Of a DNA stretch of 64,000 bases, positions 1-64,000 are shown in pieces. Below the pieces are notes generated by a model, which had not been told where the DNA came from, did not search any database, and saw nothing but the letters and a program-made list of their open reading frames with translations. How positions within the stretch are numbered: the stretch's first letter is position 1; each line of letters opens with the position of its first letter. The position numbers were made by a program, and so were the translations under genes. This DNA comes from Runella sp. MFBS21 (GTDB lineage: Bacteria > Bacteroidota > Bacteroidia > Cytophagales > Spirosomataceae), in the NCBI RefSeq assembly GCF_029433105.1, contig NZ_JARNTW010000002.1, forward strand, positions 289,744 through 353,743. Direction: 5' to 3'.

Positions 1-552
1 TACGAATACATCTACCAAAAAATGTTGGAGTAAATACATTCTCGAAAACCCTACCAGCGAGGCAGCTACCAGACACATAAACTTTAAAAAAGGGGATTTG
101 GCCCAAATGGCAATAAGGGCAAAAAAAGCAAAAGCAGAAGTAGTATGTCCTGACGGAAAACTATTCCATTGGCTTAGTTCTACCCCCGAAACAGTGTGTA
201 AATGCTGCATCATTCCCGAAAAATACTGAGCAGGGCGAGGTTCTTTGGGAAAACCAAAGTTTTTGATGAGTTGTGCCAATATCCCCGAAATAGCATAGGC
301 AGCGATGATGAGAGCCCCCTTGATTCGTGACCAATACATCAGGATAAGACCTACACCGATGCAAAAAATCCCATCGCCTACGTGAGTATAATATTTGAAA
401 AACACATCCGCCCATGTACTATGATGTCGATTGATTTCTAGACTAATGATGCCTTGTCGATACAGAAGCTGATAAGTGCCCAATACTAGCAAGAGAAGGC
501 AATAAGGTGCGATAAAAGGTAAGTTGTAACGTAGCGCGCGAAAAAAGTTCAT
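1..552 (-). CDS. PAP2 superfamily phosphatase, partial (C-terminus off the left edge)
   Basis: Reading the minus strand from the ATG at 552 gives 184 residues with no stop before the window edge. The membrane protein has about four hydrophobic segments and the three PAP2 phosphatase motifs: KNFGFPKEPRP (residues 97-107, a slightly long KXnRP motif), PSGH (133-136) and SRX5HX3D (S170, R171, H177, D181). These residues form the phosphatidic-acid-phosphatase/vanadium haloperoxidase active site, so a membrane lipid phosphate or undecaprenyl-pyrophosphate phosphatase role is likely; the exact substrate cannot be told. A TAnnTTTG-like element (TATCTTTG, minus strand of 557-564) lies only four bases before the start codon. 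Gene is divergent from the secreted protein at 629. Confidence 0.9.
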   Translation of the reverse strand, partial: MNFFRALRYNLPFIAPYCLLLLVLGTYQLLYRQGIISLEINRHHSTWADVFFKYYTHVGDGIFCIGVGLILMYWSRIKGALIIAAYAISGILAQLIKNFGFPKEPRPAQYFSGMMQHLHTVSGVELSQWNSFPSGHTTSAFAFFALIAIWAKSPFLKFMCLVAASLVGFSRMYLLQHFLVDVFV

Positions 553-628
553 GATGCAAAGATAGGCCACTTGAAAATAAAATTACCATCTTTACGTTGT
601 GTATGCGTTTACAACTTTTCAAATTTTT

Positions 629-1459
629 ATGAAAAAACTATTCTTCTTCGGTTTGTTTAGTACTTTTTTGGTGAGCTTTCAGGCGGTGGCTCAAAAAGTA
701 CTCCAAGAGGTTATTGTGGAGTACGTGGTTTTTCGTACCAGCAATACGGTCAATAATCTGTTGGCAAAAAATAAACCTATCAAAGTTACACTTCCTAAAG
801 GTACAGCAGGGGCTTTTTATAGAATTACGGTTTACAACAACGAGAAAGTAAACACTTGGGATACTTTTTACAAGAATCTGCGGGTTATCAATCCTGATAC
901 TTTGAGCAAAGAAGGCTTTGATTTTAGGCCCTATTTGGCAGAACCCAACGGCGAATTGAGCGTAGATGTGGCTTTCTTTACGGACAAAAAAGCAGCGAGC
1001 GATTTTGACTCTGGCAAAGAAGCAACTGCCTGCTACAAAGTAGAAGATACCAAAACTGCAGTAGGTATGTTGGATAAAACTTGCGTGGGAGAAGAGTTGT
1101 ATTTTGTGGTAAAGAAAAAAGAAAAGTCAACCTTAGCGACGGTAAAAGTCGAAATAGTAGCTTTGGCCGACATCGCCACCGACCCTGTCAATGATCGTTA
1201 CCCTTTTTCAATTCAAAACGAACTTAGTAACGAAATCGCCTATGAAGTAAGCGGAGACCGTATTAATTGGCAGGCATTTTTCTTACCTACCAAAAAGAAG
1301 GCCGAATTTAAACTTGCTGATAGCCAAGTGTATATGAGAATAAGCACCGTTGACAAAGCAAGTGAAGAATACAAAGTAGAATCGGGCAAAAAGTACCGGT
1401 TGTATTGGAACAAGGATAAAAATAGCATTGATTTAGGCGAAATATCCCCTAAAAAATAA
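629..1459 (+). CDS. secreted protein of unknown function
   Basis: 276 residues. I chose the ATG at 629 over an in-frame GTG at 599 because it gives a clean Sec signal peptide (MKKLFFFGLFSTFLVSFQ followed by AVAQ). The mature part has no motif I recognise; it alternates beta-strand-like stretches and contains two cysteines near the middle (ATACYKVEDTK, MLDKTCVGEE) that could form a disulphide. It is probably periplasmic or surface exposed. It stands alone, followed 15 bases later by a terminator hairpin. Reality of the gene is supported by length, signal peptide and codon usage; function is unknown. Confidence 0.75.
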   Translation: MKKLFFFGLFSTFLVSFQAVAQKVLQEVIVEYVVFRTSNTVNNLLAKNKPIKVTLPKGTAGAFYRITVYNNEKVNTWDTFYKNLRVINPDTLSKEGFDFRPYLAEPNGELSVDVAFFTDKKAASDFDSGKEATACYKVEDTKTAVGMLDKTCVGEELYFVVKKKEKSTLATVKVEIVALADIATDPVNDRYPFSIQNELSNEIAYEVSGDRINWQAFFLPTKKKAEFKLADSQVYMRISTVDKASEEYKVESGKKYRLYWNKDKNSIDLGEISPKK

Positions 1460-1473
1460 TCATTCTCAGATAG

Positions 1474-1510
1474 AACCCCGGCTGCGTTCAAAACGCAGCC
1501 AGGGTTTTTT
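1474..1510 (+). terminator. intrinsic terminator / AACCC-type palindrome
   Basis: AACCC, then GGCTGCGTT, loop CAA, AACGCAGCC, then GGGTT running into six or more T. Nine perfect inner base pairs plus an outer AACCC/GGGTT pairing. It ends the gene at 629-1459. The outer arms and the TTCAAAA centre are shared with the palindrome at 47516-47548. Confidence 0.85.
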
Positions 1511-1515
1511 GTACG

Positions 1516-1767
1516 CTACTCGGGGGTGTTGGTAGTACCAAGCTGTTTTGCCCAACGCGCCATGATAGGTGCTTCAAGTCGTTTTTCGCGGTATTCGTCG
1601 GGGTTCATGATTGGAATACCATACACAATGGGATAATATCGCGAACAAGCAGGGCAGGAAAGTAAGCCTTCGATGATGTTTTGGTTGACATCCTGGGTAA
1701 TGATTGTCAGCTTGAGATCTTGTTTATCAAACGGACAGCAAAGTTTATGAATGAGCGTTGCTTTCAT
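1516..1767 (-). CDS. Trm112-like zinc-binding protein
   Basis: 83 residues. Two CxxC-type elements (LCCPFDKQDL near residues 9-18 and CPACSRYYPIVYGIPIM near 38-54) match the Trm112/YcaR family (PF03966): small zinc-finger proteins which in eukaryotes and archaea bind and activate SAM-dependent methyltransferases. It is the last gene of a four-gene operon whose first gene is such a methyltransferase, and its start overlaps the end of the ThiE-like gene by 23 bases. I infer that it is the partner of that methyltransferase. Standalone bacterial members are usually about 60 residues; this one has a C-terminal extension of about 30 residues. Confidence 0.85.
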   Translation of the reverse strand: MKATLIHKLCCPFDKQDLKLTIITQDVNQNIIEGLLSCPACSRYYPIVYGIPIMNPDEYREKRLEAPIMARWAKQLGTTNTPE

Positions 1768-2398
1768 GGTTGAGGAAATGATTTTTAAATTGGATAGTAG
1801 TTTTAAATGGGTCGTCTGATTTCATAATGCCCGAAATCAACGCCACGCCATCAATACCGCAAGGAATAAGCGAATCAATATTGCCTAAGCTAATACCACC
1901 TGCCACAAAAATGGGAAGTGGAGTAGAGGCTCGCGCTTGTATGACGGTGGCGGGCTGGACGATTTCACAAGAATCAGCAGCAGAAGTAGGAAACATCGAG
2001 CAAAAAGAAACATAATCAAACCCTTGTTGGGTAGCCCAGTGTACTGTAGATAAATCGTTGCCGCACGTAATTCCCTTCAAAAAAGGTCTAGCAATTTCTT
2101 TTTGTATCAGGGGTAGGTGGGAGGGAGGTGCATCAAAATGAACGCCGTCAAGGTGGGAATTTTTTAACAACTCCCAATGATGGTTGATAAAAACAGGAAC
2201 TTCATACTCATGCGCTAGAGCCGTAATAGCCTCAATATATCCCTCTTTAGAAGTATCGGGCAGCCAATGATCCCAAATTTGTACGGTGCTGATGCCGGCT
2301 TTAAGAGCTTGTTCTAGGCGCGGCAACGTAAATGAAAGTTCCCATGCAGGGTCAATGACGAGATAAATACCTCCCGTAATTTTTTTTAAATCATTCAT
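1745..2398 (-). CDS. ThiE/TenI-like thiamine phosphate synthase family protein
   Basis: 217 residues with the TIM-barrel pattern of ThiE/TenI: YLVIDP at the first strand, DGVHF (usually DGVHLGQ), FPTSAAD (usually FPTxTK) as the phosphate/pyrophosphate loop, FVAGGI and GIDGVALISGI at the C-terminal phosphate site. Canonical ThiE joins HMP-PP and thiazole phosphate to thiamine monophosphate. The GQxD and T-K residues of true ThiE have been replaced here, so it may have a related but altered activity. It overlaps the upstream PurM-like gene by 4 bases and sits behind a TPP riboswitch, which ties it to thiamine metabolism. Confidence 0.85.
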   Translation of the reverse strand: MNDLKKITGGIYLVIDPAWELSFTLPRLEQALKAGISTVQIWDHWLPDTSKEGYIEAITALAHEYEVPVFINHHWELLKNSHLDGVHFDAPPSHLPLIQKEIARPFLKGITCGNDLSTVHWATQQGFDYVSFCSMFPTSAADSCEIVQPATVIQARASTPLPIFVAGGISLGNIDSLIPCGIDGVALISGIMKSDDPFKTTIQFKNHFLNHESNAHS

Positions 2399-3456
2399 GT
2401 GAGTCCTTGCTTAAGTGCGTTGAAAAAGGCGGCCCAATAAGGGTCGGTATCAGGTGGAATAATATTTTGGCTTCCTTGAGCAGACAGCAACTGAACCCCT
2501 TCAGAAGGAACTGTAAATCTACCTACACAAGTAGCGGCGATATGATTTTCTTCCAAGGTTTTGAGCAGTGCGGCAGTACTATTGGGAACTACCGCCATAA
2601 TCATACTGCCGGCGCCTACGCAATAGGCAGGGTCGATATTGAAAATCCTACAAACACTTTGAGGAATATTCCCAAGGGGCAAACGCTCTGCTTCTACCAA
2701 AGCACCACAGCCCGATGCTACGGCCATTTCGTATATCGCCCCCAAAATCCCCCCTTCCGTCACGTCGTGCATGGCGGTGATTGATTTTGGGGTATGGTGA
2801 TTAAAGTGAGCCGCAATAAGTGCTTCAGGAAGACTACTAGTTTGGTAAAACAAAGAGGAGGCTTCCTGATATACTTCGTTTCCACCCAGATTCTTGACGG
2901 TGTTGGGAAAACTTCGCGCCAAAATAGAAGTAGCTACCAAAGCGGCTTGCTTCGTCACCACTATATCTTGTCCTGGCTGCGCCCATTTGCTACATAGCAT
3001 TTGACCTTTGGGCGCGGTGGCAATCATGGTGCCACCTCCCGCAATAGAGGAGTCTAGGCCCTGAAACCTGCCCGTATGCCCTCCCGTGATAGCCACGCCT
3101 ATCTGTTGGCAAAAAGAGTGGATATACTGCCAATATACCTCAAAATCATGGGCAGAGACATAAGAGGGAAGGTTAAGGACAAATTGGGCGTACTGAGGGG
3201 CAATACCAGTGGTAGCCATATCATTGGCCATGAGATGTACCGATAGCCAAGCTGATTCTTCTAATCCCAAATTGGGAATATAAGACAGAGGGTCGCTGGT
3301 GAGGGCCATTTCATAGCCATTAGGTAAATCTATAATAGAGATATCGGTACCAAAACTGGGACCCACTCTTACTTCGGCACGAGCTGCACCGCAGTAGGGG
3401 AAAATCTGCGATTTGAAATCTTCGTCGGAGATTTTGCCCGTTTTTGTATCTTCCAT
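2395..3456 (-). CDS. AIR synthase-related (PurM/HypE/ThiL-fold) protein
   Basis: 353 residues. Shows the order of motifs of the PurM superfamily of ATP-dependent enzymes: GTDISII and LTSDP (N-terminal metal/ATP residues), MANDMATTGIAPQY, ITGGHTGRF glycine-rich loop, PGQDIVVTKQAAL, and MHDVTEGGILGAIYEMA. The last motif is closest to HypE/SelD/ThiL. HypE's C-terminal PRIC cysteine motif is absent, so a hydrogenase role is unlikely. ThiL (thiamine monophosphate kinase) belongs to this superfamily and the gene sits between a methyltransferase (3-base gap) and a ThiE-like gene under a TPP riboswitch, so a kinase or ATP-dependent step in thiamine metabolism is my inference. Confidence 0.85.
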   Translation of the reverse strand: MEDTKTGKISDEDFKSQIFPYCGAARAEVRVGPSFGTDISIIDLPNGYEMALTSDPLSYIPNLGLEESAWLSVHLMANDMATTGIAPQYAQFVLNLPSYVSAHDFEVYWQYIHSFCQQIGVAITGGHTGRFQGLDSSIAGGGTMIATAPKGQMLCSKWAQPGQDIVVTKQAALVATSILARSFPNTVKNLGGNEVYQEASSLFYQTSSLPEALIAAHFNHHTPKSITAMHDVTEGGILGAIYEMAVASGCGALVEAERLPLGNIPQSVCRIFNIDPAYCVGAGSMIMAVVPNSTAALLKTLEENHIAATCVGRFTVPSEGVQLLSAQGSQNIIPPDTDPYWAAFFNALKQGLT

Positions 3457-3459
3457 GTC

Positions 3460-4158
3460 TTATAAAAGTTTGACGTACAACCCAAAAAAATCGCCATACG
3501 GAATACTCCATTGCTGTAATGGAAACCACTTAGGAAGTCCTGTGCAGGTCCATTCTATGCTGTATTGGCGTCCTTTTAGAGCTTCGTCGATGATAGAAAT
3601 GAGATGATTAGGGGTATAAAAAGTCGCCGTTACGTAAAAAGGATTTTTCCCAAAAGCTTGCTGAATACGTCGGCGGGCTACTTTGGGCGAATTGCGATTC
3701 ATCATCCCAAACACAATACCATGCTTGCCTACGCGAGCAGCTTCGCGAATAACCTTCACAGGGTCGCGATAATATTCGAAGGTAGTGATGAAGGCTACGG
3801 CATCGAAAGTGTGGTCTTTGAAGGGCATATGATGAGAATCGGCCATGACCAAATCACCTTTGAAAAGATGCACCGCTTGTGCCAACATAAAAGGCGAAAT
3901 GTCGCCGCCTGAAGCCTCAATCCCAATCTGATGCCACCAACGAGTGAAGCGCGCGGTACCACAGCCAAATTCTAACAATGTCTTGACACGACTGTCTTTT
4001 GTGACGAGTTGCTCAATCACCTTCTTTTGCCATACTTCAGCACGTTTGTAGGGACCTTCGTACCACTGCTCGTAGGTATCAGTAAACTCCCGATTAAAAA
4101 ACCATTCTTTGCGGTTTTGCCAGTTGGTTAGGTCTTTTTTGACTAGTTCAAAGCTCAT
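3460..4158 (-). CDS. class I SAM-dependent methyltransferase
   Basis: 232 residues. Motif I (LLEFGCGTARFTRWW, about 61-75) and an acidic motif II region (GGDISPFML), followed by MADSHHMPFKDHTFDAVAFITTFEYY, are typical of the methyltransferase_11/25 families. Such enzymes methylate small molecules or proteins; the substrate cannot be read from the sequence. It is the first gene downstream of the TPP riboswitch and attenuator. A Trm112-like activator is encoded as the last gene of the same operon, suggesting that the two act as a heterodimer. Confidence 0.9.
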   Translation of the reverse strand: MSFELVKKDLTNWQNRKEWFFNREFTDTYEQWYEGPYKRAEVWQKKVIEQLVTKDSRVKTLLEFGCGTARFTRWWHQIGIEASGGDISPFMLAQAVHLFKGDLVMADSHHMPFKDHTFDAVAFITTFEYYRDPVKVIREAARVGKHGIVFGMMNRNSPKVARRRIQQAFGKNPFYVTATFYTPNHLISIIDEALKGRQYSIEWTCTGLPKWFPLQQWSIPYGDFFGLYVKLL

Positions 4159-4169
4159 AGTTTAGACAT

Positions 4170-4208
4170 AAAAAAAGCCACATCTCCCCGCAAGAGGGAA
4201 ATGTGGCT
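4170..4208 (-). terminator. riboswitch expression platform: intrinsic terminator
   Basis: On the minus strand AGCCACATTTCCC pairs with GGGGAGATGTGGCT (8 perfect outer pairs plus a C/G-rich inner stem), followed by a run of seven T and then the methyltransferase start codon 12 bases on. It lies 30 bases after the TPP aptamer. This is the expected arrangement for transcription termination when TPP is bound. Confidence 0.85.
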
Positions 4209-4238
4209 ATGTGTGTGATATGATAGTTTCTATTTGAC

Positions 4239-4312
4239 GCATTTCCTACGCTGGTCCTAACCAGTTCAGGTTCACGGGTATAATCTCAGCCTCCCAGGAG
4301 GCACCCCGATGC
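4239..4312 (-). promoter_or_regulatory. TPP riboswitch (THI element)
   Basis: The minus strand carries the conserved THI-box blocks in order: GCAUCGGGGUGCC, GGCUGAGA, ACCCGUGAACCUGA, CUGGUUAGGACCAGCGUAGGAAAUGC. The terminal GCAU/AUGC arms form P1, and CUGAGA and CCUGA are the TPP-binding loops. It precedes the methyltransferase/PurM-like/ThiE-like/Trm112-like operon and should switch it off when thiamine pyrophosphate is plentiful. Confidence 0.96.
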
Positions 4313-4326
4313 AAATTTTAGTATTA

Positions 4327-4356
4327 CAAATGTAAGCGCTTTGGTTTGTTTTTCAA
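4327..4356 (-). promoter_or_regulatory. Bacteroidota-type promoter of the TPP-controlled operon
   Basis: On the minus strand TTG (4354-4356), a 19-base spacer, then TACATTTG (4327-4334), matching the Bacteroidota sigma consensus TTTG / TAnnTTTG. Predicted transcription start is about 4320, eight bases before the riboswitch P1 stem. Confidence 0.7.
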
Positions 4357-4369
4357 GCTAAAAAGTATC

Positions 4370-5395
4370 TTAAAAATCTATTTTTGCGATTTGACCTTTA
4401 GCTCCTATTGTCCAGCAGCTGTTGTCGATGCAGGTTATAGCGTGCATTCCATTGGGGGTATCAGTGAGCGGTTGCCATGTTTGAGCGTTATCTTTGGAAA
4501 CCGCACTTCCAGCGGGGCCTACGGTCACTAACCATCCGTTTTTAAGCCTTGCTACAGCTTCTTTCAGCCCTGTGGGGGTAGTAGAAGTGGTTTTTTGCCA
4601 AGTCTTACCGCCATCTTTGGTGATGATTACATTCTCAAAATCCTCTTTTTCAGCTTTATAATTGCCACCTACGGCGATTCCATTTTTCAAATCCCAAAAA
4701 TGTAAACCAAAAACGCCTGAAGAAGCATCTGCTTTCATAGGGGTGTCGGTGACTTGCCAATGTAGCCCACGGTCAGTTGAGAAAAACACCCGAGCGCGGT
4801 CGGCACCGCCCGAACCTATCCATATATTACTTTTTCCAGCCACTACCATTGTAGAATTACTAGCGGCAAAGGAGGCTTCATTGGGTAGGTTGGAAGGTAG
4901 AGCAGCAGGCGAGAGGCGTTGCCATGTGTTGCCACCGTCGGAAGTTTTGAGAAGATAGAGGTGATTGTCGATAGGGTCGCCAAAAATGACGCCGTTTTTG
5001 GAATCCCAAAAAGCTATTCCATCCAAGAAAACGCCTTTTTGGGAGGTTTCCCACACTAGCTGCCAGCTGTTGCCAGCGTCGGTAGTGCGGTAGATTTTGG
5101 CTTGCCCTTCTTCGGCAAGTCCAGCACTGACGATGATGGCGTTTTGGGCATCCAACGCTTTGATACCTCTAAAATCTAGTTTTTCGGCTCCAATCACATG
5201 GATAACATTCCAAGTGGTACCACCGTCGGTGGTTCTTAAAACGGTGCCTTTGGAACCGCTTGCCCATATCACTTTGGCATTGACCGCCGAAATGGCTCTA
5301 AAACTTGATTCTGTCCCGCTTGGTTGGATACGCCATTGGGCAAAAAGTACCGTGGGAAAAAATATTCCTAAAAAAATGATGAAGCGTAAAAACAT
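4370..5395 (-). CDS. secreted Asp-box (BNR/YCF48-like) beta-propeller protein
   Basis: 341 residues from the ATG at 5395, chosen because it begins a clean signal peptide (MFLRFIIFLGIFFPTVLFAQ); an in-frame ATG at 5533 would overlap the divergent protease gene. Repeated Asp-box turns are visible: TTDGGTTW, TTDAGNSW, TSDGGNTW, STDRGLHW, TKDGGKTW, SKDNAQTW, i.e. six blades of a sialidase/Ycf48-like propeller. Such proteins are often annotated as oxidoreductases without good reason; no catalytic residues are evident. It is probably a periplasmic or outer surface binding or assembly protein. Its stop lies just before the promoter of the TPP operon. Confidence 0.85.
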   Translation of the reverse strand: MFLRFIIFLGIFFPTVLFAQWRIQPSGTESSFRAISAVNAKVIWASGSKGTVLRTTDGGTTWNVIHVIGAEKLDFRGIKALDAQNAIIVSAGLAEEGQAKIYRTTDAGNSWQLVWETSQKGVFLDGIAFWDSKNGVIFGDPIDNHLYLLKTSDGGNTWQRLSPAALPSNLPNEASFAASNSTMVVAGKSNIWIGSGGADRARVFFSTDRGLHWQVTDTPMKADASSGVFGLHFWDLKNGIAVGGNYKAEKEDFENVIITKDGGKTWQKTTSTTPTGLKEAVARLKNGWLVTVGPAGSAVSKDNAQTWQPLTDTPNGMHAITCIDNSCWTIGAKGQIAKIDF

Positions 5396-5437
5396 TTTGG
5401 TGGGTAGTTTGTCGTAATTGATAAAAGAGACGTAAAG

Positions 5438-5469
5438 TTTTGGGTATAAAGGGATTTGAAATAAATTTG
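5438..5469 (+). promoter_or_regulatory. Bacteroidota-type promoter of the S41 protease gene
   Basis: TTTTG (5438-5442), 19-base spacer, TAAATTTG (5462-5469). Matches TTTG-N19-TAnnTTTG. Predicted start about 5476, giving a leader of about 39 bases before the ATG at 5515. Confidence 0.65.
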
Positions 5470-5514
5470 GCCTCTGCTCGTTTTTGGTACGGGTCATAAA
5501 CCTTCTCAACAAAT

Positions 5515-6924
5515 ATGCAAAAATTAATTTCAAAAATAGCGCTTTTTAGTGCAGTTGGATTTTTAGTGAGTTTGAATGCCTGCAAACAAAAAGATGTATT
5601 GCAAGGCGATGCCCTTGTCAATGAATTTGTGGCGGTCAATATGGATTTTTGGTACTATTGGCGTGATAAAATTCCCGCTGGAGCGCTTGACAATAAAACC
5701 TTAGCTTCTGAAAACTACTTCAACTCATTGCTTTATACTTTTGATAAGCAAGCCCGCCCCGACGGTGACCGATTTTCGCGTTTTTTGACCAATGCCGAAA
5801 GCACGGAGGCGTCGCTGCTTGGAGAGTCAAAAACGACCGGTGCTCGCATAGCACTTTACAACAATAACGGCAACATTGCGGGCTTTGTGATGTATGTTTA
5901 TCCCGATTCGCCTGCCCAAAAAAGTGGTATCAAAAGGGGCGATATTTTTAGTAAAATAACCGTAGATGGCGAAATAGCGACCACTAGCAACTATGGGCAA
6001 CTTTTTGAAAAAGGGACCAATTATGTTTACACTTTGGGAAAAGTCGATAGTGGAAATTTTGTGAATACTGACCAAACTAAATCGGTAGTGGCGTTGCCTC
6101 TTCAAGAAGACCCCATGTTGCTTGATACTGTTTATACCAAAAACGATAAAAAAATTGGGTATCTAGTTTATAATCGTTTTTACTCAAAACCCAACAATAG
6201 TGATCAAGCGCTTTATGACCAAAAAATGGCTCGCATATTTGGGAAGTTCAAAGCGGCAGCAATCAACGAATTTGTGCTGGATTTGAGATACAACGGCGGT
6301 GGCTATATATCTACGGCGGTCGTTTTAGGGAGTTTTATTGCCAAAGGTGTGACAGATAAAACGGTGTTTTCCAAAGACGAATACAACTCAAAAGTAGCTC
6401 CTGAATTAGAGAAAAAACAAGGAAAAGAGTTTAATATCAACTACTTCCAAAGCAAGCCCGAAAATATTGGTAACAATCTTCAACGAGTATATGTGCTCGT
6501 GAGTGGCCGTACAGCTTCGGCAAGTGAGCTGGTGATTAATGCCCTTAAGCCTTTCATGGAGGTGGTTATCATTGGGGATGTCACAGTAGGAAAAAACGTA
6601 GGCTCTATCGTGATTAAAGATGACAAGAAAAGATTTGAGCAGGGCATGATGCCCATTGTCCTAAAAACTTTCAACTCGGCCGGAAAGTCTGATTATACGG
6701 CAGGTTTCGTGCCTAGCGTTACAGTCAAAGAATCTTTAGGTCAGCCTTTATATGCTTTTGGGGATTTGCGAGAGCCTTTACTTTCGGAAGCTTATTTTCA
6801 AATCACGGGTACTCGCAATGCTCGTAGGGGTATTGTGGAAACTATTGAGCTAGATAAGAAAGTGATAGCTCCTTTGGCAGTCGAAACAGAAATGATTGTA
6901 GAGAACCCTGGAATTACCTTTTAG
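5515..6924 (+). CDS. S41 family C-terminal processing peptidase, lipoprotein
   Basis: 469 residues. The N-terminus is a lipoprotein signal (SLNAC lipobox, Cys at residue 23). A PDZ-like segment (GFVMYVYPDSPAQKSGIKRGDIFSKI, about 125-150) precedes the S41 protease core: FVLDLRYNGGGYIS, then VSGRTASASELVINALKP with the nucleophilic serine, and IGDVTVGKNVGS with the catalytic lysine. The family cleaves exported proteins near their C-termini. It is anchored in the cell envelope. It is monocistronic, with a good promoter upstream and a hairpin terminator downstream. Confidence 0.93.
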   Translation: MQKLISKIALFSAVGFLVSLNACKQKDVLQGDALVNEFVAVNMDFWYYWRDKIPAGALDNKTLASENYFNSLLYTFDKQARPDGDRFSRFLTNAESTEASLLGESKTTGARIALYNNNGNIAGFVMYVYPDSPAQKSGIKRGDIFSKITVDGEIATTSNYGQLFEKGTNYVYTLGKVDSGNFVNTDQTKSVVALPLQEDPMLLDTVYTKNDKKIGYLVYNRFYSKPNNSDQALYDQKMARIFGKFKAAAINEFVLDLRYNGGGYISTAVVLGSFIAKGVTDKTVFSKDEYNSKVAPELEKKQGKEFNINYFQSKPENIGNNLQRVYVLVSGRTASASELVINALKPFMEVVIIGDVTVGKNVGSIVIKDDKKRFEQGMMPIVLKTFNSAGKSDYTAGFVPSVTVKESLGQPLYAFGDLREPLLSEAYFQITGTRNARRGIVETIELDKKVIAPLAVETEMIVENPGITF

Positions 6925-6942
6925 AGTATCATTATTATTACT

Positions 6943-6984
6943 ATGCCCTTTGACTATTACATATAATCAAAGGGCATTTGTGTT
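6943..6984 (+). terminator. intrinsic terminator, probably bidirectional
   Basis: ATGCCCTTTGA (6943-6953) pairs with TCAAAGGGCAT (6967-6977), 11 perfect pairs, followed by TTGTGTTTC. It separates the convergent S41 protease and ABC ATPase genes and could serve both. Confidence 0.75.
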
Positions 6985-7001
6985 TCTGTATATCGTTTTT
7001 C

Positions 7002-7718
7002 TCAAAGAGTAGTGAGGTGTTGAACTTTGGTAGGAGTAGGATTAATGATGTCGGATTCGACGAGCCCGTCGCGTAAGCGTATGATTCGGTGTGCATACTT
7101 GGCAATGTCGTCTTCGTGCGTGACCACTACAATCGTATTGCCTTTTTGATGAAGCTGGTCAAAGAGATCCATGATTTCGTAAGACGTTTTGGTATCGAGG
7201 TTACCGGTGGGTTCGTCGGCAAGCAAAATACTAGGGTCGTTTACAAGGGCACGAGCTACGGCTACACGTTGGCGTTGCCCACCCGAGAGTTCATTGGGGC
7301 GGTGGCCTGCTCGTTGTTCTAATCCTACGTTTTTGAGAGCAAGCATGGCTTTTTCGGTGCGTTGTGATTTGGTATAACCTGCATAAATAAGCGGGAGAGC
7401 GACATTTTCGAGCGAGGTCATTCGAGGAAGAAGGTTAAACGTCTGAAATACAAACCCGATTTCTTTGTTTCGAACTTCTGCCAACTCGTTTTCGCTCATG
7501 TCACTCACATCTTTACTGTTGAGTATATATTGGCCAGACGTGGGAGTATCAAGACACCCGATGATATTCATGAGGGTAGATTTTCCAGAACCTGATGGAC
7601 CCATAAAAGCGACGTATTCTCCTTTGTTGACAGAAATAGTAACGTCTTTTAGGGCTTCAATGACTTCACTACCCATGATGTAGCGCTTAGCGATATGTGA
7701 GGTTTCGATGATTTTCAT
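7002..7718 (-). CDS. ABC transporter ATP-binding protein, MacB/LolD type
   Basis: 238 residues. Walker [10 protein letters not shown] (40-48), Q-loop [10 protein letters not shown] (89-98), signature LSGGQRQR (144-151), Walker B ILLADEP (164-170) and H-loop THEDD. Closest to the MacB/LolD/FtsE class, whose partner permeases move lipoproteins, peptides or macrolides by mechanotransmission. No permease gene lies next to it, so the partner must be encoded elsewhere. The following gene (serine hydrolase, ends 8849) is on the same strand upstream with 39 bases between, so the two may be co-transcribed. Confidence 0.93.
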
Positions 7719-7757
7719 GACTGGTTTGGTAGCGTGCTTTTGTGTGATGATTCGATT

Positions 7758-8849
7758 TTACTTATCCTTCATTTTGTTTAAAATAATTTTCATTTGTTGA
7801 GAGTCTGCCTTATTATCCAAAATACGCTGAATAAATAGGGGAAGTTCTGCTCGTAACAGGGTTTGTTCGAATACTCCTAAGTCATTAGCAAATACAACTA
7901 GATTGGTGCGGTTGCCTTGTTTGTCGGTGGCGTATAAGACATAATTGAGTACAAAAGCAGTTGCACCTCCTTTGGCTCCATAGACTTGAAACTGCTCCTT
8001 GTTTTGAGGATTGAGCATAGGCCATTCCATCAAAGTTACTAAGGTTTTTTGGGTAGTAGTATCAAAATATTTTCGACTATGAATTTTTTCTATCACACTT
8101 GCATATTCTTTAGCTGTAGCACTAGGAAGTCTATCTGACCACTCTTTTTGTACCGATAGCGGGATATGAGCAAGATTGAATTTTGACTTTACGGTAGTGT
8201 CAATTTTGAGCAATTCAAAATACTTGTTAGCTCTCTCAAGATAAAGTTTCATAGGCATTTTTTTGAGAGCCGTGGCAGATTTTTCTTCCGAGCATACATA
8301 CAAAGCAGATACAAATGGATAGAGCGGCTGGTGTTTGGTTAAGCCTAATTTTTGTAAATTAGCGTTGATATTATTGAGGCCAAGTCTCCACATCAAATAC
8401 TCCGTATTGGCATTGCTACTATATCTCATCATGCCTTTGGCAACTTCGATCATCGGAACTGTACTATTGGTGATAAGCCCCGCTTTTTTTACCTCTTCTA
8501 GCCATGCTCCGTGAGCCCCTCCGTCTGTGTCATCTATATAAAATCTTGCTAAATCTCCTATGTTTATCGGTTCACTAAGCTTTATTTTTCCAGCAGATGC
8601 TTGTTGAGCAAACTCAATTGCAATAATGATTTTGGACACGCTGCCCAAGGTCATCATTGCATTCGAACGGTGGTCTACAAGTAGGGAATCATTTCTGGTC
8701 CAATAAACTGCGCATTTTCTGGGATTTTTAAGTAAATATTCGGCTACGAAATCTTGCTCATAACGTAAGTATTTGAAATAAAAATAAGTGAATACACAAC
8801 TGAATAAAACAGCTAAAATCCCCAAGCCCGTGGCTAGAACTTTCCACAT
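7758..8849 (-). CDS. membrane-anchored serine hydrolase, class A beta-lactamase/PBP fold
   Basis: 363 residues. One N-terminal membrane anchor (about 5-27), then the three serine-penicilloyl-transferase motifs: SVSK (70-73, acyl-serine and lysine), YSSN (143-146, in the SxN position) and KGG (293-295). The order and spacing are those of the beta-lactamase class A family (PenP-like). The Glu166-type omega-loop residue is not obvious, so it may be a carboxypeptidase or an uncharacterised hydrolase instead of a true lactamase. Its start lies 71 bases after the stop of the TPR protein gene, on the same strand. Confidence 0.8.
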   Translation of the reverse strand: MWKVLATGLGILAVLFSCVFTYFYFKYLRYEQDFVAEYLLKNPRKCAVYWTRNDSLLVDHRSNAMMTLGSVSKIIIAIEFAQQASAGKIKLSEPINIGDLARFYIDDTDGGAHGAWLEEVKKAGLITNSTVPMIEVAKGMMRYSSNANTEYLMWRLGLNNINANLQKLGLTKHQPLYPFVSALYVCSEEKSATALKKMPMKLYLERANKYFELLKIDTTVKSKFNLAHIPLSVQKEWSDRLPSATAKEYASVIEKIHSRKYFDTTTQKTLVTLMEWPMLNPQNKEQFQVYGAKGGATAFVLNYVLYATDKQGNRTNLVVFANDLGVFEQTLLRAELPLFIQRILDNKADSQQMKIILNKMKDK

Positions 8850-8920
8850 AGAGAGTGGTTATTTTTAAGTTAACAGGATGGTTTGTAGGGTAATAAAACC
8901 AATGAGTAAAAATACTGATT

Positions 8921-11461
8921 TCACCTAAAACTTTCACGTTCTTTTTCGATGAGTGCGCGCTGAGCTTGATAGGTTTTCTGAAATTCTTGATAATCGGCAG
9001 GAGTTGTAATAGCAAATAGGTCGCGCATAGCATCCTCGGCAAAGTCGGTGAGGCGTAGATGCAGGGCTTGTAAGACATATAATTTTTGAATAGCGGGGGA
9101 GTCGCGATGAAAACGTAGAGCGTTCAACAGGGCTTGATAAGGGATTTGGGGCTTGTTGAGTTTGTTGAAGTATTCTTGAGTTTGTTTCAACAGTTGTGTA
9201 TCAAAAGGTGCTTGACGTATCGCTTCTAAATAGTCATTTTCGGTTTTGAGAGAAGTAAGTAAAATAGGCTTTTGGAGATTTTCTTTAATAAGCCAAAACT
9301 GTAATGTTTGGCGAGCTAAGGCTACCTTTTTTGAGGTGTCGGCTACGGTTTGGGCCGCCAAAATATCAAAAGCAGCGATTTTGTCGTGCTTATATTGAGA
9401 ATAGGCTTGGGCCAGTTGTAGTTCATTATAAAAATTGCCGTTGTTGCCAGTATTCTCTAATTTGTGTAGAAAGGGCGCTAAATTAGTATCACTGGTGTAT
9501 TGGACAAAATTATATAGATAGGCAAAATTGTTGACACTCAAAGCAGAATCCGTAGAAAGATAAAGGTTGTCAATAGGATTTGCATTGGTTTTTTGCCCAA
9601 CTAGCTGAGCTACTGCCAGACGATTGGCGGTATGAGACAGACTGGGATATTGATTTTGGAGAAGCTTTGTTTCTTCAAAATCATGAATACTTAGCCCTTT
9701 TGGCACGCTTCTGGAGGAGTCTAAGCTGAGAGCTTTCCCCCAAAATGCCAAAAGGTTGGTTTCAGCTACGCTGGTATTGTGGGTGTTTTGGCGGGCTAAC
9801 TCATAATAATAATAGGTCGAATCGGCAATCGTAGTTCGGGTATAGAGATAGCCTAGGTTATTTTGAAGTTCGCCACTATTAGGAAACTTGGCAATGCCTT
9901 TTCTAAGATTAAAAACAGCATCAAAAAACAGGTTTTCGTTCAACAACGCTTGACTCAGTCCCGCATAGGCTTGAGGGGTGGGATCTTTGTGCAAAGCTTG
10001 TTGAAAATAAGCCCCTGCGCTTATTCTATCGCCTTGTCGTAAGGCCAAAGAAGCCAAAGCAAATCCAGATTTGTGGTTTTGGAAGTCTTGTTCGAGGGCA
10101 AGCTGGTAATATTGTTCGGCAATAACGTATTCGCCTGTAGTTGTATAGAGGTCGCCTAAAGTATTGTAGTAACCTGCCTGAGCTTGGTCAAAACTATGAA
10201 AACGATTGAAAGATAATAAAGCCATTACCCCCATACCACCAATCATCCATGCTTGGGATTGAAGAAATCGCATGGGTTTGTAAATGACTTTGTAAACTGC
10301 TTTGCCTTGTTTAAACAAAGGCCAAAAATTGAGACCAATATAAGCTGTAAAAACCAGCCCGATGGCTAGTTGAGTATACACAATAGCATCTTCAAAAACT
10401 TCGATGAGGGGATTGTTGTGAGTAAAGGCCACAAAACCCAGTACTGCTGTCGAAATAAGACTTACTCCCAGATACAACCAAACGCCAATTTCTTTGAAAG
10501 GTAGGAAAGAGTCGGTACGTTTATGTAAATTCCAGAGCCCTAGTACTATACTTACTACGCACAAGAGAGTAGGAGTGAAGTACCCTAGAGTGTCGTCGGT
10601 ACGGCGAGTGATTTTGAGATAAAGTAAGAGAAGGGTACAGAGAAAAAGGCCTGTCAAAAACAAAAAGTTTACCAAACTATTTTTACCAAATCCTGTGCGT
10701 GAATTGGTAGTGACATATACAAATCCACTGATGATTTCGATAGATACCCATCCTATAAGCAAACACACTACTATCGACATTGGGAGCAAAGAATAGGCAG
10801 TAAAAGTAAACGCAACCTGGGGTACTTGAGCAAAATAATGGAACCCCACCGCAAGCAAAAGTATAATCCCTGAAAAGATGAAAATGCGCTGCGTCATAGA
10901 TATATCTTCCCTGAAAGCCTGAAAATAATAACTTGCTCCTCCCAACACTACCGCAATGATGCCAAATCCAAGAGATTTTTCGGAACCAAAAAGCTGTAAA
11001 ATTTCCAAATGAGACAATGCTATGAGGCTGATAAAAACCATCATGGAGCCAATATACCAACGCCTCGGCAATGCCGACAATGCGCTAAGGAGTAGTACCA
11101 CGCCTGCGAGTAGCAAACCGACGTAGCCCCATATGAGCCAAGCTGGCAAATCTGATTGCACTGGCACAAATTGCTCTTTGAGTAAGTAAGCTTTTCCTAA
11201 GAGTTCAATTTGAGATTGGGTAGAATCAGGGTGTTGGACAGAAGCTATATCTTGTTTAACGGTGAGACTATCGAGTTTTACAGTTACGTCATCAAGTTCA
11301 CTCAATACTTGCCAGCTCACGGTATTTTCGAGGCCTCGATAGTGAAAAAACAAGAGGGACGTGAGGCCAAAAACAAGAAGACCAAAAAAAGTAAAGTATA
11401 AAAATCGTTGGGTAGGATGCCAATTTTTCCAGAAAAAGAGAGATGTCATGAGGATGCTCAA
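8921..11461 (-). CDS. polytopic membrane protein with C-terminal TPR repeats
   Basis: 846 residues (an ATG four codons later is also possible). The N-terminal half has about nine hydrophobic segments, the first at residues 19-40, and one long extracytoplasmic stretch between the first two. From about residue 420 it carries TPR helices, for example YYNTLGDLYTTTGEYVIAEQ, followed by FALASLALRQGDRISAGAYF and LQNNLGYLYTRTT. TPR domains bind proteins; the partner is unknown. I know no named family for this combination. Possible roles are secretion or envelope assembly; this is only inferred from architecture. Confidence 0.8.
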   Translation of the reverse strand: MSILMTSLFFWKNWHPTQRFLYFTFFGLLVFGLTSLLFFHYRGLENTVSWQVLSELDDVTVKLDSLTVKQDIASVQHPDSTQSQIELLGKAYLLKEQFVPVQSDLPAWLIWGYVGLLLAGVVLLLSALSALPRRWYIGSMMVFISLIALSHLEILQLFGSEKSLGFGIIAVVLGGASYYFQAFREDISMTQRIFIFSGIILLLAVGFHYFAQVPQVAFTFTAYSLLPMSIVVCLLIGWVSIEIISGFVYVTTNSRTGFGKNSLVNFLFLTGLFLCTLLLLYLKITRRTDDTLGYFTPTLLCVVSIVLGLWNLHKRTDSFLPFKEIGVWLYLGVSLISTAVLGFVAFTHNNPLIEVFEDAIVYTQLAIGLVFTAYIGLNFWPLFKQGKAVYKVIYKPMRFLQSQAWMIGGMGVMALLSFNRFHSFDQAQAGYYNTLGDLYTTTGEYVIAEQYYQLALEQDFQNHKSGFALASLALRQGDRISAGAYFQQALHKDPTPQAYAGLSQALLNENLFFDAVFNLRKGIAKFPNSGELQNNLGYLYTRTTIADSTYYYYELARQNTHNTSVAETNLLAFWGKALSLDSSRSVPKGLSIHDFEETKLLQNQYPSLSHTANRLAVAQLVGQKTNANPIDNLYLSTDSALSVNNFAYLYNFVQYTSDTNLAPFLHKLENTGNNGNFYNELQLAQAYSQYKHDKIAAFDILAAQTVADTSKKVALARQTLQFWLIKENLQKPILLTSLKTENDYLEAIRQAPFDTQLLKQTQEYFNKLNKPQIPYQALLNALRFHRDSPAIQKLYVLQALHLRLTDFAEDAMRDLFAITTPADYQEFQKTYQAQRALIEKERESFR

Positions 11462-11582
11462 AAACGTATAAAGCGTTTATTGTTTGGTTAAACAACGCTC
11501 CACCGAATAAGATATTTTTATTGAAAAGTAAATAGAAGCTGCAAGGTATAAAATACTGAGCTTTATTGGTCATTATTTGTGG

Positions 11583-14500
11583 CTACTGCTTGTTAGAAGA
11601 AGGCTCAACGGAAGTCCTATAAGTAGTAAGCCGGCCCGAATTTGTCTTGGGGGGCGTTTCTGTACGAGACTCTTTGGGGCCAAATATCCTAAAACTGTTG
11701 AAGCTGCGAGTAAACAAATAACTAGCGCCGTACGAAACGGCGTTGGGGGTTCCGGCGGTAGAAGTAAACTGATTCTGAACATTGCGATTATACATGCGTA
11801 GGCGTTGGCTACCATCATCCGTAAGCCAATACTCCAAAGTCCAGTCTAAAAGGAGGTTGGTGGCGTCGTATTGATTTTGCCCATAGGAGAGGCGGCCGTC
11901 GCGTGTAATACGAAAGCGATCATTAAAAAAACGATACGAAAAGCGCAATTGAAGATTGTTGATGGCATTGGGGTCCGTAAAATTAAAACCTGAAAGCCCT
12001 ACTTCTAAGTTTTCATTTACCGATGATAACCATTTGCTAAGCTGACTTGTAATAAGCTCACTGGCACTATTGAGTCCTAAGGCACCAGATTGAGTCAAAA
12101 AATCGTTTTGATTAGATATCAACTGACCAAATAAAAGCATTCCACTAACTTGTTGAGCTAAGTATTGCTCGTCGCGTTTGAGGCGAGTTTCTACAGCATT
12201 GATTTCAAATTGCACACTTGCTGGATATTCTTTAAACTTCAAATCGTACGCGATTTGGGGTGAAAGCATTCGCTCGCTCAGTGCGATAGTGACTTCTACC
12301 GGGTAGCGTCTTGAAATGAGCTCGCTGCGATTGTTGAGGTTGGAAGTGGTACTTGTAGTACTAGTCTGAAACAAAGGTGCAAGAGAGGCATTGCTTATAT
12401 AACTCGCTTTTACATCGAGTGTGGCTCCATACGGGTCGCCTGTCCACGAAATTCGGCTTCCTTTTTGGATTTGGAATTTTTTGTTGATAACATTTTTTAA
12501 CGTAAATAGATAATCCCCGTTTTGGATTTCGTAAGAACCTGCCATATTGAACTCGCCACGGGTATCTATTTTGAGGTTGATAAGCCCACTTCCAAATGCT
12601 TTAATGGCATCGCCTGTTTGACGGTCAAACTGAATTTCGCAATAAGCATCTGGGGTCATATTGAGGCGCAAATCCATCTTGATGATGTCTTCTTCATTGC
12701 TAGTAATCTTATTTGTTTTGGCGATGGCTTGGGCTGTAGTATCGGGAGTAGACGATACAAACTGCACAAAATCTTCGGAAGCGACTTCGGCTGCCCCATC
12801 CAGCGGAATGTATATTTTGGTACTCCGGTTACTAGTCAGGTCTGCGTCAATCTTGAAATTATTGATTGGGCCAAACACCTCTACTTTTCCAGTGGCGTAA
12901 GCATTGCCATAGAAAAGCTCATTGTCACGAATGGTTGTATTCAAGATTTTGAAATTACGCATATCTGCGTCAAACCCTAAGGTAAATTTGGTAAAACTAT
13001 TGTGATAGACGCCACCGCGCAAAGTGGCAGTGTTGCCTTCAGGGTCAGTAAGACGGAGGTTTTTGACCCGAATATCTGTTTCACCAAAATACACCTTATC
13101 TTCAAAAGATAAAACGGCCTTGAGGTAATCAAACGTTAAGCGACCTTTTTTGACATCGATGACTCCATCCAATACAGGGGCATTATAAGGGCCTTTGATA
13201 GCGACCATTCCTCCCGCTTTACCCGTAATGTTAGAGACCAATCCCCTCGAAAAAGGCTCTAGTAAATTCAAATCGGTTTCGTTAAAATTTGCGCTAAGAT
13301 TGAGCTCATTGTTGGTTAAATCTGGGGTGTAAGTGCCATTTACCGAAATAAGCCTTTTCTCTTCTTTGTCCAAATGTACATCTACATGCAAATGTTTGTC
13401 TATAGGATCCCATTCGCCCCTGCCTACTAAATTCCCCATTAGGAAATTGTTGTAGGTAAGGTTTTTGACTTCTGTTTTGGAGTCTACAATCGGTGTACGA
13501 TATACATCACTTACCATGATAGCACCATTGGCAACCCCCCCAAGGTTGGTGTTCAAGACAGGGTTAAGGGTAGCTAATTCAAAGTTTTTGGTTTCAAAAG
13601 CAAGTGCTTTAAGGGTGTCTTTTGAAATATCACCGTTGAGAGAGAGAAACTGGTCTTTGTCTTTGGTTTTAAGATTGATGTTGCTAAACGTAACCTCTGA
13701 GCCATACACAGAGATAAGATTGTTGGCATCTAAGTTCCAGTCTTCTTCTAGGAGCCGAAGTTTTGATTTTTTGAATTGTAAATACAAATAATCTCCCACA
13801 AAGCGTAATTCACCGTTGAGAGTAGCACGGTTTGGCATTTTTTGCTGACGCAGATTGCTCCTAAAATTAATGTGGTCGTTGTCCCAAGCCGCTTCAATGG
13901 CCATTTTTTCGGTGGGGGCAATCCCTACAAGTTGCTGCTTCTCAGAGTTAATAATCGCTGAAGCCAAGACCTCGGGGCTATTGGTGAATTTGGAGGTATT
14001 AAGGTCGATTTCTGATTGATAGAAAGTATTATTTCCAATTTTGAGGGTATCCAATCGTCCCGTCATTGAGAAAATGGATGTATTGTCGATGGTAAATACC
14101 CCTTCTACAACTGAGCCATTAGAAATCGCGCCATCAGGATAGAGGAAAGCCAGAAAGCGGTCCATTTTCTTGAACCGTAACCGATAATCTACGCTATAAC
14201 GCTGTGGTGAGAGTATGTTCTTGAGTTTCTTTTGGGCATAATATTGCGCTCGCGCCGTCTCGTCTCCCAAAAAATACATTTTATATTCTTTAAAAAGTTG
14301 GGGTAGATCTTTGACAGCTTTGGTTGGTTGAAATACTCCTTCGGATTGAAAATTGAAGAACTCGGACGAAATAGACAAGCGGCGAAGTTTGTCGTCTAAA
14401 TGAGAATTTATCACCAGCGTATCTACCACTAAGCTACGTTTTTTGAGCGTGGCATAACTATTCAAAAACGTAGCATGGCCTGTCAACTCATCCATAGTAT

Positions 14501-16181
14501 TGCCTTCTAGATTTACATCTAGCTCCGTATGAATCAATAGCGAATCTTTGGTGAAATTGAGCGGCTGTAGATTGATTCTTTCTACTTTTCCACGTGCATG
14601 ATACAGGTATTTTTCTTTAGAAAAGTCAAAAACCCCGTCTACATTTGCTAATAAGTTAGAATCCTTAACTACGATGAGGCCTTCAAAAAACTTATTTTGC
14701 ATATTGCCCCGCAAGTATACATTACGATAGTCGTAGCCATTATAATGAAATTTGGGTAAGCGTCCGTCAAAATTGAGTGAGGCATTTTTAACGGTAAATC
14801 CTTTTCCTTGGATTTTGCCTTCTATATCAAGCTGAGCAAACTCTTCGTCGTCAAGTGCTTTTCCTAGTTCAAAATTTTGGGCGGCAATATCAGCTGTATA
14901 AGTAGGAACTGCACTGGCAAGATTCATTTGCAGGTCTTTGACCTTAATCTGCCCTAAAGCACTCTGAAAATCTCCTTTAAGTTTGAAACGCTCGACGGTA
15001 CCTAGATAAGTCCCAGTGAAATCGACTACGCCAAATTTCTGCACCAAATCATTGAAAGATTTTTCGGGATAATATTGATAAAGGTCAAAAGCATCGACGC
15101 GTGAATTTTTGAGGTCAAAATTCATTAAAGAAGTATAAAATTCTGTCACTCCTTTGAACCCAATGTCGCCTTTTAGACGGCTGTTTTTACCAAATTGTAA
15201 ATCAGCATTTGACCATTTGAAATCATTGACGGTTCCTAAAAAATCGCCGTGGGCTTTCCAAGTTTCGTCCAAAGTAAATAAGTAATCTGCAAACCAACCC
15301 AAATCTTCTGACCGTACCCGTGTACTGTCAAGATGCGCTTTCATTAATACTTTTTGGTTAAAATCACCAAAGGCAGAGGGCGCGTCGTAATTGAAAGATA
15401 TGTAGTTTCTAATAATAGAATTTCCGATATGGGCATTGAGCTGCGCTAGTTCTAATTTGGTACGACAATATAGGAGCTTAGTATCTAACTTTTTGACAGT
15501 GAGGTTGGTACGCTTGTCGTAGGTTGTTAAGTTTTGGATGTTAGTCGCAATGGTATCTCCCAAAACCAAGAAATTACGAGCTTCTGCATTAATTTTTTGG
15601 AGCGTAAAATGATTGTAATCAAAAGCCTGCCCTTTCATTATTCTTTCGCGAGGGTCGTCCCATCGAAAAGAACCTTCAATCAAGTGAACTTGTTTGATAA
15701 CAAAAGGTACGTTTTGGTCTTTGACGCCAGGAGCATTGGGATTGGCGGTGAGCTCTTCAATGCGGGCAATAAATTCGTCAAGGTTTAAGTCACCGGTTTT
15801 TGGGTTTTTGACCAACCATACCGCTGGGCGATAAAGGGTAGCTTCGTCGAGAGAGGTACCAAAAGTCTTTTTATCTTTGCCCAAAATCAAGCCCCAAAAA
15901 TCATGATTGACGTCAACGCGCTCAACTTGAATCATGGGACGTCCTTGGCGGTCAAAAATCTTGACTTTTTCGAGCGAAACGGCATCAAACCATTTGATAC
16001 TTATTCGTTCTATAGATGTGGGGTGTTGTAATTCGGTAGATAATTGCTTCGTAATGTAGTTTAATATCAAGGTTTGGATGGCCGGGAATTGCATACTTAG
16101 ACTTATCATCTCAGCCACTATCATGATAGTGACAAAGAAGATAAAGACAAAATTAGCGATATGCCAAAGGATACGTTTCAT
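11583..16181 (-). CDS. tamB: translocation and assembly module protein TamB (AsmA-like/DUF490)
   Basis: 1532 residues. A single N-terminal membrane anchor (about 8-28) is followed by a very long stretch of beta-strand repeats, and the conserved TamB/DUF490 C-terminal domain (GEFNMAGSYEIQNGDYLF, then GLINLKIDTRG-like strands, DLKFKEYPASVQFEINAVETRLKRDEQYLAQQVSGMLLF). TamB proteins span the periplasm as a lipid-conducting beta-taco groove and work with Omp85 proteins; no Omp85 gene is adjacent here. Length is normal for Bacteroidota. Divergent from tsaD across 144 bases, a pairing I know from other Bacteroidota. Confidence 0.92.
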   Translation of the reverse strand: MKRILWHIANFVFIFFVTIMIVAEMISLSMQFPAIQTLILNYITKQLSTELQHPTSIERISIKWFDAVSLEKVKIFDRQGRPMIQVERVDVNHDFWGLILGKDKKTFGTSLDEATLYRPAVWLVKNPKTGDLNLDEFIARIEELTANPNAPGVKDQNVPFVIKQVHLIEGSFRWDDPRERIMKGQAFDYNHFTLQKINAEARNFLVLGDTIATNIQNLTTYDKRTNLTVKKLDTKLLYCRTKLELAQLNAHIGNSIIRNYISFNYDAPSAFGDFNQKVLMKAHLDSTRVRSEDLGWFADYLFTLDETWKAHGDFLGTVNDFKWSNADLQFGKNSRLKGDIGFKGVTEFYTSLMNFDLKNSRVDAFDLYQYYPEKSFNDLVQKFGVVDFTGTYLGTVERFKLKGDFQSALGQIKVKDLQMNLASAVPTYTADIAAQNFELGKALDDEEFAQLDIEGKIQGKGFTVKNASLNFDGRLPKFHYNGYDYRNVYLRGNMQNKFFEGLIVVKDSNLLANVDGVFDFSKEKYLYHARGKVERINLQPLNFTKDSLLIHTELDVNLEGNTMDELTGHATFLNSYATLKKRSLVVDTLVINSHLDDKLRRLSISSEFFNFQSEGVFQPTKAVKDLPQLFKEYKMYFLGDETARAQYYAQKKLKNILSPQRYSVDYRLRFKKMDRFLAFLYPDGAISNGSVVEGVFTIDNTSIFSMTGRLDTLKIGNNTFYQSEIDLNTSKFTNSPEVLASAIINSEKQQLVGIAPTEKMAIEAAWDNDHINFRSNLRQQKMPNRATLNGELRFVGDYLYLQFKKSKLRLLEEDWNLDANNLISVYGSEVTFSNINLKTKDKDQFLSLNGDISKDTLKALAFETKNFELATLNPVLNTNLGGVANGAIMVSDVYRTPIVDSKTEVKNLTYNNFLMGNLVGRGEWDPIDKHLHVDVHLDKEEKRLISVNGTYTPDLTNNELNLSANFNETDLNLLEPFSRGLVSNITGKAGGMVAIKGPYNAPVLDGVIDVKKGRLTFDYLKAVLSFEDKVYFGETDIRVKNLRLTDPEGNTATLRGGVYHNSFTKFTLGFDADMRNFKILNTTIRDNELFYGNAYATGKVEVFGPINNFKIDADLTSNRSTKIYIPLDGAAEVASEDFVQFVSSTPDTTAQAIAKTNKITSNEEDIIKMDLRLNMTPDAYCEIQFDRQTGDAIKAFGSGLINLKIDTRGEFNMAGSYEIQNGDYLFTLKNVINKKFQIQKGSRISWTGDPYGATLDVKASYISNASLAPLFQTSTTSTTSNLNNRSELISRRYPVEVTIALSERMLSPQIAYDLKFKEYPASVQFEINAVETRLKRDEQYLAQQVSGMLLFGQLISNQNDFLTQSGALGLNSASELITSQLSKWLSSVNENLEVGLSGFNFTDPNAINNLQLRFSYRFFNDRFRITRDGRLSYGQNQYDATNLLLDWTLEYWLTDDGSQRLRMYNRNVQNQFTSTAGTPNAVSYGASYLFTRSFNSFRIFGPKESRTETPPKTNSGRLTTYRTSVEPSSNKQ

Positions 16182-16325
16182 GGCCGCTTTTGCTGGCTTT
16201 TAAGACCTTGATGAAGGTTTTGATTCAGAATGGAGCTGTTTTTTTAGAGTAGGTAAAACGTGCAACATCAGCCAACTATCTGCTTGATATATAACTTTTT
16301 AACAATAAACGAAAAATAACAATAA

Positions 16326-17327
16326 ATGACAAATATTCTGGCGATTGAATCGTCTTGTGATGAAACATCGGCGGCCGTTATCTCTAACGGACAAATACGC
16401 TCAAACATTGTGGCCACCCAAGTGATTCACCAAAAATACGGCGGGGTCGTTCCCGAACTTGCTTCGAGAGCTCATCAACAACACATCTTGCCGGTAGTTG
16501 AAAAAGCGCTCGAAGATGCAAAAATAAGTAAAAAAGACCTGAATGCCATTGCTTTTACAAGAGGCCCTGGTTTGTTGGGAGCACTTTTGGTAGGAGCTTC
16601 TTTTGCTAAAGCGCTGGCGTTGGGGCTTGATATTCCGCTTATCGAAGTCCATCATATGCAGGCACATGTGTTGGCTCATTTTATTGAAGAACCGCGCCCG
16701 AGTTTTCCATTTTTGTGCTTGACAGTAAGCGGTGGTCATACTCAAATTGTGCTGATACGCAGCGCCTTAGATATGGAGATTATTGGCGAAACCCAAGATG
16801 ATGCGGTGGGGGAGGCTTTTGATAAAACTGCCAAACTTCTGGGTTTGCCTTATCCAGGAGGGCCCTTAGTGGATAAGTACGCACAGCTTGGAGACCCTTT
16901 GGCGTTCCCATTTCCTATGTCCGAAATGCCCGCTTTAAACTATTCATTTAGTGGAATCAAAACATCAATTCTGTATTTTTTACAAGAAAAAGTCAAAAAT
17001 AATCCTGATTTTGTGATAGAAAATCTGAATGATATTTGTGCTAGTGTGCAGTATACTTTGATTAAAATGTTACTACAAAAATTGCGCAAAGCCGCCAAAC
17101 AAACTGGAATTTCAGAAATTGCGATTGCGGGAGGAGTTTCGGCCAATTCGGGTTTGAGGAAGGCGCTCCATGAACTGGGAGCTAAAGAAGGCTGGAAGGT
17201 ATATATTCCACGTTTTGAATATTGTACTGACAACGCTGCCATGATTGCGATGGCTGCTCATTTTAAATACGAAAATGAAGATTTTTGTGAGCAAACCGTA
17301 AGTCCTTTACCACGAATGGATTTTTGA
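16326..17327 (+). CDS. tsaD: tRNA N6-adenosine threonylcarbamoyltransferase TsaD
   Basis: 333 residues, the usual length. Full family hallmarks: MTNILAIESSCDETSAAVI at the start (ASKHA phosphate-1 loop), VVPELASRAH, HHMQAH (metal-binding H110 and H114), VSGGHTQ, GEAFDKTAKLLGLPYPGGP, SFSGIKT, and the terminal DNAAMIA. TsaD transfers the threonylcarbamoyl group to A37 of ANN-decoding tRNAs in the TsaB/D/E complex. It is monocistronic, with a terminator at 17389-17419. Confidence 0.98.
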   Translation: MTNILAIESSCDETSAAVISNGQIRSNIVATQVIHQKYGGVVPELASRAHQQHILPVVEKALEDAKISKKDLNAIAFTRGPGLLGALLVGASFAKALALGLDIPLIEVHHMQAHVLAHFIEEPRPSFPFLCLTVSGGHTQIVLIRSALDMEIIGETQDDAVGEAFDKTAKLLGLPYPGGPLVDKYAQLGDPLAFPFPMSEMPALNYSFSGIKTSILYFLQEKVKNNPDFVIENLNDICASVQYTLIKMLLQKLRKAAKQTGISEIAIAGGVSANSGLRKALHELGAKEGWKVYIPRFEYCTDNAAMIAMAAHFKYENEDFCEQTVSPLPRMDF

Positions 17328-17388
17328 AACTGCCCGTTGGATAAAATTATTGATAATCTTTGAAGCAACCTGTTCCGAAACGCCTCAG

Positions 17389-17419
17389 AAATGACTAACT
17401 TTGGTTAGTCATTTTTTTT
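17389..17419 (+). terminator. intrinsic terminator of tsaD
   Basis: AAATGACTAAC (17389-17399), loop TTTG, GTTAGTCATTT, then a run of T. Eleven perfect pairs. It lies 61 bases after the tsaD stop. The rest of the 279-base gap before 17607 holds only an AGAGGT/ACCTCT stem (17534-17554) in the putative leader of the next gene. Confidence 0.9.
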
Positions 17420-17606
17420 ATTCAACGTACAGAAACTTTAAAGAAATGAGGCGTTTGGTATTGATTAAGGAAAGAAAATTTCTGACCTTATATAATTCTC
17501 CTAATTGGGCGAAGCAACTTATTGTGTTTGTAGAGAGAGGTATTGCAGAAACCTCTACTGTGTTATTCTAACCAAAAATACTTTCCCTTACTCTTCGTAG
17601 CTAACT

Positions 17607-20600
17607 ATGAATTTTCGAGGCTTTTTGATGGTGTTGATGCTATGGATGGCTTTTGGTAAAAAAGTGGCATGGGCAGAGCATCTCAATGGTGCCGAATTGA
17701 CAATAACGGCTTTATCGGCGCCAGAAACATATAGGATTTCTATAAGGACTTTTGCGAGTATGACCGCTTATATTACAGTAACTCCAGGGGGGCAATCCTC
17801 AAGTATAGGAGGGACTCATCCTGAACTTGATATGGTTGTGCATATATTTAGGAAGCGGGATAATGAACGAGTCGAGTCTTTTACTTTAAAACGTCTCCGA
17901 ACACAACTTAAAGGAACGGTTAGTCTTGATGCTTCAAAACCTTGTAATGGAATTGTAGGTAATTTGTTTGAGGTTAGTACATATGTCAATAGTGCGGATG
18001 TGAAACTTGATCCAAACAAGTACAATGATTTAATGGGATATTATGTTATTTGGGAACGATGCTGTAGAGTGGAAAATCTCATTAATATCCAAAATGGAGG
18101 TAGATTTGTGGGACTTGTAGCAAGAGCAGATTTTCCAGCTATTATACGTAATGGTCAGCTTTTTAGGAACTCATCTCCCGTTTTCAAAGATACTACGGCC
18201 GTTCAGTTTGCTTGTGTCAACCAACTTATTCATGTAGATGCCTCAACCAATGATGATGATGGAGACCAGCGTCGCTATTCGATAGTTACTCCTTTACAAG
18301 GGTATGCTACACAAGATATAACAAATACAACCGGCTCTGGGGAATCTCGGAGTTTTTACCCTGAAGTGAGATGGGCACCAGGCTACAGTGCAGCCAATCC
18401 TCTCAATAGCCCTCAAGGACTCAGCATAAATTCGGCGACGGGGCAAATTACGGGACAAAGTGATAAAGTGGGGAGTTTTGTGTTTGCGGTACTAGTAGAA
18501 GAATATCGAAACGGTGAGAAAATAGGGGAAATCAGAAGAGATTATCAGCTGGTAGTAAGAGACTGTGACACAAATAACCCTACACCTCCTGCGATCACAG
18601 TGGATGGTATTACAGGAGAAACTACTCTTTGTAATAATGAAAGCAAAACACTGACAGCTCCTTTGATTGCGAATGCGACCTACCAATGGTATAAAAACGG
18701 AGCTACAGTCTCCAATGCTACTAGTCGTACGTTGAGTGTTAGTCAAGCAGGGGAGTATCAAGTAAAAGTAACAACTGCTTGTAGTCCAGAGGCATCTTCT
18801 CCTATTTTTAAAGTGAACACTGTTACCGCTATTCCTCTTACTATAACACCCTCCGGGACTGTAGAGATATGCAGTGGTGATGTCTCCAGATTAGAAACTA
18901 ATTTAACAACTAATACCCATCGCTGGTATTTGAATAATACGCTTATTAGTGGCGAACAAACCAATCGTCTCAATGCAAGCGTCCCAGGTGTATATAGAGC
19001 CGAAGTTGGAGATGCCTTGTCTAGCTGTTTATTGAAAGATAGCGTAGTTATAGCTTTAAGGGTACCTCCCACAGCATTAAATCTAAGGGCTTCGAAATCA
19101 GTAATTTGTGGAGAAGATTCGGCTTCGTTGTCGGTGAATTCAATCGCAGGTTATACTTTGGAGTGGCGGAGAGATGGACAAATCTTGCCTTTTACATCCT
19201 CCTCATTTTACACCAAAGCAGGAGGGCTATACCAAGTAAGAGTTAGTTTGGGAAATTGTAGCCAATCAGATACAGTGCGCATACAAGCCTTCCAAAGTCC
19301 TAATATACCCATTGTGACCTCCAGCAATGGCGAAAGTGGCTTGCAAATTTGTAGGGGTGAGACGGTAAGCTTAGCCACAGCAATGATTCCTAATACTACC
19401 TACCAATGGCAATTAGAAGGAGCGAATATTGGTAGCACTAATACTTCATCTATCCAAGCAACTAGGGCTGGAAACTATCGTGTTCAAATCGCTACGCAAG
19501 GAGTATGTAACTTTACTTTAACATCAGAGATTTTTAGAGTAAATGAGGGACAAGCTCCGCAGATTAGTCTTGGATCAGCAGATACTACTCGAATCTGTAA
19601 TGGAGATACTGCCTTGTTACAAACGAGTTCTCCTACCCAAAATGAGTATCGATGGTACCGTAATGGGGCATTACTAACAGGAGCCACTGGGAGTGAGTTG
19701 CGAACAACACAACCTGGAATGTATCGCGTAGAAGCTCGAAATGCTACGTTGGTGTGTGGTGTTAAAGATAGTATAGCGGTAGTTTTTAATACTCCCCCTT
19801 CTGCTCCTACGATTACGGCTTCAAAAAATATTTTTTGTGTAGGAGATTCTTCTCAAGTTAGGCTTAATGCCCCGAGCGGCTACAACATAGAATGGCGACG
19901 TAATGGGCAAATAATTGCTGAAACTCGGCCCAATTTCTACACAAATCAAGCAGGAATATATCAGGTAAGGATATTTGCGGGGAATTGTTCGGCTACTTCA
20001 AATGATATTGCACTTACAGCCGAATTGCCGCCTGTGGTTACATTTGGAACTATTGCTCCAGTATGTTATAATGATACATTAGTCGTAAATCTTACTGCTT
20101 CTCCTGCTGGAGGGCAATTTGGGGGGCAAGGAGTTGGCGGAAACAAGGTCAGAGTGTCGCAGGTAGGTGTGGGGAGTCATTCCATTACTTATACGGTAGT
20201 ATCTTCAAATGGATGCCGTGGAGTACAAACCCAAGAATTGGAGGTAAGACCTGTGCCCAAAGTGACTCTACCATCCCAAATGGTAGTAGGCGAAAATGAC
20301 GACACAGAGCTTACACCTACCATTGAGGGCACAGGGCCATTCACTTATCAATGGACACCTCCACAGGGTTTGAGCAGTGCTACTATTGCTAGCCCTAGGG
20401 TTAAAATTTCTGAAAATACAAGCTATACCCTGATCGTGACGGCTCCTAATGGCTGTACCGCACGTGCGTCAATAAATGTATTATTAGAGGTAGTTGATTT
20501 AATTTTTATTCCTGATGTATTTACGCCCAACAACGATGGTATCAATGATACTTGGGAGATTAAAAATATCCAAATTTTTCCTGAAGCAGAAGTAACTATT

Positions 20601-20768
20601 TATAATCGTTGGGGTGAAGCTATTTTTCATCAAACAAAAGGGTATCAGGTACCTTGGGATGGTACTTATGGGGGTGTGCCAGTCGCTTCTGGCCAATATA
20701 CGTATGTGATTAATTCCCAGACAGAAGAATTTGGGTTTTTTAGAGGAAAGATTCTGATAGTAAGATAG
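17607..20768 (+). CDS. giant T9SS-exported surface protein with six Ig-like modules and CHU_C sorting domain
   Basis: 1053 residues. Signal peptide about 1-24. The N-terminal domain (25-325) has YNDLMGYYVIWERCCR and a cadherin-like STNDDDGDQRRYSIVTPLQGY segment. Next come six Ig-like modules (about 327-808), each with a CxG(D/E) start and a WYxNG or WRRxG core, then a HYR/PKD-like pair (808-960). The C-terminal domain (963-1053: FIPDVFTPNNDGINDTWEI, YNRWGE, PWDGTY, SGQYTYVI) is the CHU_C/gliding motility-associated type B sorting signal of the type IX secretion system. Modules 1-3 and 4-6 look like a duplicated A-B-C unit. Likely a surface adhesin; paralog follows at 20858. Confidence 0.9.
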   Translation: MNFRGFLMVLMLWMAFGKKVAWAEHLNGAELTITALSAPETYRISIRTFASMTAYITVTPGGQSSSIGGTHPELDMVVHIFRKRDNERVESFTLKRLRTQLKGTVSLDASKPCNGIVGNLFEVSTYVNSADVKLDPNKYNDLMGYYVIWERCCRVENLINIQNGGRFVGLVARADFPAIIRNGQLFRNSSPVFKDTTAVQFACVNQLIHVDASTNDDDGDQRRYSIVTPLQGYATQDITNTTGSGESRSFYPEVRWAPGYSAANPLNSPQGLSINSATGQITGQSDKVGSFVFAVLVEEYRNGEKIGEIRRDYQLVVRDCDTNNPTPPAITVDGITGETTLCNNESKTLTAPLIANATYQWYKNGATVSNATSRTLSVSQAGEYQVKVTTACSPEASSPIFKVNTVTAIPLTITPSGTVEICSGDVSRLETNLTTNTHRWYLNNTLISGEQTNRLNASVPGVYRAEVGDALSSCLLKDSVVIALRVPPTALNLRASKSVICGEDSASLSVNSIAGYTLEWRRDGQILPFTSSSFYTKAGGLYQVRVSLGNCSQSDTVRIQAFQSPNIPIVTSSNGESGLQICRGETVSLATAMIPNTTYQWQLEGANIGSTNTSSIQATRAGNYRVQIATQGVCNFTLTSEIFRVNEGQAPQISLGSADTTRICNGDTALLQTSSPTQNEYRWYRNGALLTGATGSELRTTQPGMYRVEARNATLVCGVKDSIAVVFNTPPSAPTITASKNIFCVGDSSQVRLNAPSGYNIEWRRNGQIIAETRPNFYTNQAGIYQVRIFAGNCSATSNDIALTAELPPVVTFGTIAPVCYNDTLVVNLTASPAGGQFGGQGVGGNKVRVSQVGVGSHSITYTVVSSNGCRGVQTQELEVRPVPKVTLPSQMVVGENDDTELTPTIEGTGPFTYQWTPPQGLSSATIASPRVKISENTSYTLIVTAPNGCTARASINVLLEVVDLIFIPDVFTPNNDGINDTWEIKNIQIFPEAEVTIYNRWGEAIFHQTKGYQVPWDGTYGGVPVASGQYTYVINSQTEEFGFFRGKILIVR

Positions 20769-20857
20769 TTGTGCTGTTGTTTTGGTTGTGTTTTTCGATA
20801 AATTGATAAGTTCAGTTTTTTACTCTGTTATGATAAACTTATTCTTTTTGCTTCGTT

Positions 20858-23269
20858 ATGATAACTTACATCTTTTACTTTAGGATGATACCTTTTTTGC
20901 GGTTTCGTTTATTGATTGTATTCTTGATATTGTTAAGTTTTAATAGCGAAGCTTCCCATATTTTTGGAGGAGATTTTAGCATTATATCTTTGCCTACAGA
21001 AGGTCGTTACCGGCTGGTATTGAATGTATACGCGGATGCGAGCACTCTTCAAAGTGGTAACAATGACCAATCTGTAACTATCTTTTTGCGGAGACGAAAA
21101 GACAATTTATTAGTAGGGACTTATATCTTGCCCCAAGTCACCAATACTCCAATTGTTTATCAAAATGTGGCCTGTGCAGGAAGTGGAGGACTCAAAACTC
21201 AAGCCTTGCAATATAGTTTGGATATTACGTTGAATCCCAATTTGTATAATGATTTGGAGGGTTATTATGGGGTATGGGAAAGATGCTGCCGAACCGACGG
21301 GGTCGATAATTTAGCCAACCAAGGAAAATTTGTAGGCATGGTTTTTATGCTAGAATTTCCGGCGATTAGCCAAAATGGACAATTTTTTAAAAATTCCTCG
21401 CCTGTCTTTGAATTCCCAAATGGCGATTATATCTGTGTCAACAAACCTTTTGCTATGAGTATGAAAGCTACTGATGCCGATGGTGATGAACTTCGGTATT
21501 CGCTCGTTACTCCTTTGCAGGGGTTTACCACCGATGCTTCCACGAACGGTTCGGCGGCAACTTCGAGGGCTCCTTTTCCGCCAGTTTTATGGGCGAGTAA
21601 TGTGAGCCTCAACAATGTCATTGAAGGAAATCCCCCTTTGGGTATCAATGCTAATACAGGATTGCTTACTGTAAAAGCAACACAATTAGGGCGTTATGCT
21701 TTTGCTATATTGGTCGAAGAATATCGCAATGGTGTAAAAATCGGATCAGTCAGAAGAGATTTTCAGTTGAAAGTCATTGATTGTATGAGTACGCCTCCGC
21801 CTGTTCCTACGGTATTTAAGAGTTCTAACCTATCCACCCCTGCGGCTATTGTTGAGATTTGTGAAGGAGAAACTGTAGAGCTTACTTTTAATTCACAGCC
21901 TAATATTTCTTATCAGTGGATACGTAATGGTAACAATCTCTTAAATCAAAAAAACAACCGAATCACAGTCTCTGAGGCCGGTAACTATCAAGTTTCGGCT
22001 AGTTTTTCCAATCAGTGCTCTATCGATACGGTCTCGCAGATAGTAAATGTAGTAAAAGCAAACAGCCCTCTTGTGGTGGTAACCGACTCTCTGAAATTGT
22101 GTAAAGGAGGGCAGGGAGTACTTCAAGCTACAAATAATCCTACTTATCAATACAATTGGGCTGGAAATGGACAATTACTCACGGCTTCATCTCAAAACAC
22201 CCTCTCTGTGACTCAGGAGGGGCGGTATGTTGTATCAGTGACTTCTCCTGATTTTGTCTGTAGTACCAAAGATACTGCCGTAGTAATTTTTCTGCCTACT
22301 CCCAATAAACCTACATTAAGTGCTTCCAAAAAAATACTCTGCATGAGTGATTCAATCAATTTAATCACGCAAACTCAAATAGGATTTTCAAACGAATGGC
22401 TGCGAGCAGGACAAGTGATTATAAACAACAAAAACAATCATTATGTGAGGGACGCTGGGGTATATCAAGTTCGGTTTTTCAAAGACGGATGTGATGCTAT
22501 TTCCGATACTTTTAGGATATTCCCTCCTGTTATTATAGATATGGTGATAGACTCTATTGCACCATTTTGTTTGAATACTGCCCTAAAAATCCCTCTTAAA
22601 GCTATGCCGTTAGGAGGCGTGTTTTCAGGAGAAGGTGTTAAAAATCAAGAATTTGATGTGAGTGATGTTGGGCCTGGAAGGCATACTGTGACTTATGAAG
22701 TAAAAACAGAAGGAGAATGTATTCATAAAAAAACAACGGTCGTTCAAATATATAGTTTACCCGAAATCAATCTTACTGACAATATCTCTATGGGGATGGG
22801 CTCGGCGGTAGTGCTGCCCGCCGTAGTGACTGCTACTGGAAATGTTAGCTACGAATGGTTACCCCCTACCAACTTAAATGATGCTAAAGTGCAGCGACCT
22901 GTAGCTACTCCTGACCAAACTGTCGTGTATAAATTGACCGTAAAAGACGGGAATAATTGTAGCTCAGTGGATTCAATACGCGTTCTTGTGTTTCAGGTTG
23001 TGTATCCTCCTGACGCCTTTAGCCCTAACAATGATCAAATTAATGATGTTTGGGAAATCAAAAACATAGATAAATATCCTAATGCTGAGGTAATAGTTTA
23101 TAACCGATGGGGGGAAGTAATATTTTATGAAAAAGATGGTTACAAAAATCCTTGGGATGGTACTTTCAATGGTACTAAAGTAGCGCCTGGGGAGTATACG
23201 TATTTACTTCGATTGGGGAAGGAAGCCGATTTTAATGAACAACGCGGCAAAGTAATGGTGCTGCGATAA
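20858..23269 (+). CDS. T9SS-exported surface protein, paralog with three Ig-like modules
   Basis: 803 residues; an ATG at 20885 (residue 10) would give a tidier signal peptide (MIPFLRFRLLIVFLILLSF). Same architecture as the preceding gene: N-terminal domain with SHIFGGDF, YNDLEGYYGVWERCCR, DADGDELRYSLVTPLQGF and LVEEYRNG; then three Ig-like modules (about 330-555) instead of six; two HYR/PKD-like domains; and a CHU_C C-terminal domain (from about 715: PPDAFSPNNDQINDVWEI, YNRWGE, PWDGTF, PGEYTYLL). The 89-base gap and shared order show a tandem duplication. Exported by the type IX system; probably adhesion or surface structure. Confidence 0.9.
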   Translation: MITYIFYFRMIPFLRFRLLIVFLILLSFNSEASHIFGGDFSIISLPTEGRYRLVLNVYADASTLQSGNNDQSVTIFLRRRKDNLLVGTYILPQVTNTPIVYQNVACAGSGGLKTQALQYSLDITLNPNLYNDLEGYYGVWERCCRTDGVDNLANQGKFVGMVFMLEFPAISQNGQFFKNSSPVFEFPNGDYICVNKPFAMSMKATDADGDELRYSLVTPLQGFTTDASTNGSAATSRAPFPPVLWASNVSLNNVIEGNPPLGINANTGLLTVKATQLGRYAFAILVEEYRNGVKIGSVRRDFQLKVIDCMSTPPPVPTVFKSSNLSTPAAIVEICEGETVELTFNSQPNISYQWIRNGNNLLNQKNNRITVSEAGNYQVSASFSNQCSIDTVSQIVNVVKANSPLVVVTDSLKLCKGGQGVLQATNNPTYQYNWAGNGQLLTASSQNTLSVTQEGRYVVSVTSPDFVCSTKDTAVVIFLPTPNKPTLSASKKILCMSDSINLITQTQIGFSNEWLRAGQVIINNKNNHYVRDAGVYQVRFFKDGCDAISDTFRIFPPVIIDMVIDSIAPFCLNTALKIPLKAMPLGGVFSGEGVKNQEFDVSDVGPGRHTVTYEVKTEGECIHKKTTVVQIYSLPEINLTDNISMGMGSAVVLPAVVTATGNVSYEWLPPTNLNDAKVQRPVATPDQTVVYKLTVKDGNNCSSVDSIRVLVFQVVYPPDAFSPNNDQINDVWEIKNIDKYPNAEVIVYNRWGEVIFYEKDGYKNPWDGTFNGTKVAPGEYTYLLRLGKEADFNEQRGKVMVLR

Positions 23270-23313
23270 TTGGAGCTTTCTACTATTTTTGCAGCTAAAG
23301 CAAAAATGAAAGT

Positions 23314-24585
23314 ATGGACGACCAATCGCCCGAACACTACGAACTTAATTGGGCAGGCAAAGCTGCCGCCCGCGCTCAAATTAAACAGCTGGCTTCGACT
23401 TGTTTGTATAATAAGGAATCACTTGTGGTTGATAATGAGGAGATAATGTCAAGCTCAGCATTTATAGAAGGCGAAAATTTAGAGACTTTGCGTGTGCTAC
23501 AATCTACCCACGCTGCTAAGGTCAAAATGATATACATTGACCCACCTTATAATACAGGAAGCAATGATTTTGTGTATGCCGACAATTTCTCCAAAACAGG
23601 ACACGGTCATTCGGTATGGTTGTCGATGATGTATCCTCGGCTGGCATTAGCCAAAAATCTTTTGCGGGAAGATGGGGCAATCTTTGTGAGTATTGACGAA
23701 AACGAATACGCGAATTTGAAACTTTTGATGGACGAAATATTCGGCGAAAAAAACTTTCGTAATACTTTCATCGCGCGTCGCCACGACAAAAACCTGAATC
23801 GGCAATTCATGGCCAAAGGCTTACGCTCATTTAATGTAGGTTTTGAACATATCCTTTGCTATGCCAAATCTGATGCCTTTACATTTCAGCCTGTTTATCG
23901 AGCTTCCAACGAAACCCGCCAAACTACCGGCTACTGGAAGGGATTTTGGAATGATGCTGACCGGCCTACGATGCGATATAATATTCTGGGTTTCACGCCT
24001 GAAACAGGCCAATGGAAGTGGAGTCAAGAGAAAGGCTTGGAAGCTGTAGCCAATTATCAAAAATACCTCACGGAGTATTCCGACAAAATGTCGCTGGAGG
24101 CGTATTGGGAGCAGACGGGTCGTAAGCTGCTCTTTATTCGCCGCAATCCCAACGGAAAAGGCAAAAATAAGGGCGTCGAAAATTGGATTCCCCCTTCAGA
24201 TGGTATTTTACGCACTACCAACTGGACCGATTTGTTGATTTCGAAAGATGAAAAGGAAGTGCAAGGACTTTTTGACTTTCCCAAAAATATAGAAGTACTC
24301 AAAAACCTTATCCTCGCGGCTGGTTGCGGAGATGGCGATGTAATTTTAGATTTTTTTGCTGGCTCAGGTTCAACAGCTCAGGCTGTATTGCAGCTCAACG
24401 AAGAAGACAGTCTTCGTCGGATTTTTTTGTTGATACAAATCGCCGCACCTTGCCCTGTAGATAGTGATGCTTATCAAGCGGGTTATGTTACTTTGGCCGA
24501 TATTACACGACAACGTATTATGAATGTTTGTGACAAACTAAAATTTTCGCCCAAAGTGCTTTTCTATCGACTAGGGAAAGCATAA
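23314..24585 (+). CDS. site-specific DNA methyltransferase, type III Mod-like, orphan
   Basis: 423 residues. Motif IV DPPYNTGS (adenine/cytosine-N4 class), AFIEGENLETLRVLQ, VWLSMMYPRLALAKNLLREDGAIFVSIDENE and motif I DFFAGSGSTAQAV near the C-terminus give the beta-class order of type III Mod subunits. The segment between (about 150-320) is the target recognition region. Typical Mod proteins are about 550-650 residues, so this one is short. No Res (helicase-endonuclease) gene lies nearby: the next gene is on the other strand. So it modifies DNA without evident restriction, either as a regulator or as protection. It starts 44 bases after the surface-protein gene. Confidence 0.88.
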   Translation: MDDQSPEHYELNWAGKAAARAQIKQLASTCLYNKESLVVDNEEIMSSSAFIEGENLETLRVLQSTHAAKVKMIYIDPPYNTGSNDFVYADNFSKTGHGHSVWLSMMYPRLALAKNLLREDGAIFVSIDENEYANLKLLMDEIFGEKNFRNTFIARRHDKNLNRQFMAKGLRSFNVGFEHILCYAKSDAFTFQPVYRASNETRQTTGYWKGFWNDADRPTMRYNILGFTPETGQWKWSQEKGLEAVANYQKYLTEYSDKMSLEAYWEQTGRKLLFIRRNPNGKGKNKGVENWIPPSDGILRTTNWTDLLISKDEKEVQGLFDFPKNIEVLKNLILAAGCGDGDVILDFFAGSGSTAQAVLQLNEEDSLRRIFLLIQIAAPCPVDSDAYQAGYVTLADITRQRIMNVCDKLKFSPKVLFYRLGKA

Positions 24586-24594
24586 GAAATGAAA

Positions 24595-24627
24595 AGACCC
24601 TCCAAGTTTTTGAAACTTGGAAAGTCT
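24595..24627. repeat. short palindromic repeat, AGAC/CCAAGTTT type
   Basis: AGAC, CCAAGTTT, loop TTG, AAACTTGG, AGTCT. Eight perfect inner pairs with AGAC(t)/(A)GTCT outer arms. Lies ten bases after the methyltransferase stop and only a few bases before a second palindrome. Confidence 0.6.
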
Positions 24628-24634
24628 AGCAAAT

Positions 24635-24664
24635 GACCTGAAGGTTTTAAACCTTATCGGGGTT
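24635..24664. repeat. short palindromic repeat supplying the stop codon of the oxidoreductase
   Basis: On the minus strand AACCCCGATAAGGTT, loop TAA, AACCTTCAGGTC. The pattern (AACCC...AAGGTT-loop-AACCTT...GG) is a decayed version of the element at 47516-47548. The loop TAA is the stop codon of the oxidoreductase and the left arm encodes its last five residues (NPDKV). Confidence 0.6.
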
Positions 24665-26014
24665 CGGATGCGTCCACCCTTGGCGATAAGGACGTTGTAG
24701 AAGACCATTGGCTTCGCGGTCGCCGACGATACTACGGGTTTTGGAATCATACACGATAGGTCGGCCAATCTGCATAGAAATGTTGGCCAAAATACAACTT
24801 GCCGTTGAGATGTGGCCTTCTTCAATGTCGGCTATGGGGCGGCCGTTGTTTTCGATAGCCGCCAAAAAATCCAACATATGAAGCCGTGTAGCAGGAGCAG
24901 CGTTGAGCTCAATACGTTCCTCAGTTAGGTCTTCGGGATATTTTTCTTTTTCAAATACTACGTCTTTGTGAATACGTTCACCTTTTCCTTGAGGAATAAA
25001 ATCATACGCCATTGTACTACCCCAAAGGGTGCCTTTATCGCCATACAATGTAAACGACCACGGATAGTCGGGATTGTTGGGCGTACCCCAAGAGCGGTGT
25101 TGCCATACACAGTTTAGACCATCATACTCAAAAATGGCCGATTGAGTATCAGCAATATTAGATTTCCCTTCTTTTTGTACATAAATACCGCCAGTAGAAC
25201 TAATGCGTTTGGGCCAGCCTAGTTGGAGCATCCAACGAACTGTATCAAACATGTGAATGCACATATCACCCATGATGCCGTTGCCGTATTCCATGAATGT
25301 ACGCCACCAACGAATATGAGGAAGACCATCATAAGGGCGGAGCGGAGCGGGACCCGTCCACATTTCGTAGTCCAAAAAGTCAGGAACAGCTTGTACTGGT
25401 GGATTGCCGTTGTTGCGCATATGATAATAACAGCACATTTCTACGTGCGAGATTTTACCCAAAAGACCTGCGTCAACGATGTTTTTTTTGGCTTCGATGA
25501 GGTGAGGGGTACTTTTACGTTGGGTACCTACTTGCACTACGCGTTTGTATTTACGGGCGGCGGCAACCATTGCTTCCCCTTCCATTACATCTACGCTGAT
25601 GGGTTTTTGGACATATACGTGCGCACCAGCCTTCACGGCGTCGATGGTCTGGAGGGCGTGCCAATGATCGGGCGTGCCAATGAGCACAATATCCATTTCA
25701 TTTTCGGCGAGCATTTTTTGATAATCCCCGTATTGGCGAGGTACTTTACCTGATTTTTGGCGTTTACTGACGAGCGTAGCCGCTGTCGAAAGCTGATTTT
25801 TGTCAACATCACAAAGCGCAACCACTTCTACAGGGGCTACCTGAATAAGGCGAAATAAGTCACTTTTACCATACCAGCCTGTACCAATAAGCCCTACGCG
25901 GAGGGTTTTGGCAGGGTGGATGATGTCCATGCCTTGCGCCCCAAAAGCAGTAAGGGCGAGAGAAGCGGCAGTTCCTTGCAAAAAACGGCGGCGATTGATG
26001 TAAAATGAATCCAT
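24647..26014 (-). CDS. secreted Gfo/Idh/MocA family oxidoreductase
   Basis: 455 residues. A Tat-like signal (NRRRFLQGTAASLALTAFGAQG) precedes the Rossmann fold (LRVGLIGTGWYGKSDLF), the CDVDKNQL element, VYVQKPISVDVMEGEAMV (the EKP-type lysine here in QKP) and the Gfo/Idh C-terminal alpha/beta domain. The family uses tightly bound NAD(P) and acts on sugars, glycosides or inositols in the periplasm. The nearby GH116 enzyme is separated from it by an opposite-strand gene, so a shared role in glycoside breakdown is only a guess. The C-terminus runs into a palindromic repeat, so the last residues may be recent. Confidence 0.9.
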   Translation of the reverse strand: MDSFYINRRRFLQGTAASLALTAFGAQGMDIIHPAKTLRVGLIGTGWYGKSDLFRLIQVAPVEVVALCDVDKNQLSTAATLVSKRQKSGKVPRQYGDYQKMLAENEMDIVLIGTPDHWHALQTIDAVKAGAHVYVQKPISVDVMEGEAMVAAARKYKRVVQVGTQRKSTPHLIEAKKNIVDAGLLGKISHVEMCCYYHMRNNGNPPVQAVPDFLDYEMWTGPAPLRPYDGLPHIRWWRTFMEYGNGIMGDMCIHMFDTVRWMLQLGWPKRISSTGGIYVQKEGKSNIADTQSAIFEYDGLNCVWQHRSWGTPNNPDYPWSFTLYGDKGTLWGSTMAYDFIPQGKGERIHKDVVFEKEKYPEDLTEERIELNAAPATRLHMLDFLAAIENNGRPIADIEEGHISTASCILANISMQIGRPIVYDSKTRSIVGDREANGLLQRPYRQGWTHPNPDKV

Positions 26015-26237
26015 GAAAAATTTAGGGGTTTGGAGGATATTTCAGTACCGTGTGTTTGTTTATTAAAGTGAAAGCCGCAAGAGAAATACCCTTTGGAGGG
26101 TGATTTTTGAAAATAGACTGACTTAAAAAAAATGCTATCTTTTTGCCTATAAAAAAGTATGTCGATGATATTTTTCTAATATTTGTGCGAATAGATTGAA
26201 CGAATGATTGTATAATGTTTACCAAAAATCAGGATCT

Positions 26238-26810
26238 ATGAAAAGTGGCTTATTATTTTTTTCAATAATTTGTGTATTAGGAATAGTCGAAACCCACGCC
26301 CAACAATTTGATATTATCTTAGGAACGGGTGTGTACGCTACTCCTTCATTGAAGCCCGTAGAGCCAGCTTATTATTTTAATGGAGAGTTTGAATATCATC
26401 TCCCTAATCGTAAGTGGGCGCTTTCGGCGGGTATCATTCGAGCCAAATACACCTATCGCTTAGAAGGCTCTAGAAGTACTTTGGGAGGAATACCGGTCAA
26501 TCAGGGTTCAGAATTACAAAGTAATTTTCTGCTGAAATATAAGTTTTTTTCTAAAAATTGGCTGACCGTGCAAGCAGGTGCGGGTGTAGGGTTGGTGACT
26601 ATGGGGCGAGTAGAAGAAATTCTAAGCGACCGAAGTGTAAGTTATTTATACGAAGTGTCCAATACTGATGTAGGTTTTCCCCTAGCGGTAGAAGCTTATA
26701 CCAACCTTACAAAACATATTATCGCAGGAGTCAAATTAGGTTCTTTTATTTTTCCTGATTATCCTATCATCGGCAATAATCTCGGGCTACAGGTAAGATA
26801 TAGGTTTTGA
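26238..26810 (+). CDS. small outer-membrane beta-barrel protein (OmpW/OmpX-like)
   Basis: 190 residues from the ATG at 26238, chosen because it starts a signal peptide (MKSGLLFFSIICVLGIVETHAQ); an in-frame TTG at 26208 is less likely. The mature part has alternating amphipathic strands and ends in GLQVRYRF, the aromatic C-terminal residue typical of outer-membrane barrels recognised by BAM. About eight strands. No specific family recognised. It is isolated between convergent minus-strand neighbours. Confidence 0.7.
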   Translation: MKSGLLFFSIICVLGIVETHAQQFDIILGTGVYATPSLKPVEPAYYFNGEFEYHLPNRKWALSAGIIRAKYTYRLEGSRSTLGGIPVNQGSELQSNFLLKYKFFSKNWLTVQAGAGVGLVTMGRVEEILSDRSVSYLYEVSNTDVGFPLAVEAYTNLTKHIIAGVKLGSFIFPDYPIIGNNLGLQVRYRF

Positions 26811-26811
26811 G

Positions 26812-26835
26812 GCGGCGGCCTATGGAAAGCCGCCG
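26812..26835. terminator. GC-rich hairpin between convergent genes
   Basis: GGCGGC and GCCGCC arms around a 12-base loop immediately after the beta-barrel stop codon; no T-run on the plus strand. May act as a bidirectional terminator for the beta-barrel and GH116 genes. Confidence 0.4.
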
Positions 26836-26844
26836 TCGTTAATG

Positions 26845-29406
26845 TTAGGGTAAAGAGATAGTTATAGACTGCTTTTCTTGAAGGGTATGGCCTACGGTAA
26901 AAGTTTTGGCATTTTTGCCCAATGAAAAGTTTTCCAAAGGAAGACTGCCATTGAGTACAGTCAGTTTTGTTTGCCATCCATTCCCCGCTTTTTTAAATTG
27001 GACTTCCCCATAAGCGTGGCCATTTGACCAAAAATAAGAACCTACTTTGGGCGTAAAGGCCATCGATTTTTTTACCCCCGAATACTGAAAACCTGTAAGT
27101 GCCAATACGGCTCCCCAGCTAGTCATGGCGCGGGCGTAGTGGTGTCCGCATTCGGCTTCGTCAAAGGGGCTGCGTTTTTGGCCGTCGTAGCGGTCTCGGA
27201 TATTTTTAATACAAGTCAAGCCCGTTTCGGTTTGGCCCTCGTAAAGCATCCCGATAGCGGCGGTGTATTCAAAACCTGTCATTACTTCCGAAAAATAAGG
27301 AAAAGGAATGGTAGGCCGACCTCCGCGTGGGTAACTTGCCATTAGCAGTGCTGCCTCGTCGCCCAGTGCATAGGAGCGCATATTGTTGAAATGGTTGAGC
27401 ATCGTAGGGCGATAATTATACTTCATGATACTCTGCAAGGTTTTCTGGACGTTTTGCGGGTTTACCAGATAGCCGAGCCCATATACATGAGCCATGTATT
27501 GCCCAATCAACTGATCCACCAAACATCCTTTGCCCAACTGATAAGGTGGGTCTTCGGTATAAGCCCGTCCACTTGCTACAGTAGCCATCAAAATATCTTC
27601 TTTCCGAGAGGCGGTTTGTATGATTTGTTCGTAATATTCACCATTAAAAAGTTTTTCATCGGCAAAGCGGCGCCCTTGCTCAAATAACCGACGGCATTCG
27701 GCCGCAAAGATAGGCTCGCCCATTGCTTTGGCCATTTCTTCCATGGCTCTTAACGCTCCCAAATACCATATTTGCATCTGAGGATTGGGACCATAATATT
27801 CCACATCCATAGTATTGTGTTGTACACCTTCCATGACACCGTCTTTGTCACCATCCCAGCCACCTTTGAGCCAAGCAAATTCTAAAGAACGCTTGACCGA
27901 AGGATACAATTCTTTGAGAAGCTGAGAATCTCCCGACAATTGCCAATCGCGATACATCCGCATGATGGTTCCCATCTGACCATCGGCAGCGGCAGCTTTG
28001 TAAGACTGAGCTTTGGTGGCTAAAGGCAATCCTACTCTAAAACTCATAAAACCCGTTTCGTCGGTAGCAAGGCCAAACTCCGTTTTGCGCATGGTTTGGG
28101 CTAATTTTCCAAACAAAAATCCAGTCGCTTGTTCATAATTCCATACGTGAGTGCAGGAGCCTTGGCAAGAACCATAATTGTCCATGCAGCCTTCCCAGCC
28201 CATCATAGTGCCGTCTTTAACCCTAAATACGGTTTGAGAACGTAGGGTGCTGAGGTTAAATAAGGCTGATTCTTTGACTACTTCGGGTAAATTACTTTTG
28301 GCAAAAGCACGCACAAATTCAAGCGTTTTTTGTTCCAAAATTGGCAATTGCGTGGCGGCTTTTTCGGCTACTTCCCAAGCGTCGGCGTATTGGGTAGCAT
28401 AATAATTGCCCACGTTTTCGGCCGACCATGCAAATCGATTGGGAAAATGCCAAGTGATATAAAATGGGATAACGCGGGTTTGATGAGCTGGAATTTGGAT
28501 TTTTACTGCCAAAGAAGCCTGCGGGTCATTGTCGACAAGCTTGGTTTTGTCGGTAAGCTCGCCGTCGGCACTAAAATCATCCCAAAAATCTAAAAGCGCA
28601 TTTTCCCAGTCATTTGAACGCGAACTGCGGCGGTAGCTTACTCCATCTCGCGCTGGTGTAACTAGCGCCATTGTACCCCATTGTTCGGTTGTTTTTTTGA
28701 CACTATCCGAGTACATAAAGATTCCCTGAACTTGTCCTGTTTTGCGAAAAGTGTTTTGATTGTGGCGTGCCCCAATCGGAATCAAATCACCCTTCCAATC
28801 CATGCGCGTTTTGGAGCCATCATTACCAATAAAATTTCGCATCAAACCACACACGGCTACCGTGATAGGTTGGTTGCTGGTATTGTGAACAGCATAATTG
28901 AGTACCGCCACAGGCATCCCACTTGCATCTGCATCGGTGGGGATAAGTGGATTGTAAGCCGTTAGCTTTACTTCTACGGGGAGCGAGGGGTCAGATAGAT
29001 TGACCCTGCCGAAGGGATAGGACGCATCAAAAGAAACATTTCTGAAACGAGGAATACCGTGATTGTCGACGGGGCGGCCTTCTTTGTCTTGGTAATCCAC
29101 GGGGTCGAGCGGCCCCATGAGACCTTTGGTGTGGGTTTTGCCATTGGCTTCTTTGATAAAAATGGAGAAAAAAGGAACACCATTGCCCATTTGACCACCA
29201 CTAAAGCCTTTGGCAGGGCGATTCATGATTTCCCAATCTTTGAGTTCTCCTTTGCCCGAAATGGAGACCGTACCCGTACCGATACCGCCAAGCGGTAACG
29301 CTACGCGGTAAAGGTGCTGTTGATCGTAATGTTTAACTACTGGAAAATCTTGGGCGTAGAGCGAAAAGCCCATCAAAAACAATCCCAAAGTGATAAATGA
29401 TTTCAT
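26845..29406 (-). CDS. GH116 family glycosidase (GBA2-like beta-glucosidase)
   Basis: 853 residues. Signal peptide MKSFITLGLFLMGFSLYAQ. Two-domain architecture of GH116: N-terminal beta-sandwich (LPLGGIGTGTVSI, WEIMNRPAKG) and the C-terminal alpha6/6 barrel (DUF608) with WEGCMDNYGSC (candidate nucleophile Glu near 405), EGVQHNTMDVEYYGPNPQMQ (candidate acid/base Asp near 534) and MASYPRGGRPTIPFPYF. GH116 enzymes are retaining beta-glucosidases/xylosidases or glucosylceramidases; the secreted location suggests an extracytoplasmic beta-glucoside. The gene stands alone, outside the PUL. Confidence 0.9.
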   Translation of the reverse strand: MKSFITLGLFLMGFSLYAQDFPVVKHYDQQHLYRVALPLGGIGTGTVSISGKGELKDWEIMNRPAKGFSGGQMGNGVPFFSIFIKEANGKTHTKGLMGPLDPVDYQDKEGRPVDNHGIPRFRNVSFDASYPFGRVNLSDPSLPVEVKLTAYNPLIPTDADASGMPVAVLNYAVHNTSNQPITVAVCGLMRNFIGNDGSKTRMDWKGDLIPIGARHNQNTFRKTGQVQGIFMYSDSVKKTTEQWGTMALVTPARDGVSYRRSSRSNDWENALLDFWDDFSADGELTDKTKLVDNDPQASLAVKIQIPAHQTRVIPFYITWHFPNRFAWSAENVGNYYATQYADAWEVAEKAATQLPILEQKTLEFVRAFAKSNLPEVVKESALFNLSTLRSQTVFRVKDGTMMGWEGCMDNYGSCQGSCTHVWNYEQATGFLFGKLAQTMRKTEFGLATDETGFMSFRVGLPLATKAQSYKAAAADGQMGTIMRMYRDWQLSGDSQLLKELYPSVKRSLEFAWLKGGWDGDKDGVMEGVQHNTMDVEYYGPNPQMQIWYLGALRAMEEMAKAMGEPIFAAECRRLFEQGRRFADEKLFNGEYYEQIIQTASRKEDILMATVASGRAYTEDPPYQLGKGCLVDQLIGQYMAHVYGLGYLVNPQNVQKTLQSIMKYNYRPTMLNHFNNMRSYALGDEAALLMASYPRGGRPTIPFPYFSEVMTGFEYTAAIGMLYEGQTETGLTCIKNIRDRYDGQKRSPFDEAECGHHYARAMTSWGAVLALTGFQYSGVKKSMAFTPKVGSYFWSNGHAYGEVQFKKAGNGWQTKLTVLNGSLPLENFSLGKNAKTFTVGHTLQEKQSITISLP

Positions 29407-29571
29407 GAAGAGTTTAGGATATTGATTAATGTTGTAAATTTGTCTTATTAAACTTTCTTTATAAAATATTGAATCTACTTCAGTAAAAAGTTGCTTGCTT
29501 TTTACGAGCTACCTTGGGCCTTTGGCACAAGGGAAAAATCATATTGATTTTCAAATTTTATAAAGACTACA

Positions 29572-30216
29572 ATGGAACAAAATATAAAAGTTGCCGTCAT
29601 CGGCGGTACAGGCAAATCCGGCAAATACCTTGTAAAAGAGCTACTTCATCGAGGTTTTCAAATCAAAATTCTTCTTCGAAATCCAGCGCATTTTCAAAGT
29701 GATAGTTCGCTAGTTGAGGTTGTAAACGGCAATGTGACCGATGCTTCGTCTATTGATTCGCTGTTACAAGGTTGTCAAGCGGTGATTAGTACTTTGGGAT
29801 TAGGGACTCCACCTAGTGAGCCTACTATCTTTAGTCAATCTACTGCTCATGTACTAGAGGCGATGAAAAAGTACGATATTGGCCGTTACATCCTCACTAC
29901 AGGTCTGAATGTGGATACACCTTTTGACCAGAAAAGCCCTAAAACAGCTTTTGCTACCGAATGGATGAAGCAAAATTATCCGATTTCGACTGCCAACAAG
30001 CAACTTGAATATGAACTTTTGGTACATAGTGAAGTGGATTGGACGTTGGTAAGACTTCCGATGATTGAACAAACCGACCAACGTGGACAAGTCAAGGTGA
30101 GTTTGGAGGATTGTGAGGGAGATAAAATCAGTGCAGCCGATTTAGCCGACTTTCTTATCTTACAGCTTACAGATACTCGCTTTGTCAGGAAAGCACCTTT
30201 TATTGCCACTATTTGA
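29572..30216 (+). CDS. NAD(P)-dependent SDR (NmrA-like) oxidoreductase
   Basis: 214 residues. The first strand and glycine motif (VAVIGGTGKSGKYLVKELL) are those of atypical/NmrA-like short-chain dehydrogenases, followed by ILLRNPAHF and a VVNGNVTD cofactor-specificity region. A catalytic YxxxK tetrad is not clear. These proteins bind NADP or act as redox sensors; substrate unknown. Divergent from GH116 across 165 bases; followed by a hairpin shared with the convergent peptidase gene. Confidence 0.85.
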   Translation: MEQNIKVAVIGGTGKSGKYLVKELLHRGFQIKILLRNPAHFQSDSSLVEVVNGNVTDASSIDSLLQGCQAVISTLGLGTPPSEPTIFSQSTAHVLEAMKKYDIGRYILTTGLNVDTPFDQKSPKTAFATEWMKQNYPISTANKQLEYELLVHSEVDWTLVRLPMIEQTDQRGQVKVSLEDCEGDKISAADLADFLILQLTDTRFVRKAPFIATI

Positions 30217-30229
30217 TAGAAAAATATAC

Positions 30230-30258
30230 CGAAGGAGACAGATTTTTAGTCTCCTTCG
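30230..30258. terminator. hairpin between convergent genes
   Basis: CGAAGGAGAC (30230-30239) pairs perfectly with GTCTCCTTCG (30249-30258) over a 9-base loop. On the minus strand it is followed by TATATTTTTC, so it most likely terminates the S41 peptidase transcript and may also stop the SDR transcript. Confidence 0.6.
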
Positions 30259-30280
30259 ATGTAAATTTAGGAAGATGACT

Positions 30281-32503
30281 TTATTTTTCATGGATGATTT
30301 CAATGGCTTTTTCAATGATTTCATCTCGCCCTTCTTTGATTCCTTTGATGGTGGGCCTAAGGGTTATATCTGGTAAGATACCGATTCTTTGCGTTTCTTT
30401 TCCGTCAGGATAATATACCCCAATTCCGCTTATCCATGTGCTTATGCCACCTGGTAAAAAAAACTTTGATACATTGCCATCGGCAGCAGCCGTGGTGGAA
30501 CCAAGGACGATAGCATTGGGGGCTACTCGATAAGCCATAGCATGAAATTCGGACGAACTTTGCGATAATTCATTAATCAAAATCACCACTTTGCCTTTAT
30601 AAAAATCTTTATTTTTCTTTCCGACTGAGACGGGTTTGCTAAAAGTAAAAAGCCCCGGAGTAAGGATATTACCACTAGTAAACTTCACAAAGGGGCGTTT
30701 GGTGGGCATTAAAAAATTGCACAAATCGTCTAACACAAAGTCGGTTGGATAATTTCGGTTGTCAATGATGAGTCCTTTTGAGTTTTTGATTTCTTGTATC
30801 AATCTTGGTAAATACCCCTTTTTCAGGGTGCTATTGTTGAGGTAAGCGATTTCTTTATCTAAATATTTAAAACAGGTATCTTTGGGATAATACCTACTAG
30901 GTATCTGTATGTTTTTCAAAGCAAATAATTTTGTTTTTACATCTATTGGGATTTTGTTACGTAGGATTCTAAAATGAATGATTGAGTCATTGCTTCTTAA
31001 TAAGTTTTGGGCAATATCTCTCAATTGGGTAGGGGTATTGGAAGCAGGAGTGTACTTTGATTTTTGTAAGATGATATCCTCAATAGTTTTATCGTTGACG
31101 TGAGTGATTACATCTCCGATGACCACTTGGTGTTCTGTTTTGGGTTTTGTTTGATAAAATCCCGTAATAACGGGCTTGTTTTCGACGAAAGTTACTTCTA
31201 AAGGAGCGTAATTATTTCCAAAGAAATGGTTAAGAGCGCGGTTGTTTCCCAAAATAGTGGCGTGTGTATCTCCAACCCTCCCAATAAGTTCTAAAGTAGT
31301 AAGTGTGTATTCGGTGTTGTTGTTGGCATTGATAAATTTGGGAATAAACTCTTCAAGTACGTTTTTCCAATCTTCTTGGATGAGGTTTTTGTAAGGGAAA
31401 TAATACTGAATGATATTCCAATATCTATACAGCGACAAAAGCCTAAATCCTACGTCGGGATAGCTCATGTTTTCATAAGGGCTTTCATGTTTAAAATTGG
31501 GGTTGCTTGTATTGGAGTGTAGTTCTACATAATAATGACGATTGGACCTATGTGCATGTTGTATTTTGGAAAGCGAAGAAGACAATGCTGTTGATAAGTT
31601 GTATTCTTTAATCCAATCTAAATCAGGAGATATTTTAAGTAAAGAAGCCTTGGTGCTTTTGGCTTTTTGGGTGCTAATATTTCCTAAAGTATCAATCCAT
31701 TTGACCAAAACACTGTCTCTTTGCGTGGAAGTAGTAGTAGTCAGTAGCCTAGGCAAAATTCTAAAAAGCTCATAGTCCCAGTTGTATTTTCCTTGGGCTA
31801 TACTGGGATGGTAATATTTTAAAAACCCCCAGATTAGTCCTAGTACTTTGAGGTTTTCGACGGTTGTTTTGTCAGTTGGGAGATGTTTTATCTGTGATTC
31901 CTCATCAAAGGACCTGTCTTTATGAGCAGGGTATTCTTTTTGAAAAAATGGAGACAGATTTTCTATTTCTTTGCCGTCGATGTTTATTCTCAAATCATCA
32001 AACCACATTTTTCCTTTCCCTACCAACATCCCGCCTACTAGAATTTGGGTTGTTTTTGAAGGATTAAGGTTAAGTTTTACCTCATATTTTGTCCAATTAC
32101 TCGTTCCCATGATTTTGTGCGGGCTCATATCTATATAGCCTACTTCAGGGTCGATTCTTAGCCATAAGCCTGCAAATCCTTCAGTAATATTTTCCATTTT
32201 AATGTAGCCACTAAGGGTGATTGTGCGGCCAGGGTAGCTGTGGGGGATGGTAAACCCCCACGCTTTATAATCTGTTTCTCCAGTTTTGTATTCGATACAA
32301 GCAGCATATCTTCCATTTTTGACGCAAAGAGTATCTAAGCTGAGGGTATAGTTATAACTGCCGTAGTCGGTCCAGCCGACAGGAGTATCTTTTTTTAGCA
32401 GCTCAAAGTCAAAATTAAATTTTGGTTTAGGAGATGTGATTTCTTGACCATTCAAGAAAAGGCAAAATCCCAAATTGAAAAAAACAAAAAAGTGTTTGAA
32501 CAT
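30281..32503 (-). CDS. secreted S41 family peptidase with N-terminal carbohydrate-binding-like domain
   Basis: 740 residues. Signal peptide MFKHFFVFFNLGFCLFLNG. Residues about 25-180 form a jelly-roll like region (NFDFELLKKDTPVGWTDYG, ITLSGYIKMENI, MWFDDLRIN) like CBM-type or DUF-type N-terminal domains of Bacteroidota peptidases. A PDZ-like part (about 460-520, VVIGDVITHVNDKTIEDI) precedes the S41 core: KGLIIDNRNYP, and LSQSSSEFHAMAYR containing the nucleophilic serine. The lysine usually in a TxGK motif is not obvious (STTAAADGNVSKFF). Unrelated to the S41 protein at 5515 beyond the protease fold. Substrate unknown. Confidence 0.85.
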   Translation of the reverse strand: MFKHFFVFFNLGFCLFLNGQEITSPKPKFNFDFELLKKDTPVGWTDYGSYNYTLSLDTLCVKNGRYAACIEYKTGETDYKAWGFTIPHSYPGRTITLSGYIKMENITEGFAGLWLRIDPEVGYIDMSPHKIMGTSNWTKYEVKLNLNPSKTTQILVGGMLVGKGKMWFDDLRINIDGKEIENLSPFFQKEYPAHKDRSFDEESQIKHLPTDKTTVENLKVLGLIWGFLKYYHPSIAQGKYNWDYELFRILPRLLTTTTSTQRDSVLVKWIDTLGNISTQKAKSTKASLLKISPDLDWIKEYNLSTALSSSLSKIQHAHRSNRHYYVELHSNTSNPNFKHESPYENMSYPDVGFRLLSLYRYWNIIQYYFPYKNLIQEDWKNVLEEFIPKFINANNNTEYTLTTLELIGRVGDTHATILGNNRALNHFFGNNYAPLEVTFVENKPVITGFYQTKPKTEHQVVIGDVITHVNDKTIEDIILQKSKYTPASNTPTQLRDIAQNLLRSNDSIIHFRILRNKIPIDVKTKLFALKNIQIPSRYYPKDTCFKYLDKEIAYLNNSTLKKGYLPRLIQEIKNSKGLIIDNRNYPTDFVLDDLCNFLMPTKRPFVKFTSGNILTPGLFTFSKPVSVGKKNKDFYKGKVVILINELSQSSSEFHAMAYRVAPNAIVLGSTTAAADGNVSKFFLPGGISTWISGIGVYYPDGKETQRIGILPDITLRPTIKGIKEGRDEIIEKAIEIIHEK

Positions 32504-32547
32504 GCTGTGGGAAATATGGTGCTAGGAGAAACCTTCGAAGAGAAGTC

Positions 32548-33069
32548 TTACTCTTGACTTACTGCTGTTTTGTTGTTTCTTTTCAGAAAAAATGCACTGA
32601 TAAGCGATACTACCAAGCCTACCGGAAACACTTCCGAAAACGTAATGAGAACGACAAAAAAGGGATTTTTGTACATTTCTTTGAAATTCTCCATTTCTTT
32701 GGTTTTGGCTGGTAAGTCGGCGGTGGGTGTTTCTTTCAAAACGAGGAGAATGTATTTTTCGAGATAGTCCGGCACAAATAAATAATAATAAAAGAGCCAG
32801 ACTACTACATACATGATTGACGCGATAGTGGCAATCAGGATGCCCATTTTGAAGGCTTGCCCAAAAGAAATAAGCCCTTCGAGTTGTTTGTCACGATAGT
32901 TTTTGACGCCAAAAAAAATCAGCGAAAAAATAACGACCATTCCGGCGTAGCCAACTAGGTCGTTGCTTTTAAAATCGGGATTGGTATAACATAGGTGTAC
33001 CATATAAACCATGTTGATACACAAGACGCTTCCCATCACTAGGCCAAAAATCACTACGTTTCTTTTCAT
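32548..33069 (-). CDS. DUF4199 family membrane protein
   Basis: 173 residues with four hydrophobic segments (about 8-27, 41-58, 75-98, 138-160). The pattern (ISFGQAFKMGILIATIASIMYVVVW and EVFPVGLVVSLISAFFLKR) is that of DUF4199, a Bacteroidota inner-membrane family of unknown function. An inverted repeat at 33128-33173 lies in its upstream region, and a LuxR-type regulator gene lies upstream on the same strand. Confidence 0.85.
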   Translation of the reverse strand: MKRNVVIFGLVMGSVLCINMVYMVHLCYTNPDFKSNDLVGYAGMVVIFSLIFFGVKNYRDKQLEGLISFGQAFKMGILIATIASIMYVVVWLFYYYLFVPDYLEKYILLVLKETPTADLPAKTKEMENFKEMYKNPFFVVLITFSEVFPVGLVVSLISAFFLKRNNKTAVSQE

Positions 33070-33127
33070 TGGTTTGCTGTTTTGGTTGAGTCACAAAACT
33101 AGACCTAGCGTACTTAGGAGTATTCAT

Positions 33128-33173
33128 ACTTTAGTACCAAAATTATCAAAACACAGTTATTTCGTACTAAAGT
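33128..33173. promoter_or_regulatory. inverted repeat ACTTTAGTAC / GTACTAAAGT, candidate operator
   Basis: Two perfect 10-base arms (33128-33137 and 33164-33173) separated by 26 bases, between the LuxR-type regulator stop and the DUF4199 start. Resembles a pair of half-sites for a dimeric regulator. Compare the related IR at 33692-33726. Confidence 0.45.
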
Positions 33174-33183
33174 GGGAGTTTGC

Positions 33184-33654
33184 TTAAGTGACTATATTGA
33201 GTCTTTTGGCTTTTTCTATGGCTTGCGTACGGCTTTTGACTTCCATTTTTACAAAGAGGTTGGAAACATGGGTTTTGACGGTACTCAAGGAAAGGCACAA
33301 TTGGTCGGCAATTTCAGCATTGCTATTTCCTTGGGTCAAGAGTTGTAATACCTCATATTCGCGATTGCTTAGATTGAGTTTTGCGAGTTCGTCCTCATTA
33401 ATAATCTCAGGGGTTAGATATACTTTTTTTTCGATAATTACAGTTTGTACCTTAGCTTTGACAAGCTGCGTAGCTATCCATATCCCTAATAGAGTAAAAA
33501 ACACTGCAATGAGCCCCGCGTAGATGTCTAATGAGTGATTGACAATCAGAAACTTCCACTCTAGCCACTTCAGAAAAAATACCAAAATAGCTAAGAGTAA
33601 ACCATATAAAGTAATATGTTTGGTATTGAGAAAGAGGTTTTTTATAAAGGTCAT
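33184..33654 (-). CDS. LuxR/NarL-type transcriptional regulator with two membrane segments
   Basis: 156 residues. Two hydrophobic segments (about 12-30 and 42-62) are followed by a C-terminal LuxR_C helix-turn-helix (LSNREYEVLQLLTQGNSNAEIADQLCLSLSTVKTHVSNLFVKMEV, about 95-140). Membrane-anchored LuxR proteins of this size are usual in Bacteroidota next to DUF4199 genes. I infer that it senses a membrane signal and controls the DUF4199 gene and perhaps itself, since inverted repeats lie upstream of both. Confidence 0.9.
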   Translation of the reverse strand: MTFIKNLFLNTKHITLYGLLLAILVFFLKWLEWKFLIVNHSLDIYAGLIAVFFTLLGIWIATQLVKAKVQTVIIEKKVYLTPEIINEDELAKLNLSNREYEVLQLLTQGNSNAEIADQLCLSLSTVKTHVSNLFVKMEVKSRTQAIEKAKRLNIVT

Positions 33655-33691
33655 ATTTGTTTAAGAAAGAAGTATAAAATTACGTAGAGGT

Positions 33692-33726
33692 ACTTAAAAC
33701 CCAAAATTCACTTTTAGGTTTTAAGT
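33692..33726. promoter_or_regulatory. inverted repeat ACTTAAAACC / GGTTTTAAGT, candidate operator
   Basis: Two perfect 10-base arms (33692-33701, 33717-33726) with a 15-base spacer, 37 bases upstream of the LuxR-type regulator start. ACTT-rich half-sites resemble those of the repeat at 33128-33173, consistent with autoregulation. Confidence 0.4.
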
Positions 33727-33880
33727 AGATGAAGGAGTTGATATACTAGCGAAGGGAAAATTTCACAGTCTGTGGAGTAACTACGCTATAGGAGTGCTTG
33801 GTAGTTAATAAATTAAAATTTAATAATATGTATAGGTTAAATAATAATATAATTAATAAATAAAAAATTGACAAAGGCAA

Positions 33881-33909
33881 TTTGAAAGCTTGAAAATATA
33901 CTATATTTG
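33881..33909 (+). promoter_or_regulatory. putative promoter of the ECF sigma gene
   Basis: TTTG (33881-33884), 17-base spacer, TATATTTG (33902-33909), which fits TAnnTTTG; the spacer is a little shorter than the usual 19. Predicted start about 33916, before the ATG at 33970. Confidence 0.45.
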
Positions 33910-33969
33910 AGTCGCAAAATACCATAATAAATTAAGTCAGTGTATCATATAGGTAAAAATACCGAAAAG

Positions 33970-34548
33970 ATGAGCGATTCGCTTCTTTGGTCCCAGCTGA
34001 TAGCCGATGACCAAAATGCTTTTTCTATGCTTTTCGAAAAGTATTTGAGCCCATTGGTAAATTATGGAAAAACTTTGCTGCCTTCGCACGAAAAGGTGAA
34101 AGATTGTGTCCAAGATGTATTTGTGGATATTTGGCTCTATCGCCATTCGCTGAGTGAAGATGTAGTGGTGAAAGCCTATTTGTTTTCGAGTGTACGTAAG
34201 CGTATTGCCCGGCTGTATGAGCGAGACCGCATTTTTCGCCAAACAACCTCTTTAGAAGACTTAGAGTTTTCGGTTAGGTTTTCGATCGAGCACCAGCTGA
34301 TTACTGATGAGACTATGGAGTTGGAAGTACAGCAACTCAACCAACTCCTCAATGCTCTTCCACCTCGCCAAAAAGAAACACTTTATTTAAGATACCATCA
34401 AGGATTGGCACTTGAGCAAATCGCCGAAATATTGGATATCAATCATCAATCGGTCAAAAACCTCCTTCAGCGTGCCATTTTGCACCTTCGCAAAGAGTGG
34501 AAAGGTACAATTTCATTGCTTCTTATGTTTAGTTTTATCACTTCTTAA
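33970..34548 (+). CDS. ECF RNA polymerase sigma factor of the PUL
   Basis: 192 residues from the ATG at 33970; a GTG at 33940 is possible. Sigma-70 region 2 (DDQNAFSMLFEKYLSPLVNYG, VKDCVQDVFVDIWLYR) and region 4 (LPPRQKETLYLRYHQGLALEQIAEILDINHQSVKNLL) are clear; region 3 is missing as usual for ECF factors. The following FecR anti-sigma gene and a SusC with an STN domain make this the three-part FecI-FecR-SusC transduction system in which glycan import releases the sigma factor to transcribe the PUL. Confidence 0.93.
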   Translation: MSDSLLWSQLIADDQNAFSMLFEKYLSPLVNYGKTLLPSHEKVKDCVQDVFVDIWLYRHSLSEDVVVKAYLFSSVRKRIARLYERDRIFRQTTSLEDLEFSVRFSIEHQLITDETMELEVQQLNQLLNALPPRQKETLYLRYHQGLALEQIAEILDINHQSVKNLLQRAILHLRKEWKGTISLLLMFSFITS

Positions 34549-34626
34549 TTTTTTTTGAAAAAATTTAAAAAGAAGTGAGTACTCTACAAACTATCTGTCC
34601 TCTCTGCATTTGAAATTAATTTTCAG

Positions 34627-35718
34627 ATGCAACCACGCGATTTATATACCAAAGTAGAAGACTTCCTTTCCGACGAATCTTTCCAGCGATGGGTCAGATT
34701 TAAGGAAAACCACACCCACTGGGAAGAATGGACATTAGAGAGTCCAGAAAGAGCTAAATTAGTAGAAGAAGCGAGGTTATGGATCGTATCGATGAACATA
34801 GACGATACCGAGCTTTCAGAGCAAGAAGTGCAAATAAGCCTGCAAGATACTTGGCAGACTATTCGGAGCCTCCAAGCACGTAAGTCGATTTGGCAGACCT
34901 ATTGGTTTAGGGTGGCGGCGGCTATTGTGATAATAGGAGCGACCACTACGGCTTATTTTCTTTGGCAAAGAAGCCCCACTCATGCGGTCATTACTTACAA
35001 AGATTTGGTAGAGAAAGACACGGAAGGCTTGATTGAGCAAACCAATAATTCTAACAAACCTCAACTTATCACCCTTGCAGATGCTAGTTCGGTACTCTTA
35101 CAGCCCAAAAGCAAACTAAGCTACCCCAAAGAATTCAGCGGCAACGAGCGCAAGGTCTATCTATCAGGAGAAGGTTTTTTTGAAATCAGCAAAAATCCTA
35201 GTAAGCCTTTTTATGTCTATGCCAACGAAGTGGTGACTAAGGTATACGGGACGAGTTTTAGAGTGATAGCCTATCCTACGCAGCCCAATGTGGAAGTAGT
35301 AGTGCGTACAGGAAAAGTAAAAGTGATGCCCAATGAAGAAATACAATCAGGTACCCAAGAAGGAATCATGCTTCTGCCTAATCAAGCTGCAAGGTTTGTA
35401 AGAAACAATCTCTCATTTGAAAAAATCTTGGACATTACCCAAGACAAACCGCTTATTGCTTCTACCAATACCATTGAACAACTGAGCTTTGAGTTTCGTG
35501 ATATACCTGTCCAACAGATATTTACGACGATTGAACAGGCGTATTTGGTAAAAATAGAATATCCAAAAGAAAAGCTGAAAGATTGCTATATGACTACTTC
35601 GCTCAGCGATGAACCTCTGCCCGAAAAGCTTAAAATAATATGTGAAAGCTTAGGAAGTGATACTCGCTACGAAATGAATGGAAATCAGATTACAATAATT
35701 TCAACTGGCTGTAACTAA
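34627..35718 (+). CDS. FecR family anti-sigma factor
   Basis: 363 residues. The N-terminal cytoplasmic part (1-95) precedes one membrane segment (FRVAAAIVIIGATTTAYFLW, about 97-116), a periplasmic FecR domain (about 145-240: LADASSVLLQPKSKLSYP, RKVYLSGEGFFEI, GTSFRVIAY), and a C-terminal DUF4974 secretin-like segment (FEFRDIPVQQIFTTIEQAY to RYEMNGNQITI, about 285-360). In this arrangement FecR senses the STN domain of the TonB-dependent receptor and controls the ECF sigma factor encoded 78 bases upstream. An insertion of about 160 bases then leads to the susC gene. Confidence 0.93.
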   Translation: MQPRDLYTKVEDFLSDESFQRWVRFKENHTHWEEWTLESPERAKLVEEARLWIVSMNIDDTELSEQEVQISLQDTWQTIRSLQARKSIWQTYWFRVAAAIVIIGATTTAYFLWQRSPTHAVITYKDLVEKDTEGLIEQTNNSNKPQLITLADASSVLLQPKSKLSYPKEFSGNERKVYLSGEGFFEISKNPSKPFYVYANEVVTKVYGTSFRVIAYPTQPNVEVVVRTGKVKVMPNEEIQSGTQEGIMLLPNQAARFVRNNLSFEKILDITQDKPLIASTNTIEQLSFEFRDIPVQQIFTTIEQAYLVKIEYPKEKLKDCYMTTSLSDEPLPEKLKIICESLGSDTRYEMNGNQITIISTGCN

Positions 35719-35765
35719 CCCCCCTAAACCCCTGCCTATGCATTAAAAAAAGAAGTAAAAAAGAA

Positions 35766-35797
35766 AAGCGTCGAAATGCTGCAACATTCCAACGCTT
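35766..35797 (+). promoter_or_regulatory. stem-loop in the susC leader (1)
   Basis: AAGCGT...AATG pairs imperfectly with CATT...AACGCTT around CTGCAA. Located 84 bases before the susC start in the 162-base gap after fecR. No T-run follows. May act in transcript processing or attenuation. Confidence 0.45.
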
Positions 35798-35801
35798 AGA
35801 G

Positions 35802-35828
35802 CTTTCCTGAATCCTCTGCAAAGGAAAG
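35802..35828 (+). promoter_or_regulatory. stem-loop in the susC leader (2)
   Basis: CTTTCCT and AGGAAAG, seven perfect pairs over a 13-base loop, directly after stem-loop 1. Its 3' arm is AG-rich, so pairing could hide or expose a nearby site. Function unknown. Confidence 0.4.
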
Positions 35829-35880
35829 GAAACGTCATGTCAATACCAGTCCTATAGTATTAAAGCTAACAATCAAAAGT

Positions 35881-38800
35881 ATGGAAAAAAGTTTTATTCA
35901 CCAACGGCTACTTTTTCAGATCGTGAAAATATCGGTGTTTCAAATGATACTTGCTGTTGTTTTTGTGGGAATAGCAATGGCCACGCCCGCAAAAGGGCAA
36001 GAAATGCTTGACTCAAAAGTGACGCTTGTTCTCAACAATGTGAGCTTAGAAAATGCATTGTCTGAAATTGAAAAAACAGCCCATGTCAAGTTTTCCTACA
36101 ACTCACGTACGCTGAATCTTAGCCAGAAAGTAACTGTGAGCGAAAAAAATGAACTTCTCTCCACTGTACTTAATAAAATGCTTAAGCCGCTCAATATTAA
36201 GTATGTAGTAGTGAGTAAGAAGATTGTGTTAAGAAAAGAAAGTACCCCTAAAACGGGGTTGTTATACGAAAATGAAGCCTCCTCAAAACCGCAAGTAATA
36301 GGCAATGTGGATTGGGGTGTGAAAGGAGTCGTGACCGACGAAAAAGGTGAAAAACTACCTGGCGTAAGCATTACTATCAAAGGTACCACTCGCGGAACTA
36401 CTACCAATGGCAACGGAGCCTACGAAATCAGTGTGCCTGATGGGAAGGCTGTTTTGGTTTTGTCGTTTATTGGTTATCAGCCTCAAGAGGTTTTGGTCGA
36501 TAACCGAACCACCATCAATGTTTCGCTCGTTGCTGATATCAAGGCTCTAGAAGAGGTGATAGTGGTAGGTTATGGTACTATCAAAAAAGAGAAAAACATC
36601 ACGTCTGTTTCGACTTTAGAAGCCGAAAAAATTACCAATCTTGGAGCTGCTTCGGTGGGCGAAACCTTGGGAGGACGGATTCCGGGGATTATTGTTAGCA
36701 ACAGTGGCGGCGGACCAGGCAAAAAACCTTCTATTTCGCTTAGAGGGGGCGGTACGCCAGTGTATGTCATTGATGATATTATTTCTACCGAATTTCAATT
36801 CCAAACCCTTGCCGTCAATGATATTGAAAACATCTCTTTCCTAAAAGACGGCCCTGCTACGGCGATTTATGGGGTGGCGGCAGGAAATGGATTGGTTTTG
36901 GTCACTACCAAAAGAGGAAGTAACAAAAAGCTTTCTATCAATTACAACTTTGGACATGACTTGTCGCAACCAACTTATTTGCCGCGCAAAATCAGTTCGT
37001 ACGAATTGGTGTCGCTCGTAAATCAGGTGGACATCAAAGAAGGTAATCCAGCGCGATACCCTGAGAGCGATGTTCAAAAATACCGTGACCAAACCGACCC
37101 CCTCAACTTCCCAAACAATGATTGGCAAAAGCTTGTGTTAAAAGAATTTGCGCCGCAGCAGCATCACAATTTATCGCTAAATGGTGGTAATGAGCAAATT
37201 AAATATTATGCCTCATTGGGTTATTTCAACCAAGGAACTTTGTACAAGTTTAATACTAACTGGTTGAAAAGATACAACTACCGTTTAAGTCTAACGGGAG
37301 ATTTTGCCAAAATTGGCTTGAAAACTAGTATGACGATTTATGGCGTTGACGAAACTCGTCGCGACAATGCAAGCGGGTATGGAAGCGGGTATTTTGCGGT
37401 ATGGAGTCACATACAAAATGCACCTCCTACCGACAAAGCATACGCTGATTTGGAACAAACCAAATATGCCAACAAAGGTGACCACCCTATCGTCGAAATC
37501 GACCCTCGCAGTGGGTATGTTCGCAACCAAGACCGCAACCTGAATGCCTTACTGAACTTTGACTGGAAAGTGCCAGGCGTAGAAGGTTTGTCGTTTCGGG
37601 CCAACGGAAACTTGAGTCAGGTGCAGGCGTTTGGGAAGTCTTGGAACATTACAGCTCCACAATATGCCATAGGAAGTTCTACTCCTGCTAGTACAAATCA
37701 GCCCAATCTTGGTGTCTCGACTACTACGGGCTATAATTACGTATTGCAAGGATTTGGAAACTATGAAAGAAAATTTGGCGGGCACAATGTCTCGGCCATG
37801 CTGGGATATGAAGAAGCTTATGGCTATAGCGAAAACTTCAGCACAGGCCGAAACTCATATGTGTTTGGGATTGACCAAATTTTTGCGGGGCCTCAAGCAA
37901 CGGCTACCAACAACGGTTCGGCTTTTGAAAACGTCAGAAATGGCTGGCTGGGACGTGTGCGTTATGATTTCAAAGAAAAATATTTGTTTGAAGGAAGTTT
38001 TCGATATGATGGTAGCGATTTATTTCCAGCTGGAAAAAGAAAAGGATTCTTCCCCGGCGCAGCGTTGGGGTGGTTGATTTCTCACGAAAATTTTATGGGA
38101 AGTTTGGTTGAAAAAAATATCATCAACTTCCTGAAAGCCAGAATATCGTATGGTTCGGTAGGGCAAAATTCGGGTGTGAGCAGCTTTGCTTATGTGCCAG
38201 GCTATTCTACAGGTGGTGGCTACGTAGTAGGAGGTGTGTTGCAACCGAGCCTCAATGCCCCGAGCATTCCTAGCCCCGACATTAGTTGGTACGACCAGCA
38301 ATCTTTCAATACAGGTTTTGATTTTGGGACTTTGGGCAATAAACTCAGCGGAAGCCTGGATTATTTTTACTTACGTACTACGGGCTATTTGGCTTCTCCA
38401 TCAGGTGTGGGTTATACCGACCCTCTCGGAACAGCCCTGCCTACTCGCAAATCAAACGGGGCATTTAGAAGAGCCGGGTTTGATTTTACGGTCAAATACA
38501 GTGATAAAGTGGGTAAATTAAAATACACACTTGGTTCGAATTTTGTGAAGTTTGACCAGCTATGGGAAGTAAACCCCAACGAAGATAGCACCACCCTCAA
38601 AAACCCCAACACTACTTCGTATCACCAAATCGGATTCTTACAAACGGCTTATTTGTCAGCGGGATTGTACCAAAATTCAGCTGATATCATGAACAGTCCA
38701 CGTCGATTGGCTTCAAATATAGCGCCGGGCGATATTATTTACAAAGACGTAAATGGTGACGGAAAACTCGACGGCGATGATTTTAGAAGAGTAGGGAAGG

Positions 38801-39297
38801 CTGGATTTCCAAGAGTAACTTTCGGCTTTACGGCTGATTTAACTTACGGTGGATGGTTTATGAATATGCTTTGGCAAGGAAGCGGAAAGCGAAGTATCTA
38901 CTTGGGTGATGTCATTCAGAGTATGTATTCTCCTAATATCCGCTACGAATTTCAGACCCAAAACCATTGGGAGCCAGGCGCAGGCAATACCCAATTCCCA
39001 CGCTTGATTTCGGGTGCAGCAGTGAATGGTGGGCACAATGCCGTCACTTCAGATTTTTGGGTGATCAATGCAGGCTACCTACGCCTAAAAGCGTTGCAGG
39101 TGGGTTACAACTTTAAAAATTATCTTTCCAAAGACTTAAAATTCATTTCAGACCTGAGGGTGACGTTGAGTGCTACCAACTTACTCACGTTTTCGAAGAT
39201 CAAACAATACGGCCTTGACCCCGAAACAGGAAGTAACAACAACTACGATTATCCTGCTCAACGGGTGTATGCCTTATCTGTGAATCTAGGTTTTTAA
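35881..39297 (+). CDS. susC: SusC/RagA-type TonB-dependent outer-membrane receptor with STN domain
   Basis: 1138 residues. Signal region 1-40; STN signalling domain about 46-118 (KVTLVLNNVSLENALSEIEKT, IKYVVVSKKIVL); carboxypeptidase-regulatory-like domain 148-218 (GVVTDEKGEKLPGVSITIKGT, YEISVPDG, FIGY); a conserved EEVIVVGYGT stretch at 224-233; plug domain with SLRGGGTPVYVIDDI; then a 22-strand barrel with closing motif YPAQRVYALSVNLGF. SusC proteins import oligosaccharides in a TonB-dependent way together with SusD. The STN domain passes the signal to the FecR upstream. Followed after 20 bases by susD. Confidence 0.97.
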   Translation: MEKSFIHQRLLFQIVKISVFQMILAVVFVGIAMATPAKGQEMLDSKVTLVLNNVSLENALSEIEKTAHVKFSYNSRTLNLSQKVTVSEKNELLSTVLNKMLKPLNIKYVVVSKKIVLRKESTPKTGLLYENEASSKPQVIGNVDWGVKGVVTDEKGEKLPGVSITIKGTTRGTTTNGNGAYEISVPDGKAVLVLSFIGYQPQEVLVDNRTTINVSLVADIKALEEVIVVGYGTIKKEKNITSVSTLEAEKITNLGAASVGETLGGRIPGIIVSNSGGGPGKKPSISLRGGGTPVYVIDDIISTEFQFQTLAVNDIENISFLKDGPATAIYGVAAGNGLVLVTTKRGSNKKLSINYNFGHDLSQPTYLPRKISSYELVSLVNQVDIKEGNPARYPESDVQKYRDQTDPLNFPNNDWQKLVLKEFAPQQHHNLSLNGGNEQIKYYASLGYFNQGTLYKFNTNWLKRYNYRLSLTGDFAKIGLKTSMTIYGVDETRRDNASGYGSGYFAVWSHIQNAPPTDKAYADLEQTKYANKGDHPIVEIDPRSGYVRNQDRNLNALLNFDWKVPGVEGLSFRANGNLSQVQAFGKSWNITAPQYAIGSSTPASTNQPNLGVSTTTGYNYVLQGFGNYERKFGGHNVSAMLGYEEAYGYSENFSTGRNSYVFGIDQIFAGPQATATNNGSAFENVRNGWLGRVRYDFKEKYLFEGSFRYDGSDLFPAGKRKGFFPGAALGWLISHENFMGSLVEKNIINFLKARISYGSVGQNSGVSSFAYVPGYSTGGGYVVGGVLQPSLNAPSIPSPDISWYDQQSFNTGFDFGTLGNKLSGSLDYFYLRTTGYLASPSGVGYTDPLGTALPTRKSNGAFRRAGFDFTVKYSDKVGKLKYTLGSNFVKFDQLWEVNPNEDSTTLKNPNTTSYHQIGFLQTAYLSAGLYQNSADIMNSPRRLASNIAPGDIIYKDVNGDGKLDGDDFRRVGKAGFPRVTFGFTADLTYGGWFMNMLWQGSGKRSIYLGDVIQSMYSPNIRYEFQTQNHWEPGAGNTQFPRLISGAAVNGGHNAVTSDFWVINAGYLRLKALQVGYNFKNYLSKDLKFISDLRVTLSATNLLTFSKIKQYGLDPETGSNNNYDYPAQRVYALSVNLGF

Positions 39298-39317
39298 ACT
39301 CAAAGCAACTGAAAGCA

Positions 39318-41099
39318 ATGAAACGATATATCACAAAAATAGTTTTGGCACTAACGGTTCTTAGTGTTTGTATTTACTCCTGTAAGCAATTGGACGATAC
39401 ACGGCCGTTTGACAAATTTGATGAGACTGCCGTATGGAGTTCAAAGAGCAATGCCATGCTTTTTGTCAACGGCGTATATTCATCAGTGTTAGGTCTATAT
39501 ACCAACACCGTTGAGGACGAAGTTCGAACCAGCAATATCATCCAAAGCGACGGAAATGCCTTCACGCGGGAGTCGATTACGAGAGATGATGATTATGGAT
39601 TTAACCAATTTAGCAAAATCCGTAGCTGTAATCTCATCATCGAAAAAGCCAATGCATCGGCAGCTTTAGCAGAAGGTGATAAAGTAGAATTGGTAGCGCA
39701 CGGGAAGTTTTTGAGAGCTATGACCTATTACTGGCTTGCGCGCCGTTTTGGAAGGGTAATATGGGTGGATAAAGTATTGACCGAAAACGAAACAAACTAT
39801 GCTTTGCCTCAAACGACCAATATCGCCGACACCTATAACTTAATCATGAAAGATATAGATGACGCGATTGCGGGCTTACCCGCTTCGTCGCCTGCGGGGA
39901 TTGCGACCAAGGCATCGGCTTATGCCCTCAAATCTGAAGCAGCCTTGCAAGCAGCCGCTTATACAGGCGATAACACTTACTACCAAAAAGCGATAGATGC
40001 AGCCAACGCCGTGATTGCAACTGGTAAGCCTTTGGAGACCGATTACGAAGGAATGTTTAACGAAAGAGCTAGATTTTCGCCCGAAATTCTTCTTGCTACT
40101 TACCGTGATAAGTCAAATACGGTAGTTTCGAGCATTCAGGATATGCAAGAGGCAATCCCTAATGTCAACAATGATGACCTTAGACTGCGCAATGCTACGC
40201 CCTTGTTTAAACAAGATAAGGTATTTGAAGATTGGGGTAAATTTTCTCCCACCCAAAACATCATCGACGAATACCTTGTCATTGATGCTGCCGACCCTTC
40301 TAAAGCAGTGAAGTGGGATCAATCGTCGCAGTTTTTGAAAAATGTTACCAAAAAACCTTCTACTTTTCTTGATAGCGCTATTGTGACAGGTACAGGAAGT
40401 ATCAACAGTATTATGTATGATAACAGAGATAAGCGCTTGGCGGCTTCAATCGTCTATGATTCAACGGCTTGGTATGGCGAGTTGGTGACCACCAATCGCA
40501 ACGGCAACCTGAACCGTATGATCAAAGGAAGTTTGAACTCTGGTTGCTGCACCCAAATCACAAATGCGTATTTCCGTAAAGGAATTTATAACGTTTCGCC
40601 CCGACCTTTTTATAATACCCCGGTAGATTATCACTGGGTGATTTTCCGCATGGGGCGCGTGTATTTGAACAAGGCAGAGGCATTGCTCATGCAAAACAAA
40701 ATTGCGGATGCTGTAACCACCCTCAATATCACTCGTCAAGGGCACGGTGGCTTGCCGCCTTCTACGGCTACTACTGCCGAGGCTGCTTGGAAAGACTACA
40801 AACGGGAGCGTAGGGTAGAGCTTTTCAAAGAAAAAGACTATTACTGGAGCTTATTGCGCTGGGGAAAATACGGCGGAAATGCCAACGGAGGAGCTGCTCC
40901 TGGCGCTAAAATCGCAGAATTGCTGGAGAAACCGACGTTTATGGAAATCAATGCCACCCGTAAAGGATACCGCATAGAAGTCCTCAATTTCCAACTCAAC
41001 GATCAGCGTATGTTTGACGAAACCCGACGTTATCTGTTGCCGATTCAGAATTCGCAAATAGTACGTCATGGGGCGATGACTCAAAACCCTAACTGGTAA
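39318..41099 (+). CDS. susD: SusD/RagB family surface glycan-binding lipoprotein
   Basis: 593 residues. Lipoprotein signal ending in CIYSC (Cys at residue 22). TPR-like helices of SusD are visible in the N- and middle regions (AHGKFLRAMTYYWLARRFGRVIWVDKVL; RMGRVYLNKAEALLMQNK; KDYKRERRVELFKEKDYYWSLLRWGKY) and the terminal ILPIQNSQI element ends with the typical LLPIQNSQI and GMTQNPNW-like closing. The protein covers the SusC barrel like a lid and binds the glycan. It is directly coupled to the preceding susC and followed by a small lipoprotein. Confidence 0.96.
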   Translation: MKRYITKIVLALTVLSVCIYSCKQLDDTRPFDKFDETAVWSSKSNAMLFVNGVYSSVLGLYTNTVEDEVRTSNIIQSDGNAFTRESITRDDDYGFNQFSKIRSCNLIIEKANASAALAEGDKVELVAHGKFLRAMTYYWLARRFGRVIWVDKVLTENETNYALPQTTNIADTYNLIMKDIDDAIAGLPASSPAGIATKASAYALKSEAALQAAAYTGDNTYYQKAIDAANAVIATGKPLETDYEGMFNERARFSPEILLATYRDKSNTVVSSIQDMQEAIPNVNNDDLRLRNATPLFKQDKVFEDWGKFSPTQNIIDEYLVIDAADPSKAVKWDQSSQFLKNVTKKPSTFLDSAIVTGTGSINSIMYDNRDKRLAASIVYDSTAWYGELVTTNRNGNLNRMIKGSLNSGCCTQITNAYFRKGIYNVSPRPFYNTPVDYHWVIFRMGRVYLNKAEALLMQNKIADAVTTLNITRQGHGGLPPSTATTAEAAWKDYKRERRVELFKEKDYYWSLLRWGKYGGNANGGAAPGAKIAELLEKPTFMEINATRKGYRIEVLNFQLNDQRMFDETRRYLLPIQNSQIVRHGAMTQNPNW

Positions 41100-41113
41100 A
41101 TGTTCAATAACAA

Positions 41114-41629
41114 ATGAGAAAGACGATGCAAACAATACATAAAATGAAGTATTTGCTTATCCTAGGCATGGCATTGACATTATCTTCTTGCCTTAAATAC
41201 GGACTAGAAGAAAATCTGCCAAAATTCAAGGAAGCGCTTATTACAGAGGTTTTTATGGAATATCGCTTTGAAGACCCCACTGCCACATCGGGCGGAAGTC
41301 CAGTGGTGCGGAATGTGACGCTTACCTTGAGCCAAAAACAATTTAAAAGAAAAGAAAATACGGCCGGCGCTACCTTAGATTCGTTGATATTTAATGTAAC
41401 AGTACCGGCTGCTTCTGGTAGTTTTACGGCTGCCGAAAAAGCGAAAGTATCTAAAAGTCGGTTGGTATTTATGACCAATATCTCGCCCGCCGCCACTATG
41501 GAGCCTTTGGAAGGGGCACCTATGCCGGGCATCCCTGGCGATTTTTCGCAACCTCGTAAATACAAAATTACCGCTGCCAATGGCGATAGTCGCGTGTGGG
41601 TAGTAAGAATTGCCAATTTTACGAATTAA
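41114..41629 (+). CDS. small lipoprotein in the PUL, unknown surface protein
   Basis: 171 residues from 41114, or 161 from the ATG at 41144, which gives the better lipoprotein signal (KYLLILGMALTLSSC). Mature protein is beta-rich and has no motif I recognise; an RxVxxTLSQ pattern and the ending ITAANGDSRVWVVRIANF look like an immunoglobulin/beta-sandwich of the kind found in DUF5018-type lipoproteins. Position directly behind susD suggests a surface glycan-binding protein, replacing the larger SusE/F proteins. Confidence 0.8.
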   Translation: MRKTMQTIHKMKYLLILGMALTLSSCLKYGLEENLPKFKEALITEVFMEYRFEDPTATSGGSPVVRNVTLTLSQKQFKRKENTAGATLDSLIFNVTVPAASGSFTAAEKAKVSKSRLVFMTNISPAATMEPLEGAPMPGIPGDFSQPRKYKITAANGDSRVWVVRIANFTN

Positions 41630-41635
41630 ACAAAA

Positions 41636-41687
41636 AAACTTCCCCAGTTGACAAAGGTAGATAGGTGATTTAAAACTGGGGGAGTTT
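41636..41687. repeat. inverted repeat downstream of the lipoprotein gene
   Basis: AAACTTCCCCAGTT (41636-41649) and AACTGGGGGAGTTT (41674-41687), 13 of 14 positions complementary, spacer 24. Runs of T follow only on the minus strand. It may weaken or stop transcription within the PUL, or mark a rearrangement boundary. Confidence 0.5.
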
Positions 41688-41774
41688 GCCCATTGCTTCA
41701 TAGGGCTATTGGTTAAGTATCATAAATAGTGGGTTATACCGATCGTGAAACTTAGGTTTGAATCCTGACATTTC

Positions 41775-42464
41775 ATGATTCATTTATTGACGTATAAAAG
41801 GTCGGTTGTGATACAGCCGACCTTTATAAAAGCCCAACCGAAAACTGGTCGCAGCACTGCAATCATAAAAAAGATACCGCATTTTGACCAAATACTGTCG
41901 GTTTCTAAAAAGGGGAAGTACTATACTTTCTTAGGAAAAGAAGAAATAGAGAAGCGATTCCCGATGCTGATGAAGAAAAAATTTGTCGATTATGCAAGCT
42001 ACGCAGGCAAAACAACGGAGGAGGTTTTTGGTGAAGACCTGAAACGAACCAAGGAACTATCTCTCCAAACGCTCTCATCATTGACCTTGATAAACAATGG
42101 AAAAGGCGGTTTTGAGTCGATTCCATTGCCGTCACCTGCTCAATGGGCACCTATTTATGCTTTTGCGGTGGGAGATTTTAACAATGACAACAAAACCGAC
42201 CTCATAGCTGCCGGAAATTTTAGTGGTGTTTCGCCTTTTGAGGGGCATTATGATGCCAGTTATGGTTCTGTTTTACTAGGAAGTGGCACGGCAGCTTTTA
42301 GTGCATTATCGCCCCTCCAATCGGGTCTGACCTTAAACGGAGAAGTGAGAGATATCAAATCTCTCAAAACACTGAGCGGGGTGTTGTGGTATGTAGTATC
42401 AAGAAACAATGGAAGCCTTCTGTTTTATAAAAATTCAATAAAACAGAAAAAAACTAGTAGATGA
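41775..42464 (+). pseudogene. C-terminal remnant of an FG-GAP/CRTAC1 (ASPIC/UnbV-type) protein
   Basis: 229 codons without stops. From residue about 55 it matches the C-terminal end of large (about 1000 residues) CRTAC1 FG-GAP repeat proteins usually coded in Sus loci: FVDYASYAGKTTEEVFG, LTLINNGKGGFESIPLPSPAQWAPIYAFAVGDFNNDNKTDLIAAGN and the following DASYGSVLL. The FG-GAP propeller and the signal peptide are missing. The first about 30 codons cover a strong hairpin (41793-41828) and are not family-like. So I read it as a 5'-truncated gene. It could still be translated as a cytoplasmic fragment. Confidence 0.8.
41793..41828. repeat. strong hairpin within the 5' region of the remnant
   Basis: TATAAAAGGTCGGTTGT pairs with ACAGCCGACCTTTATA with one bulge and one G-T pair, loop GAT or nearby. 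It lies where the missing part of the CRTAC1-type gene ought to be and looks terminator-like; no long T-run on either strand. Confidence 0.5.
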
Positions 42465-42476
42465 TTTATATCGATT

Positions 42477-43946
42477 TTGAAAATGACAAACAGTTATAAG
42501 CAATTAATAAGAAGTGTATGTCTGGCAAAAATTTTTGTTTTGTGGGTAGGCGCTTTGGCGGTTGATGCCCAACAAACAACCCCCCGCTTTCGACACGATT
42601 ATTCTCAGACCTTGGTGATGAAAATCATGAATGCTCTTGTAAACAAAGACGGGTCGTGTCAAAAAGTATGTGATTTTGAAAAAACACTTGAGCTAATCAA
42701 AACCATCGATGCCCTGACGATGGGGGTGCCCAAAATAATTTATTTGGTAGGGTGGCAATACAACGGCCACGACGATCGGTATCCTGCTTTTTTTGAAGTT
42801 AATAACTCCCTGAAAAGACCGCAAGACGCGTCGGGCCTACAAAGCTTGAAATGGTTGATGAAAGAGGCCCGCAAATACCATACGACCATTAGCTTACATA
42901 TCAACATGACTGATGCTTATACCAACAGCCCACTGTGGGATACTTACGTAAGCAAAGACATGATTTCGAAAAACAAAGACGGGAGTTTGAAAGTAATTGG
43001 CAGCTATAATGGACTCAGTGCGTACCAGATTAATTATCGAAATGAGTATGAAAATGGTTATGCACAGATGACAATCGACAAACTGCTAGCCTTGCTTCCC
43101 GAACTCAAGCAATCGGGCACGATTCACTTAGATGCTTGGTTTGCAAGACCCAGCGAAGGGCATTCAGAATCAAACATCATCGAAGCGGCTTATCAGAAGA
43201 AAATTTGGCAATACTGGAACGCCAAAGGAATAGATGTTACGACCGAAGCGGTGCTGGATTACATGGTCGGAATGGTGCCTTTTTCGTATCATCTTTATCC
43301 TATAAATCAAGATTTTTTCTTGAAAAACCCTGCCAAGGTATTTACTGGTACAGACTTTAATCCTGACGTGCCAAGTGATGTGGATTTGGGCTTTTTGTTT
43401 GGTATTTCGATGAATGCCGAAACGATTTTCCCAAGTGCTTGGAGCGAACAAATCAAAGATAGTTGGTACTTGCCAAGTGATAAGTTGTTAATGCCGCAGG
43501 TGCCTTGGAGCGAAATGAGACGTACGTATTGGACTAAAATTTTTATCAATGAATTTTACGAACACTGTCCTCAATACTTTTTTCTGAATCGACATCAGCG
43601 ATTGAAGGTAGAAGGAACGGGTAAAAATCGGGTCGCTCATTTTTCCGACGGTGTAAAAGTATCGCTGAAAGATAGTTTAATAACCAAAAATGGACTGACC
43701 CTTCGCAGTAAAAGTAATCTGTTTTTTCCTGCGCAATGGGTTTCCAACAATAGTTATGTTTTTTATTCCTACTGCGCCACAAAAGTAGCGTTGGAGGTGC
43801 CTAAAGAATGGCGAAATTATAAGATGGTTGAAGTAAAAGAAGTAACCGAAAATGGATTTGTCAAAAAAGGCAATATCGCTATTGTAGGAGCAAAAATCCA
43901 AATAGAGACTTTGGGCAATAGCCCTTTATTAATAACGCCTAAGTAG
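42477..43946 (+). CDS. GH101-like endo-alpha-N-acetylgalactosaminidase family enzyme
   Basis: 489 residues, signal peptide about 1-30. Matches the catalytic barrel of GH101: IIYLVGWQYNGHDDRYPAF, TTISLHINMTDAY, IHLDAWFARP (candidate nucleophile Asp 219), WNAKGIDVTTEAV (candidate acid/base Glu 257) and QYFFLNRHQRLKVEG. The barrel has an extra beta domain at the C-terminus. True GH101 enzymes are over 1000 residues, so this is a short form with little beyond the catalytic core; GH129 is related. They act on core 1 Gal-GalNAc linked to Ser/Thr, or on single alpha-GalNAc. Strong coupling: next start after 44 bases. Confidence 0.75.
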   Translation: MKMTNSYKQLIRSVCLAKIFVLWVGALAVDAQQTTPRFRHDYSQTLVMKIMNALVNKDGSCQKVCDFEKTLELIKTIDALTMGVPKIIYLVGWQYNGHDDRYPAFFEVNNSLKRPQDASGLQSLKWLMKEARKYHTTISLHINMTDAYTNSPLWDTYVSKDMISKNKDGSLKVIGSYNGLSAYQINYRNEYENGYAQMTIDKLLALLPELKQSGTIHLDAWFARPSEGHSESNIIEAAYQKKIWQYWNAKGIDVTTEAVLDYMVGMVPFSYHLYPINQDFFLKNPAKVFTGTDFNPDVPSDVDLGFLFGISMNAETIFPSAWSEQIKDSWYLPSDKLLMPQVPWSEMRRTYWTKIFINEFYEHCPQYFFLNRHQRLKVEGTGKNRVAHFSDGVKVSLKDSLITKNGLTLRSKSNLFFPAQWVSNNSYVFYSYCATKVALEVPKEWRNYKMVEVKEVTENGFVKKGNIAIVGAKIQIETLGNSPLLITPK

Positions 43947-43990
43947 TAAAAAAGACTACTTTTGATGAGTTTCTCTAAACCTAATTTCTT

Positions 43991-45703
43991 ATGGCTTTCC
44001 GACAAAGCGTTATACTATTTATAGTTTTATTTATCCACACCTTTACTATTTTTAGCCAAGTTTCGGTGACGAAATTTGGTGCCTTACCCGACGATACCCT
44101 CAACGACCGTGAAGCCATTCAAAAGGCCGTGGATTATTGTAAGGTAAATCGGGTGAAAAAACTGGTATTTCCCGCTGGGAAGTACCTAATCAGCGAGCCC
44201 AAGGCCATTCAGCTTATGAATGATGTGATGGATGGCAAAATGGGTCGCAATCCGCAAGACGTGGTATTTACCCCGTATTACCCGTACAGCCGAGGCATTC
44301 ACTTTGAGGGAATTAACTCCCTCGAAGTGGATGCCAACGGTGCGAGGTTGGCCGTTAGCGGGTGGATGGAGCCTGTATCTATCGAAAATTGCAAGAATCT
44401 CACCATAAAAGGGTTGACCATTGATTACGAAACCATGCCTCATAGCGAAGGAGTGGTGGTAAACGAAGGGGATGGCTATTTTGATGTACGATTTTCCAAG
44501 GAATTTCCGATTAGAAACAACCTGCTGATGCTGCGGTTGATGTTTTGGGATTTGAGTAAAAACCGACTTTTAGGTAAAAGCATTTATTTTCCAAAAAAGA
44601 ACGAACTGATTGATGCCGAAACGGTTCGGATTTGGGCTTCGTATTCCCAAAAACTCCTCGGACATGTAGCGTTGATAAACCACATGTTTCATTTTCGGCC
44701 TGCGATTCTTATCAATGAATCCATTAACACTGTTTTGAATCAAGTCACGATTCATTCCCAGCCCGGTATGGGAATCGTAGGGCATCGTTCCGAAAATATT
44801 TTGATGAATGGCCTGCGCATTGTCCCGCGTCCAGGTTTGTACCAATCGACCAACACGGATGCTACCCACTTTACATCTTGCAAAGGTACGATTCGTTTTG
44901 ATGGCTGTACGTTTGAAGGTCAAGGCGATGATGCCACCAACGTACATGGTTATTATCAGTTGATTAAAAAGAAGTTAGCTTCGCAAAAGTACGTCATCGA
45001 AATGGAGAAAGCGTGGGGTACGCACGCCATGGTGCTCGATTATCCCGATAAAGGCGACGTGCTCGAACTTGTTTCGCGGAAGACGTTGGCCGTGGTCGGA
45101 AAATACACCGTTACACAATCGGAACCCAAACCTAAAGATTGGAATACGACCATTACGCTTCACAAATCTTTGCCCGACGATTTAGAAAATTATTACCTCA
45201 TCGATGTGACTCGATTGCCACGTTTGGAATTTGTTAATTCGTACGTAGGTAGTCATTTGGCGCGGGCGGTGTTGGTCAAAACTCGTCAAGTATTGATTGA
45301 AAATTGTACTTTCAAAGAAAGCACAGGAACGGCCATTCATATTGGTGCCGAGGGAGATTGGCGCGAAGGAGCTGGGTCCGAAAATGTGATTGTGCGCAAC
45401 AACCGCATTCTACGTTGCGGACGTGGCGACGGAACCAACGACGGAGCTTCGGCCATCGCTATCAACGTTAAAGCTCCTGATATTTCGGTCGCGGGTATTC
45501 ACAAAAACATCTTGATTGAAAGAAACTTGATTGAAGGTGAAAATGCCGAATGTGGCATTTCGGTGGCGGGAGCCTCGGGCGTCACGATTCAAAACAATGT
45601 TTTTTGGGGCTGTAAAAAGCCCATTGTCACCAAAGCATCTGAAAATTTGAAGATGTTTCATAACTATATTGGAAAAACGAAAATCCTTCCTGAAAACCCA
45701 TGA
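43991..45703 (+). CDS. GH110 alpha-1,3-galactosidase, first copy
   Basis: 570 residues with a signal peptide (about 1-22). A right-handed parallel beta-helix begins with VTKFGALPDDTLNDREAIQKAVDYC and continues through repeated NLTIKG, ENILMNGLRI and NVIVRNNRIL turns. The hallmark STNTDATHFTSCKGTIRFDGCTFEGQGDDATNVHG surrounds D313 and D314, the expected catalytic pair. GH110 removes terminal alpha-1,3-linked galactose from blood group B, the linear B or alpha-Gal epitope. Its stop overlaps the next GH110 start by 4 bases (ATGA). Confidence 0.92.
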   Translation: MAFRQSVILFIVLFIHTFTIFSQVSVTKFGALPDDTLNDREAIQKAVDYCKVNRVKKLVFPAGKYLISEPKAIQLMNDVMDGKMGRNPQDVVFTPYYPYSRGIHFEGINSLEVDANGARLAVSGWMEPVSIENCKNLTIKGLTIDYETMPHSEGVVVNEGDGYFDVRFSKEFPIRNNLLMLRLMFWDLSKNRLLGKSIYFPKKNELIDAETVRIWASYSQKLLGHVALINHMFHFRPAILINESINTVLNQVTIHSQPGMGIVGHRSENILMNGLRIVPRPGLYQSTNTDATHFTSCKGTIRFDGCTFEGQGDDATNVHGYYQLIKKKLASQKYVIEMEKAWGTHAMVLDYPDKGDVLELVSRKTLAVVGKYTVTQSEPKPKDWNTTITLHKSLPDDLENYYLIDVTRLPRLEFVNSYVGSHLARAVLVKTRQVLIENCTFKESTGTAIHIGAEGDWREGAGSENVIVRNNRILRCGRGDGTNDGASAIAINVKAPDISVAGIHKNILIERNLIEGENAECGISVAGASGVTIQNNVFWGCKKPIVTKASENLKMFHNYIGKTKILPENP

Positions 45704-47502
45704 GCAAAAATAAAATAATAGGCTACGGCTTGCTTTTAATGCTGTGCTTTTGCAAAACGACCTTTGCCCAACAACGCGTACTTTTGAGCAATTTTGGAGC
45801 CAAGCCCGATAGCTACGAAAACGCAAGCCCCGCACTCGTCAAAGCCATTGAACAGTGCCGAAAATTATCCAATGCCACGCTCGTATTACCTGGTGGGCGT
45901 TTGGATTTGTGGCCAGATGGTGCGTACAAACAAGAAATTTACATTTCAAACAGTACAGAAAATGACACGTTATCGAAGGTTAAAAACGTCGCTTTTTTGT
46001 TGAAAGAGTTTAAAAACCTAACTATTGAAGGCAACGGAACGCAAATATATTTACACGGAAAAATGGTGGCATTTGCCCTTTTTAAGTCTTCAAACATCAC
46101 GATTCGTAACCTCTCATTTGACTACGAACGACCCACGATGAGTGAGTTGATGCTGACGTCGGTGTCGCCCACCAAAGTAGAAACCAAGCTGCACCCTGAC
46201 ACTCGTTATTTTATTAAAAATGGAAAATTGGGCTTTTACGGAGAAGGTTGGAAAAGCAACAATCACCACACCATTGTTTTCAATGAAATCGACGAAACCC
46301 TAAAATACAGCTCGTTTAAGGCATTTTTGGAAAGCAAAGCCGAAGAAAAACAAAAAGGAGAGGTCGTATTTACGGGAGATTTTTCCAAAACCAAATTGAC
46401 AGCAGGGGAAAGGTTGTCGATTCGTGACCCTTACCGCGACAATTGCGGCGGATTTATTAGTCTGAGTCAAAACGTGTTGTTACAAAACCTCAATTTGCAC
46501 TTTATGCACGGATTGGGAGTAGTATCGCAGTTTTCCGAAAATATCACCATTCGAAAAGTCAACGTAGCGCCTCGTCCCGAATCAGGACGAATTATCAGTG
46601 CCTTCGCCGACTGTTTTCATTTTTCGGGATGCAAGGGTAAAGTGTTGATTGACAGCTGTTTCACTTCAGGTGCGCACGATGACCCTATCAATGTGCACGG
46701 AACGCATTTGCAAATCGTAGCTAAAACGGGTTCCAACAAACTCATGGTGCGTTTTATGCACCACCAAACGTATGGTTTTGAGGCATTTTTTAAGGGCGAT
46801 AGCATTGCTTTTGTGAATCCTAAAACACTGCAACCCTTAGGTTATGCCAAACTTAAAAATGCAGTATTGAAAAACAACCGAGAAATGGAATTGGAAACTG
46901 ATAAACCCTTTGCTGCCAATGTGGCCGTGGGGCAGTGTATCGAAAACCTTACTTGGACGCCTGAAGTGACGATACGAAATTGCCGTTTTGAACGAACAAA
47001 TACGCGCGGTATTTTGATGACAACCCGCCGCAAAGTGGTGATTGAAAACAACCATTTTTACAAAACAGGGATGCACGCCATTCTCATTGCCGACGATGCC
47101 GCCAGTTGGTTTGAGTCTGGACCCGTACAAGATGTAGTGATTCGTAACAATGTGTTTGAAGAATGTGGATATAATTCATCACCAGGTAGTTATGTGATTG
47201 CAATTGCGCCCGAAAACCACGATTTAGTCAATGGTTTTTACGTTCATCGAAACATTCTCATTGAAAATAATACCTTCAAAACTTCGGTAGCACCCTTGCT
47301 GACGGCAAAAAGTGTGGACGGTTTGGTTTTTCGTTATAATAAAATCATTACGTCAAAAACGGTGGATTTTATGGCCGATAAAACCACTTTTAGAATTGAA
47401 GCCTGTAAGAATGTAACCCTCACTGACAATTCTTTCCCCCCTGGCGACAAGCCTATTCTGACTACCTCCCACATGGAAAAATCGGAAGTAAAAATGGATT
47501 GA
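45700..47502 (+). CDS. GH110 alpha-1,3-galactosidase family, second copy
   Basis: 600 residues, signal peptide about 1-23 (ending TTFAQ). Beta-helix protein clearly related to the preceding one but distant in sequence. The active-site block reads ADCFHFSGCKGKVLIDSCFTSGAHDDPINVHGTHLQIV, with D327 and D328 as the catalytic pair. Known GH110 genes occur in two forms: strict branched blood group B and linear plus branched; the two copies here may divide those substrates. ATGA overlap with the first copy shows translational coupling. A palindrome follows at 47516. Confidence 0.9.
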   Translation: MSKNKIIGYGLLLMLCFCKTTFAQQRVLLSNFGAKPDSYENASPALVKAIEQCRKLSNATLVLPGGRLDLWPDGAYKQEIYISNSTENDTLSKVKNVAFLLKEFKNLTIEGNGTQIYLHGKMVAFALFKSSNITIRNLSFDYERPTMSELMLTSVSPTKVETKLHPDTRYFIKNGKLGFYGEGWKSNNHHTIVFNEIDETLKYSSFKAFLESKAEEKQKGEVVFTGDFSKTKLTAGERLSIRDPYRDNCGGFISLSQNVLLQNLNLHFMHGLGVVSQFSENITIRKVNVAPRPESGRIISAFADCFHFSGCKGKVLIDSCFTSGAHDDPINVHGTHLQIVAKTGSNKLMVRFMHHQTYGFEAFFKGDSIAFVNPKTLQPLGYAKLKNAVLKNNREMELETDKPFAANVAVGQCIENLTWTPEVTIRNCRFERTNTRGILMTTRRKVVIENNHFYKTGMHAILIADDAASWFESGPVQDVVIRNNVFEECGYNSSPGSYVIAIAPENHDLVNGFYVHRNILIENNTFKTSVAPLLTAKSVDGLVFRYNKIITSKTVDFMADKTTFRIEACKNVTLTDNSFPPGDKPILTTSHMEKSEVKMD

Positions 47503-47515
47503 TACTAGCCTTAAT

Positions 47516-47548
47516 AACCCTGCCAAGGTTCAAAACCTTGGCAGGGTT
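47516..47548. repeat. perfect 15-bp palindrome between PUL genes
   Basis: AACCCTGCCAAGGTT, loop CAA, AACCTTGGCAGGGTT. Lies 14 bases after the GH110 stop. Strong stem but no T-run, so it need not end transcription; may stabilise upstream mRNA 3' ends. Same plan as the terminator at 1474-1510. Confidence 0.8.
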
Positions 47549-47592
47549 GACTAAACCAAACCTTAGAAGGGCTTTCTTAACCCCATGCCTTT

Positions 47593-50520
47593 ATGAAATC
47601 AATCATAACCTTTTTCGCTTTTTTGTGTTTGGGTTTTGGAACATTGTGTGCCCAAATACATCCCTATGCCGTAGCCACCACGCCTTGGCTGGAAGAGCAT
47701 GGCAATCACCGTGCTATCATTAAAGTGGCGCAACCAGCCGAGGTTGTTTATACAAAAATCTATTGGCGACGCCGTGACGCTAGTCCCCAAGAAAAACGGC
47801 TTTTAATAACCGATGAGAAGGGGGTGGAAGTGACTAATATTCATCGTGTTAAAATTGATAGAGAAGTTGGAGAGTTTGTCTTCGAACCGAGCCATGCAGG
47901 CGTTTTTTACGTGTATTATATGCCTTTTGCGGGGAAAAAGAACATCGGTTGGTGGGAAGGAAAGTACTTGACTCCTGAAAACAAACCCAATCAAGCTTGG
48001 CTCGAAAAGCATCGACTTTTGGCCAAAGATTTTGAGGCAAAATCACTTCCGCAAGCCTCAGTACTGAAAATAGAATCACGAACGGCTTTCGACAGTTTTT
48101 ATCCTATGGAAGTGGGCGCGACGCACGCGGAAAGAGAGACATTGATTGGTCGTGAAAATAAAAATTTTCTACTTTTTCCAGAAGATAGAAAATTTCCGGT
48201 CCGAATGACGGAAAATATTCCTTATCGATGGATTGAGCAAAAACCCGCTAACGTGTTTCATGGTAAGGCATTACGCAATGAATACTATGCGTTTCAGATT
48301 GCCGTTTTTGCGGCTAAAAAAGAGCTTAAAAACCTCAAAGTAACGTTTTCGGGAAACAATAAAGTGACTTGTTTTAACACGGGAGGCACCGACGCAGACG
48401 GTCATCCGTTTACCAAAAAAGTGGACGTAGCCCAAGGAAAAGTACAACCACTTTGGTTTGGCGTTGATATTTCTGCGACCGAAAAACCGGGAAAACAATC
48501 GTTTGATGTAATCATTTCCGCCGAAAATGAAGCCCCCCAAACAATAAAAGTAACCCTCGACATAATCAATCAAATCCTTTCCGACCGGGGCGATAGCGAG
48601 CCATGGCGGCATTCTCGACTGCGTTGGCTAAATTCGACCTTGGGCATGGACGACCAACCCGTTGCGCCTTACACGGCTTTGAAAAGAAATGGGAAACAGA
48701 TTACGTACCTCATGGGAGAAGTGTCGCTCAATGAGTCAGGTTTTCCAGAGGCGGTGAGGGTCAATCAACAACATTTGCTTCGTAACCCCTTAGTGTTTGT
48801 CGTCGAAACGGAGGCGGGAGTGGAAAAAATCACTCCTTCCTCCCTTCGATTTACCAAAAACAGCGCGGGCGTAATTTCGTGGGTAGCCGAGGGAAAAGGC
48901 CGTAGATTTAGCCTTCGTTGCGACGGAAGCATGGAGTTTGACGGTACATTGCTGTACAATATTCGCTTAAAAACGGAAACACCCCTGAATATAAAAGATG
49001 CTCGGTTGGAGATTCCTGTGGAGAAAGCCAATGCAACCTATTTTATGGGCATGGGGTTGCCTGGGGGATTTTGTCCCACGGAATACCAATGGAAATGGAA
49101 AGGCCCGCAAGACTCGTACTGGGTTGGTTCTGTAAAAGCAGGGTTACAATGCGAGATGCTGGGTGCCGATTACACAGGCCCCTTATTGAACCTCTATCAT
49201 CCTGCGCCACCGTCGTCTTGGTACAATACTAACAAAGGAGGGTTTAGAATTTTGAGCAATGACGCGCAAACGCTCGCTACAACGTACTCAGGAGAACGGA
49301 CGATGAACGCAGGGGAAAGCCTTGACTTTTCGTTCCGTTTATTACTCACACCCGTCAAGAAACAAGATACCTACGACCAGTTTACCAACCGCTATTACCA
49401 CGACGGAAATAAGCCTGCCCCGTCGCTGAAAGATTTGGCATCGGGCATTAAAATTACCAATGTTCACCACGCAAATCCTATCAATCCGTACATCAATTAC
49501 CCCTTTATTGCGGTCGATAGCATGAAAAATTTCGTGGACTATTGGCACAGTAAAGGCTTGAAAGTCAAGATTTATTACACAATTCGCGAACTGACAAATC
49601 AAGTTCCTGAGCTGTGGGCGTTGCGGAGCTTGGGCGATGAGATTTTTGCCGATGGCAAAGGAGGCGGTTTTCCGTGGCTACGCGAACATTTGGTGGAGCA
49701 TTATGATGTGCAATGGTTCAACAAAATCAACGGTTACGAAGAATGCGACGCGGCGATTCGGACGGGTGGCAAATCCCGTTGGTACAATTATTACATCAAT
49801 GGCCTCCAATGGCTGGTCAAAAACGTTGACATCGACGGGCTTTATCTTGATGACGTGGCCTTCGACCGAAATATGCTGAAACGAATGCGGAAGGTGATGA
49901 ATGTCGTCAAGCCAGGTTGTTTGCTGGATTTACATTCCAACACAGGGTTTTCAAAAGGCCCTGCTAACCAATACACCGAGTATTTTCCGTACCTCAATAA
50001 ACTATGGTTTGGCGAAAGTTTTAACTACGACAAAATGCCGCCCGAAAACTGGATGGTCGAAGTGTCAGGTATTCCGTTTGGGCACATGGGCGATATGCTA
50101 CACAGCGGCGGCAATCCGTGGCGAGGTATGGTTTATGGCATGACGGTTCGCTATCCGTGGTTTACGGAAGGGGTGAGTTGTGACCCGCGTGATATTTGGA
50201 AAATTTGGGATGAGTTCGACATTGCCCATGCTAAAATGAGCGGCTATTGGGAAGAAAATTGCCCCGTCAAAACGGACAACGAAAAAGTGCTGGCAACGGC
50301 TTATATTCACCAAGGAAAAACCCTTATTTCGGTGGCATCGTGGGCGTCCGAAACCGTAAAAGTGAAACTGAATATCGACTGGAAAGCCATCGGCATCGAC
50401 CCTTCTAAGGCAAAATTTACTATTCCTGCCGTCAAAAACTTCCAACAAGGCCAAACTTTTACCAAAGATGACGCCTTGGAAATCGCCCCGACGAAGGGGT
50501 TTTTATTGATTGTTGAATAA
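47593..50520 (+). CDS. DUF6067-type glycoside hydrolase-like protein
   Basis: 975 residues, signal peptide about 1-20. Begins with beta-sandwich domains (about 20-380), then a large region with TIM-barrel features: GIKITNVHHANPINPYINYPF, GLKVKIYYTIRELTN, WYNYYINGLQWLVKNVDIDGLYLDDVAFDR, CLLDLHSNTGF, LWFGESFNYDKMPPENWMVE. The pair of acidic residues in IDGLYLDD is the best candidate catalytic site. It resembles DUF6067/GH123-like predicted glycosidases; exact substrate is unknown. The position between GH110 and GH35 suggests an exo-acting step on the same glycan, possibly on HexNAc. Confidence 0.7.
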   Translation: MKSIITFFAFLCLGFGTLCAQIHPYAVATTPWLEEHGNHRAIIKVAQPAEVVYTKIYWRRRDASPQEKRLLITDEKGVEVTNIHRVKIDREVGEFVFEPSHAGVFYVYYMPFAGKKNIGWWEGKYLTPENKPNQAWLEKHRLLAKDFEAKSLPQASVLKIESRTAFDSFYPMEVGATHAERETLIGRENKNFLLFPEDRKFPVRMTENIPYRWIEQKPANVFHGKALRNEYYAFQIAVFAAKKELKNLKVTFSGNNKVTCFNTGGTDADGHPFTKKVDVAQGKVQPLWFGVDISATEKPGKQSFDVIISAENEAPQTIKVTLDIINQILSDRGDSEPWRHSRLRWLNSTLGMDDQPVAPYTALKRNGKQITYLMGEVSLNESGFPEAVRVNQQHLLRNPLVFVVETEAGVEKITPSSLRFTKNSAGVISWVAEGKGRRFSLRCDGSMEFDGTLLYNIRLKTETPLNIKDARLEIPVEKANATYFMGMGLPGGFCPTEYQWKWKGPQDSYWVGSVKAGLQCEMLGADYTGPLLNLYHPAPPSSWYNTNKGGFRILSNDAQTLATTYSGERTMNAGESLDFSFRLLLTPVKKQDTYDQFTNRYYHDGNKPAPSLKDLASGIKITNVHHANPINPYINYPFIAVDSMKNFVDYWHSKGLKVKIYYTIRELTNQVPELWALRSLGDEIFADGKGGGFPWLREHLVEHYDVQWFNKINGYEECDAAIRTGGKSRWYNYYINGLQWLVKNVDIDGLYLDDVAFDRNMLKRMRKVMNVVKPGCLLDLHSNTGFSKGPANQYTEYFPYLNKLWFGESFNYDKMPPENWMVEVSGIPFGHMGDMLHSGGNPWRGMVYGMTVRYPWFTEGVSCDPRDIWKIWDEFDIAHAKMSGYWEENCPVKTDNEKVLATAYIHQGKTLISVASWASETVKVKLNIDWKAIGIDPSKAKFTIPAVKNFQQGQTFTKDDALEIAPTKGFLLIVE

Positions 50521-50543
50521 AAAAACGAAACATATTTTTTTTC

Positions 50544-52799
50544 ATGAATATTTTAAAAAAAATGGGCTTGAGCTTAACCTTTTTGGCAGGACTGTCGTCA
50601 ACGCAGGCTCAAGAATTAGCCGTGTTGGACATGAGGAAGGTTGAAAAAATAACCCCAAAGACGTTACCTATGCAAGCGAGCAATCCTTCAGGTAGTATGT
50701 TGGCGGCTAATAACCAGTATTTTATCAAAAATGGTGAACCGTGGTACCCACTGATGGGCGAAATTCACTACAATCGGGTAAATGATCAAGATTGGGAAGA
50801 AGCACTTCTGAAAATGAAAAGTGGCGGTTTGGGGATTGTGGCCACTTATGTATTTTGGAACGAACATGAAGCGCCAAAAGGGACATGGGACTGGGAAAAA
50901 GGACGGAACCTACGGCGGTTTGTCGAACTGTGCGGAAAACATGGACTTTATGTTTGGCTACGAATCGGGCCGTGGTCTCACGGGGAGCAATTGTACGGCG
51001 GACACCCCGATTGGATAAATTCAATGAAGGGCAAGCGCTCCAATGATTCGGCATATTTAGCAGAATCTTCTCGGTTGTTCCAACAGATTGGTAAACAAAC
51101 AAGCGGCTTGTACTTCAAAAATGGTGGGCCAATCATTGGGGTGCAGTTGGAAAACGAATATGCGTCAGGGCAAGCGGAACATATCTCAACGCTTAAAAAA
51201 ATGGCGCTTTCCAGCAAAATTGAACCTGTTTTTTGGTCGGTGACGGCCAATACAGTCTTTGACGATACCAAGGAACAAGTGATTCCGCTCCAAGGTGGAT
51301 ATCCATACCGTGGTTGGGAAAAAGACGGAGGGAAGGCTACCAAAGATTTCCTCTATGGCAACGACCAATGGATTATGACCGATGCTCTTGGTAAGGTATT
51401 TTATGATACCAATCGTTTCCCAAAAGGCATGTGCGAACAGGGCTGCGGGAGTCAGGTGACTTACGCAAACCGTTTTGTGGTGGAACCACATATCGTAGAA
51501 GCACACCTTCAAAATCAAATGGGGCGAGGGATGAACATGATGGGGTATTATATGTTTCACGGGGGTACCCAATCACCTGGACTCAAAGAGCCTGGCTGTC
51601 CCGAAAATTATGATTTTCAGGCGCCCATTAGCGAATTTGGCTACTTGCGCCCTTCATATAAATACCTGAAAATTTTACATCATTTTGCCAATGATTTCGG
51701 AAAAGAGCTGGTACAAATGCGTGTTGTAGAAGCCCACAATCCACTCCGCGATGAGTTGAATACGGAAAAACTCAGGTACATAGGTCGGGTCAAAGACAAC
51801 CACGGGTTTGTGTTTTTATGTAATGCCCAAGTACGGGTACCCATGCCTGATAAGCAGGTGTCTTTGCAAATAAAACTCCCCAATGAAACGATTAACTTTC
51901 CGACGTTTATCCTGAAAGGGGAAACCTCGCCGATTTTACCGTTTAACCTAGATCTCAATGGTATTTTAATAAAATATGCCCTTGCACAACCATTTGCCAA
52001 GGTTGAAAATGAGGGGAATCTGATGGTATTTTTTCAAAAACTCAATGGCGTTGAGCCGCAAGTGGCACTTGATAAAACCACCCTACAAGAGATGAAATCT
52101 GCTGGTTGGATACTTCGCAAGAAAGATGGTTTTGACGTATTATCTTCCTCAAAATCAAATGTAATTGAACTTAAAAATGGTAAAGGAAAGCGGGTGACCT
52201 TGGTGTTTTTGACGCGTACCGAAGCCGAAAAAGCATGGCGTATCAATCTAAATGGAAAGCAAGCATTGGTACTTTCGGAAGCTGATATGGTCTTGAAAAA
52301 CAATGAAATAGAGTTGCTTCAGATGAAAGTGCCTACTTTCGATTTTAAAATATATCCTGCCAACACAATAGCATTTGAAACGTCTATGAAGAAGATTGAG
52401 TCGTCAATTTGGGATAATTATACAGTAAGTGTTCCCCAAAAGAAACCAGCATTGAACCTACAAAAAAGGGCAACAAATGAAATCGAAATCGGTAGTGCAG
52501 AGGCCTTTCCTACTTATATCAATGATGTGTTTGTGAAGGTAGATTATCGAGGCGGGCAAGCAGAAGTATGGCAAGGCGAAAAACTGAAAACCGATCACCT
52601 TTTTAATGGGGTGCCTTGGTTGTTGGGCTTAAAAAATTACCTTCCATACGGGCAGTTGATTGTGCGTTTAGCAGATTGGAACAACAGCATAACGGGCATT
52701 TCGGCTGAGGTAATTGACGATATCAAGAAAACAGGGCCTTCTTTCAACGCCATAGAGGTAATCTCCCAATACAAAACATCGGTTAAAATGAACCCCTAA
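50544..52799 (+). CDS. GH35 beta-galactosidase
   Basis: 751 residues, signal peptide about 1-23. The GH35 catalytic barrel is clear: [79 protein letters not shown] (acid/base Glu about 205), and MCEQGCGSQ with the candidate nucleophile Glu near 298. It continues through [10 protein letters not shown] and beta domains. GH35 enzymes remove terminal beta-galactose (beta-1,3 or beta-1,4). In the PUL it would act after alpha-galactose has been taken off. It lies 23 bases behind DUF6067 and 13 before GH95. Confidence 0.93.
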
Positions 52800-52812
52800 A
52801 CATCCCTTTTTT

Positions 52813-55197
52813 ATGTTAAAAGTCCTTATTAAAATCGGTTTATGCCTCGTAATTGTGGGCAATGCTTTTGGTCAAAAACATCCGTTGAAACTTTGGTACA
52901 AACAACCTGCTTCGGCTACCACACCCGACAGCAAAGACGGTTGGAAAGACGACCAAGAATGGCTCAAAGCGCTGCCAATTGGGAATGGAAATATCGGTGC
53001 GATGGTGTTTGGAGATGTTAACAAAGAACGCGTTCAGCTCAACGAAAAAACGCTTTGGAGTGGTAGCCCGTTTGACAACGATAATCCTGACGCACCCAAG
53101 TATTTGGACGAAATTCGAAACCTTCTTTTTGAAGGGAAATTTAAAGAAGCAACGGCTTTGACCAATAAAACGCAAATTTGTAAAGGGCAAGGTTCGGGGC
53201 ATGGAAATGGTGCCAATGTGCCTTTTGGCTGCTTTCAAACTTTGGGTGATTTGTGGTTGGATTTCGGAAAACAAAGTGATTATCAGTCATATTATCGGGA
53301 TTTGAACCTGAATGAGGCTATTGCCAATGTCAGCTATACCCAAGATGGGGTGACTTACAAACGAGAATATTTTGTCAGTGGACCTTTGAACGCATTAGTA
53401 GTGAGGCTAACGGCGGATAAAAAAGGCGCTCTTAGTTTTTCGGCTTCGCTGAATCGTCCTGAGCGTTTTACTACCGAAACAAGTGACGGAGAATTGCGAA
53501 TGTTTGGCGCGCTTCATAATGGTCAAGGTGGTGATGGTATACAATATATAACTCGACTCAAAGCTAAGTTGAATGGAGGGACGCAATCATTTATGGATGA
53601 TAAATTAGTGGTAAAAAATGCCGATGAAGTGATTTTATACCTGACGGCTTCGACCGACTATTTGCCCAATTATCCCATTTACAAAGGCCGTGATTACAAA
53701 GGAATTACGGCGGCTAATTTGAAAAAAGCATTAGCTCAACCATTTGGGCAAGTCAAAAAAGAGCACCTTGCTGATTACCAAAAGTATTACAACCGAGTGG
53801 TGTTGAGTTTGGGTCAAAATACTGCCGATAATATCCCAACCGACGAGCGACTTTTGGCCATTAAAACCTCAGACAACGATAATTATTTGACACAATTGTA
53901 TTTCCAATTTGGTCGATATTTGTTGATTTCTTCGGCCCGTGAAAACACGCTGCCGGCCAACTTACAAGGCATTTGGGCCAACAAAATTCAGACGCCTTGG
54001 AACGGCGATTACCATACCAATATCAACATTCAGATGAATTATTGGCCTGCCGAAGTTACCAATCTTAGCGAACTACATTTGTCGATGACGCAGTTTATCA
54101 AGGACATCGAAAAACCCGCTACCAAATCGGCTTCCGTACAGTTTGGGTTGCCGGGATGGAGTGTCAATCCGATTGTGAACGTGTGGGGTTTTACCTCGCC
54201 TGGCGAGCACCCTTCGTGGGGATTGACGTCGGGGGCGAGTGGCTGGATTTGTCAACATTTGTGGGAGCATTATGCTTTTACAAAAGATAAAAACTATTTG
54301 CAGTCGGTGTATAGTACGCTGAAAAATGCGGCTCGTTTTTACAAAGCTTGGTTGGTCGTTGACCGCGAATCGGGGCTGTTGGTGTCGGGGCCTGCGTCCT
54401 CGCCCGAAAATGGTTTTGTGGCGCCCGATGGTAGTCGAGGTTCGATAAGCATGGGGCCTGCCCACGACCAAGAAATTATCGACGAGCTTTTTGGCAATGT
54501 CATCAACGCCGCAGAAATTCTCAATGACAAAGACACTTTTATCGAAGAATTGAAAACAGCCCGTAAACAACTTCAACCCGTCAAAATTGGGTCGGATGGG
54601 CGCGTGATGGAGTGGGCTAAAGAGTACAAAGAAGTGGAGCCAGGACACCGCCACATGTCGCATTTGTACGCGCTTTACCCTGGGAATGCGTTTAATTACA
54701 GTCAAACCCCGCAGTTTGTGGAAGCGGCCAAAAAATCACTGGAATATCGTTTGGCCAACGGAGGTGGAGCGAGCCAAACGGGCTGGAGCGCGGCATGGGT
54801 GACTAATTTTTGGGCGAGACTGAGAAACGGTGATGAAGGATTGAAAAACTTCAACATTATTTTGAAACAAAAATCAGCGCCTAATTTCTTTAACCTTCAC
54901 CCACCTTTTCAAATCGACGGAAATTTTGGGGCGACGGCGGGAATTGCCGAAATGCTTCTTCAAAGCCACGACGGAAACATTGAACTTTTGCCCGCCTTAC
55001 CCTCGGCTTGGAAAGATGGCGAGGTCAAAGGGCTTTGTGCCAGAGGTGGTTATGTAGTGGATATGAAATGGAAAGACGGGAAGTTGACCCACGCGCAAGT
55101 ATCATCAAAACTAGGCGGAACGGTCAGTGTAAAATACGGCAAAAACACCAAAACAATCACGGTGCAAAAAGGAAAGCCAACAACCATTGCCCTTTAG
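52813..55197 (+). CDS. GH95 alpha-L-fucosidase (inverting)
   Basis: 794 residues, signal peptide about 1-18. The whole GH95 plan is present: N-terminal beta domain ([28 protein letters not shown]), alpha/alpha barrel with [23 protein letters not shown] (Asn 397 and nearby residues), SSPENGF (Glu near 532), [14 protein letters not shown], and [20 protein letters not shown] (Asp near 702). Family members remove alpha-1,2-fucose from H-type ends, or alpha-L-galactose. It is the last gene of the PUL. Its stop TAG forms the start of the AGAC palindrome at 55196. Confidence 0.94.
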
Positions 55198-55230
55198 ACT
55201 TGCTATGACTATTATAAACTTGGCAAGTCT
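55196..55230. repeat. AGAC-type palindrome overlapping the GH95 stop codon
   Basis: AGACTTGC (55196-55203) and GCAAGTCT (55223-55230), 8 perfect pairs over a 19-base interior that includes TAAACTTG. The stop codon TAG of GH95 begins one base before the repeat. Same outer arms as at 24595-24627. Confidence 0.55.
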
Positions 55231-55280
55231 TTGATTTGAAATTTAAGGATTAGATAAATTAGGTAAGAGATGAATGTATC

Positions 55281-55317
55281 AAACCAGACTGCCTCCTTGA
55301 AGTAGTCTGGTTTTTTT
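55281..55317 (+). terminator. intrinsic terminator closing the PUL
   Basis: ACCAGACT and AGTCTGGT arms, 8 pairs, then seven T. No open reading frame lies between it and the GH95 stop. It defines the 3' end of the SusC-GH95 transcript. Confidence 0.9.
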
Positions 55318-55366
55318 GTAGAAGTTTAGAAGTCTTCCTTTTGAAAGGTAAACTCTACCAAGCTGT

Positions 55367-55681
55367 TCATGGCTTTCTGTAGAGTGGACCAAGGATTTTA
55401 GCATCAATATAAAATGTGCCAAAAGGAATAAGGCAAGCAACCAATATTTTCCAAGTAATTTCTTTGAATTTCCACTGTTGCTCAATGCCCACTTGAAAGG
55501 TATTGAAAATAAAAAGCAGAAACAAAGCACCGTGTATAGGGCCGAGGGTTTTGACCATGCCAGGGAAATGAGCAAAATGTTTGAGAGGCACAGCTATAAA
55601 TACCAACATGAGGAGAGAAATACCTTCTAAAAAGGCCAAAAGTCGTAATCGGCCAATAGGAGTTTTGAGATAAGTCAACAT
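55367..55681 (-). CDS. DUF3817 family small membrane protein
   Basis: 104 residues with three hydrophobic segments. MLTYLKTPIGRLRLLAFLEGISLLMLVFIAVPLKH, GMVKTLGPIHGALFLLFIF and LVACLIPFGTFYIDAKIL match DUF3817, a family of short integral membrane proteins of unknown function. Its gene starts two bases after the stop of the following four-TM protein on the same strand, so the two are co-transcribed and may be partners. Confidence 0.87.
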   Translation of the reverse strand: MLTYLKTPIGRLRLLAFLEGISLLMLVFIAVPLKHFAHFPGMVKTLGPIHGALFLLFIFNTFQVGIEQQWKFKEITWKILVACLIPFGTFYIDAKILGPLYRKP

Positions 55682-55683
55682 GA

Positions 55684-56148
55684 TTAGAAAGGTCTAAAAT
55701 AAGGTCGGTGGGCAAGGGGAGAAAAGGGCCAAGGTATGGCGATAAAAATGATGAAAAGCGTAATACTAAACCACATAAGCATGGTTTTGTACTTTTCTTT
55801 ATCGGTCGGTTTTCTCTTCGCCAAGGCCGACCCTATGGTGATACATACCACGGCCACAATCATGAGGAAAGAATGAATCAGGCTAAAAAAAGTGAGTTCC
55901 CAATACTGAATCCCTTTTGCTGAATTGCTCCAAAATGATTGAATAATAGGGCTTTGGCTATAAAGAATAAGACCTATGGTCAATTGCAAATGAGCGATAG
56001 TGGCAGTCCAATGCCGCAGGGCATTATCGGTTTTGGAAAAAAGGAGAGCGTGTGAGTAGCCACTCCATGCGCGATAGATAGAAACGAGCAGCGCAAGCAA
56101 GACCAACCATCTGAATACCGAATGTAAAGTGAGTAAAATAACGTACAT
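55684..56148 (-). CDS. four-TM membrane protein, cytochrome b-like
   Basis: 154 residues with four hydrophobic segments (about 8-26, 45-66, 84-106, 118-140). Histidines lie within the membrane segments: TLHSVFRW, LRHWTATIAHLQL and LIHSFLMIV. Such spacing would allow bis-histidine haem binding, as in small b-type cytochromes, but no signature motif proves this. In an operon with DUF3817 (two-base gap). Electron transport in the inner membrane is a guess. Confidence 0.65.
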   Translation of the reverse strand: MYVILLTLHSVFRWLVLLALLVSIYRAWSGYSHALLFSKTDNALRHWTATIAHLQLTIGLILYSQSPIIQSFWSNSAKGIQYWELTFFSLIHSFLMIVAVVCITIGSALAKRKPTDKEKYKTMLMWFSITLFIIFIAIPWPFSPLAHRPYFRPF

Positions 56149-56219
56149 TTCTTTGCTTTTAAAATTTAGGCAAAGGTCGTCTGAAATGGTTGTGAAGAGT
56201 AGGACAGATACACCTAAAA

Positions 56220-57128
56220 TCAGGATTTTTCAATCATTTTTCGATATTGCATAGGTGTCAATTTTTCGCATTTTTTAAACAATCGACTAAAATAAGAAGC
56301 ATCATACATTCCTAGTTGAGCCGCAATATCGCTAATAGAATGGCTGGTTTGGAAAAGCAACACTTTGGCTTCTGTCACCAAAGTCTCATCAATCCACCGA
56401 GAAGGAGATTTTTGGGTAATTTGTTTGACAATTTTATTGAGGTGATTAGGACTTACATTGAGCATAGAGGCATAGTCCGTCACCAGATGTTTGGTATGAA
56501 TGTATTGGTGAAGTAATTCTTTGAAACGATTGGTCAAAGCTATTGCCTTTTTATTTTCACTATTGGAAAGTGGTTGATAAGTCGTATTTAAATCGCAAAG
56601 AGCAGCGATTAAATAAGATTGAATGATGGTAGGGTTTTTCAATCCATTTTGTGCATATTCGTCATGGATTCTTCCAAAGGTTTGACGGAGATAATTGGCA
56701 ATGGGGGGAGTAGGCCGGATAATGGGATTACCCCAAATCGTCAAAAATTCAAACTCTTTAATAAGGTCGCTGCTTCCTATTTTGCCCGTTAGAAAACTGT
56801 CGTCGAAACTACACAAAAAACCTTCGTTTACCTCGTATTGGTCATAACTAAACACCTGTCCCGCTGCAACTATCAAGCATTCATTTGTGTGGATTTGGAC
56901 GGGATAAGCCCCAATTCGCATGGTAGCTACGCCACTTGTCAGATAAATCAAGATATGAGTATGACCTCGATTGGGAGGCACGGGAAGTTTGGAGATTTTG
57001 ATGAGATCTTGTACGTTGACCATAAAAAAACGTCCATAATCTTGTTTGATTATTTCTTTAAGCTTAGGGTCGGGCTTCATAAAAGACCCTATAAACTCAT
57101 CTGTATTGAACGTCTTAATATCCTTCAT
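56220..57128 (-). CDS. AraC family transcriptional regulator
   Basis: 302 residues. An N-terminal cupin-type sensing domain (about 40-150: GHTHILIYLTSGVATMRIG, LIVAAGQVFSY, LCSFDDSFL) precedes two helix-turn-helix motifs of AraC (about 205-300: LVTDYASMLNVSPNHLNKIVKQIT, and SISDIAAQLGMYDASYFSRLFKKCEKLTPMQYR). Effector unknown. Target genes are not evident: the upstream neighbour is Dps, the downstream neighbours are the two membrane proteins in the same direction. Confidence 0.93.
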   Translation of the reverse strand: MKDIKTFNTDEFIGSFMKPDPKLKEIIKQDYGRFFMVNVQDLIKISKLPVPPNRGHTHILIYLTSGVATMRIGAYPVQIHTNECLIVAAGQVFSYDQYEVNEGFLCSFDDSFLTGKIGSSDLIKEFEFLTIWGNPIIRPTPPIANYLRQTFGRIHDEYAQNGLKNPTIIQSYLIAALCDLNTTYQPLSNSENKKAIALTNRFKELLHQYIHTKHLVTDYASMLNVSPNHLNKIVKQITQKSPSRWIDETLVTEAKVLLFQTSHSISDIAAQLGMYDASYFSRLFKKCEKLTPMQYRKMIEKS

Positions 57129-57175
57129 TACGTTAATTTAGGTTTTAGGAGTCAGGATTAAATCGAAAGGCATCA

Positions 57176-57217
57176 ATAAAAAAGGCATAATAACGGATTT
57201 TGTACCGCTATTATGCC
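57176..57217 (-). terminator. intrinsic terminator of dps
   Basis: On the minus strand GGCATAATAGCGG and CCGTTATTATGCC pair along 12 of 13 positions over an 8-base loop, then TTTTTTATT. It starts 20 bases after the dps stop. Confidence 0.88.
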
Positions 57218-57236
57218 GCAGGCGCAAATCACTATA

Positions 57237-57716
57237 TTATTGTTTGTTCAAAAAGGCCGAGTACATCCAAACTAGTTTTTCTTGAGCTCGTATGTAATCG
57301 CTCATGAGAGCGTTGCTACCTTCATCATTGGCATCAGCGGAGAGACTTAATAGTTCGCGCTGAAGCGATATAATGATCTTGAAAGACTCCAATATATCTT
57401 TTACTGCTTTGATACCATCCGAGACTTCGGTGCTTTCTACGATTTTAGATGCTTTTTTGTAGTCAGAGTAGTTGTGATTGGGAGCATAGCCTAGAGTGAG
57501 AATTCTTTCGGCCACTTCGTCGATTTTGAGCAGTAAGTCATTGTACAATTCTTCAAATTTTAAATGTAATTCAAAGAATTTGTCTCCCTTGATATTCCAA
57601 TGATAGCCTCTTACATTTTGATAAAAAATAGAGTAATTGGCAAGCAAGGCGTTAAGTTTTACGGCGAGGTCTTGTGATTTTTCAATATCAAGGCCGATTG
57701 CATTTAGATTAGTCAT
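57237..57716 (-). CDS. dps: Dps family DNA-protection/iron-storage protein
   Basis: 159 residues, usual length. Ferritin-like four-helix bundle with the inter-subunit ferroxidase motif in YHWNIKGDKFFELHLKFEELYNDLLLKIDEVAERI (His, Asp and Glu residues), plus NHNYSDYKKASKI. Dps forms 12-subunit cages that oxidise and store iron and bind DNA under stress. A TAAATTTG element (minus strand of 57797-57804) lies 80 bases upstream and could be the -7 site. Single gene with its own terminator. Confidence 0.95.
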   Translation of the reverse strand: MTNLNAIGLDIEKSQDLAVKLNALLANYSIFYQNVRGYHWNIKGDKFFELHLKFEELYNDLLLKIDEVAERILTLGYAPNHNYSDYKKASKIVESTEVSDGIKAVKDILESFKIIISLQRELLSLSADANDEGSNALMSDYIRAQEKLVWMYSAFLNKQ

Positions 57717-57842
57717 GGTTATTGAATTTATGTCAAATATTTATCTTAAAACGCGTTCAAGTGTTTACCCATAGTTGATTTGTAGTGGCTAATTGCCAAA
57801 TTTACTTGCTTTGTTCAAACTAAAGCTACTCGATATAGATAT

Positions 57843-58715
57843 TTAAGGTAAGTACTTCCGAACATCAAAATCTACCGAATATATATCTTCTTTAAGTTTG
57901 TTGGGTTGTTTCTGCTGCCTAGAGAAGTACAGTTTTTTTTCTTTTTGATGAACAAAAGGACAAAATTCTGCCATACTAGAATTGATAGGTTGACCTAAAT
58001 TTTTGGGATTTGTCCACTTGCCTTCTTTTTTTATACTAATAAACAAATCTACTTCTCCATAGCCTGTGGAGTCGGACGAAAAATAAATAAGATAATCTTC
58101 ATCTGGGCTCACAAACGGATTGGATTCTCTGGCGGAGGTATTTATGGGTAAACCTACATTTTTGGGAGTTTGATAGACACCGTTTTTATATTCTGATACA
58201 TAGATGTCTGATTTGCCTATTTTATCTTCGTTTTCTTTCATAAAATAGATATTCCTGTTTTTAGCCATTGAAGCATATGACTCAGATTCTTCGCCGTTGA
58301 TGAAGTTGCCAAGATGATATGGTTCGCTCCAACCTCTCTTTAGCCTTGTCACCGCCCAAATATCAAAATCTGTTCTGTGAGCAGCGCGACCTGTTGTGCG
58401 GGTAGATTGAAAGAATACTGTTTTTCCGTCAGGACTAAACATTGGGTCAATGTCTTTCCATTGGCCTTGGGCGCTCGAAAAGGAGGCTACCGTTGGGGAT
58501 GACCATTGTCCTTTGATTTTGTGCGATTCCATGATTTTTAGTGTGTCACGTTTGCCATTGGAACTCACCCAAAGGGCTATTTTTGAATCGGGCGAAATCG
58601 TGAGTCCAAAAACGCCTCCGTTTGAGATACGTTCTGGTTCAAACAAAGTAGGCTCGCTTTGAGCTTGACCGTAGAAAGATGCCAAAAAAGTGGCTAAAAA
58701 GAGGAAGTATTTCAT
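57843..58715 (-). CDS. secreted PD40/WD40-like beta-propeller protein
   Basis: 290 residues from the ATG at 58715, preferred because it starts a signal peptide (MKYFLFLATFLASFYGQAQ); an earlier ATG at 58757 lies within a hairpin. PD40 repeats are visible: PDSKIALWVSSNGK, MFSPDGKTVFFQSTR, PDEDYLIYFSSDSTGYGEVDLFI, QKEKKLYFSRQQK. This is the TolB-like propeller found in many Bacteroidota periplasmic or OmpA-linked proteins. No OmpA domain here. Role unknown. Divergent from the lipoprotein at 58990. Confidence 0.82.
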   Translation of the reverse strand: MKYFLFLATFLASFYGQAQSEPTLFEPERISNGGVFGLTISPDSKIALWVSSNGKRDTLKIMESHKIKGQWSSPTVASFSSAQGQWKDIDPMFSPDGKTVFFQSTRTTGRAAHRTDFDIWAVTRLKRGWSEPYHLGNFINGEESESYASMAKNRNIYFMKENEDKIGKSDIYVSEYKNGVYQTPKNVGLPINTSARESNPFVSPDEDYLIYFSSDSTGYGEVDLFISIKKEGKWTNPKNLGQPINSSMAEFCPFVHQKEKKLYFSRQQKQPNKLKEDIYSVDFDVRKYLP

Positions 58716-58741
58716 GAAAAGTAGTTTTAAATGGCTGCTAT

Positions 58742-58775
58742 AAAGTAGAGCCGACATATATGACGGCTCTACTTT
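58742..58775. repeat. long perfect hairpin upstream of the propeller gene
   Basis: AAAGTAGAGCCG (58742-58753) and CGGCTCTACTTT (58764-58775), 12 perfect pairs, 10-base loop. On the minus strand it sits 27 bases before the start codon, followed by ATAGC, so it is either an attenuator or a regulatory stem. Confidence 0.7.
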
Positions 58776-58989
58776 GCATATAACACTACCGCTTTGCCAA
58801 TAAGTTTCACATTTTTTTCTTCCTTTTAAAAAGCAAAAGTCGAGTTATTATTAACGCTTTCAGGGGTGTGGAAAAATGGGCTATTTGCTAGAGATAGATA
58901 AATTGAAAAGAGATAAAATTGAGAGAACAGTAGTGATTCTATCACGAATATGAGTAACTTTATTTCTCCACATCAACTCCTATTCTTTC

Positions 58990-59613
58990 ATGAAATCCTT
59001 TTCTATTTATCTTCGTTGGGTATTCGTTTTTATGGTTGCACTGACGCTAAATGGCTGTCGCAAAGAAGAATCGGTTGAGCCGATTCCACCGCTTGGAAAA
59101 TCTTTTTTGTCAGTTGAAGTAAACGGCAAAAAACAAATGTACATAGAGGGTGAAGACAACATGACACTCTTTAGTAGCTTCCAATTCAGTACCGAACATC
59201 CTAATCCAGGACATGGGGCAAGTTTTGAAAATGCCGATGGTACCATTAATTGGGGCTTCTTTTTTTTCTTTACTCCTGAAGAGTACAAACAAAATACGGG
59301 TAACTATCCATTGCTTTTCAAATCAGGGAAGCATGATTTTGTTAAACTTGACAAAAGCTATCAATATCTAAAAATAAGAGGAGTCGAGATTAGAAAAACT
59401 GAAAAGACCGCGTTGGGTACTCCTTGGAAAAGTACTGCTTACCAACAGAATGAGCAACCACAAGAGTTTGAAGTGACAGATGCTTATTTCTATAATTTGA
59501 CCTATGATCGTTTTATTTGGGTAGAGGGCAAATTTGACTGCTGGATTGGTGATTTTGTAGAAGCAGAACACATCAAAGGAACGTTTCGTATTAAAGTACA
59601 ACACGATCTTTAG
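58990..59613 (+). CDS. lipoprotein of unknown function
   Basis: 207 residues. Lipoprotein signal (LTLNGC, Cys at residue 23). The mature part is beta-rich: SVEVNGKKQMYIEGEDNMTLF, INWGFFFFFTPEEYKQNTGNYPLLF and VTDAYFYNLTYDRFIWVEGKFDCWIGDF. I recognise no family. Ends 6 bases before the convergent DUF4256 gene stop. Confidence 0.72.
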   Translation: MKSFSIYLRWVFVFMVALTLNGCRKEESVEPIPPLGKSFLSVEVNGKKQMYIEGEDNMTLFSSFQFSTEHPNPGHGASFENADGTINWGFFFFFTPEEYKQNTGNYPLLFKSGKHDFVKLDKSYQYLKIRGVEIRKTEKTALGTPWKSTAYQQNEQPQEFEVTDAYFYNLTYDRFIWVEGKFDCWIGDFVEAEHIKGTFRIKVQHDL

Positions 59614-59619
59614 TAAAAA

Positions 59620-60180
59620 TCACACTTTTAGAGAGCCACGGAACCCTCTAGCGCTGTAGTAAGATTGGACGCCATTGTGATAAACAAAAACTCTTCCAAA
59701 GCGAAAATCTCCAAAAATAGCTCCGCCAAGTTTTCTCATATCGGGTGGAGTAAGTAGCCAACTTGAGGTTTTGGTATCAAATTTACCTAGGTTTTGTAGC
59801 ATTCGATATTGGTCTTCTGTCAAAAGCTCAATGCCCATCTCCGTGGCCATATCGATAGCACTATCGGCAGGTTTGTATTCTTTTCTCGCTTCCAGTGCCT
59901 CGCGGTCGTAGCAGAGGCTACGGCGGCCTTTGGGGCTTTCGGCTGAGCAGTCAAAAAAAATGTACTCGTCCGTATTTGCCTCATAGCCTACCACATCAGG
60001 CTCGCCTTCGGTTTCTTCCATTTCGTTGAGCGACCAGAGTTTTTCGGGCTTTGCTGCTAGTTTTGCTTGTACTTTGTCCCATTCGATGCCTTGATGACGG
60101 TTCATGTTTTTCTCGAAACGAGTTTTCAAGATACCAAATAGCTCTTCGCGCCGTTCTTGGGGTAAGTTTTTGTTGTTCAT
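59620..60180 (-). CDS. DUF4256 family protein
   Basis: 186 residues. The ATG at 60180 is chosen since the preceding in-frame 68 codons have atypical, basic composition and run through the SRPBCC gene. Family pattern: MGIELLTEDQYRMLQNLGKFDTKTSSWLLTPPDMRKLGGAIFGDFRFGRVFVYHNGVQSYYSARGFRGSL, and GYEANTDEYIFFDCSAESPKGRRSLCYDREALEARK. DUF4256 has no known function. Third gene of the ArsR-SRPBCC operon, four bases after the SRPBCC stop. Confidence 0.9.
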   Translation of the reverse strand: MNNKNLPQERREELFGILKTRFEKNMNRHQGIEWDKVQAKLAAKPEKLWSLNEMEETEGEPDVVGYEANTDEYIFFDCSAESPKGRRSLCYDREALEARKEYKPADSAIDMATEMGIELLTEDQYRMLQNLGKFDTKTSSWLLTPPDMRKLGGAIFGDFRFGRVFVYHNGVQSYYSARGFRGSLKV

Positions 60181-60184
60181 GATT

Positions 60185-60652
60185 TTATTTGATGGGGTTG
60201 AGGATAGATTGCAGTCGGTTGTGAGCCATATTGAGTCCTTGGGCAAAAGGTAGTTGTAATATCTGGTCGCGGAGCGCCACCGACTTGTAGATAATATGCA
60301 TGGTGAGTTTGCTGGTAGTAGGCGAGAGAGCTTCAAACTCCAAAAATTCAAGTTGCGGGGCAAAAGGCGTATTTTCCATTTCAAACGTGCGTGTGATTTT
60401 TTGGTCTAGCACAAACTCATGAATGACGCCATTGGATCGAAATACTACATTTCCTTGCGGATTACTCGTTTCGAATTGGTAGCTACCATGTACCTTGCTT
60501 TCGAGTTTCAAGACCTTCGTCCCCATCCACTGTGCTACGATTTCGGGCTCCACATATGCTTTGAAAAGCAGCTCGACAGGAAGTTCAAATTCCCGCGTGA
60601 TTGTCAACTCCTGTTTGCCGTCTTCGGCCTGTATTTTAGTTTTATGTATCAT
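60185..60652 (-). CDS. SRPBCC/AHSA1-like protein
   Basis: 155 residues. Matches the Activator of Hsp90 ATPase homolog 1-like fold: ITREFELPVELLFKAYVEPEIVAQWMG, GSYQFET, GVIHEFVLDQKITRTFEME and an alpha-helix at the C-terminus ending QLPFAQGLNMAHNRLQSIL. Such proteins bind hydrophobic ligands. Placed between an ArsR-type regulator gene and DUF4256; this ArsR-SRPBCC pairing is very common. Confidence 0.9.
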   Translation of the reverse strand: MIHKTKIQAEDGKQELTITREFELPVELLFKAYVEPEIVAQWMGTKVLKLESKVHGSYQFETSNPQGNVVFRSNGVIHEFVLDQKITRTFEMENTPFAPQLEFLEFEALSPTTSKLTMHIIYKSVALRDQILQLPFAQGLNMAHNRLQSILNPIK

Positions 60653-60687
60653 GGTGAAAATAAGCTAATTGAAAGAGAGTTTGCGCT

Positions 60688-61011
60688 CTATTGTTTTGTT
60701 TTGTAGGCTTGCATAATGGCTTCGAGTTTGTTGAAACGCTCATCCCACATTTGGCGAAACGGCTCAATAAAGTCAGCGACTTCTTTCATTTTCTTGGCAT
60801 TGATGTGATAGTAAATTTCGCGACCGTTTTGTTGTTGTTGGAGGAGTTCGCATTCGGTCAGGATTTGTAAGTGTTTCGACACGGTCGGGCGAGCAGTATC
60901 AAAATTGGCTGCGATAGCACCTGCTGTCATGGATTGGGTAGCCACTAGCAGAAGGATAGCCCTTCGGGTAGGGTCGGCTATGGCTTGAAAAACATCACGT
61001 CGTAGATTCAT
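60688..61011 (-). CDS. ArsR-type transcriptional regulator
   Basis: 107 residues. Winged helix-turn-helix: [68 protein letters not shown]. Cysteines for metal sensing are few, so it probably is a non-metal ArsR member such as SdpR/PagR. It leads the operon with SRPBCC and DUF4256. Two tandem palindromic sites lie directly upstream and very likely are its own operators, giving autorepression. Confidence 0.93.
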
Positions 61012-61014
61012 TGT

Positions 61015-61056
61015 GTAGTCATTTGACTACAAATATATGTGTAGTTATTTGACTAC
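61015..61056. promoter_or_regulatory. two tandem palindromic operators of the ArsR-type regulator
   Basis: Site 1 (61015-61030): GTAGTCATTTGACTAC, a perfect 7-base palindrome around TT. Site 2 (61041-61056): GTAGTTATTTGACTAC, one mismatch from site 1. Site centres are 26 bases apart, and site 1 begins four bases before the start codon. Confidence 0.85.
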
Positions 61057-61170
61057 GCAATTTTTTGCCCAAAAAAATTCTAAAGATTAAAAATGCCTTT
61101 TTACGTGGTAGGATTTCAATAGGCTTTTTGAGTTCAAAAAATATTTCCTTGAAGCTTACCAAAGGAGGCG

Positions 61171-61689
61171 TTATTGTATTTTTAAGTCTCCATATCCTTT
61201 CGCATAGATGTTTTTGGTTTTGTCATAAAAGGCATAATACAATCTGTACAATTTACCCGAAGTAAACGTAGAACTTGGAATGCTTAAAATAATCGAACTG
61301 TTACTAGAACGGAGTCTAACACTGGCTTGTTGGTATAATTTTATATCGGAGTCCACGATAATGTACTTCATAATTGTAGGTTTGGTGTTGGTTATTTGTA
61401 GCGCTACCTGCGAATTACAAGGGTTGGGATAAGCCATAATATCGCTAACCAAAGGGCTATCATTTTCGGTGGTATAATTTAGGGTATCTGCAAAGTCAAA
61501 TTTTTCTATAATAAACTCAGGCCAATCACTTTCTATTTTCCAGTCGTCGGCATCAACTTGACTAGGAACTCCAAATATGTTACGAGACGTAATTCCGGAA
61601 ATTTGGATTGTGGTGGGTGCTGGAGAGGAAGAGTTACAAGCCAGACATCCAAAAATAAGAAATATCAAAGAAGAAGTAAGCTGTTTCAT
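61171..61689 (-). CDS. lipoprotein of unknown function
   Basis: 172 residues. Signal with two lipobox-like cysteines (IFGCLACNSSS), Cys near residue 15-18. The mature part has a beta-sandwich appearance and contains PNPCNSQVALQI, a phrase reminiscent of Por secretion tail-like domains, but not a genuine one as a lipoprotein. No specific family. Mainly flanked by small same-strand genes. Confidence 0.7.
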   Translation of the reverse strand: MKQLTSSLIFLIFGCLACNSSSPAPTTIQISGITSRNIFGVPSQVDADDWKIESDWPEFIIEKFDFADTLNYTTENDSPLVSDIMAYPNPCNSQVALQITNTKPTIMKYIIVDSDIKLYQQASVRLRSSNSSIILSIPSSTFTSGKLYRLYYAFYDKTKNIYAKGYGDLKIQ

Positions 61690-61741
61690 GTTACTGTTTT
61701 ATATAACCCAATTGAATATATGTTGACAATACTGTTTTAGG

Positions 61742-62032
61742 CTAGTGTTTGCTATATTCATCTTTATAATCCCCAATGTGCTTTTCGCATTCTAAGATTT
61801 TTTTGTGTTGAGTTCGGTAATTGAATACGCCCGCTACAAAAAGGATAAAAGAGATAAAAATAAAGACGTATTCTATCACACGCCCATAAGATACTTCTAG
61901 CAGATTGTTGATAGTCAGGCCTGCAACTAAGAAATACATAGAAGTCCGTAAGAAGGCTAAAAAAGTAGTCTGATTGGACAGGATTGTTCTTTGAAACGCT
62001 AGTTTTTCTCGCAAAATCAGGTCTTTGTTCAT
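61742..62032 (-). CDS. DUF202 (YidH-like) membrane protein
   Basis: 96 residues. The start with KLAFQRTILSNQTTFLAFLRTSMYFLVAGLTI and two further hydrophobic segments are those of DUF202 (PF02656). These are short inner-membrane proteins of unknown role. On the same strand as the next outer-membrane protein gene (45-base gap). Confidence 0.9.
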   Translation of the reverse strand: MNKDLILREKLAFQRTILSNQTTFLAFLRTSMYFLVAGLTINNLLEVSYGRVIEYVFIFISFILFVAGVFNYRTQHKKILECEKHIGDYKDEYSKH

Positions 62033-62077
62033 CGTAAAAAAGCTCAGGCAGTAGAAAGTGACGCCTAAAGATACAAA

Positions 62078-63085
62078 TTAGTCGGCCAACTTACCCATGG
62101 TAAAAGGAGGGAAGGAATCCCAAGTGAGTCCCAAGGCGACTTGGTGCCCTGAATCAACAAATCGAAAATTATAATTATCATGCCCATAAATGTATGAAAA
62201 CATAAAACCCATTCCTTTGGAGTTTTTAAAAGGAAAAACCCGAACAATAGTTTCTAAACGAAGAGGAGTAACAGAGGCATGAGGGCGATGAATACACTCT
62301 ATATTTTGCTTGATGACATAGCGCTTTTGGGTGTCTTTCTCAAACACCTTCATAAACTCATAGCTTCCCAAAAATCGATGTCGGCCATAAATCTTGATGT
62401 CGTTGTCGGAGTAGCCGCCAAAATTAAAAACACCCCAAAATAAATCGTGATAAAGCACATAGCCTAGGCTAAATGAAGATGTTTGTTGGGGGAGATTGTC
62501 ATCGTCGAGGTGATTGATTCGGTAGTTGAGAATCAATTCGGAAAGGTTGGTGGAGAAGTTGGCGTTTTTTCGGTTCAAGATCTCCGATAGTTTTGTGTGA
62601 GACGTAATGGTTCGATAAATACTATCACTCTCTGGTGAACCGTCGGCGTACAGTTCGGAGAAGGCGCTACCATCTTGACCATTGGAATAATGCCCACTTT
62701 CAAAAGAAAAACTTACAAATTTGGCTTTTTGGGCATCAACAGGTGTAAGCCTATACATATGCTGAGTTCCCAATAAAATCCTGTAAGAAGGCATCCGAAC
62801 GGGTAGCGAATTGCTAGTATAAATCCGAACTTGTGGCCTAAAAGACACATACCAAGCTTGCGTATGTGTTTTGGTGTTTATATGCTTCAAAAAATCATTG
62901 AACAAACTGTATCTGACAATTGGATTGGCATCAAGTAAGATTGATTCTTGTTTGGTATAAGAACTCATCAAACGAATATAGGCCTCTTCGCTGATAGGGT
63001 AAAACTGAACGTAGTCATTGAAGCTTTTTTGACCAAAGCTTCCCATGCTAACAAGTACGAAGGTGATAAACAACAGGTTTTTCAT
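62078..63085 (-). CDS. outer-membrane beta-barrel with an OmpLA-like HxSNG motif
   Basis: 335 residues, signal peptide about 1-19. Amphipathic strands and a final aromatic region suggest an outer-membrane barrel. SGHYSNGQDG (H132, S134, N135, G136) matches the active-site HxSNG of outer-membrane phospholipase A (His142-Ser144 in E. coli). A later FSTNLSELILNYRI (about 195-208) might supply the active-site Asn. Length is close to mature OmpLA (about 270) plus an N-terminal extension. Similarity is only at motif level, so the phospholipase call is tentative. Confidence 0.5.
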   Translation of the reverse strand: MKNLLFITFVLVSMGSFGQKSFNDYVQFYPISEEAYIRLMSSYTKQESILLDANPIVRYSLFNDFLKHINTKTHTQAWYVSFRPQVRIYTSNSLPVRMPSYRILLGTQHMYRLTPVDAQKAKFVSFSFESGHYSNGQDGSAFSELYADGSPESDSIYRTITSHTKLSEILNRKNANFSTNLSELILNYRINHLDDDNLPQQTSSFSLGYVLYHDLFWGVFNFGGYSDNDIKIYGRHRFLGSYEFMKVFEKDTQKRYVIKQNIECIHRPHASVTPLRLETIVRVFPFKNSKGMGFMFSYIYGHDNYNFRFVDSGHQVALGLTWDSFPPFTMGKLAD

Positions 63086-63092
63086 TGGTGTT

Positions 63093-63434
63093 TTACTCTA
63101 AAAGTATGTGTTTGATTTCGTCCACAATATCACTATCTATGTTGTTTGACTTAATTTCGGAATTGTCAGAATTATGATTGTGAAAAAATACAAAACTGAT
63201 GCCTGCGTTTCTCAATGCCTTAATCACCTCGGCTGTATTGAGTTTGGAGTTTGTTTCAAGATAATACAGCCCATTGAACAAGATAAAAGAGACCTGATGA
63301 CTACTCAAAAGTTGCTCTACCGTAGTTTGAGTGGGTATATCTAGGTTTACCACGGTCATGATATTTCCGTATTTAGCCATGAGTGAAAAATTGGAGAAAT
63401 TTGATAACTTACGAATCAAGTGCAAACCTCTCAA
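63093..63434 (-). CDS. small protein of unknown function
   Basis: 113 residues, or 95 from the ATG at 63380 (MAKYGNIMTVVNLDIP). No signal peptide and no motif I know; it has an alpha/beta feel with VEQLLSSHQVSFILFNGLYYLET, VIKALRNAGISFVFFHNHNSD and a terminal IVDEIKHILLE. Seven bases separate its stop from the next start, so it is co-transcribed with the putative OmpLA-like gene. Confidence 0.6.
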   Translation of the reverse strand: MRGLHLIRKLSNFSNFSLMAKYGNIMTVVNLDIPTQTTVEQLLSSHQVSFILFNGLYYLETNSKLNTAEVIKALRNAGISFVFFHNHNSDNSEIKSNNIDSDIVDEIKHILLE

Positions 63435-63552
63435 GATACTCTTTTTTAGGGAGAAATGAGCTGTATCACCACAGCTACTTAGTCGATAATGGGGTGCAAA
63501 AAGATAACATCTCTACTAAGATTTTTGTGGGGTAGATATTGTTTTATCGGCT

Positions 63553-63996
63553 TCAAAACTTCTTCATCATGATTACTCCTCCCACAATCAGCGCTAGACC
63601 TATGATTCTTCCTACACTGATAGATTGTGGTTGTGCACCCATAATTTGAAAATGTTCCATAAGCATTGATATCAACAATTGCCCTGTCACTACTAATCCG
63701 AAAGTCAGACCAGGGCTAATTTTTGGAAAAGCTAATACAATCACAGTCACATAAAAAGCTCCCAAAATTCCACCCGCCCATGCGTAGGTAGGAGCCTCTC
63801 TGATGCCTTTCCAAGATATATTTTGAGAGGTTAAGAATATGTAAGCCACTAATGCCAAAACTCCAATGGCAAATGAAATCATAGAAGCATGGACAGGACT
63901 CCCGCCTGTTTTTGCTAATTTGTTGTTCATGCCCGCTTGCATAGGCAAAAATGCCCCCGCTACAAAAGCTAATATAATCCAGATGACGCGTTCCAT
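63553..63996 (-). CDS. YdcZ/DUF606 family membrane transporter (DMT superfamily)
   Basis: 147 residues with five hydrophobic segments. IILAFVAGAFLPMQAGMNNKLAKTGGSPVHASMISFAIG and GGILGAFYVTVIVLAFPKISPGLTFGLVVTGQLLISM are the DUF606 half-length unit of the drug/metabolite transporter superfamily; these work as dimers. Substrate unknown. It is on its own; the 118 bases before 63434 show no clear element. Confidence 0.92.
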   Translation of the reverse strand: MERVIWIILAFVAGAFLPMQAGMNNKLAKTGGSPVHASMISFAIGVLALVAYIFLTSQNISWKGIREAPTYAWAGGILGAFYVTVIVLAFPKISPGLTFGLVVTGQLLISMLMEHFQIMGAQPQSISVGRIIGLALIVGGVIMMKKF

Positions 63997-64000
63997 ATTG

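Follow-up and report, generated by a model that had tools for sequence, protein, structure and literature searches.

The window (the whole 64,000-nucleotide stretch analysed here) contains, on its + strand, a gene set running from an ECF sigma factor and FecR through SusC/D and a small lipoprotein to a GH101-like enzyme, two GH110 copies, a DUF6067 protein, GH35 and GH95 (Table 1), as an earlier note on this DNA had described. The SusC and SusD genes are adjacent and accompanied by co-directional CAZyme genes, as in a PUL, and the STN domain of SusC agrees with FecR/ECF control. The SusD-like lipoprotein is 68% identical to SusD of Flavihumibacter petaseus and Niabella drilacis, and the DUF5018-related lipoprotein that follows it is probably a surface glycan-binding partner. 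The terminator proposed after GH95 is borne out by a strong hairpin, which exceeds the loop limit of our hairpin scan and was folded separately. In a comparison of flanking genes, made to look for an insertion, a DUF4199 protein (left) and one protein on the right had best matches of only 33–36% identity in three same-genus genomes.

Table 1 Features of the locus, with positions counted along the window
Feature	Position	Strand	Evidence
ECF sigma factor	33940..34548	+	Pfam Sigma70_r2/r4; GTG start 33940, first ATG 33970
FecR anti-sigma factor	34627..35718	+	PF04773 and PF16344
SusC with N-terminal STN signalling domain	35881..39297	+	PF07660, PF13715, PF07715; TIGR04056 757 bits
SusD-like lipoprotein	39318..41099	+	PF07980, PF14322
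DUF5018-related lipoprotein	41114..41629	+	PF22243 3.3e-36; lipobox LSSC
5'-truncated FG-GAP/VCBS gene remnant	41775..42464	+	Match to C-terminus of longer L049 protein
Stable hairpin at broken end of FG-GAP remnant	41797..41825	+	Fold z -5.5
GH101-like glycosidase	42477..43946	+	489 aa from TTG; first ATG 42483; D219 and E257 catalytic pair
GH110a, divergent GH110 lineage	43991..45703	+	7jw4 E 1.7e-40, catalytic Asp aligned
GH110b	45700..47502	+	PF23763, PF23764 (GLAA-B barrels); 8yk3 E 2.9e-93
DUF6067/PF19543 predicted glycosidase	47593..50520	+	PF19543 1281 bits
GH35	50544..52799	+	PF01301 1.2e-52; E205 in NE motif, E298 candidate nucleophile
GH95, L-fucosidase type	52813..55197	+	PF22124 6.6e-165; aligned to 4ufc
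Terminator-like hairpin, then T run	55281..55313	+	-17.6 kcal/mol, z -5.3

A Pfam scan for locus content, covering 12 PUL ORFs, gave no sialidase, sulfatase or GH20 match, in line with the earlier note, and no recognised surface endo-enzyme, peptidase or hexosaminidase. A surface endo-acting enzyme is part of the classical PUL model in the excerpted text of PMC11992087; we took it as usual, not defining, for a SusC/D-type PUL. Among the literature matches listed for the enzyme families of the locus, no title described a locus of this type, and a literature search on DUF6067 found no paper.

Between the DUF5018-related and GH101-like genes lies the FG-GAP remnant, which is not in the gene list of the earlier note. 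The aligned portion begins at residue 31 of its ORF and matches, with 45% identity over 194 aa, residues 915–1108 of an 1108-aa protein that occupies the same slot in L049, a relative locus. The segment 41630–41870 (241 bp), which contains the hairpin at the broken end, was considered as the scar of a repeated element and rejected, having no second match in the genome. The PUL had been called complete, and all the genes named for it are there, but with its FG-GAP gene truncated the locus is not wholly intact. The truncation would also suit a locus that is decaying and no longer functional, a reading that we regard as highly improbable: all other ORFs are open, catalytic residues are kept in the five enzymes that could be judged (the GH35 nucleophile being a candidate), and of the nine relatives in which DUF5018 is within reach, four have the GH101-like gene directly after it, with no FG-GAP gene between.

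Both window GH110 copies share the beta-helix family and the catalytic Asp motifs of known GH110 enzymes (8yk3, 9i4f PpaGal and 7jw4 PdGH110B). GH110a has no GLAA-B Pfam match and only beta-helix-type ones, yet matches GH110 structures. The catalytic Asp residues of PdGH110B are given as D321, D344 and D345 in the excerpt of PMC7939477, and the three motifs are kept in both copies, as seen directly against 7jw4 for GH110a and via 8yk3 for GH110b. Both enzymes look active, as predicted alpha-1,3-galactosidases; the stretch of GH110a at the +1' subsite is unaligned to 7jw4, and the record title of 8yk3 gives alpha-galactosidase only.

GH110a differs from the solved enzymes in forming a separate deep clade (9 rows, support 100/100), found in our sample only at GH101-like loci. 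The GH110b clade is also supported, and the rows of both clades come exclusively from GH101-like loci; one GH110 from such a locus (L055) belongs to neither clade. Of 26 Bacteroidota GH101-like loci, 7 have a GH110a relative at E<=1e-40; a sample of 394 other genomes of the phylum, with at most three candidates scored in each, gave 0, genomes and loci being drawn differently. The clustering of GH110a with GH101-like genes is far above chance.

In the alignment of GH95 to 4ufc, E532 (general acid), N403, N405 and H401 are present, and the Fuc/L-Gal position is His (L-fucose type), not Thr (L-galactose type), by a rule that the source paper, in the part available, terms tentative (PMC4491172). 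GH95 looks active and is predicted to be an L-fucose-type fucosidase. This His bears on an algal or plant galactan, for example lambda-carrageenan, as the target, which we consider very unlikely. The best solved match of GH110a is PdGH110B, assigned by its authors to the lambda-carrageenan pathway (PMC7939477, excerpt), and one relative locus, L058, has a sulfatase; the same excerpt suggests, however, that desulfation must come first, and the window PUL has no sulfatase. The other GH110 rows sampled from the bacterium's own order lie outside both window clades, and the GH95 residue is not the L-galactose-type Thr.

The predicted glycosidase upstream of GH35 belongs to PF19543, which we take to be the DUF6067 of the earlier note. 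Its fold appears to resemble GH36/GH97-type enzymes, the architecture compared being a beta-supersandwich, a barrel and a C-terminal beta domain. GH123 carries a catalytic DE motif (PMC11087588, excerpt), and a conserved adjacent D-E pair is absent from 17 DUF6067 rows; PF13320 (DUF4091) gave no match to DUF6067 at E<=0.01, and the DUF6067 profile matches GH123 chains in the N-terminal domain only. GH123 is not among the VIA rows listed for DUF6067, an absence that carries no weight. Comparison of the GH101-like and DUF6067 profiles found no relation. DUF6067 was considered as a fixed part of the GH101-like module and rejected, since nine other DUF6067 loci (L113–L121, ~20 kb each) are without GH101-like or GH110 genes; neighbours scanned there include GH109, M1 peptidase, DUF5107, arylsulfotransferase-like and cytochrome c proteins.

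The GH101-like protein matches Glyco_hydro_101 (PF12905) at 1.4e-14 and 54.6 bits (curated cut-off, 25 bits), as do 53/53 GH101-like rows at E<=0.001, all of which also keep the catalytic Asp/Glu pair. It shares with GH101 (SpGH101, EngBF) the fold, this pair and five of the six SpGH101 substrate contacts listed in the excerpt of PMC10949244 (D658, H661, H694, N696, D764 and E796, where the numbers D764 and E796 were assigned via the EngBF alignment and PDB titles); N143 is kept in 52 of 53 rows. At the position of His661, all 53 rows have Tyr (Tyr102 in the window). The protein is only 17% identical to SpGH101 and EngBF, and has 489 aa where the GH101 chains listed have 1112–1531; unlike those enzymes, the window copy has no lipobox, and its non-Bacteroidota relatives have no signal peptide. 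GH129-type enzymes (ZgGH129 and NagBb, the latter presumably of that family) gave no sequence match to it in a profile search, and the final part of its model (after about 405–437) aligned to GH101, not to NagBb or ZgGH129.

Across 44 loci collected by GH101-like similarity, with co-conservation counted from that side and some flanks ending at contig ends, GH110 lies within 10 kb at 21, GH35 at 16, GH95 at 8 and DUF6067 at 7. The enzyme module is conserved and recurs in distant bacteria.

By a simple rule, none of the six window glycosidases has a lipobox. Signal peptides were called by eye, from hydrophobicity and this lipobox rule. On that basis the N-terminus is hydrophobic for 38 of the 39 GH101-like rows from Bacteroidota and for 0 of 17 from non-Bacteroidota loci. 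Loose lipoboxes occur among relatives (DUF6067 3/7, GH95 2/8, GH110b 3/16, GH101-like 2/56), so some enzymes may be at the surface. Where scanned, the non-Bacteroidota transporters were ABC permeases with SBP_bac_1 (L065) and MFS_2 (L070), and such ABC/MFS systems import small sugars. With these transporters alongside, and no signal peptides outside Bacteroidota, it is most likely that small imported oligosaccharides are trimmed, not intact mucin.

These results divide the earlier proposal of a neutral, capped O-glycan target opened by a GH101 that releases core 1 from Ser/Thr. Two GH110 with catalytic motifs, an L-fucose-type GH95 and GH35, co-conserved, fit Gal-alpha-1,3(Fuc-alpha-1,2)Gal-beta or alpha-Gal, and this part is supported. 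The opening step is not: the enzyme is a short relative with Tyr for His661 throughout, predicted to be periplasmic here and cytoplasmic outside Bacteroidota. That the locus degrades mucin-type O-glycans of animals, core 1 being freed by the GH101-like enzyme, could still be argued from the GH101 fold and its retained contacts, from the trio of GH110, GH95 and GH35, and from relatives that are gut records by title or have GH109-type genes (an alpha-GalNAcase family) close by. Set against the altered contact, the short chain, the predicted location, a PUL with no recognised surface endo-enzyme, peptidase, sialidase or hexosaminidase, and a genome in which no M60 mucin-type peptidase was found, we judge it unlikely. 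The B. theta mucin PUL BT4240-50, as described in the excerpt of PMC11992087, likewise links SusC/D to glycosidases for neutral O-glycan parts; it has a surface M60-like peptidase and GH109, both absent from the window PUL, which adds GH101-like, GH110 and GH95.

Phosphoesterase-type genes, assigned by cluster membership or, for 8 ORFs, by direct scan, lie near 15 of the 44 loci. They would suit a microbial glycan with blood-group-B-like units, such as a bacterial O-antigen or a fungal glycoinositol phosphosphingolipid, which these enzymes of the relatives would release from phosphate. Such units occur in the O-antigen of the E. coli O86 type and in basidiolipid, and organism names suggest that the relatives live in a wide range of habitats. 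We hold a microbial glycan to be somewhat unlikely, as the Pfam scan found no phosphoesterase in the window PUL.

We favour, with slightly better than even confidence, an ECF-sigma/FecR-controlled PUL whose targets are small neutral glycans bearing alpha-galactose and fucose, of a blood-group-B-like or linear alpha-Gal type, captured by SusC/D and trimmed in the periplasm. SusC/D and the DUF5018-type lipoprotein would capture and import oligosaccharides or small glycoconjugates that something else had already released. Once these are in the periplasm, alpha-1,3-Gal would be taken off by the two GH110 and alpha-1,2-Fuc by GH95, GH35 would remove beta-Gal when it is exposed, and the GH101-like enzyme may act on the imported glycan by cutting an alpha-linked GalNAc or Gal in its core, in exo fashion or with release of a disaccharide; DUF6067 would be an additional glycosidase. 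Induction would be under the sigma/anti-sigma pair. More tentatively, the GH101-like proteins may be small GH101-clan enzymes of an undescribed subfamily or new family, intracellular, acting on imported oligosaccharides and differing from GH101 in linkage specificity (His661 to Tyr). Together with an undescribed deep GH110a lineage, they might form a pathway for an environmental blood-group-B-like glycan, common to Bacteroidota PULs and Bacillota transporter loci.

A GH101 Pfam match with GH110 and GH95 does not alone imply mucin degradation. The locus offers a defined enzyme set predicted to act on glycans tipped with blood-group-B or alpha-Gal, and its GH101-like and GH110a proteins are two testable enzyme lineages whose nearest solved relatives are distant. 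GH101 and GH110 serve as tools for analysing O-glycans and converting blood groups, a setting in which small versions from the periplasm or cytoplasm could be useful.

The PUL genes listed in the earlier note, from ECF sigma to GH95, were all recovered on the forward strand by ORF calls and Pfam, but that description had overlooked a truncated FG-GAP remnant. The host genome comprises 7.88 Mb in 72 contigs. The window SusC carries an N-terminal STN domain (Pfam), consistent with signalling via FecR to the sigma factor, and downstream of GH95 a hairpin whose outer stem counts 12 pairs precedes a T run (folding z −5.3).

Features of the window and of relative loci (L prefix, loci collected via the GH101-like protein)
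Position	Strand	Feature	Remark
17607-23269		Two neighbouring large Ig/PKD-type proteins	CHU_C type IX secretion domains
24647-29406	-	Gfo/Idh/MocA oxidoreductase and GH116-type protein	
33940-55313	+	PUL	In order: ECF sigma, FecR, SusC, SusD, DUF5018-related lipoprotein, FG-GAP remnant, GH101-like, two GH110, DUF6067 (PF19543), GH35, GH95
41775-42464	+	FG-GAP remnant ORF	45% identity to last 194 residues of 1108-aa FG-GAP protein
41797-41825		Strong hairpin	Broken end of FG-GAP remnant; z −5.5 (folding)
L049:6647-9970		Full-length FG-GAP counterpart	Flavihumibacter petaseus
L045:36-2813; L049:9983-12766		Fused pair of GH101-like halves	ORF of ~926 aa; two Flavihumibacter genomes
L036:8444-10717; L057:11422-13713		Related proteins without Pfam match, adjoining GH101-like gene	758 and 764 aa; window's genome and Flavihumibacter profundi
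L050:5364-8000		TPR protein with cytochrome c554 domain	Within GH101-like PUL of Snuella sedimenti
L050:11544-12773; L055:12922-13758; L060:4431-5288; L066:1032-2882; L070:8946-9986; L073:12868-14076; L073:15939-16787; L080:15622-16656		Phosphoesterase-type	

Judged by alignment, the FG-GAP gene is truncated in the window: the match is limited to the end of the full-length protein, and residues 1–30 of the remnant ORF, which have no match to it, overlie the stable hairpin, a stretch of which no second copy was found elsewhere in the genome. The full-length counterpart occupies the equivalent position, flanked likewise by the DUF5018 and GH101-like genes. Where a DUF5018 gene was in reach (nine relatives), the gene directly after it was a matching FG-GAP gene in one (L049), a GH101-like gene in four (L041, L052, L055 and L059), a 750–753-aa gene in two (L056, whose copy is melibiase-like, and L060), GH97 in one (L068) and a 243-aa ORF in one (L046); the FG-GAP gene is probably dispensable.

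The first GH110 (GH110a), aligned to the solved enzyme PdGH110B, retains D321, D344 and D345, and the second (GH110b) has the same catalytic Asp motifs, seen via 8yk3. That structure, annotated as an alpha-galactosidase and which we take to be AgaBb, is the best solved match of GH110b; the best for GH110a is PdGH110B, with a score far below that of GH110b against 8yk3. In a 53-row tree of GH110 from GH101-like loci and the window's order, in which the program flagged long branches, GH110a falls in a clade of 9 rows (support 100/100, stem 1.13) and GH110b in one of 16 (100/99). Both clades consist exclusively of rows from GH101-like loci; a GH110 at one such locus, L055, and the other rows sampled from the order lie outside them.

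Aligned to 4ufc, GH95 has H401 at the position of the L-galactosidase T370 and retains N403, N405 and E532. According to PMC4491172, the AfcA fucosidase has His at this position, and the authors call the rule tentative. GH35 retains E205, with E298 as candidate nucleophile (Glu in all six rows with a letter there). DUF6067, whose Pfam family is now named ‘GH123_N’, matches GH123 chains in the N-terminal domain only, and no adjacent conserved D-E pair, the GH123 motif (PMC11087588), was found across 17 rows. Its predicted model (pLDDT 80, barrel weaker) has a Flavonifractor galactosaminidase as nearest Foldseek match, followed by GH97-type enzymes, all with large rmsd; the best VIA rows cover mostly the sandwich domain.

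Searching GTDB contigs once, with the GH101-like protein as query, yielded 44 loci; sorted by record titles, Bacteroidota contribute 26 of them and others, mostly Bacillota, 18. Within 10 kb of the GH101-like gene lay GH110 in 21/44, GH35 in 16/44, GH95 in 8/44 and DUF6067 in 7/44, and DUF5018 in 9 of the 26 Bacteroidota loci; in nine of the 44 the GH101-like ORF occurs as two or three separate copies, one copy being partial (L046). The protein is present at E ≤ 1e-10 in 2/291 genomes of the order, including the window's own, which has a second copy on contig 31. With at most three candidates scored per genome, a GH110a relative at E ≤ 1e-40 was found in 1/395 genomes of the phylum, that of the window; such relatives are commoner at Bacteroidota GH101-like loci (7/26; Fisher p 1.5e-9, samples drawn differently). 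Full-length DUF6067 is likewise commoner there (7/26 versus 9/295 other phylum genomes; p 7e-5). DUF6067 also occurs at nine other loci (L113–L121, about 20 kb each) in which neither GH101-like nor GH110 genes were present; neighbours at some of these include SusC/D, GH109, M1 peptidase, DUF5107, arylsulfotransferase-like and cytochrome c genes. The nearest relatives of SusC (60–61%) and SusD (68%) are in Chitinophagaceae, which hints at horizontal acquisition.

In the window, the lipobox of the DUF5018 protein is clear and that of SusD probable on visual inspection; a simple rule found none in the six glycosidases, whose N-termini look like ordinary signal peptides by eye. Loose lipoboxes in some relatives (3/7 DUF6067, 3/16 GH110b, 2/8 GH95 and 2/56 GH101-like, with 0/9 GH110a and 0/19 GH35) suggest that surface forms may exist among them. 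A strongly hydrophobic N-terminus was seen in 38/39 Bacteroidota GH101-like rows and, at non-Bacteroidota loci, in 0/17 GH101-like, 0/13 GH35 and 0/4 GH95; 2/10 GH110 rows there passed the threshold, through inner stretches by eye. Scanned non-Bacteroidota companions included ABC permeases with SBP_bac_1 (L065), MFS_2 and a metallophosphoesterase (L070), a LacI-type regulator (L069), GH29 (L077) and GH36 (L080). These patterns fit enzymes that trim small imported sugars rather than attack mucin.

The predicted common theme of the enzyme set is Gal-alpha-1,3 and Fuc-alpha-1,2 on Gal-beta. The proposal of a complete PUL for blood-group/alpha-Gal O-glycans held in part: blood-group-B-like/alpha-Gal chemistry is plausible, but the mucin-release step, GH101-like cleavage of core 1 from Ser/Thr, was without support. 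Relative GH101-like genes lie near GH97, melibiase-like, GH36, GH109, GH29, GH2 and GH43 proteins, a wider set rich in alpha-galactosidase-type families; one locus (L058) has a sulfatase. Phosphoesterase-type genes occur near 15/44 GH101-like loci (counted from cluster membership or from a direct scan, the latter of eight ORFs). Their recurrence hints that the substrate bears phosphate, and we judge it unexpected for plain mucin O-glycans. Record titles of GH101-like relatives include gut metagenomes and many species that we take to be free-living. No M60 peptidase was found in the window's genome; GH20 matches lie in six places there and fucose-isomerase-type matches in three, one of them strong. 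Given these neighbour families, phosphoesterases, mixed habitats and genome content, the sugar may come from an animal, a bacterial O-antigen or a fungus, and we keep all three as options.
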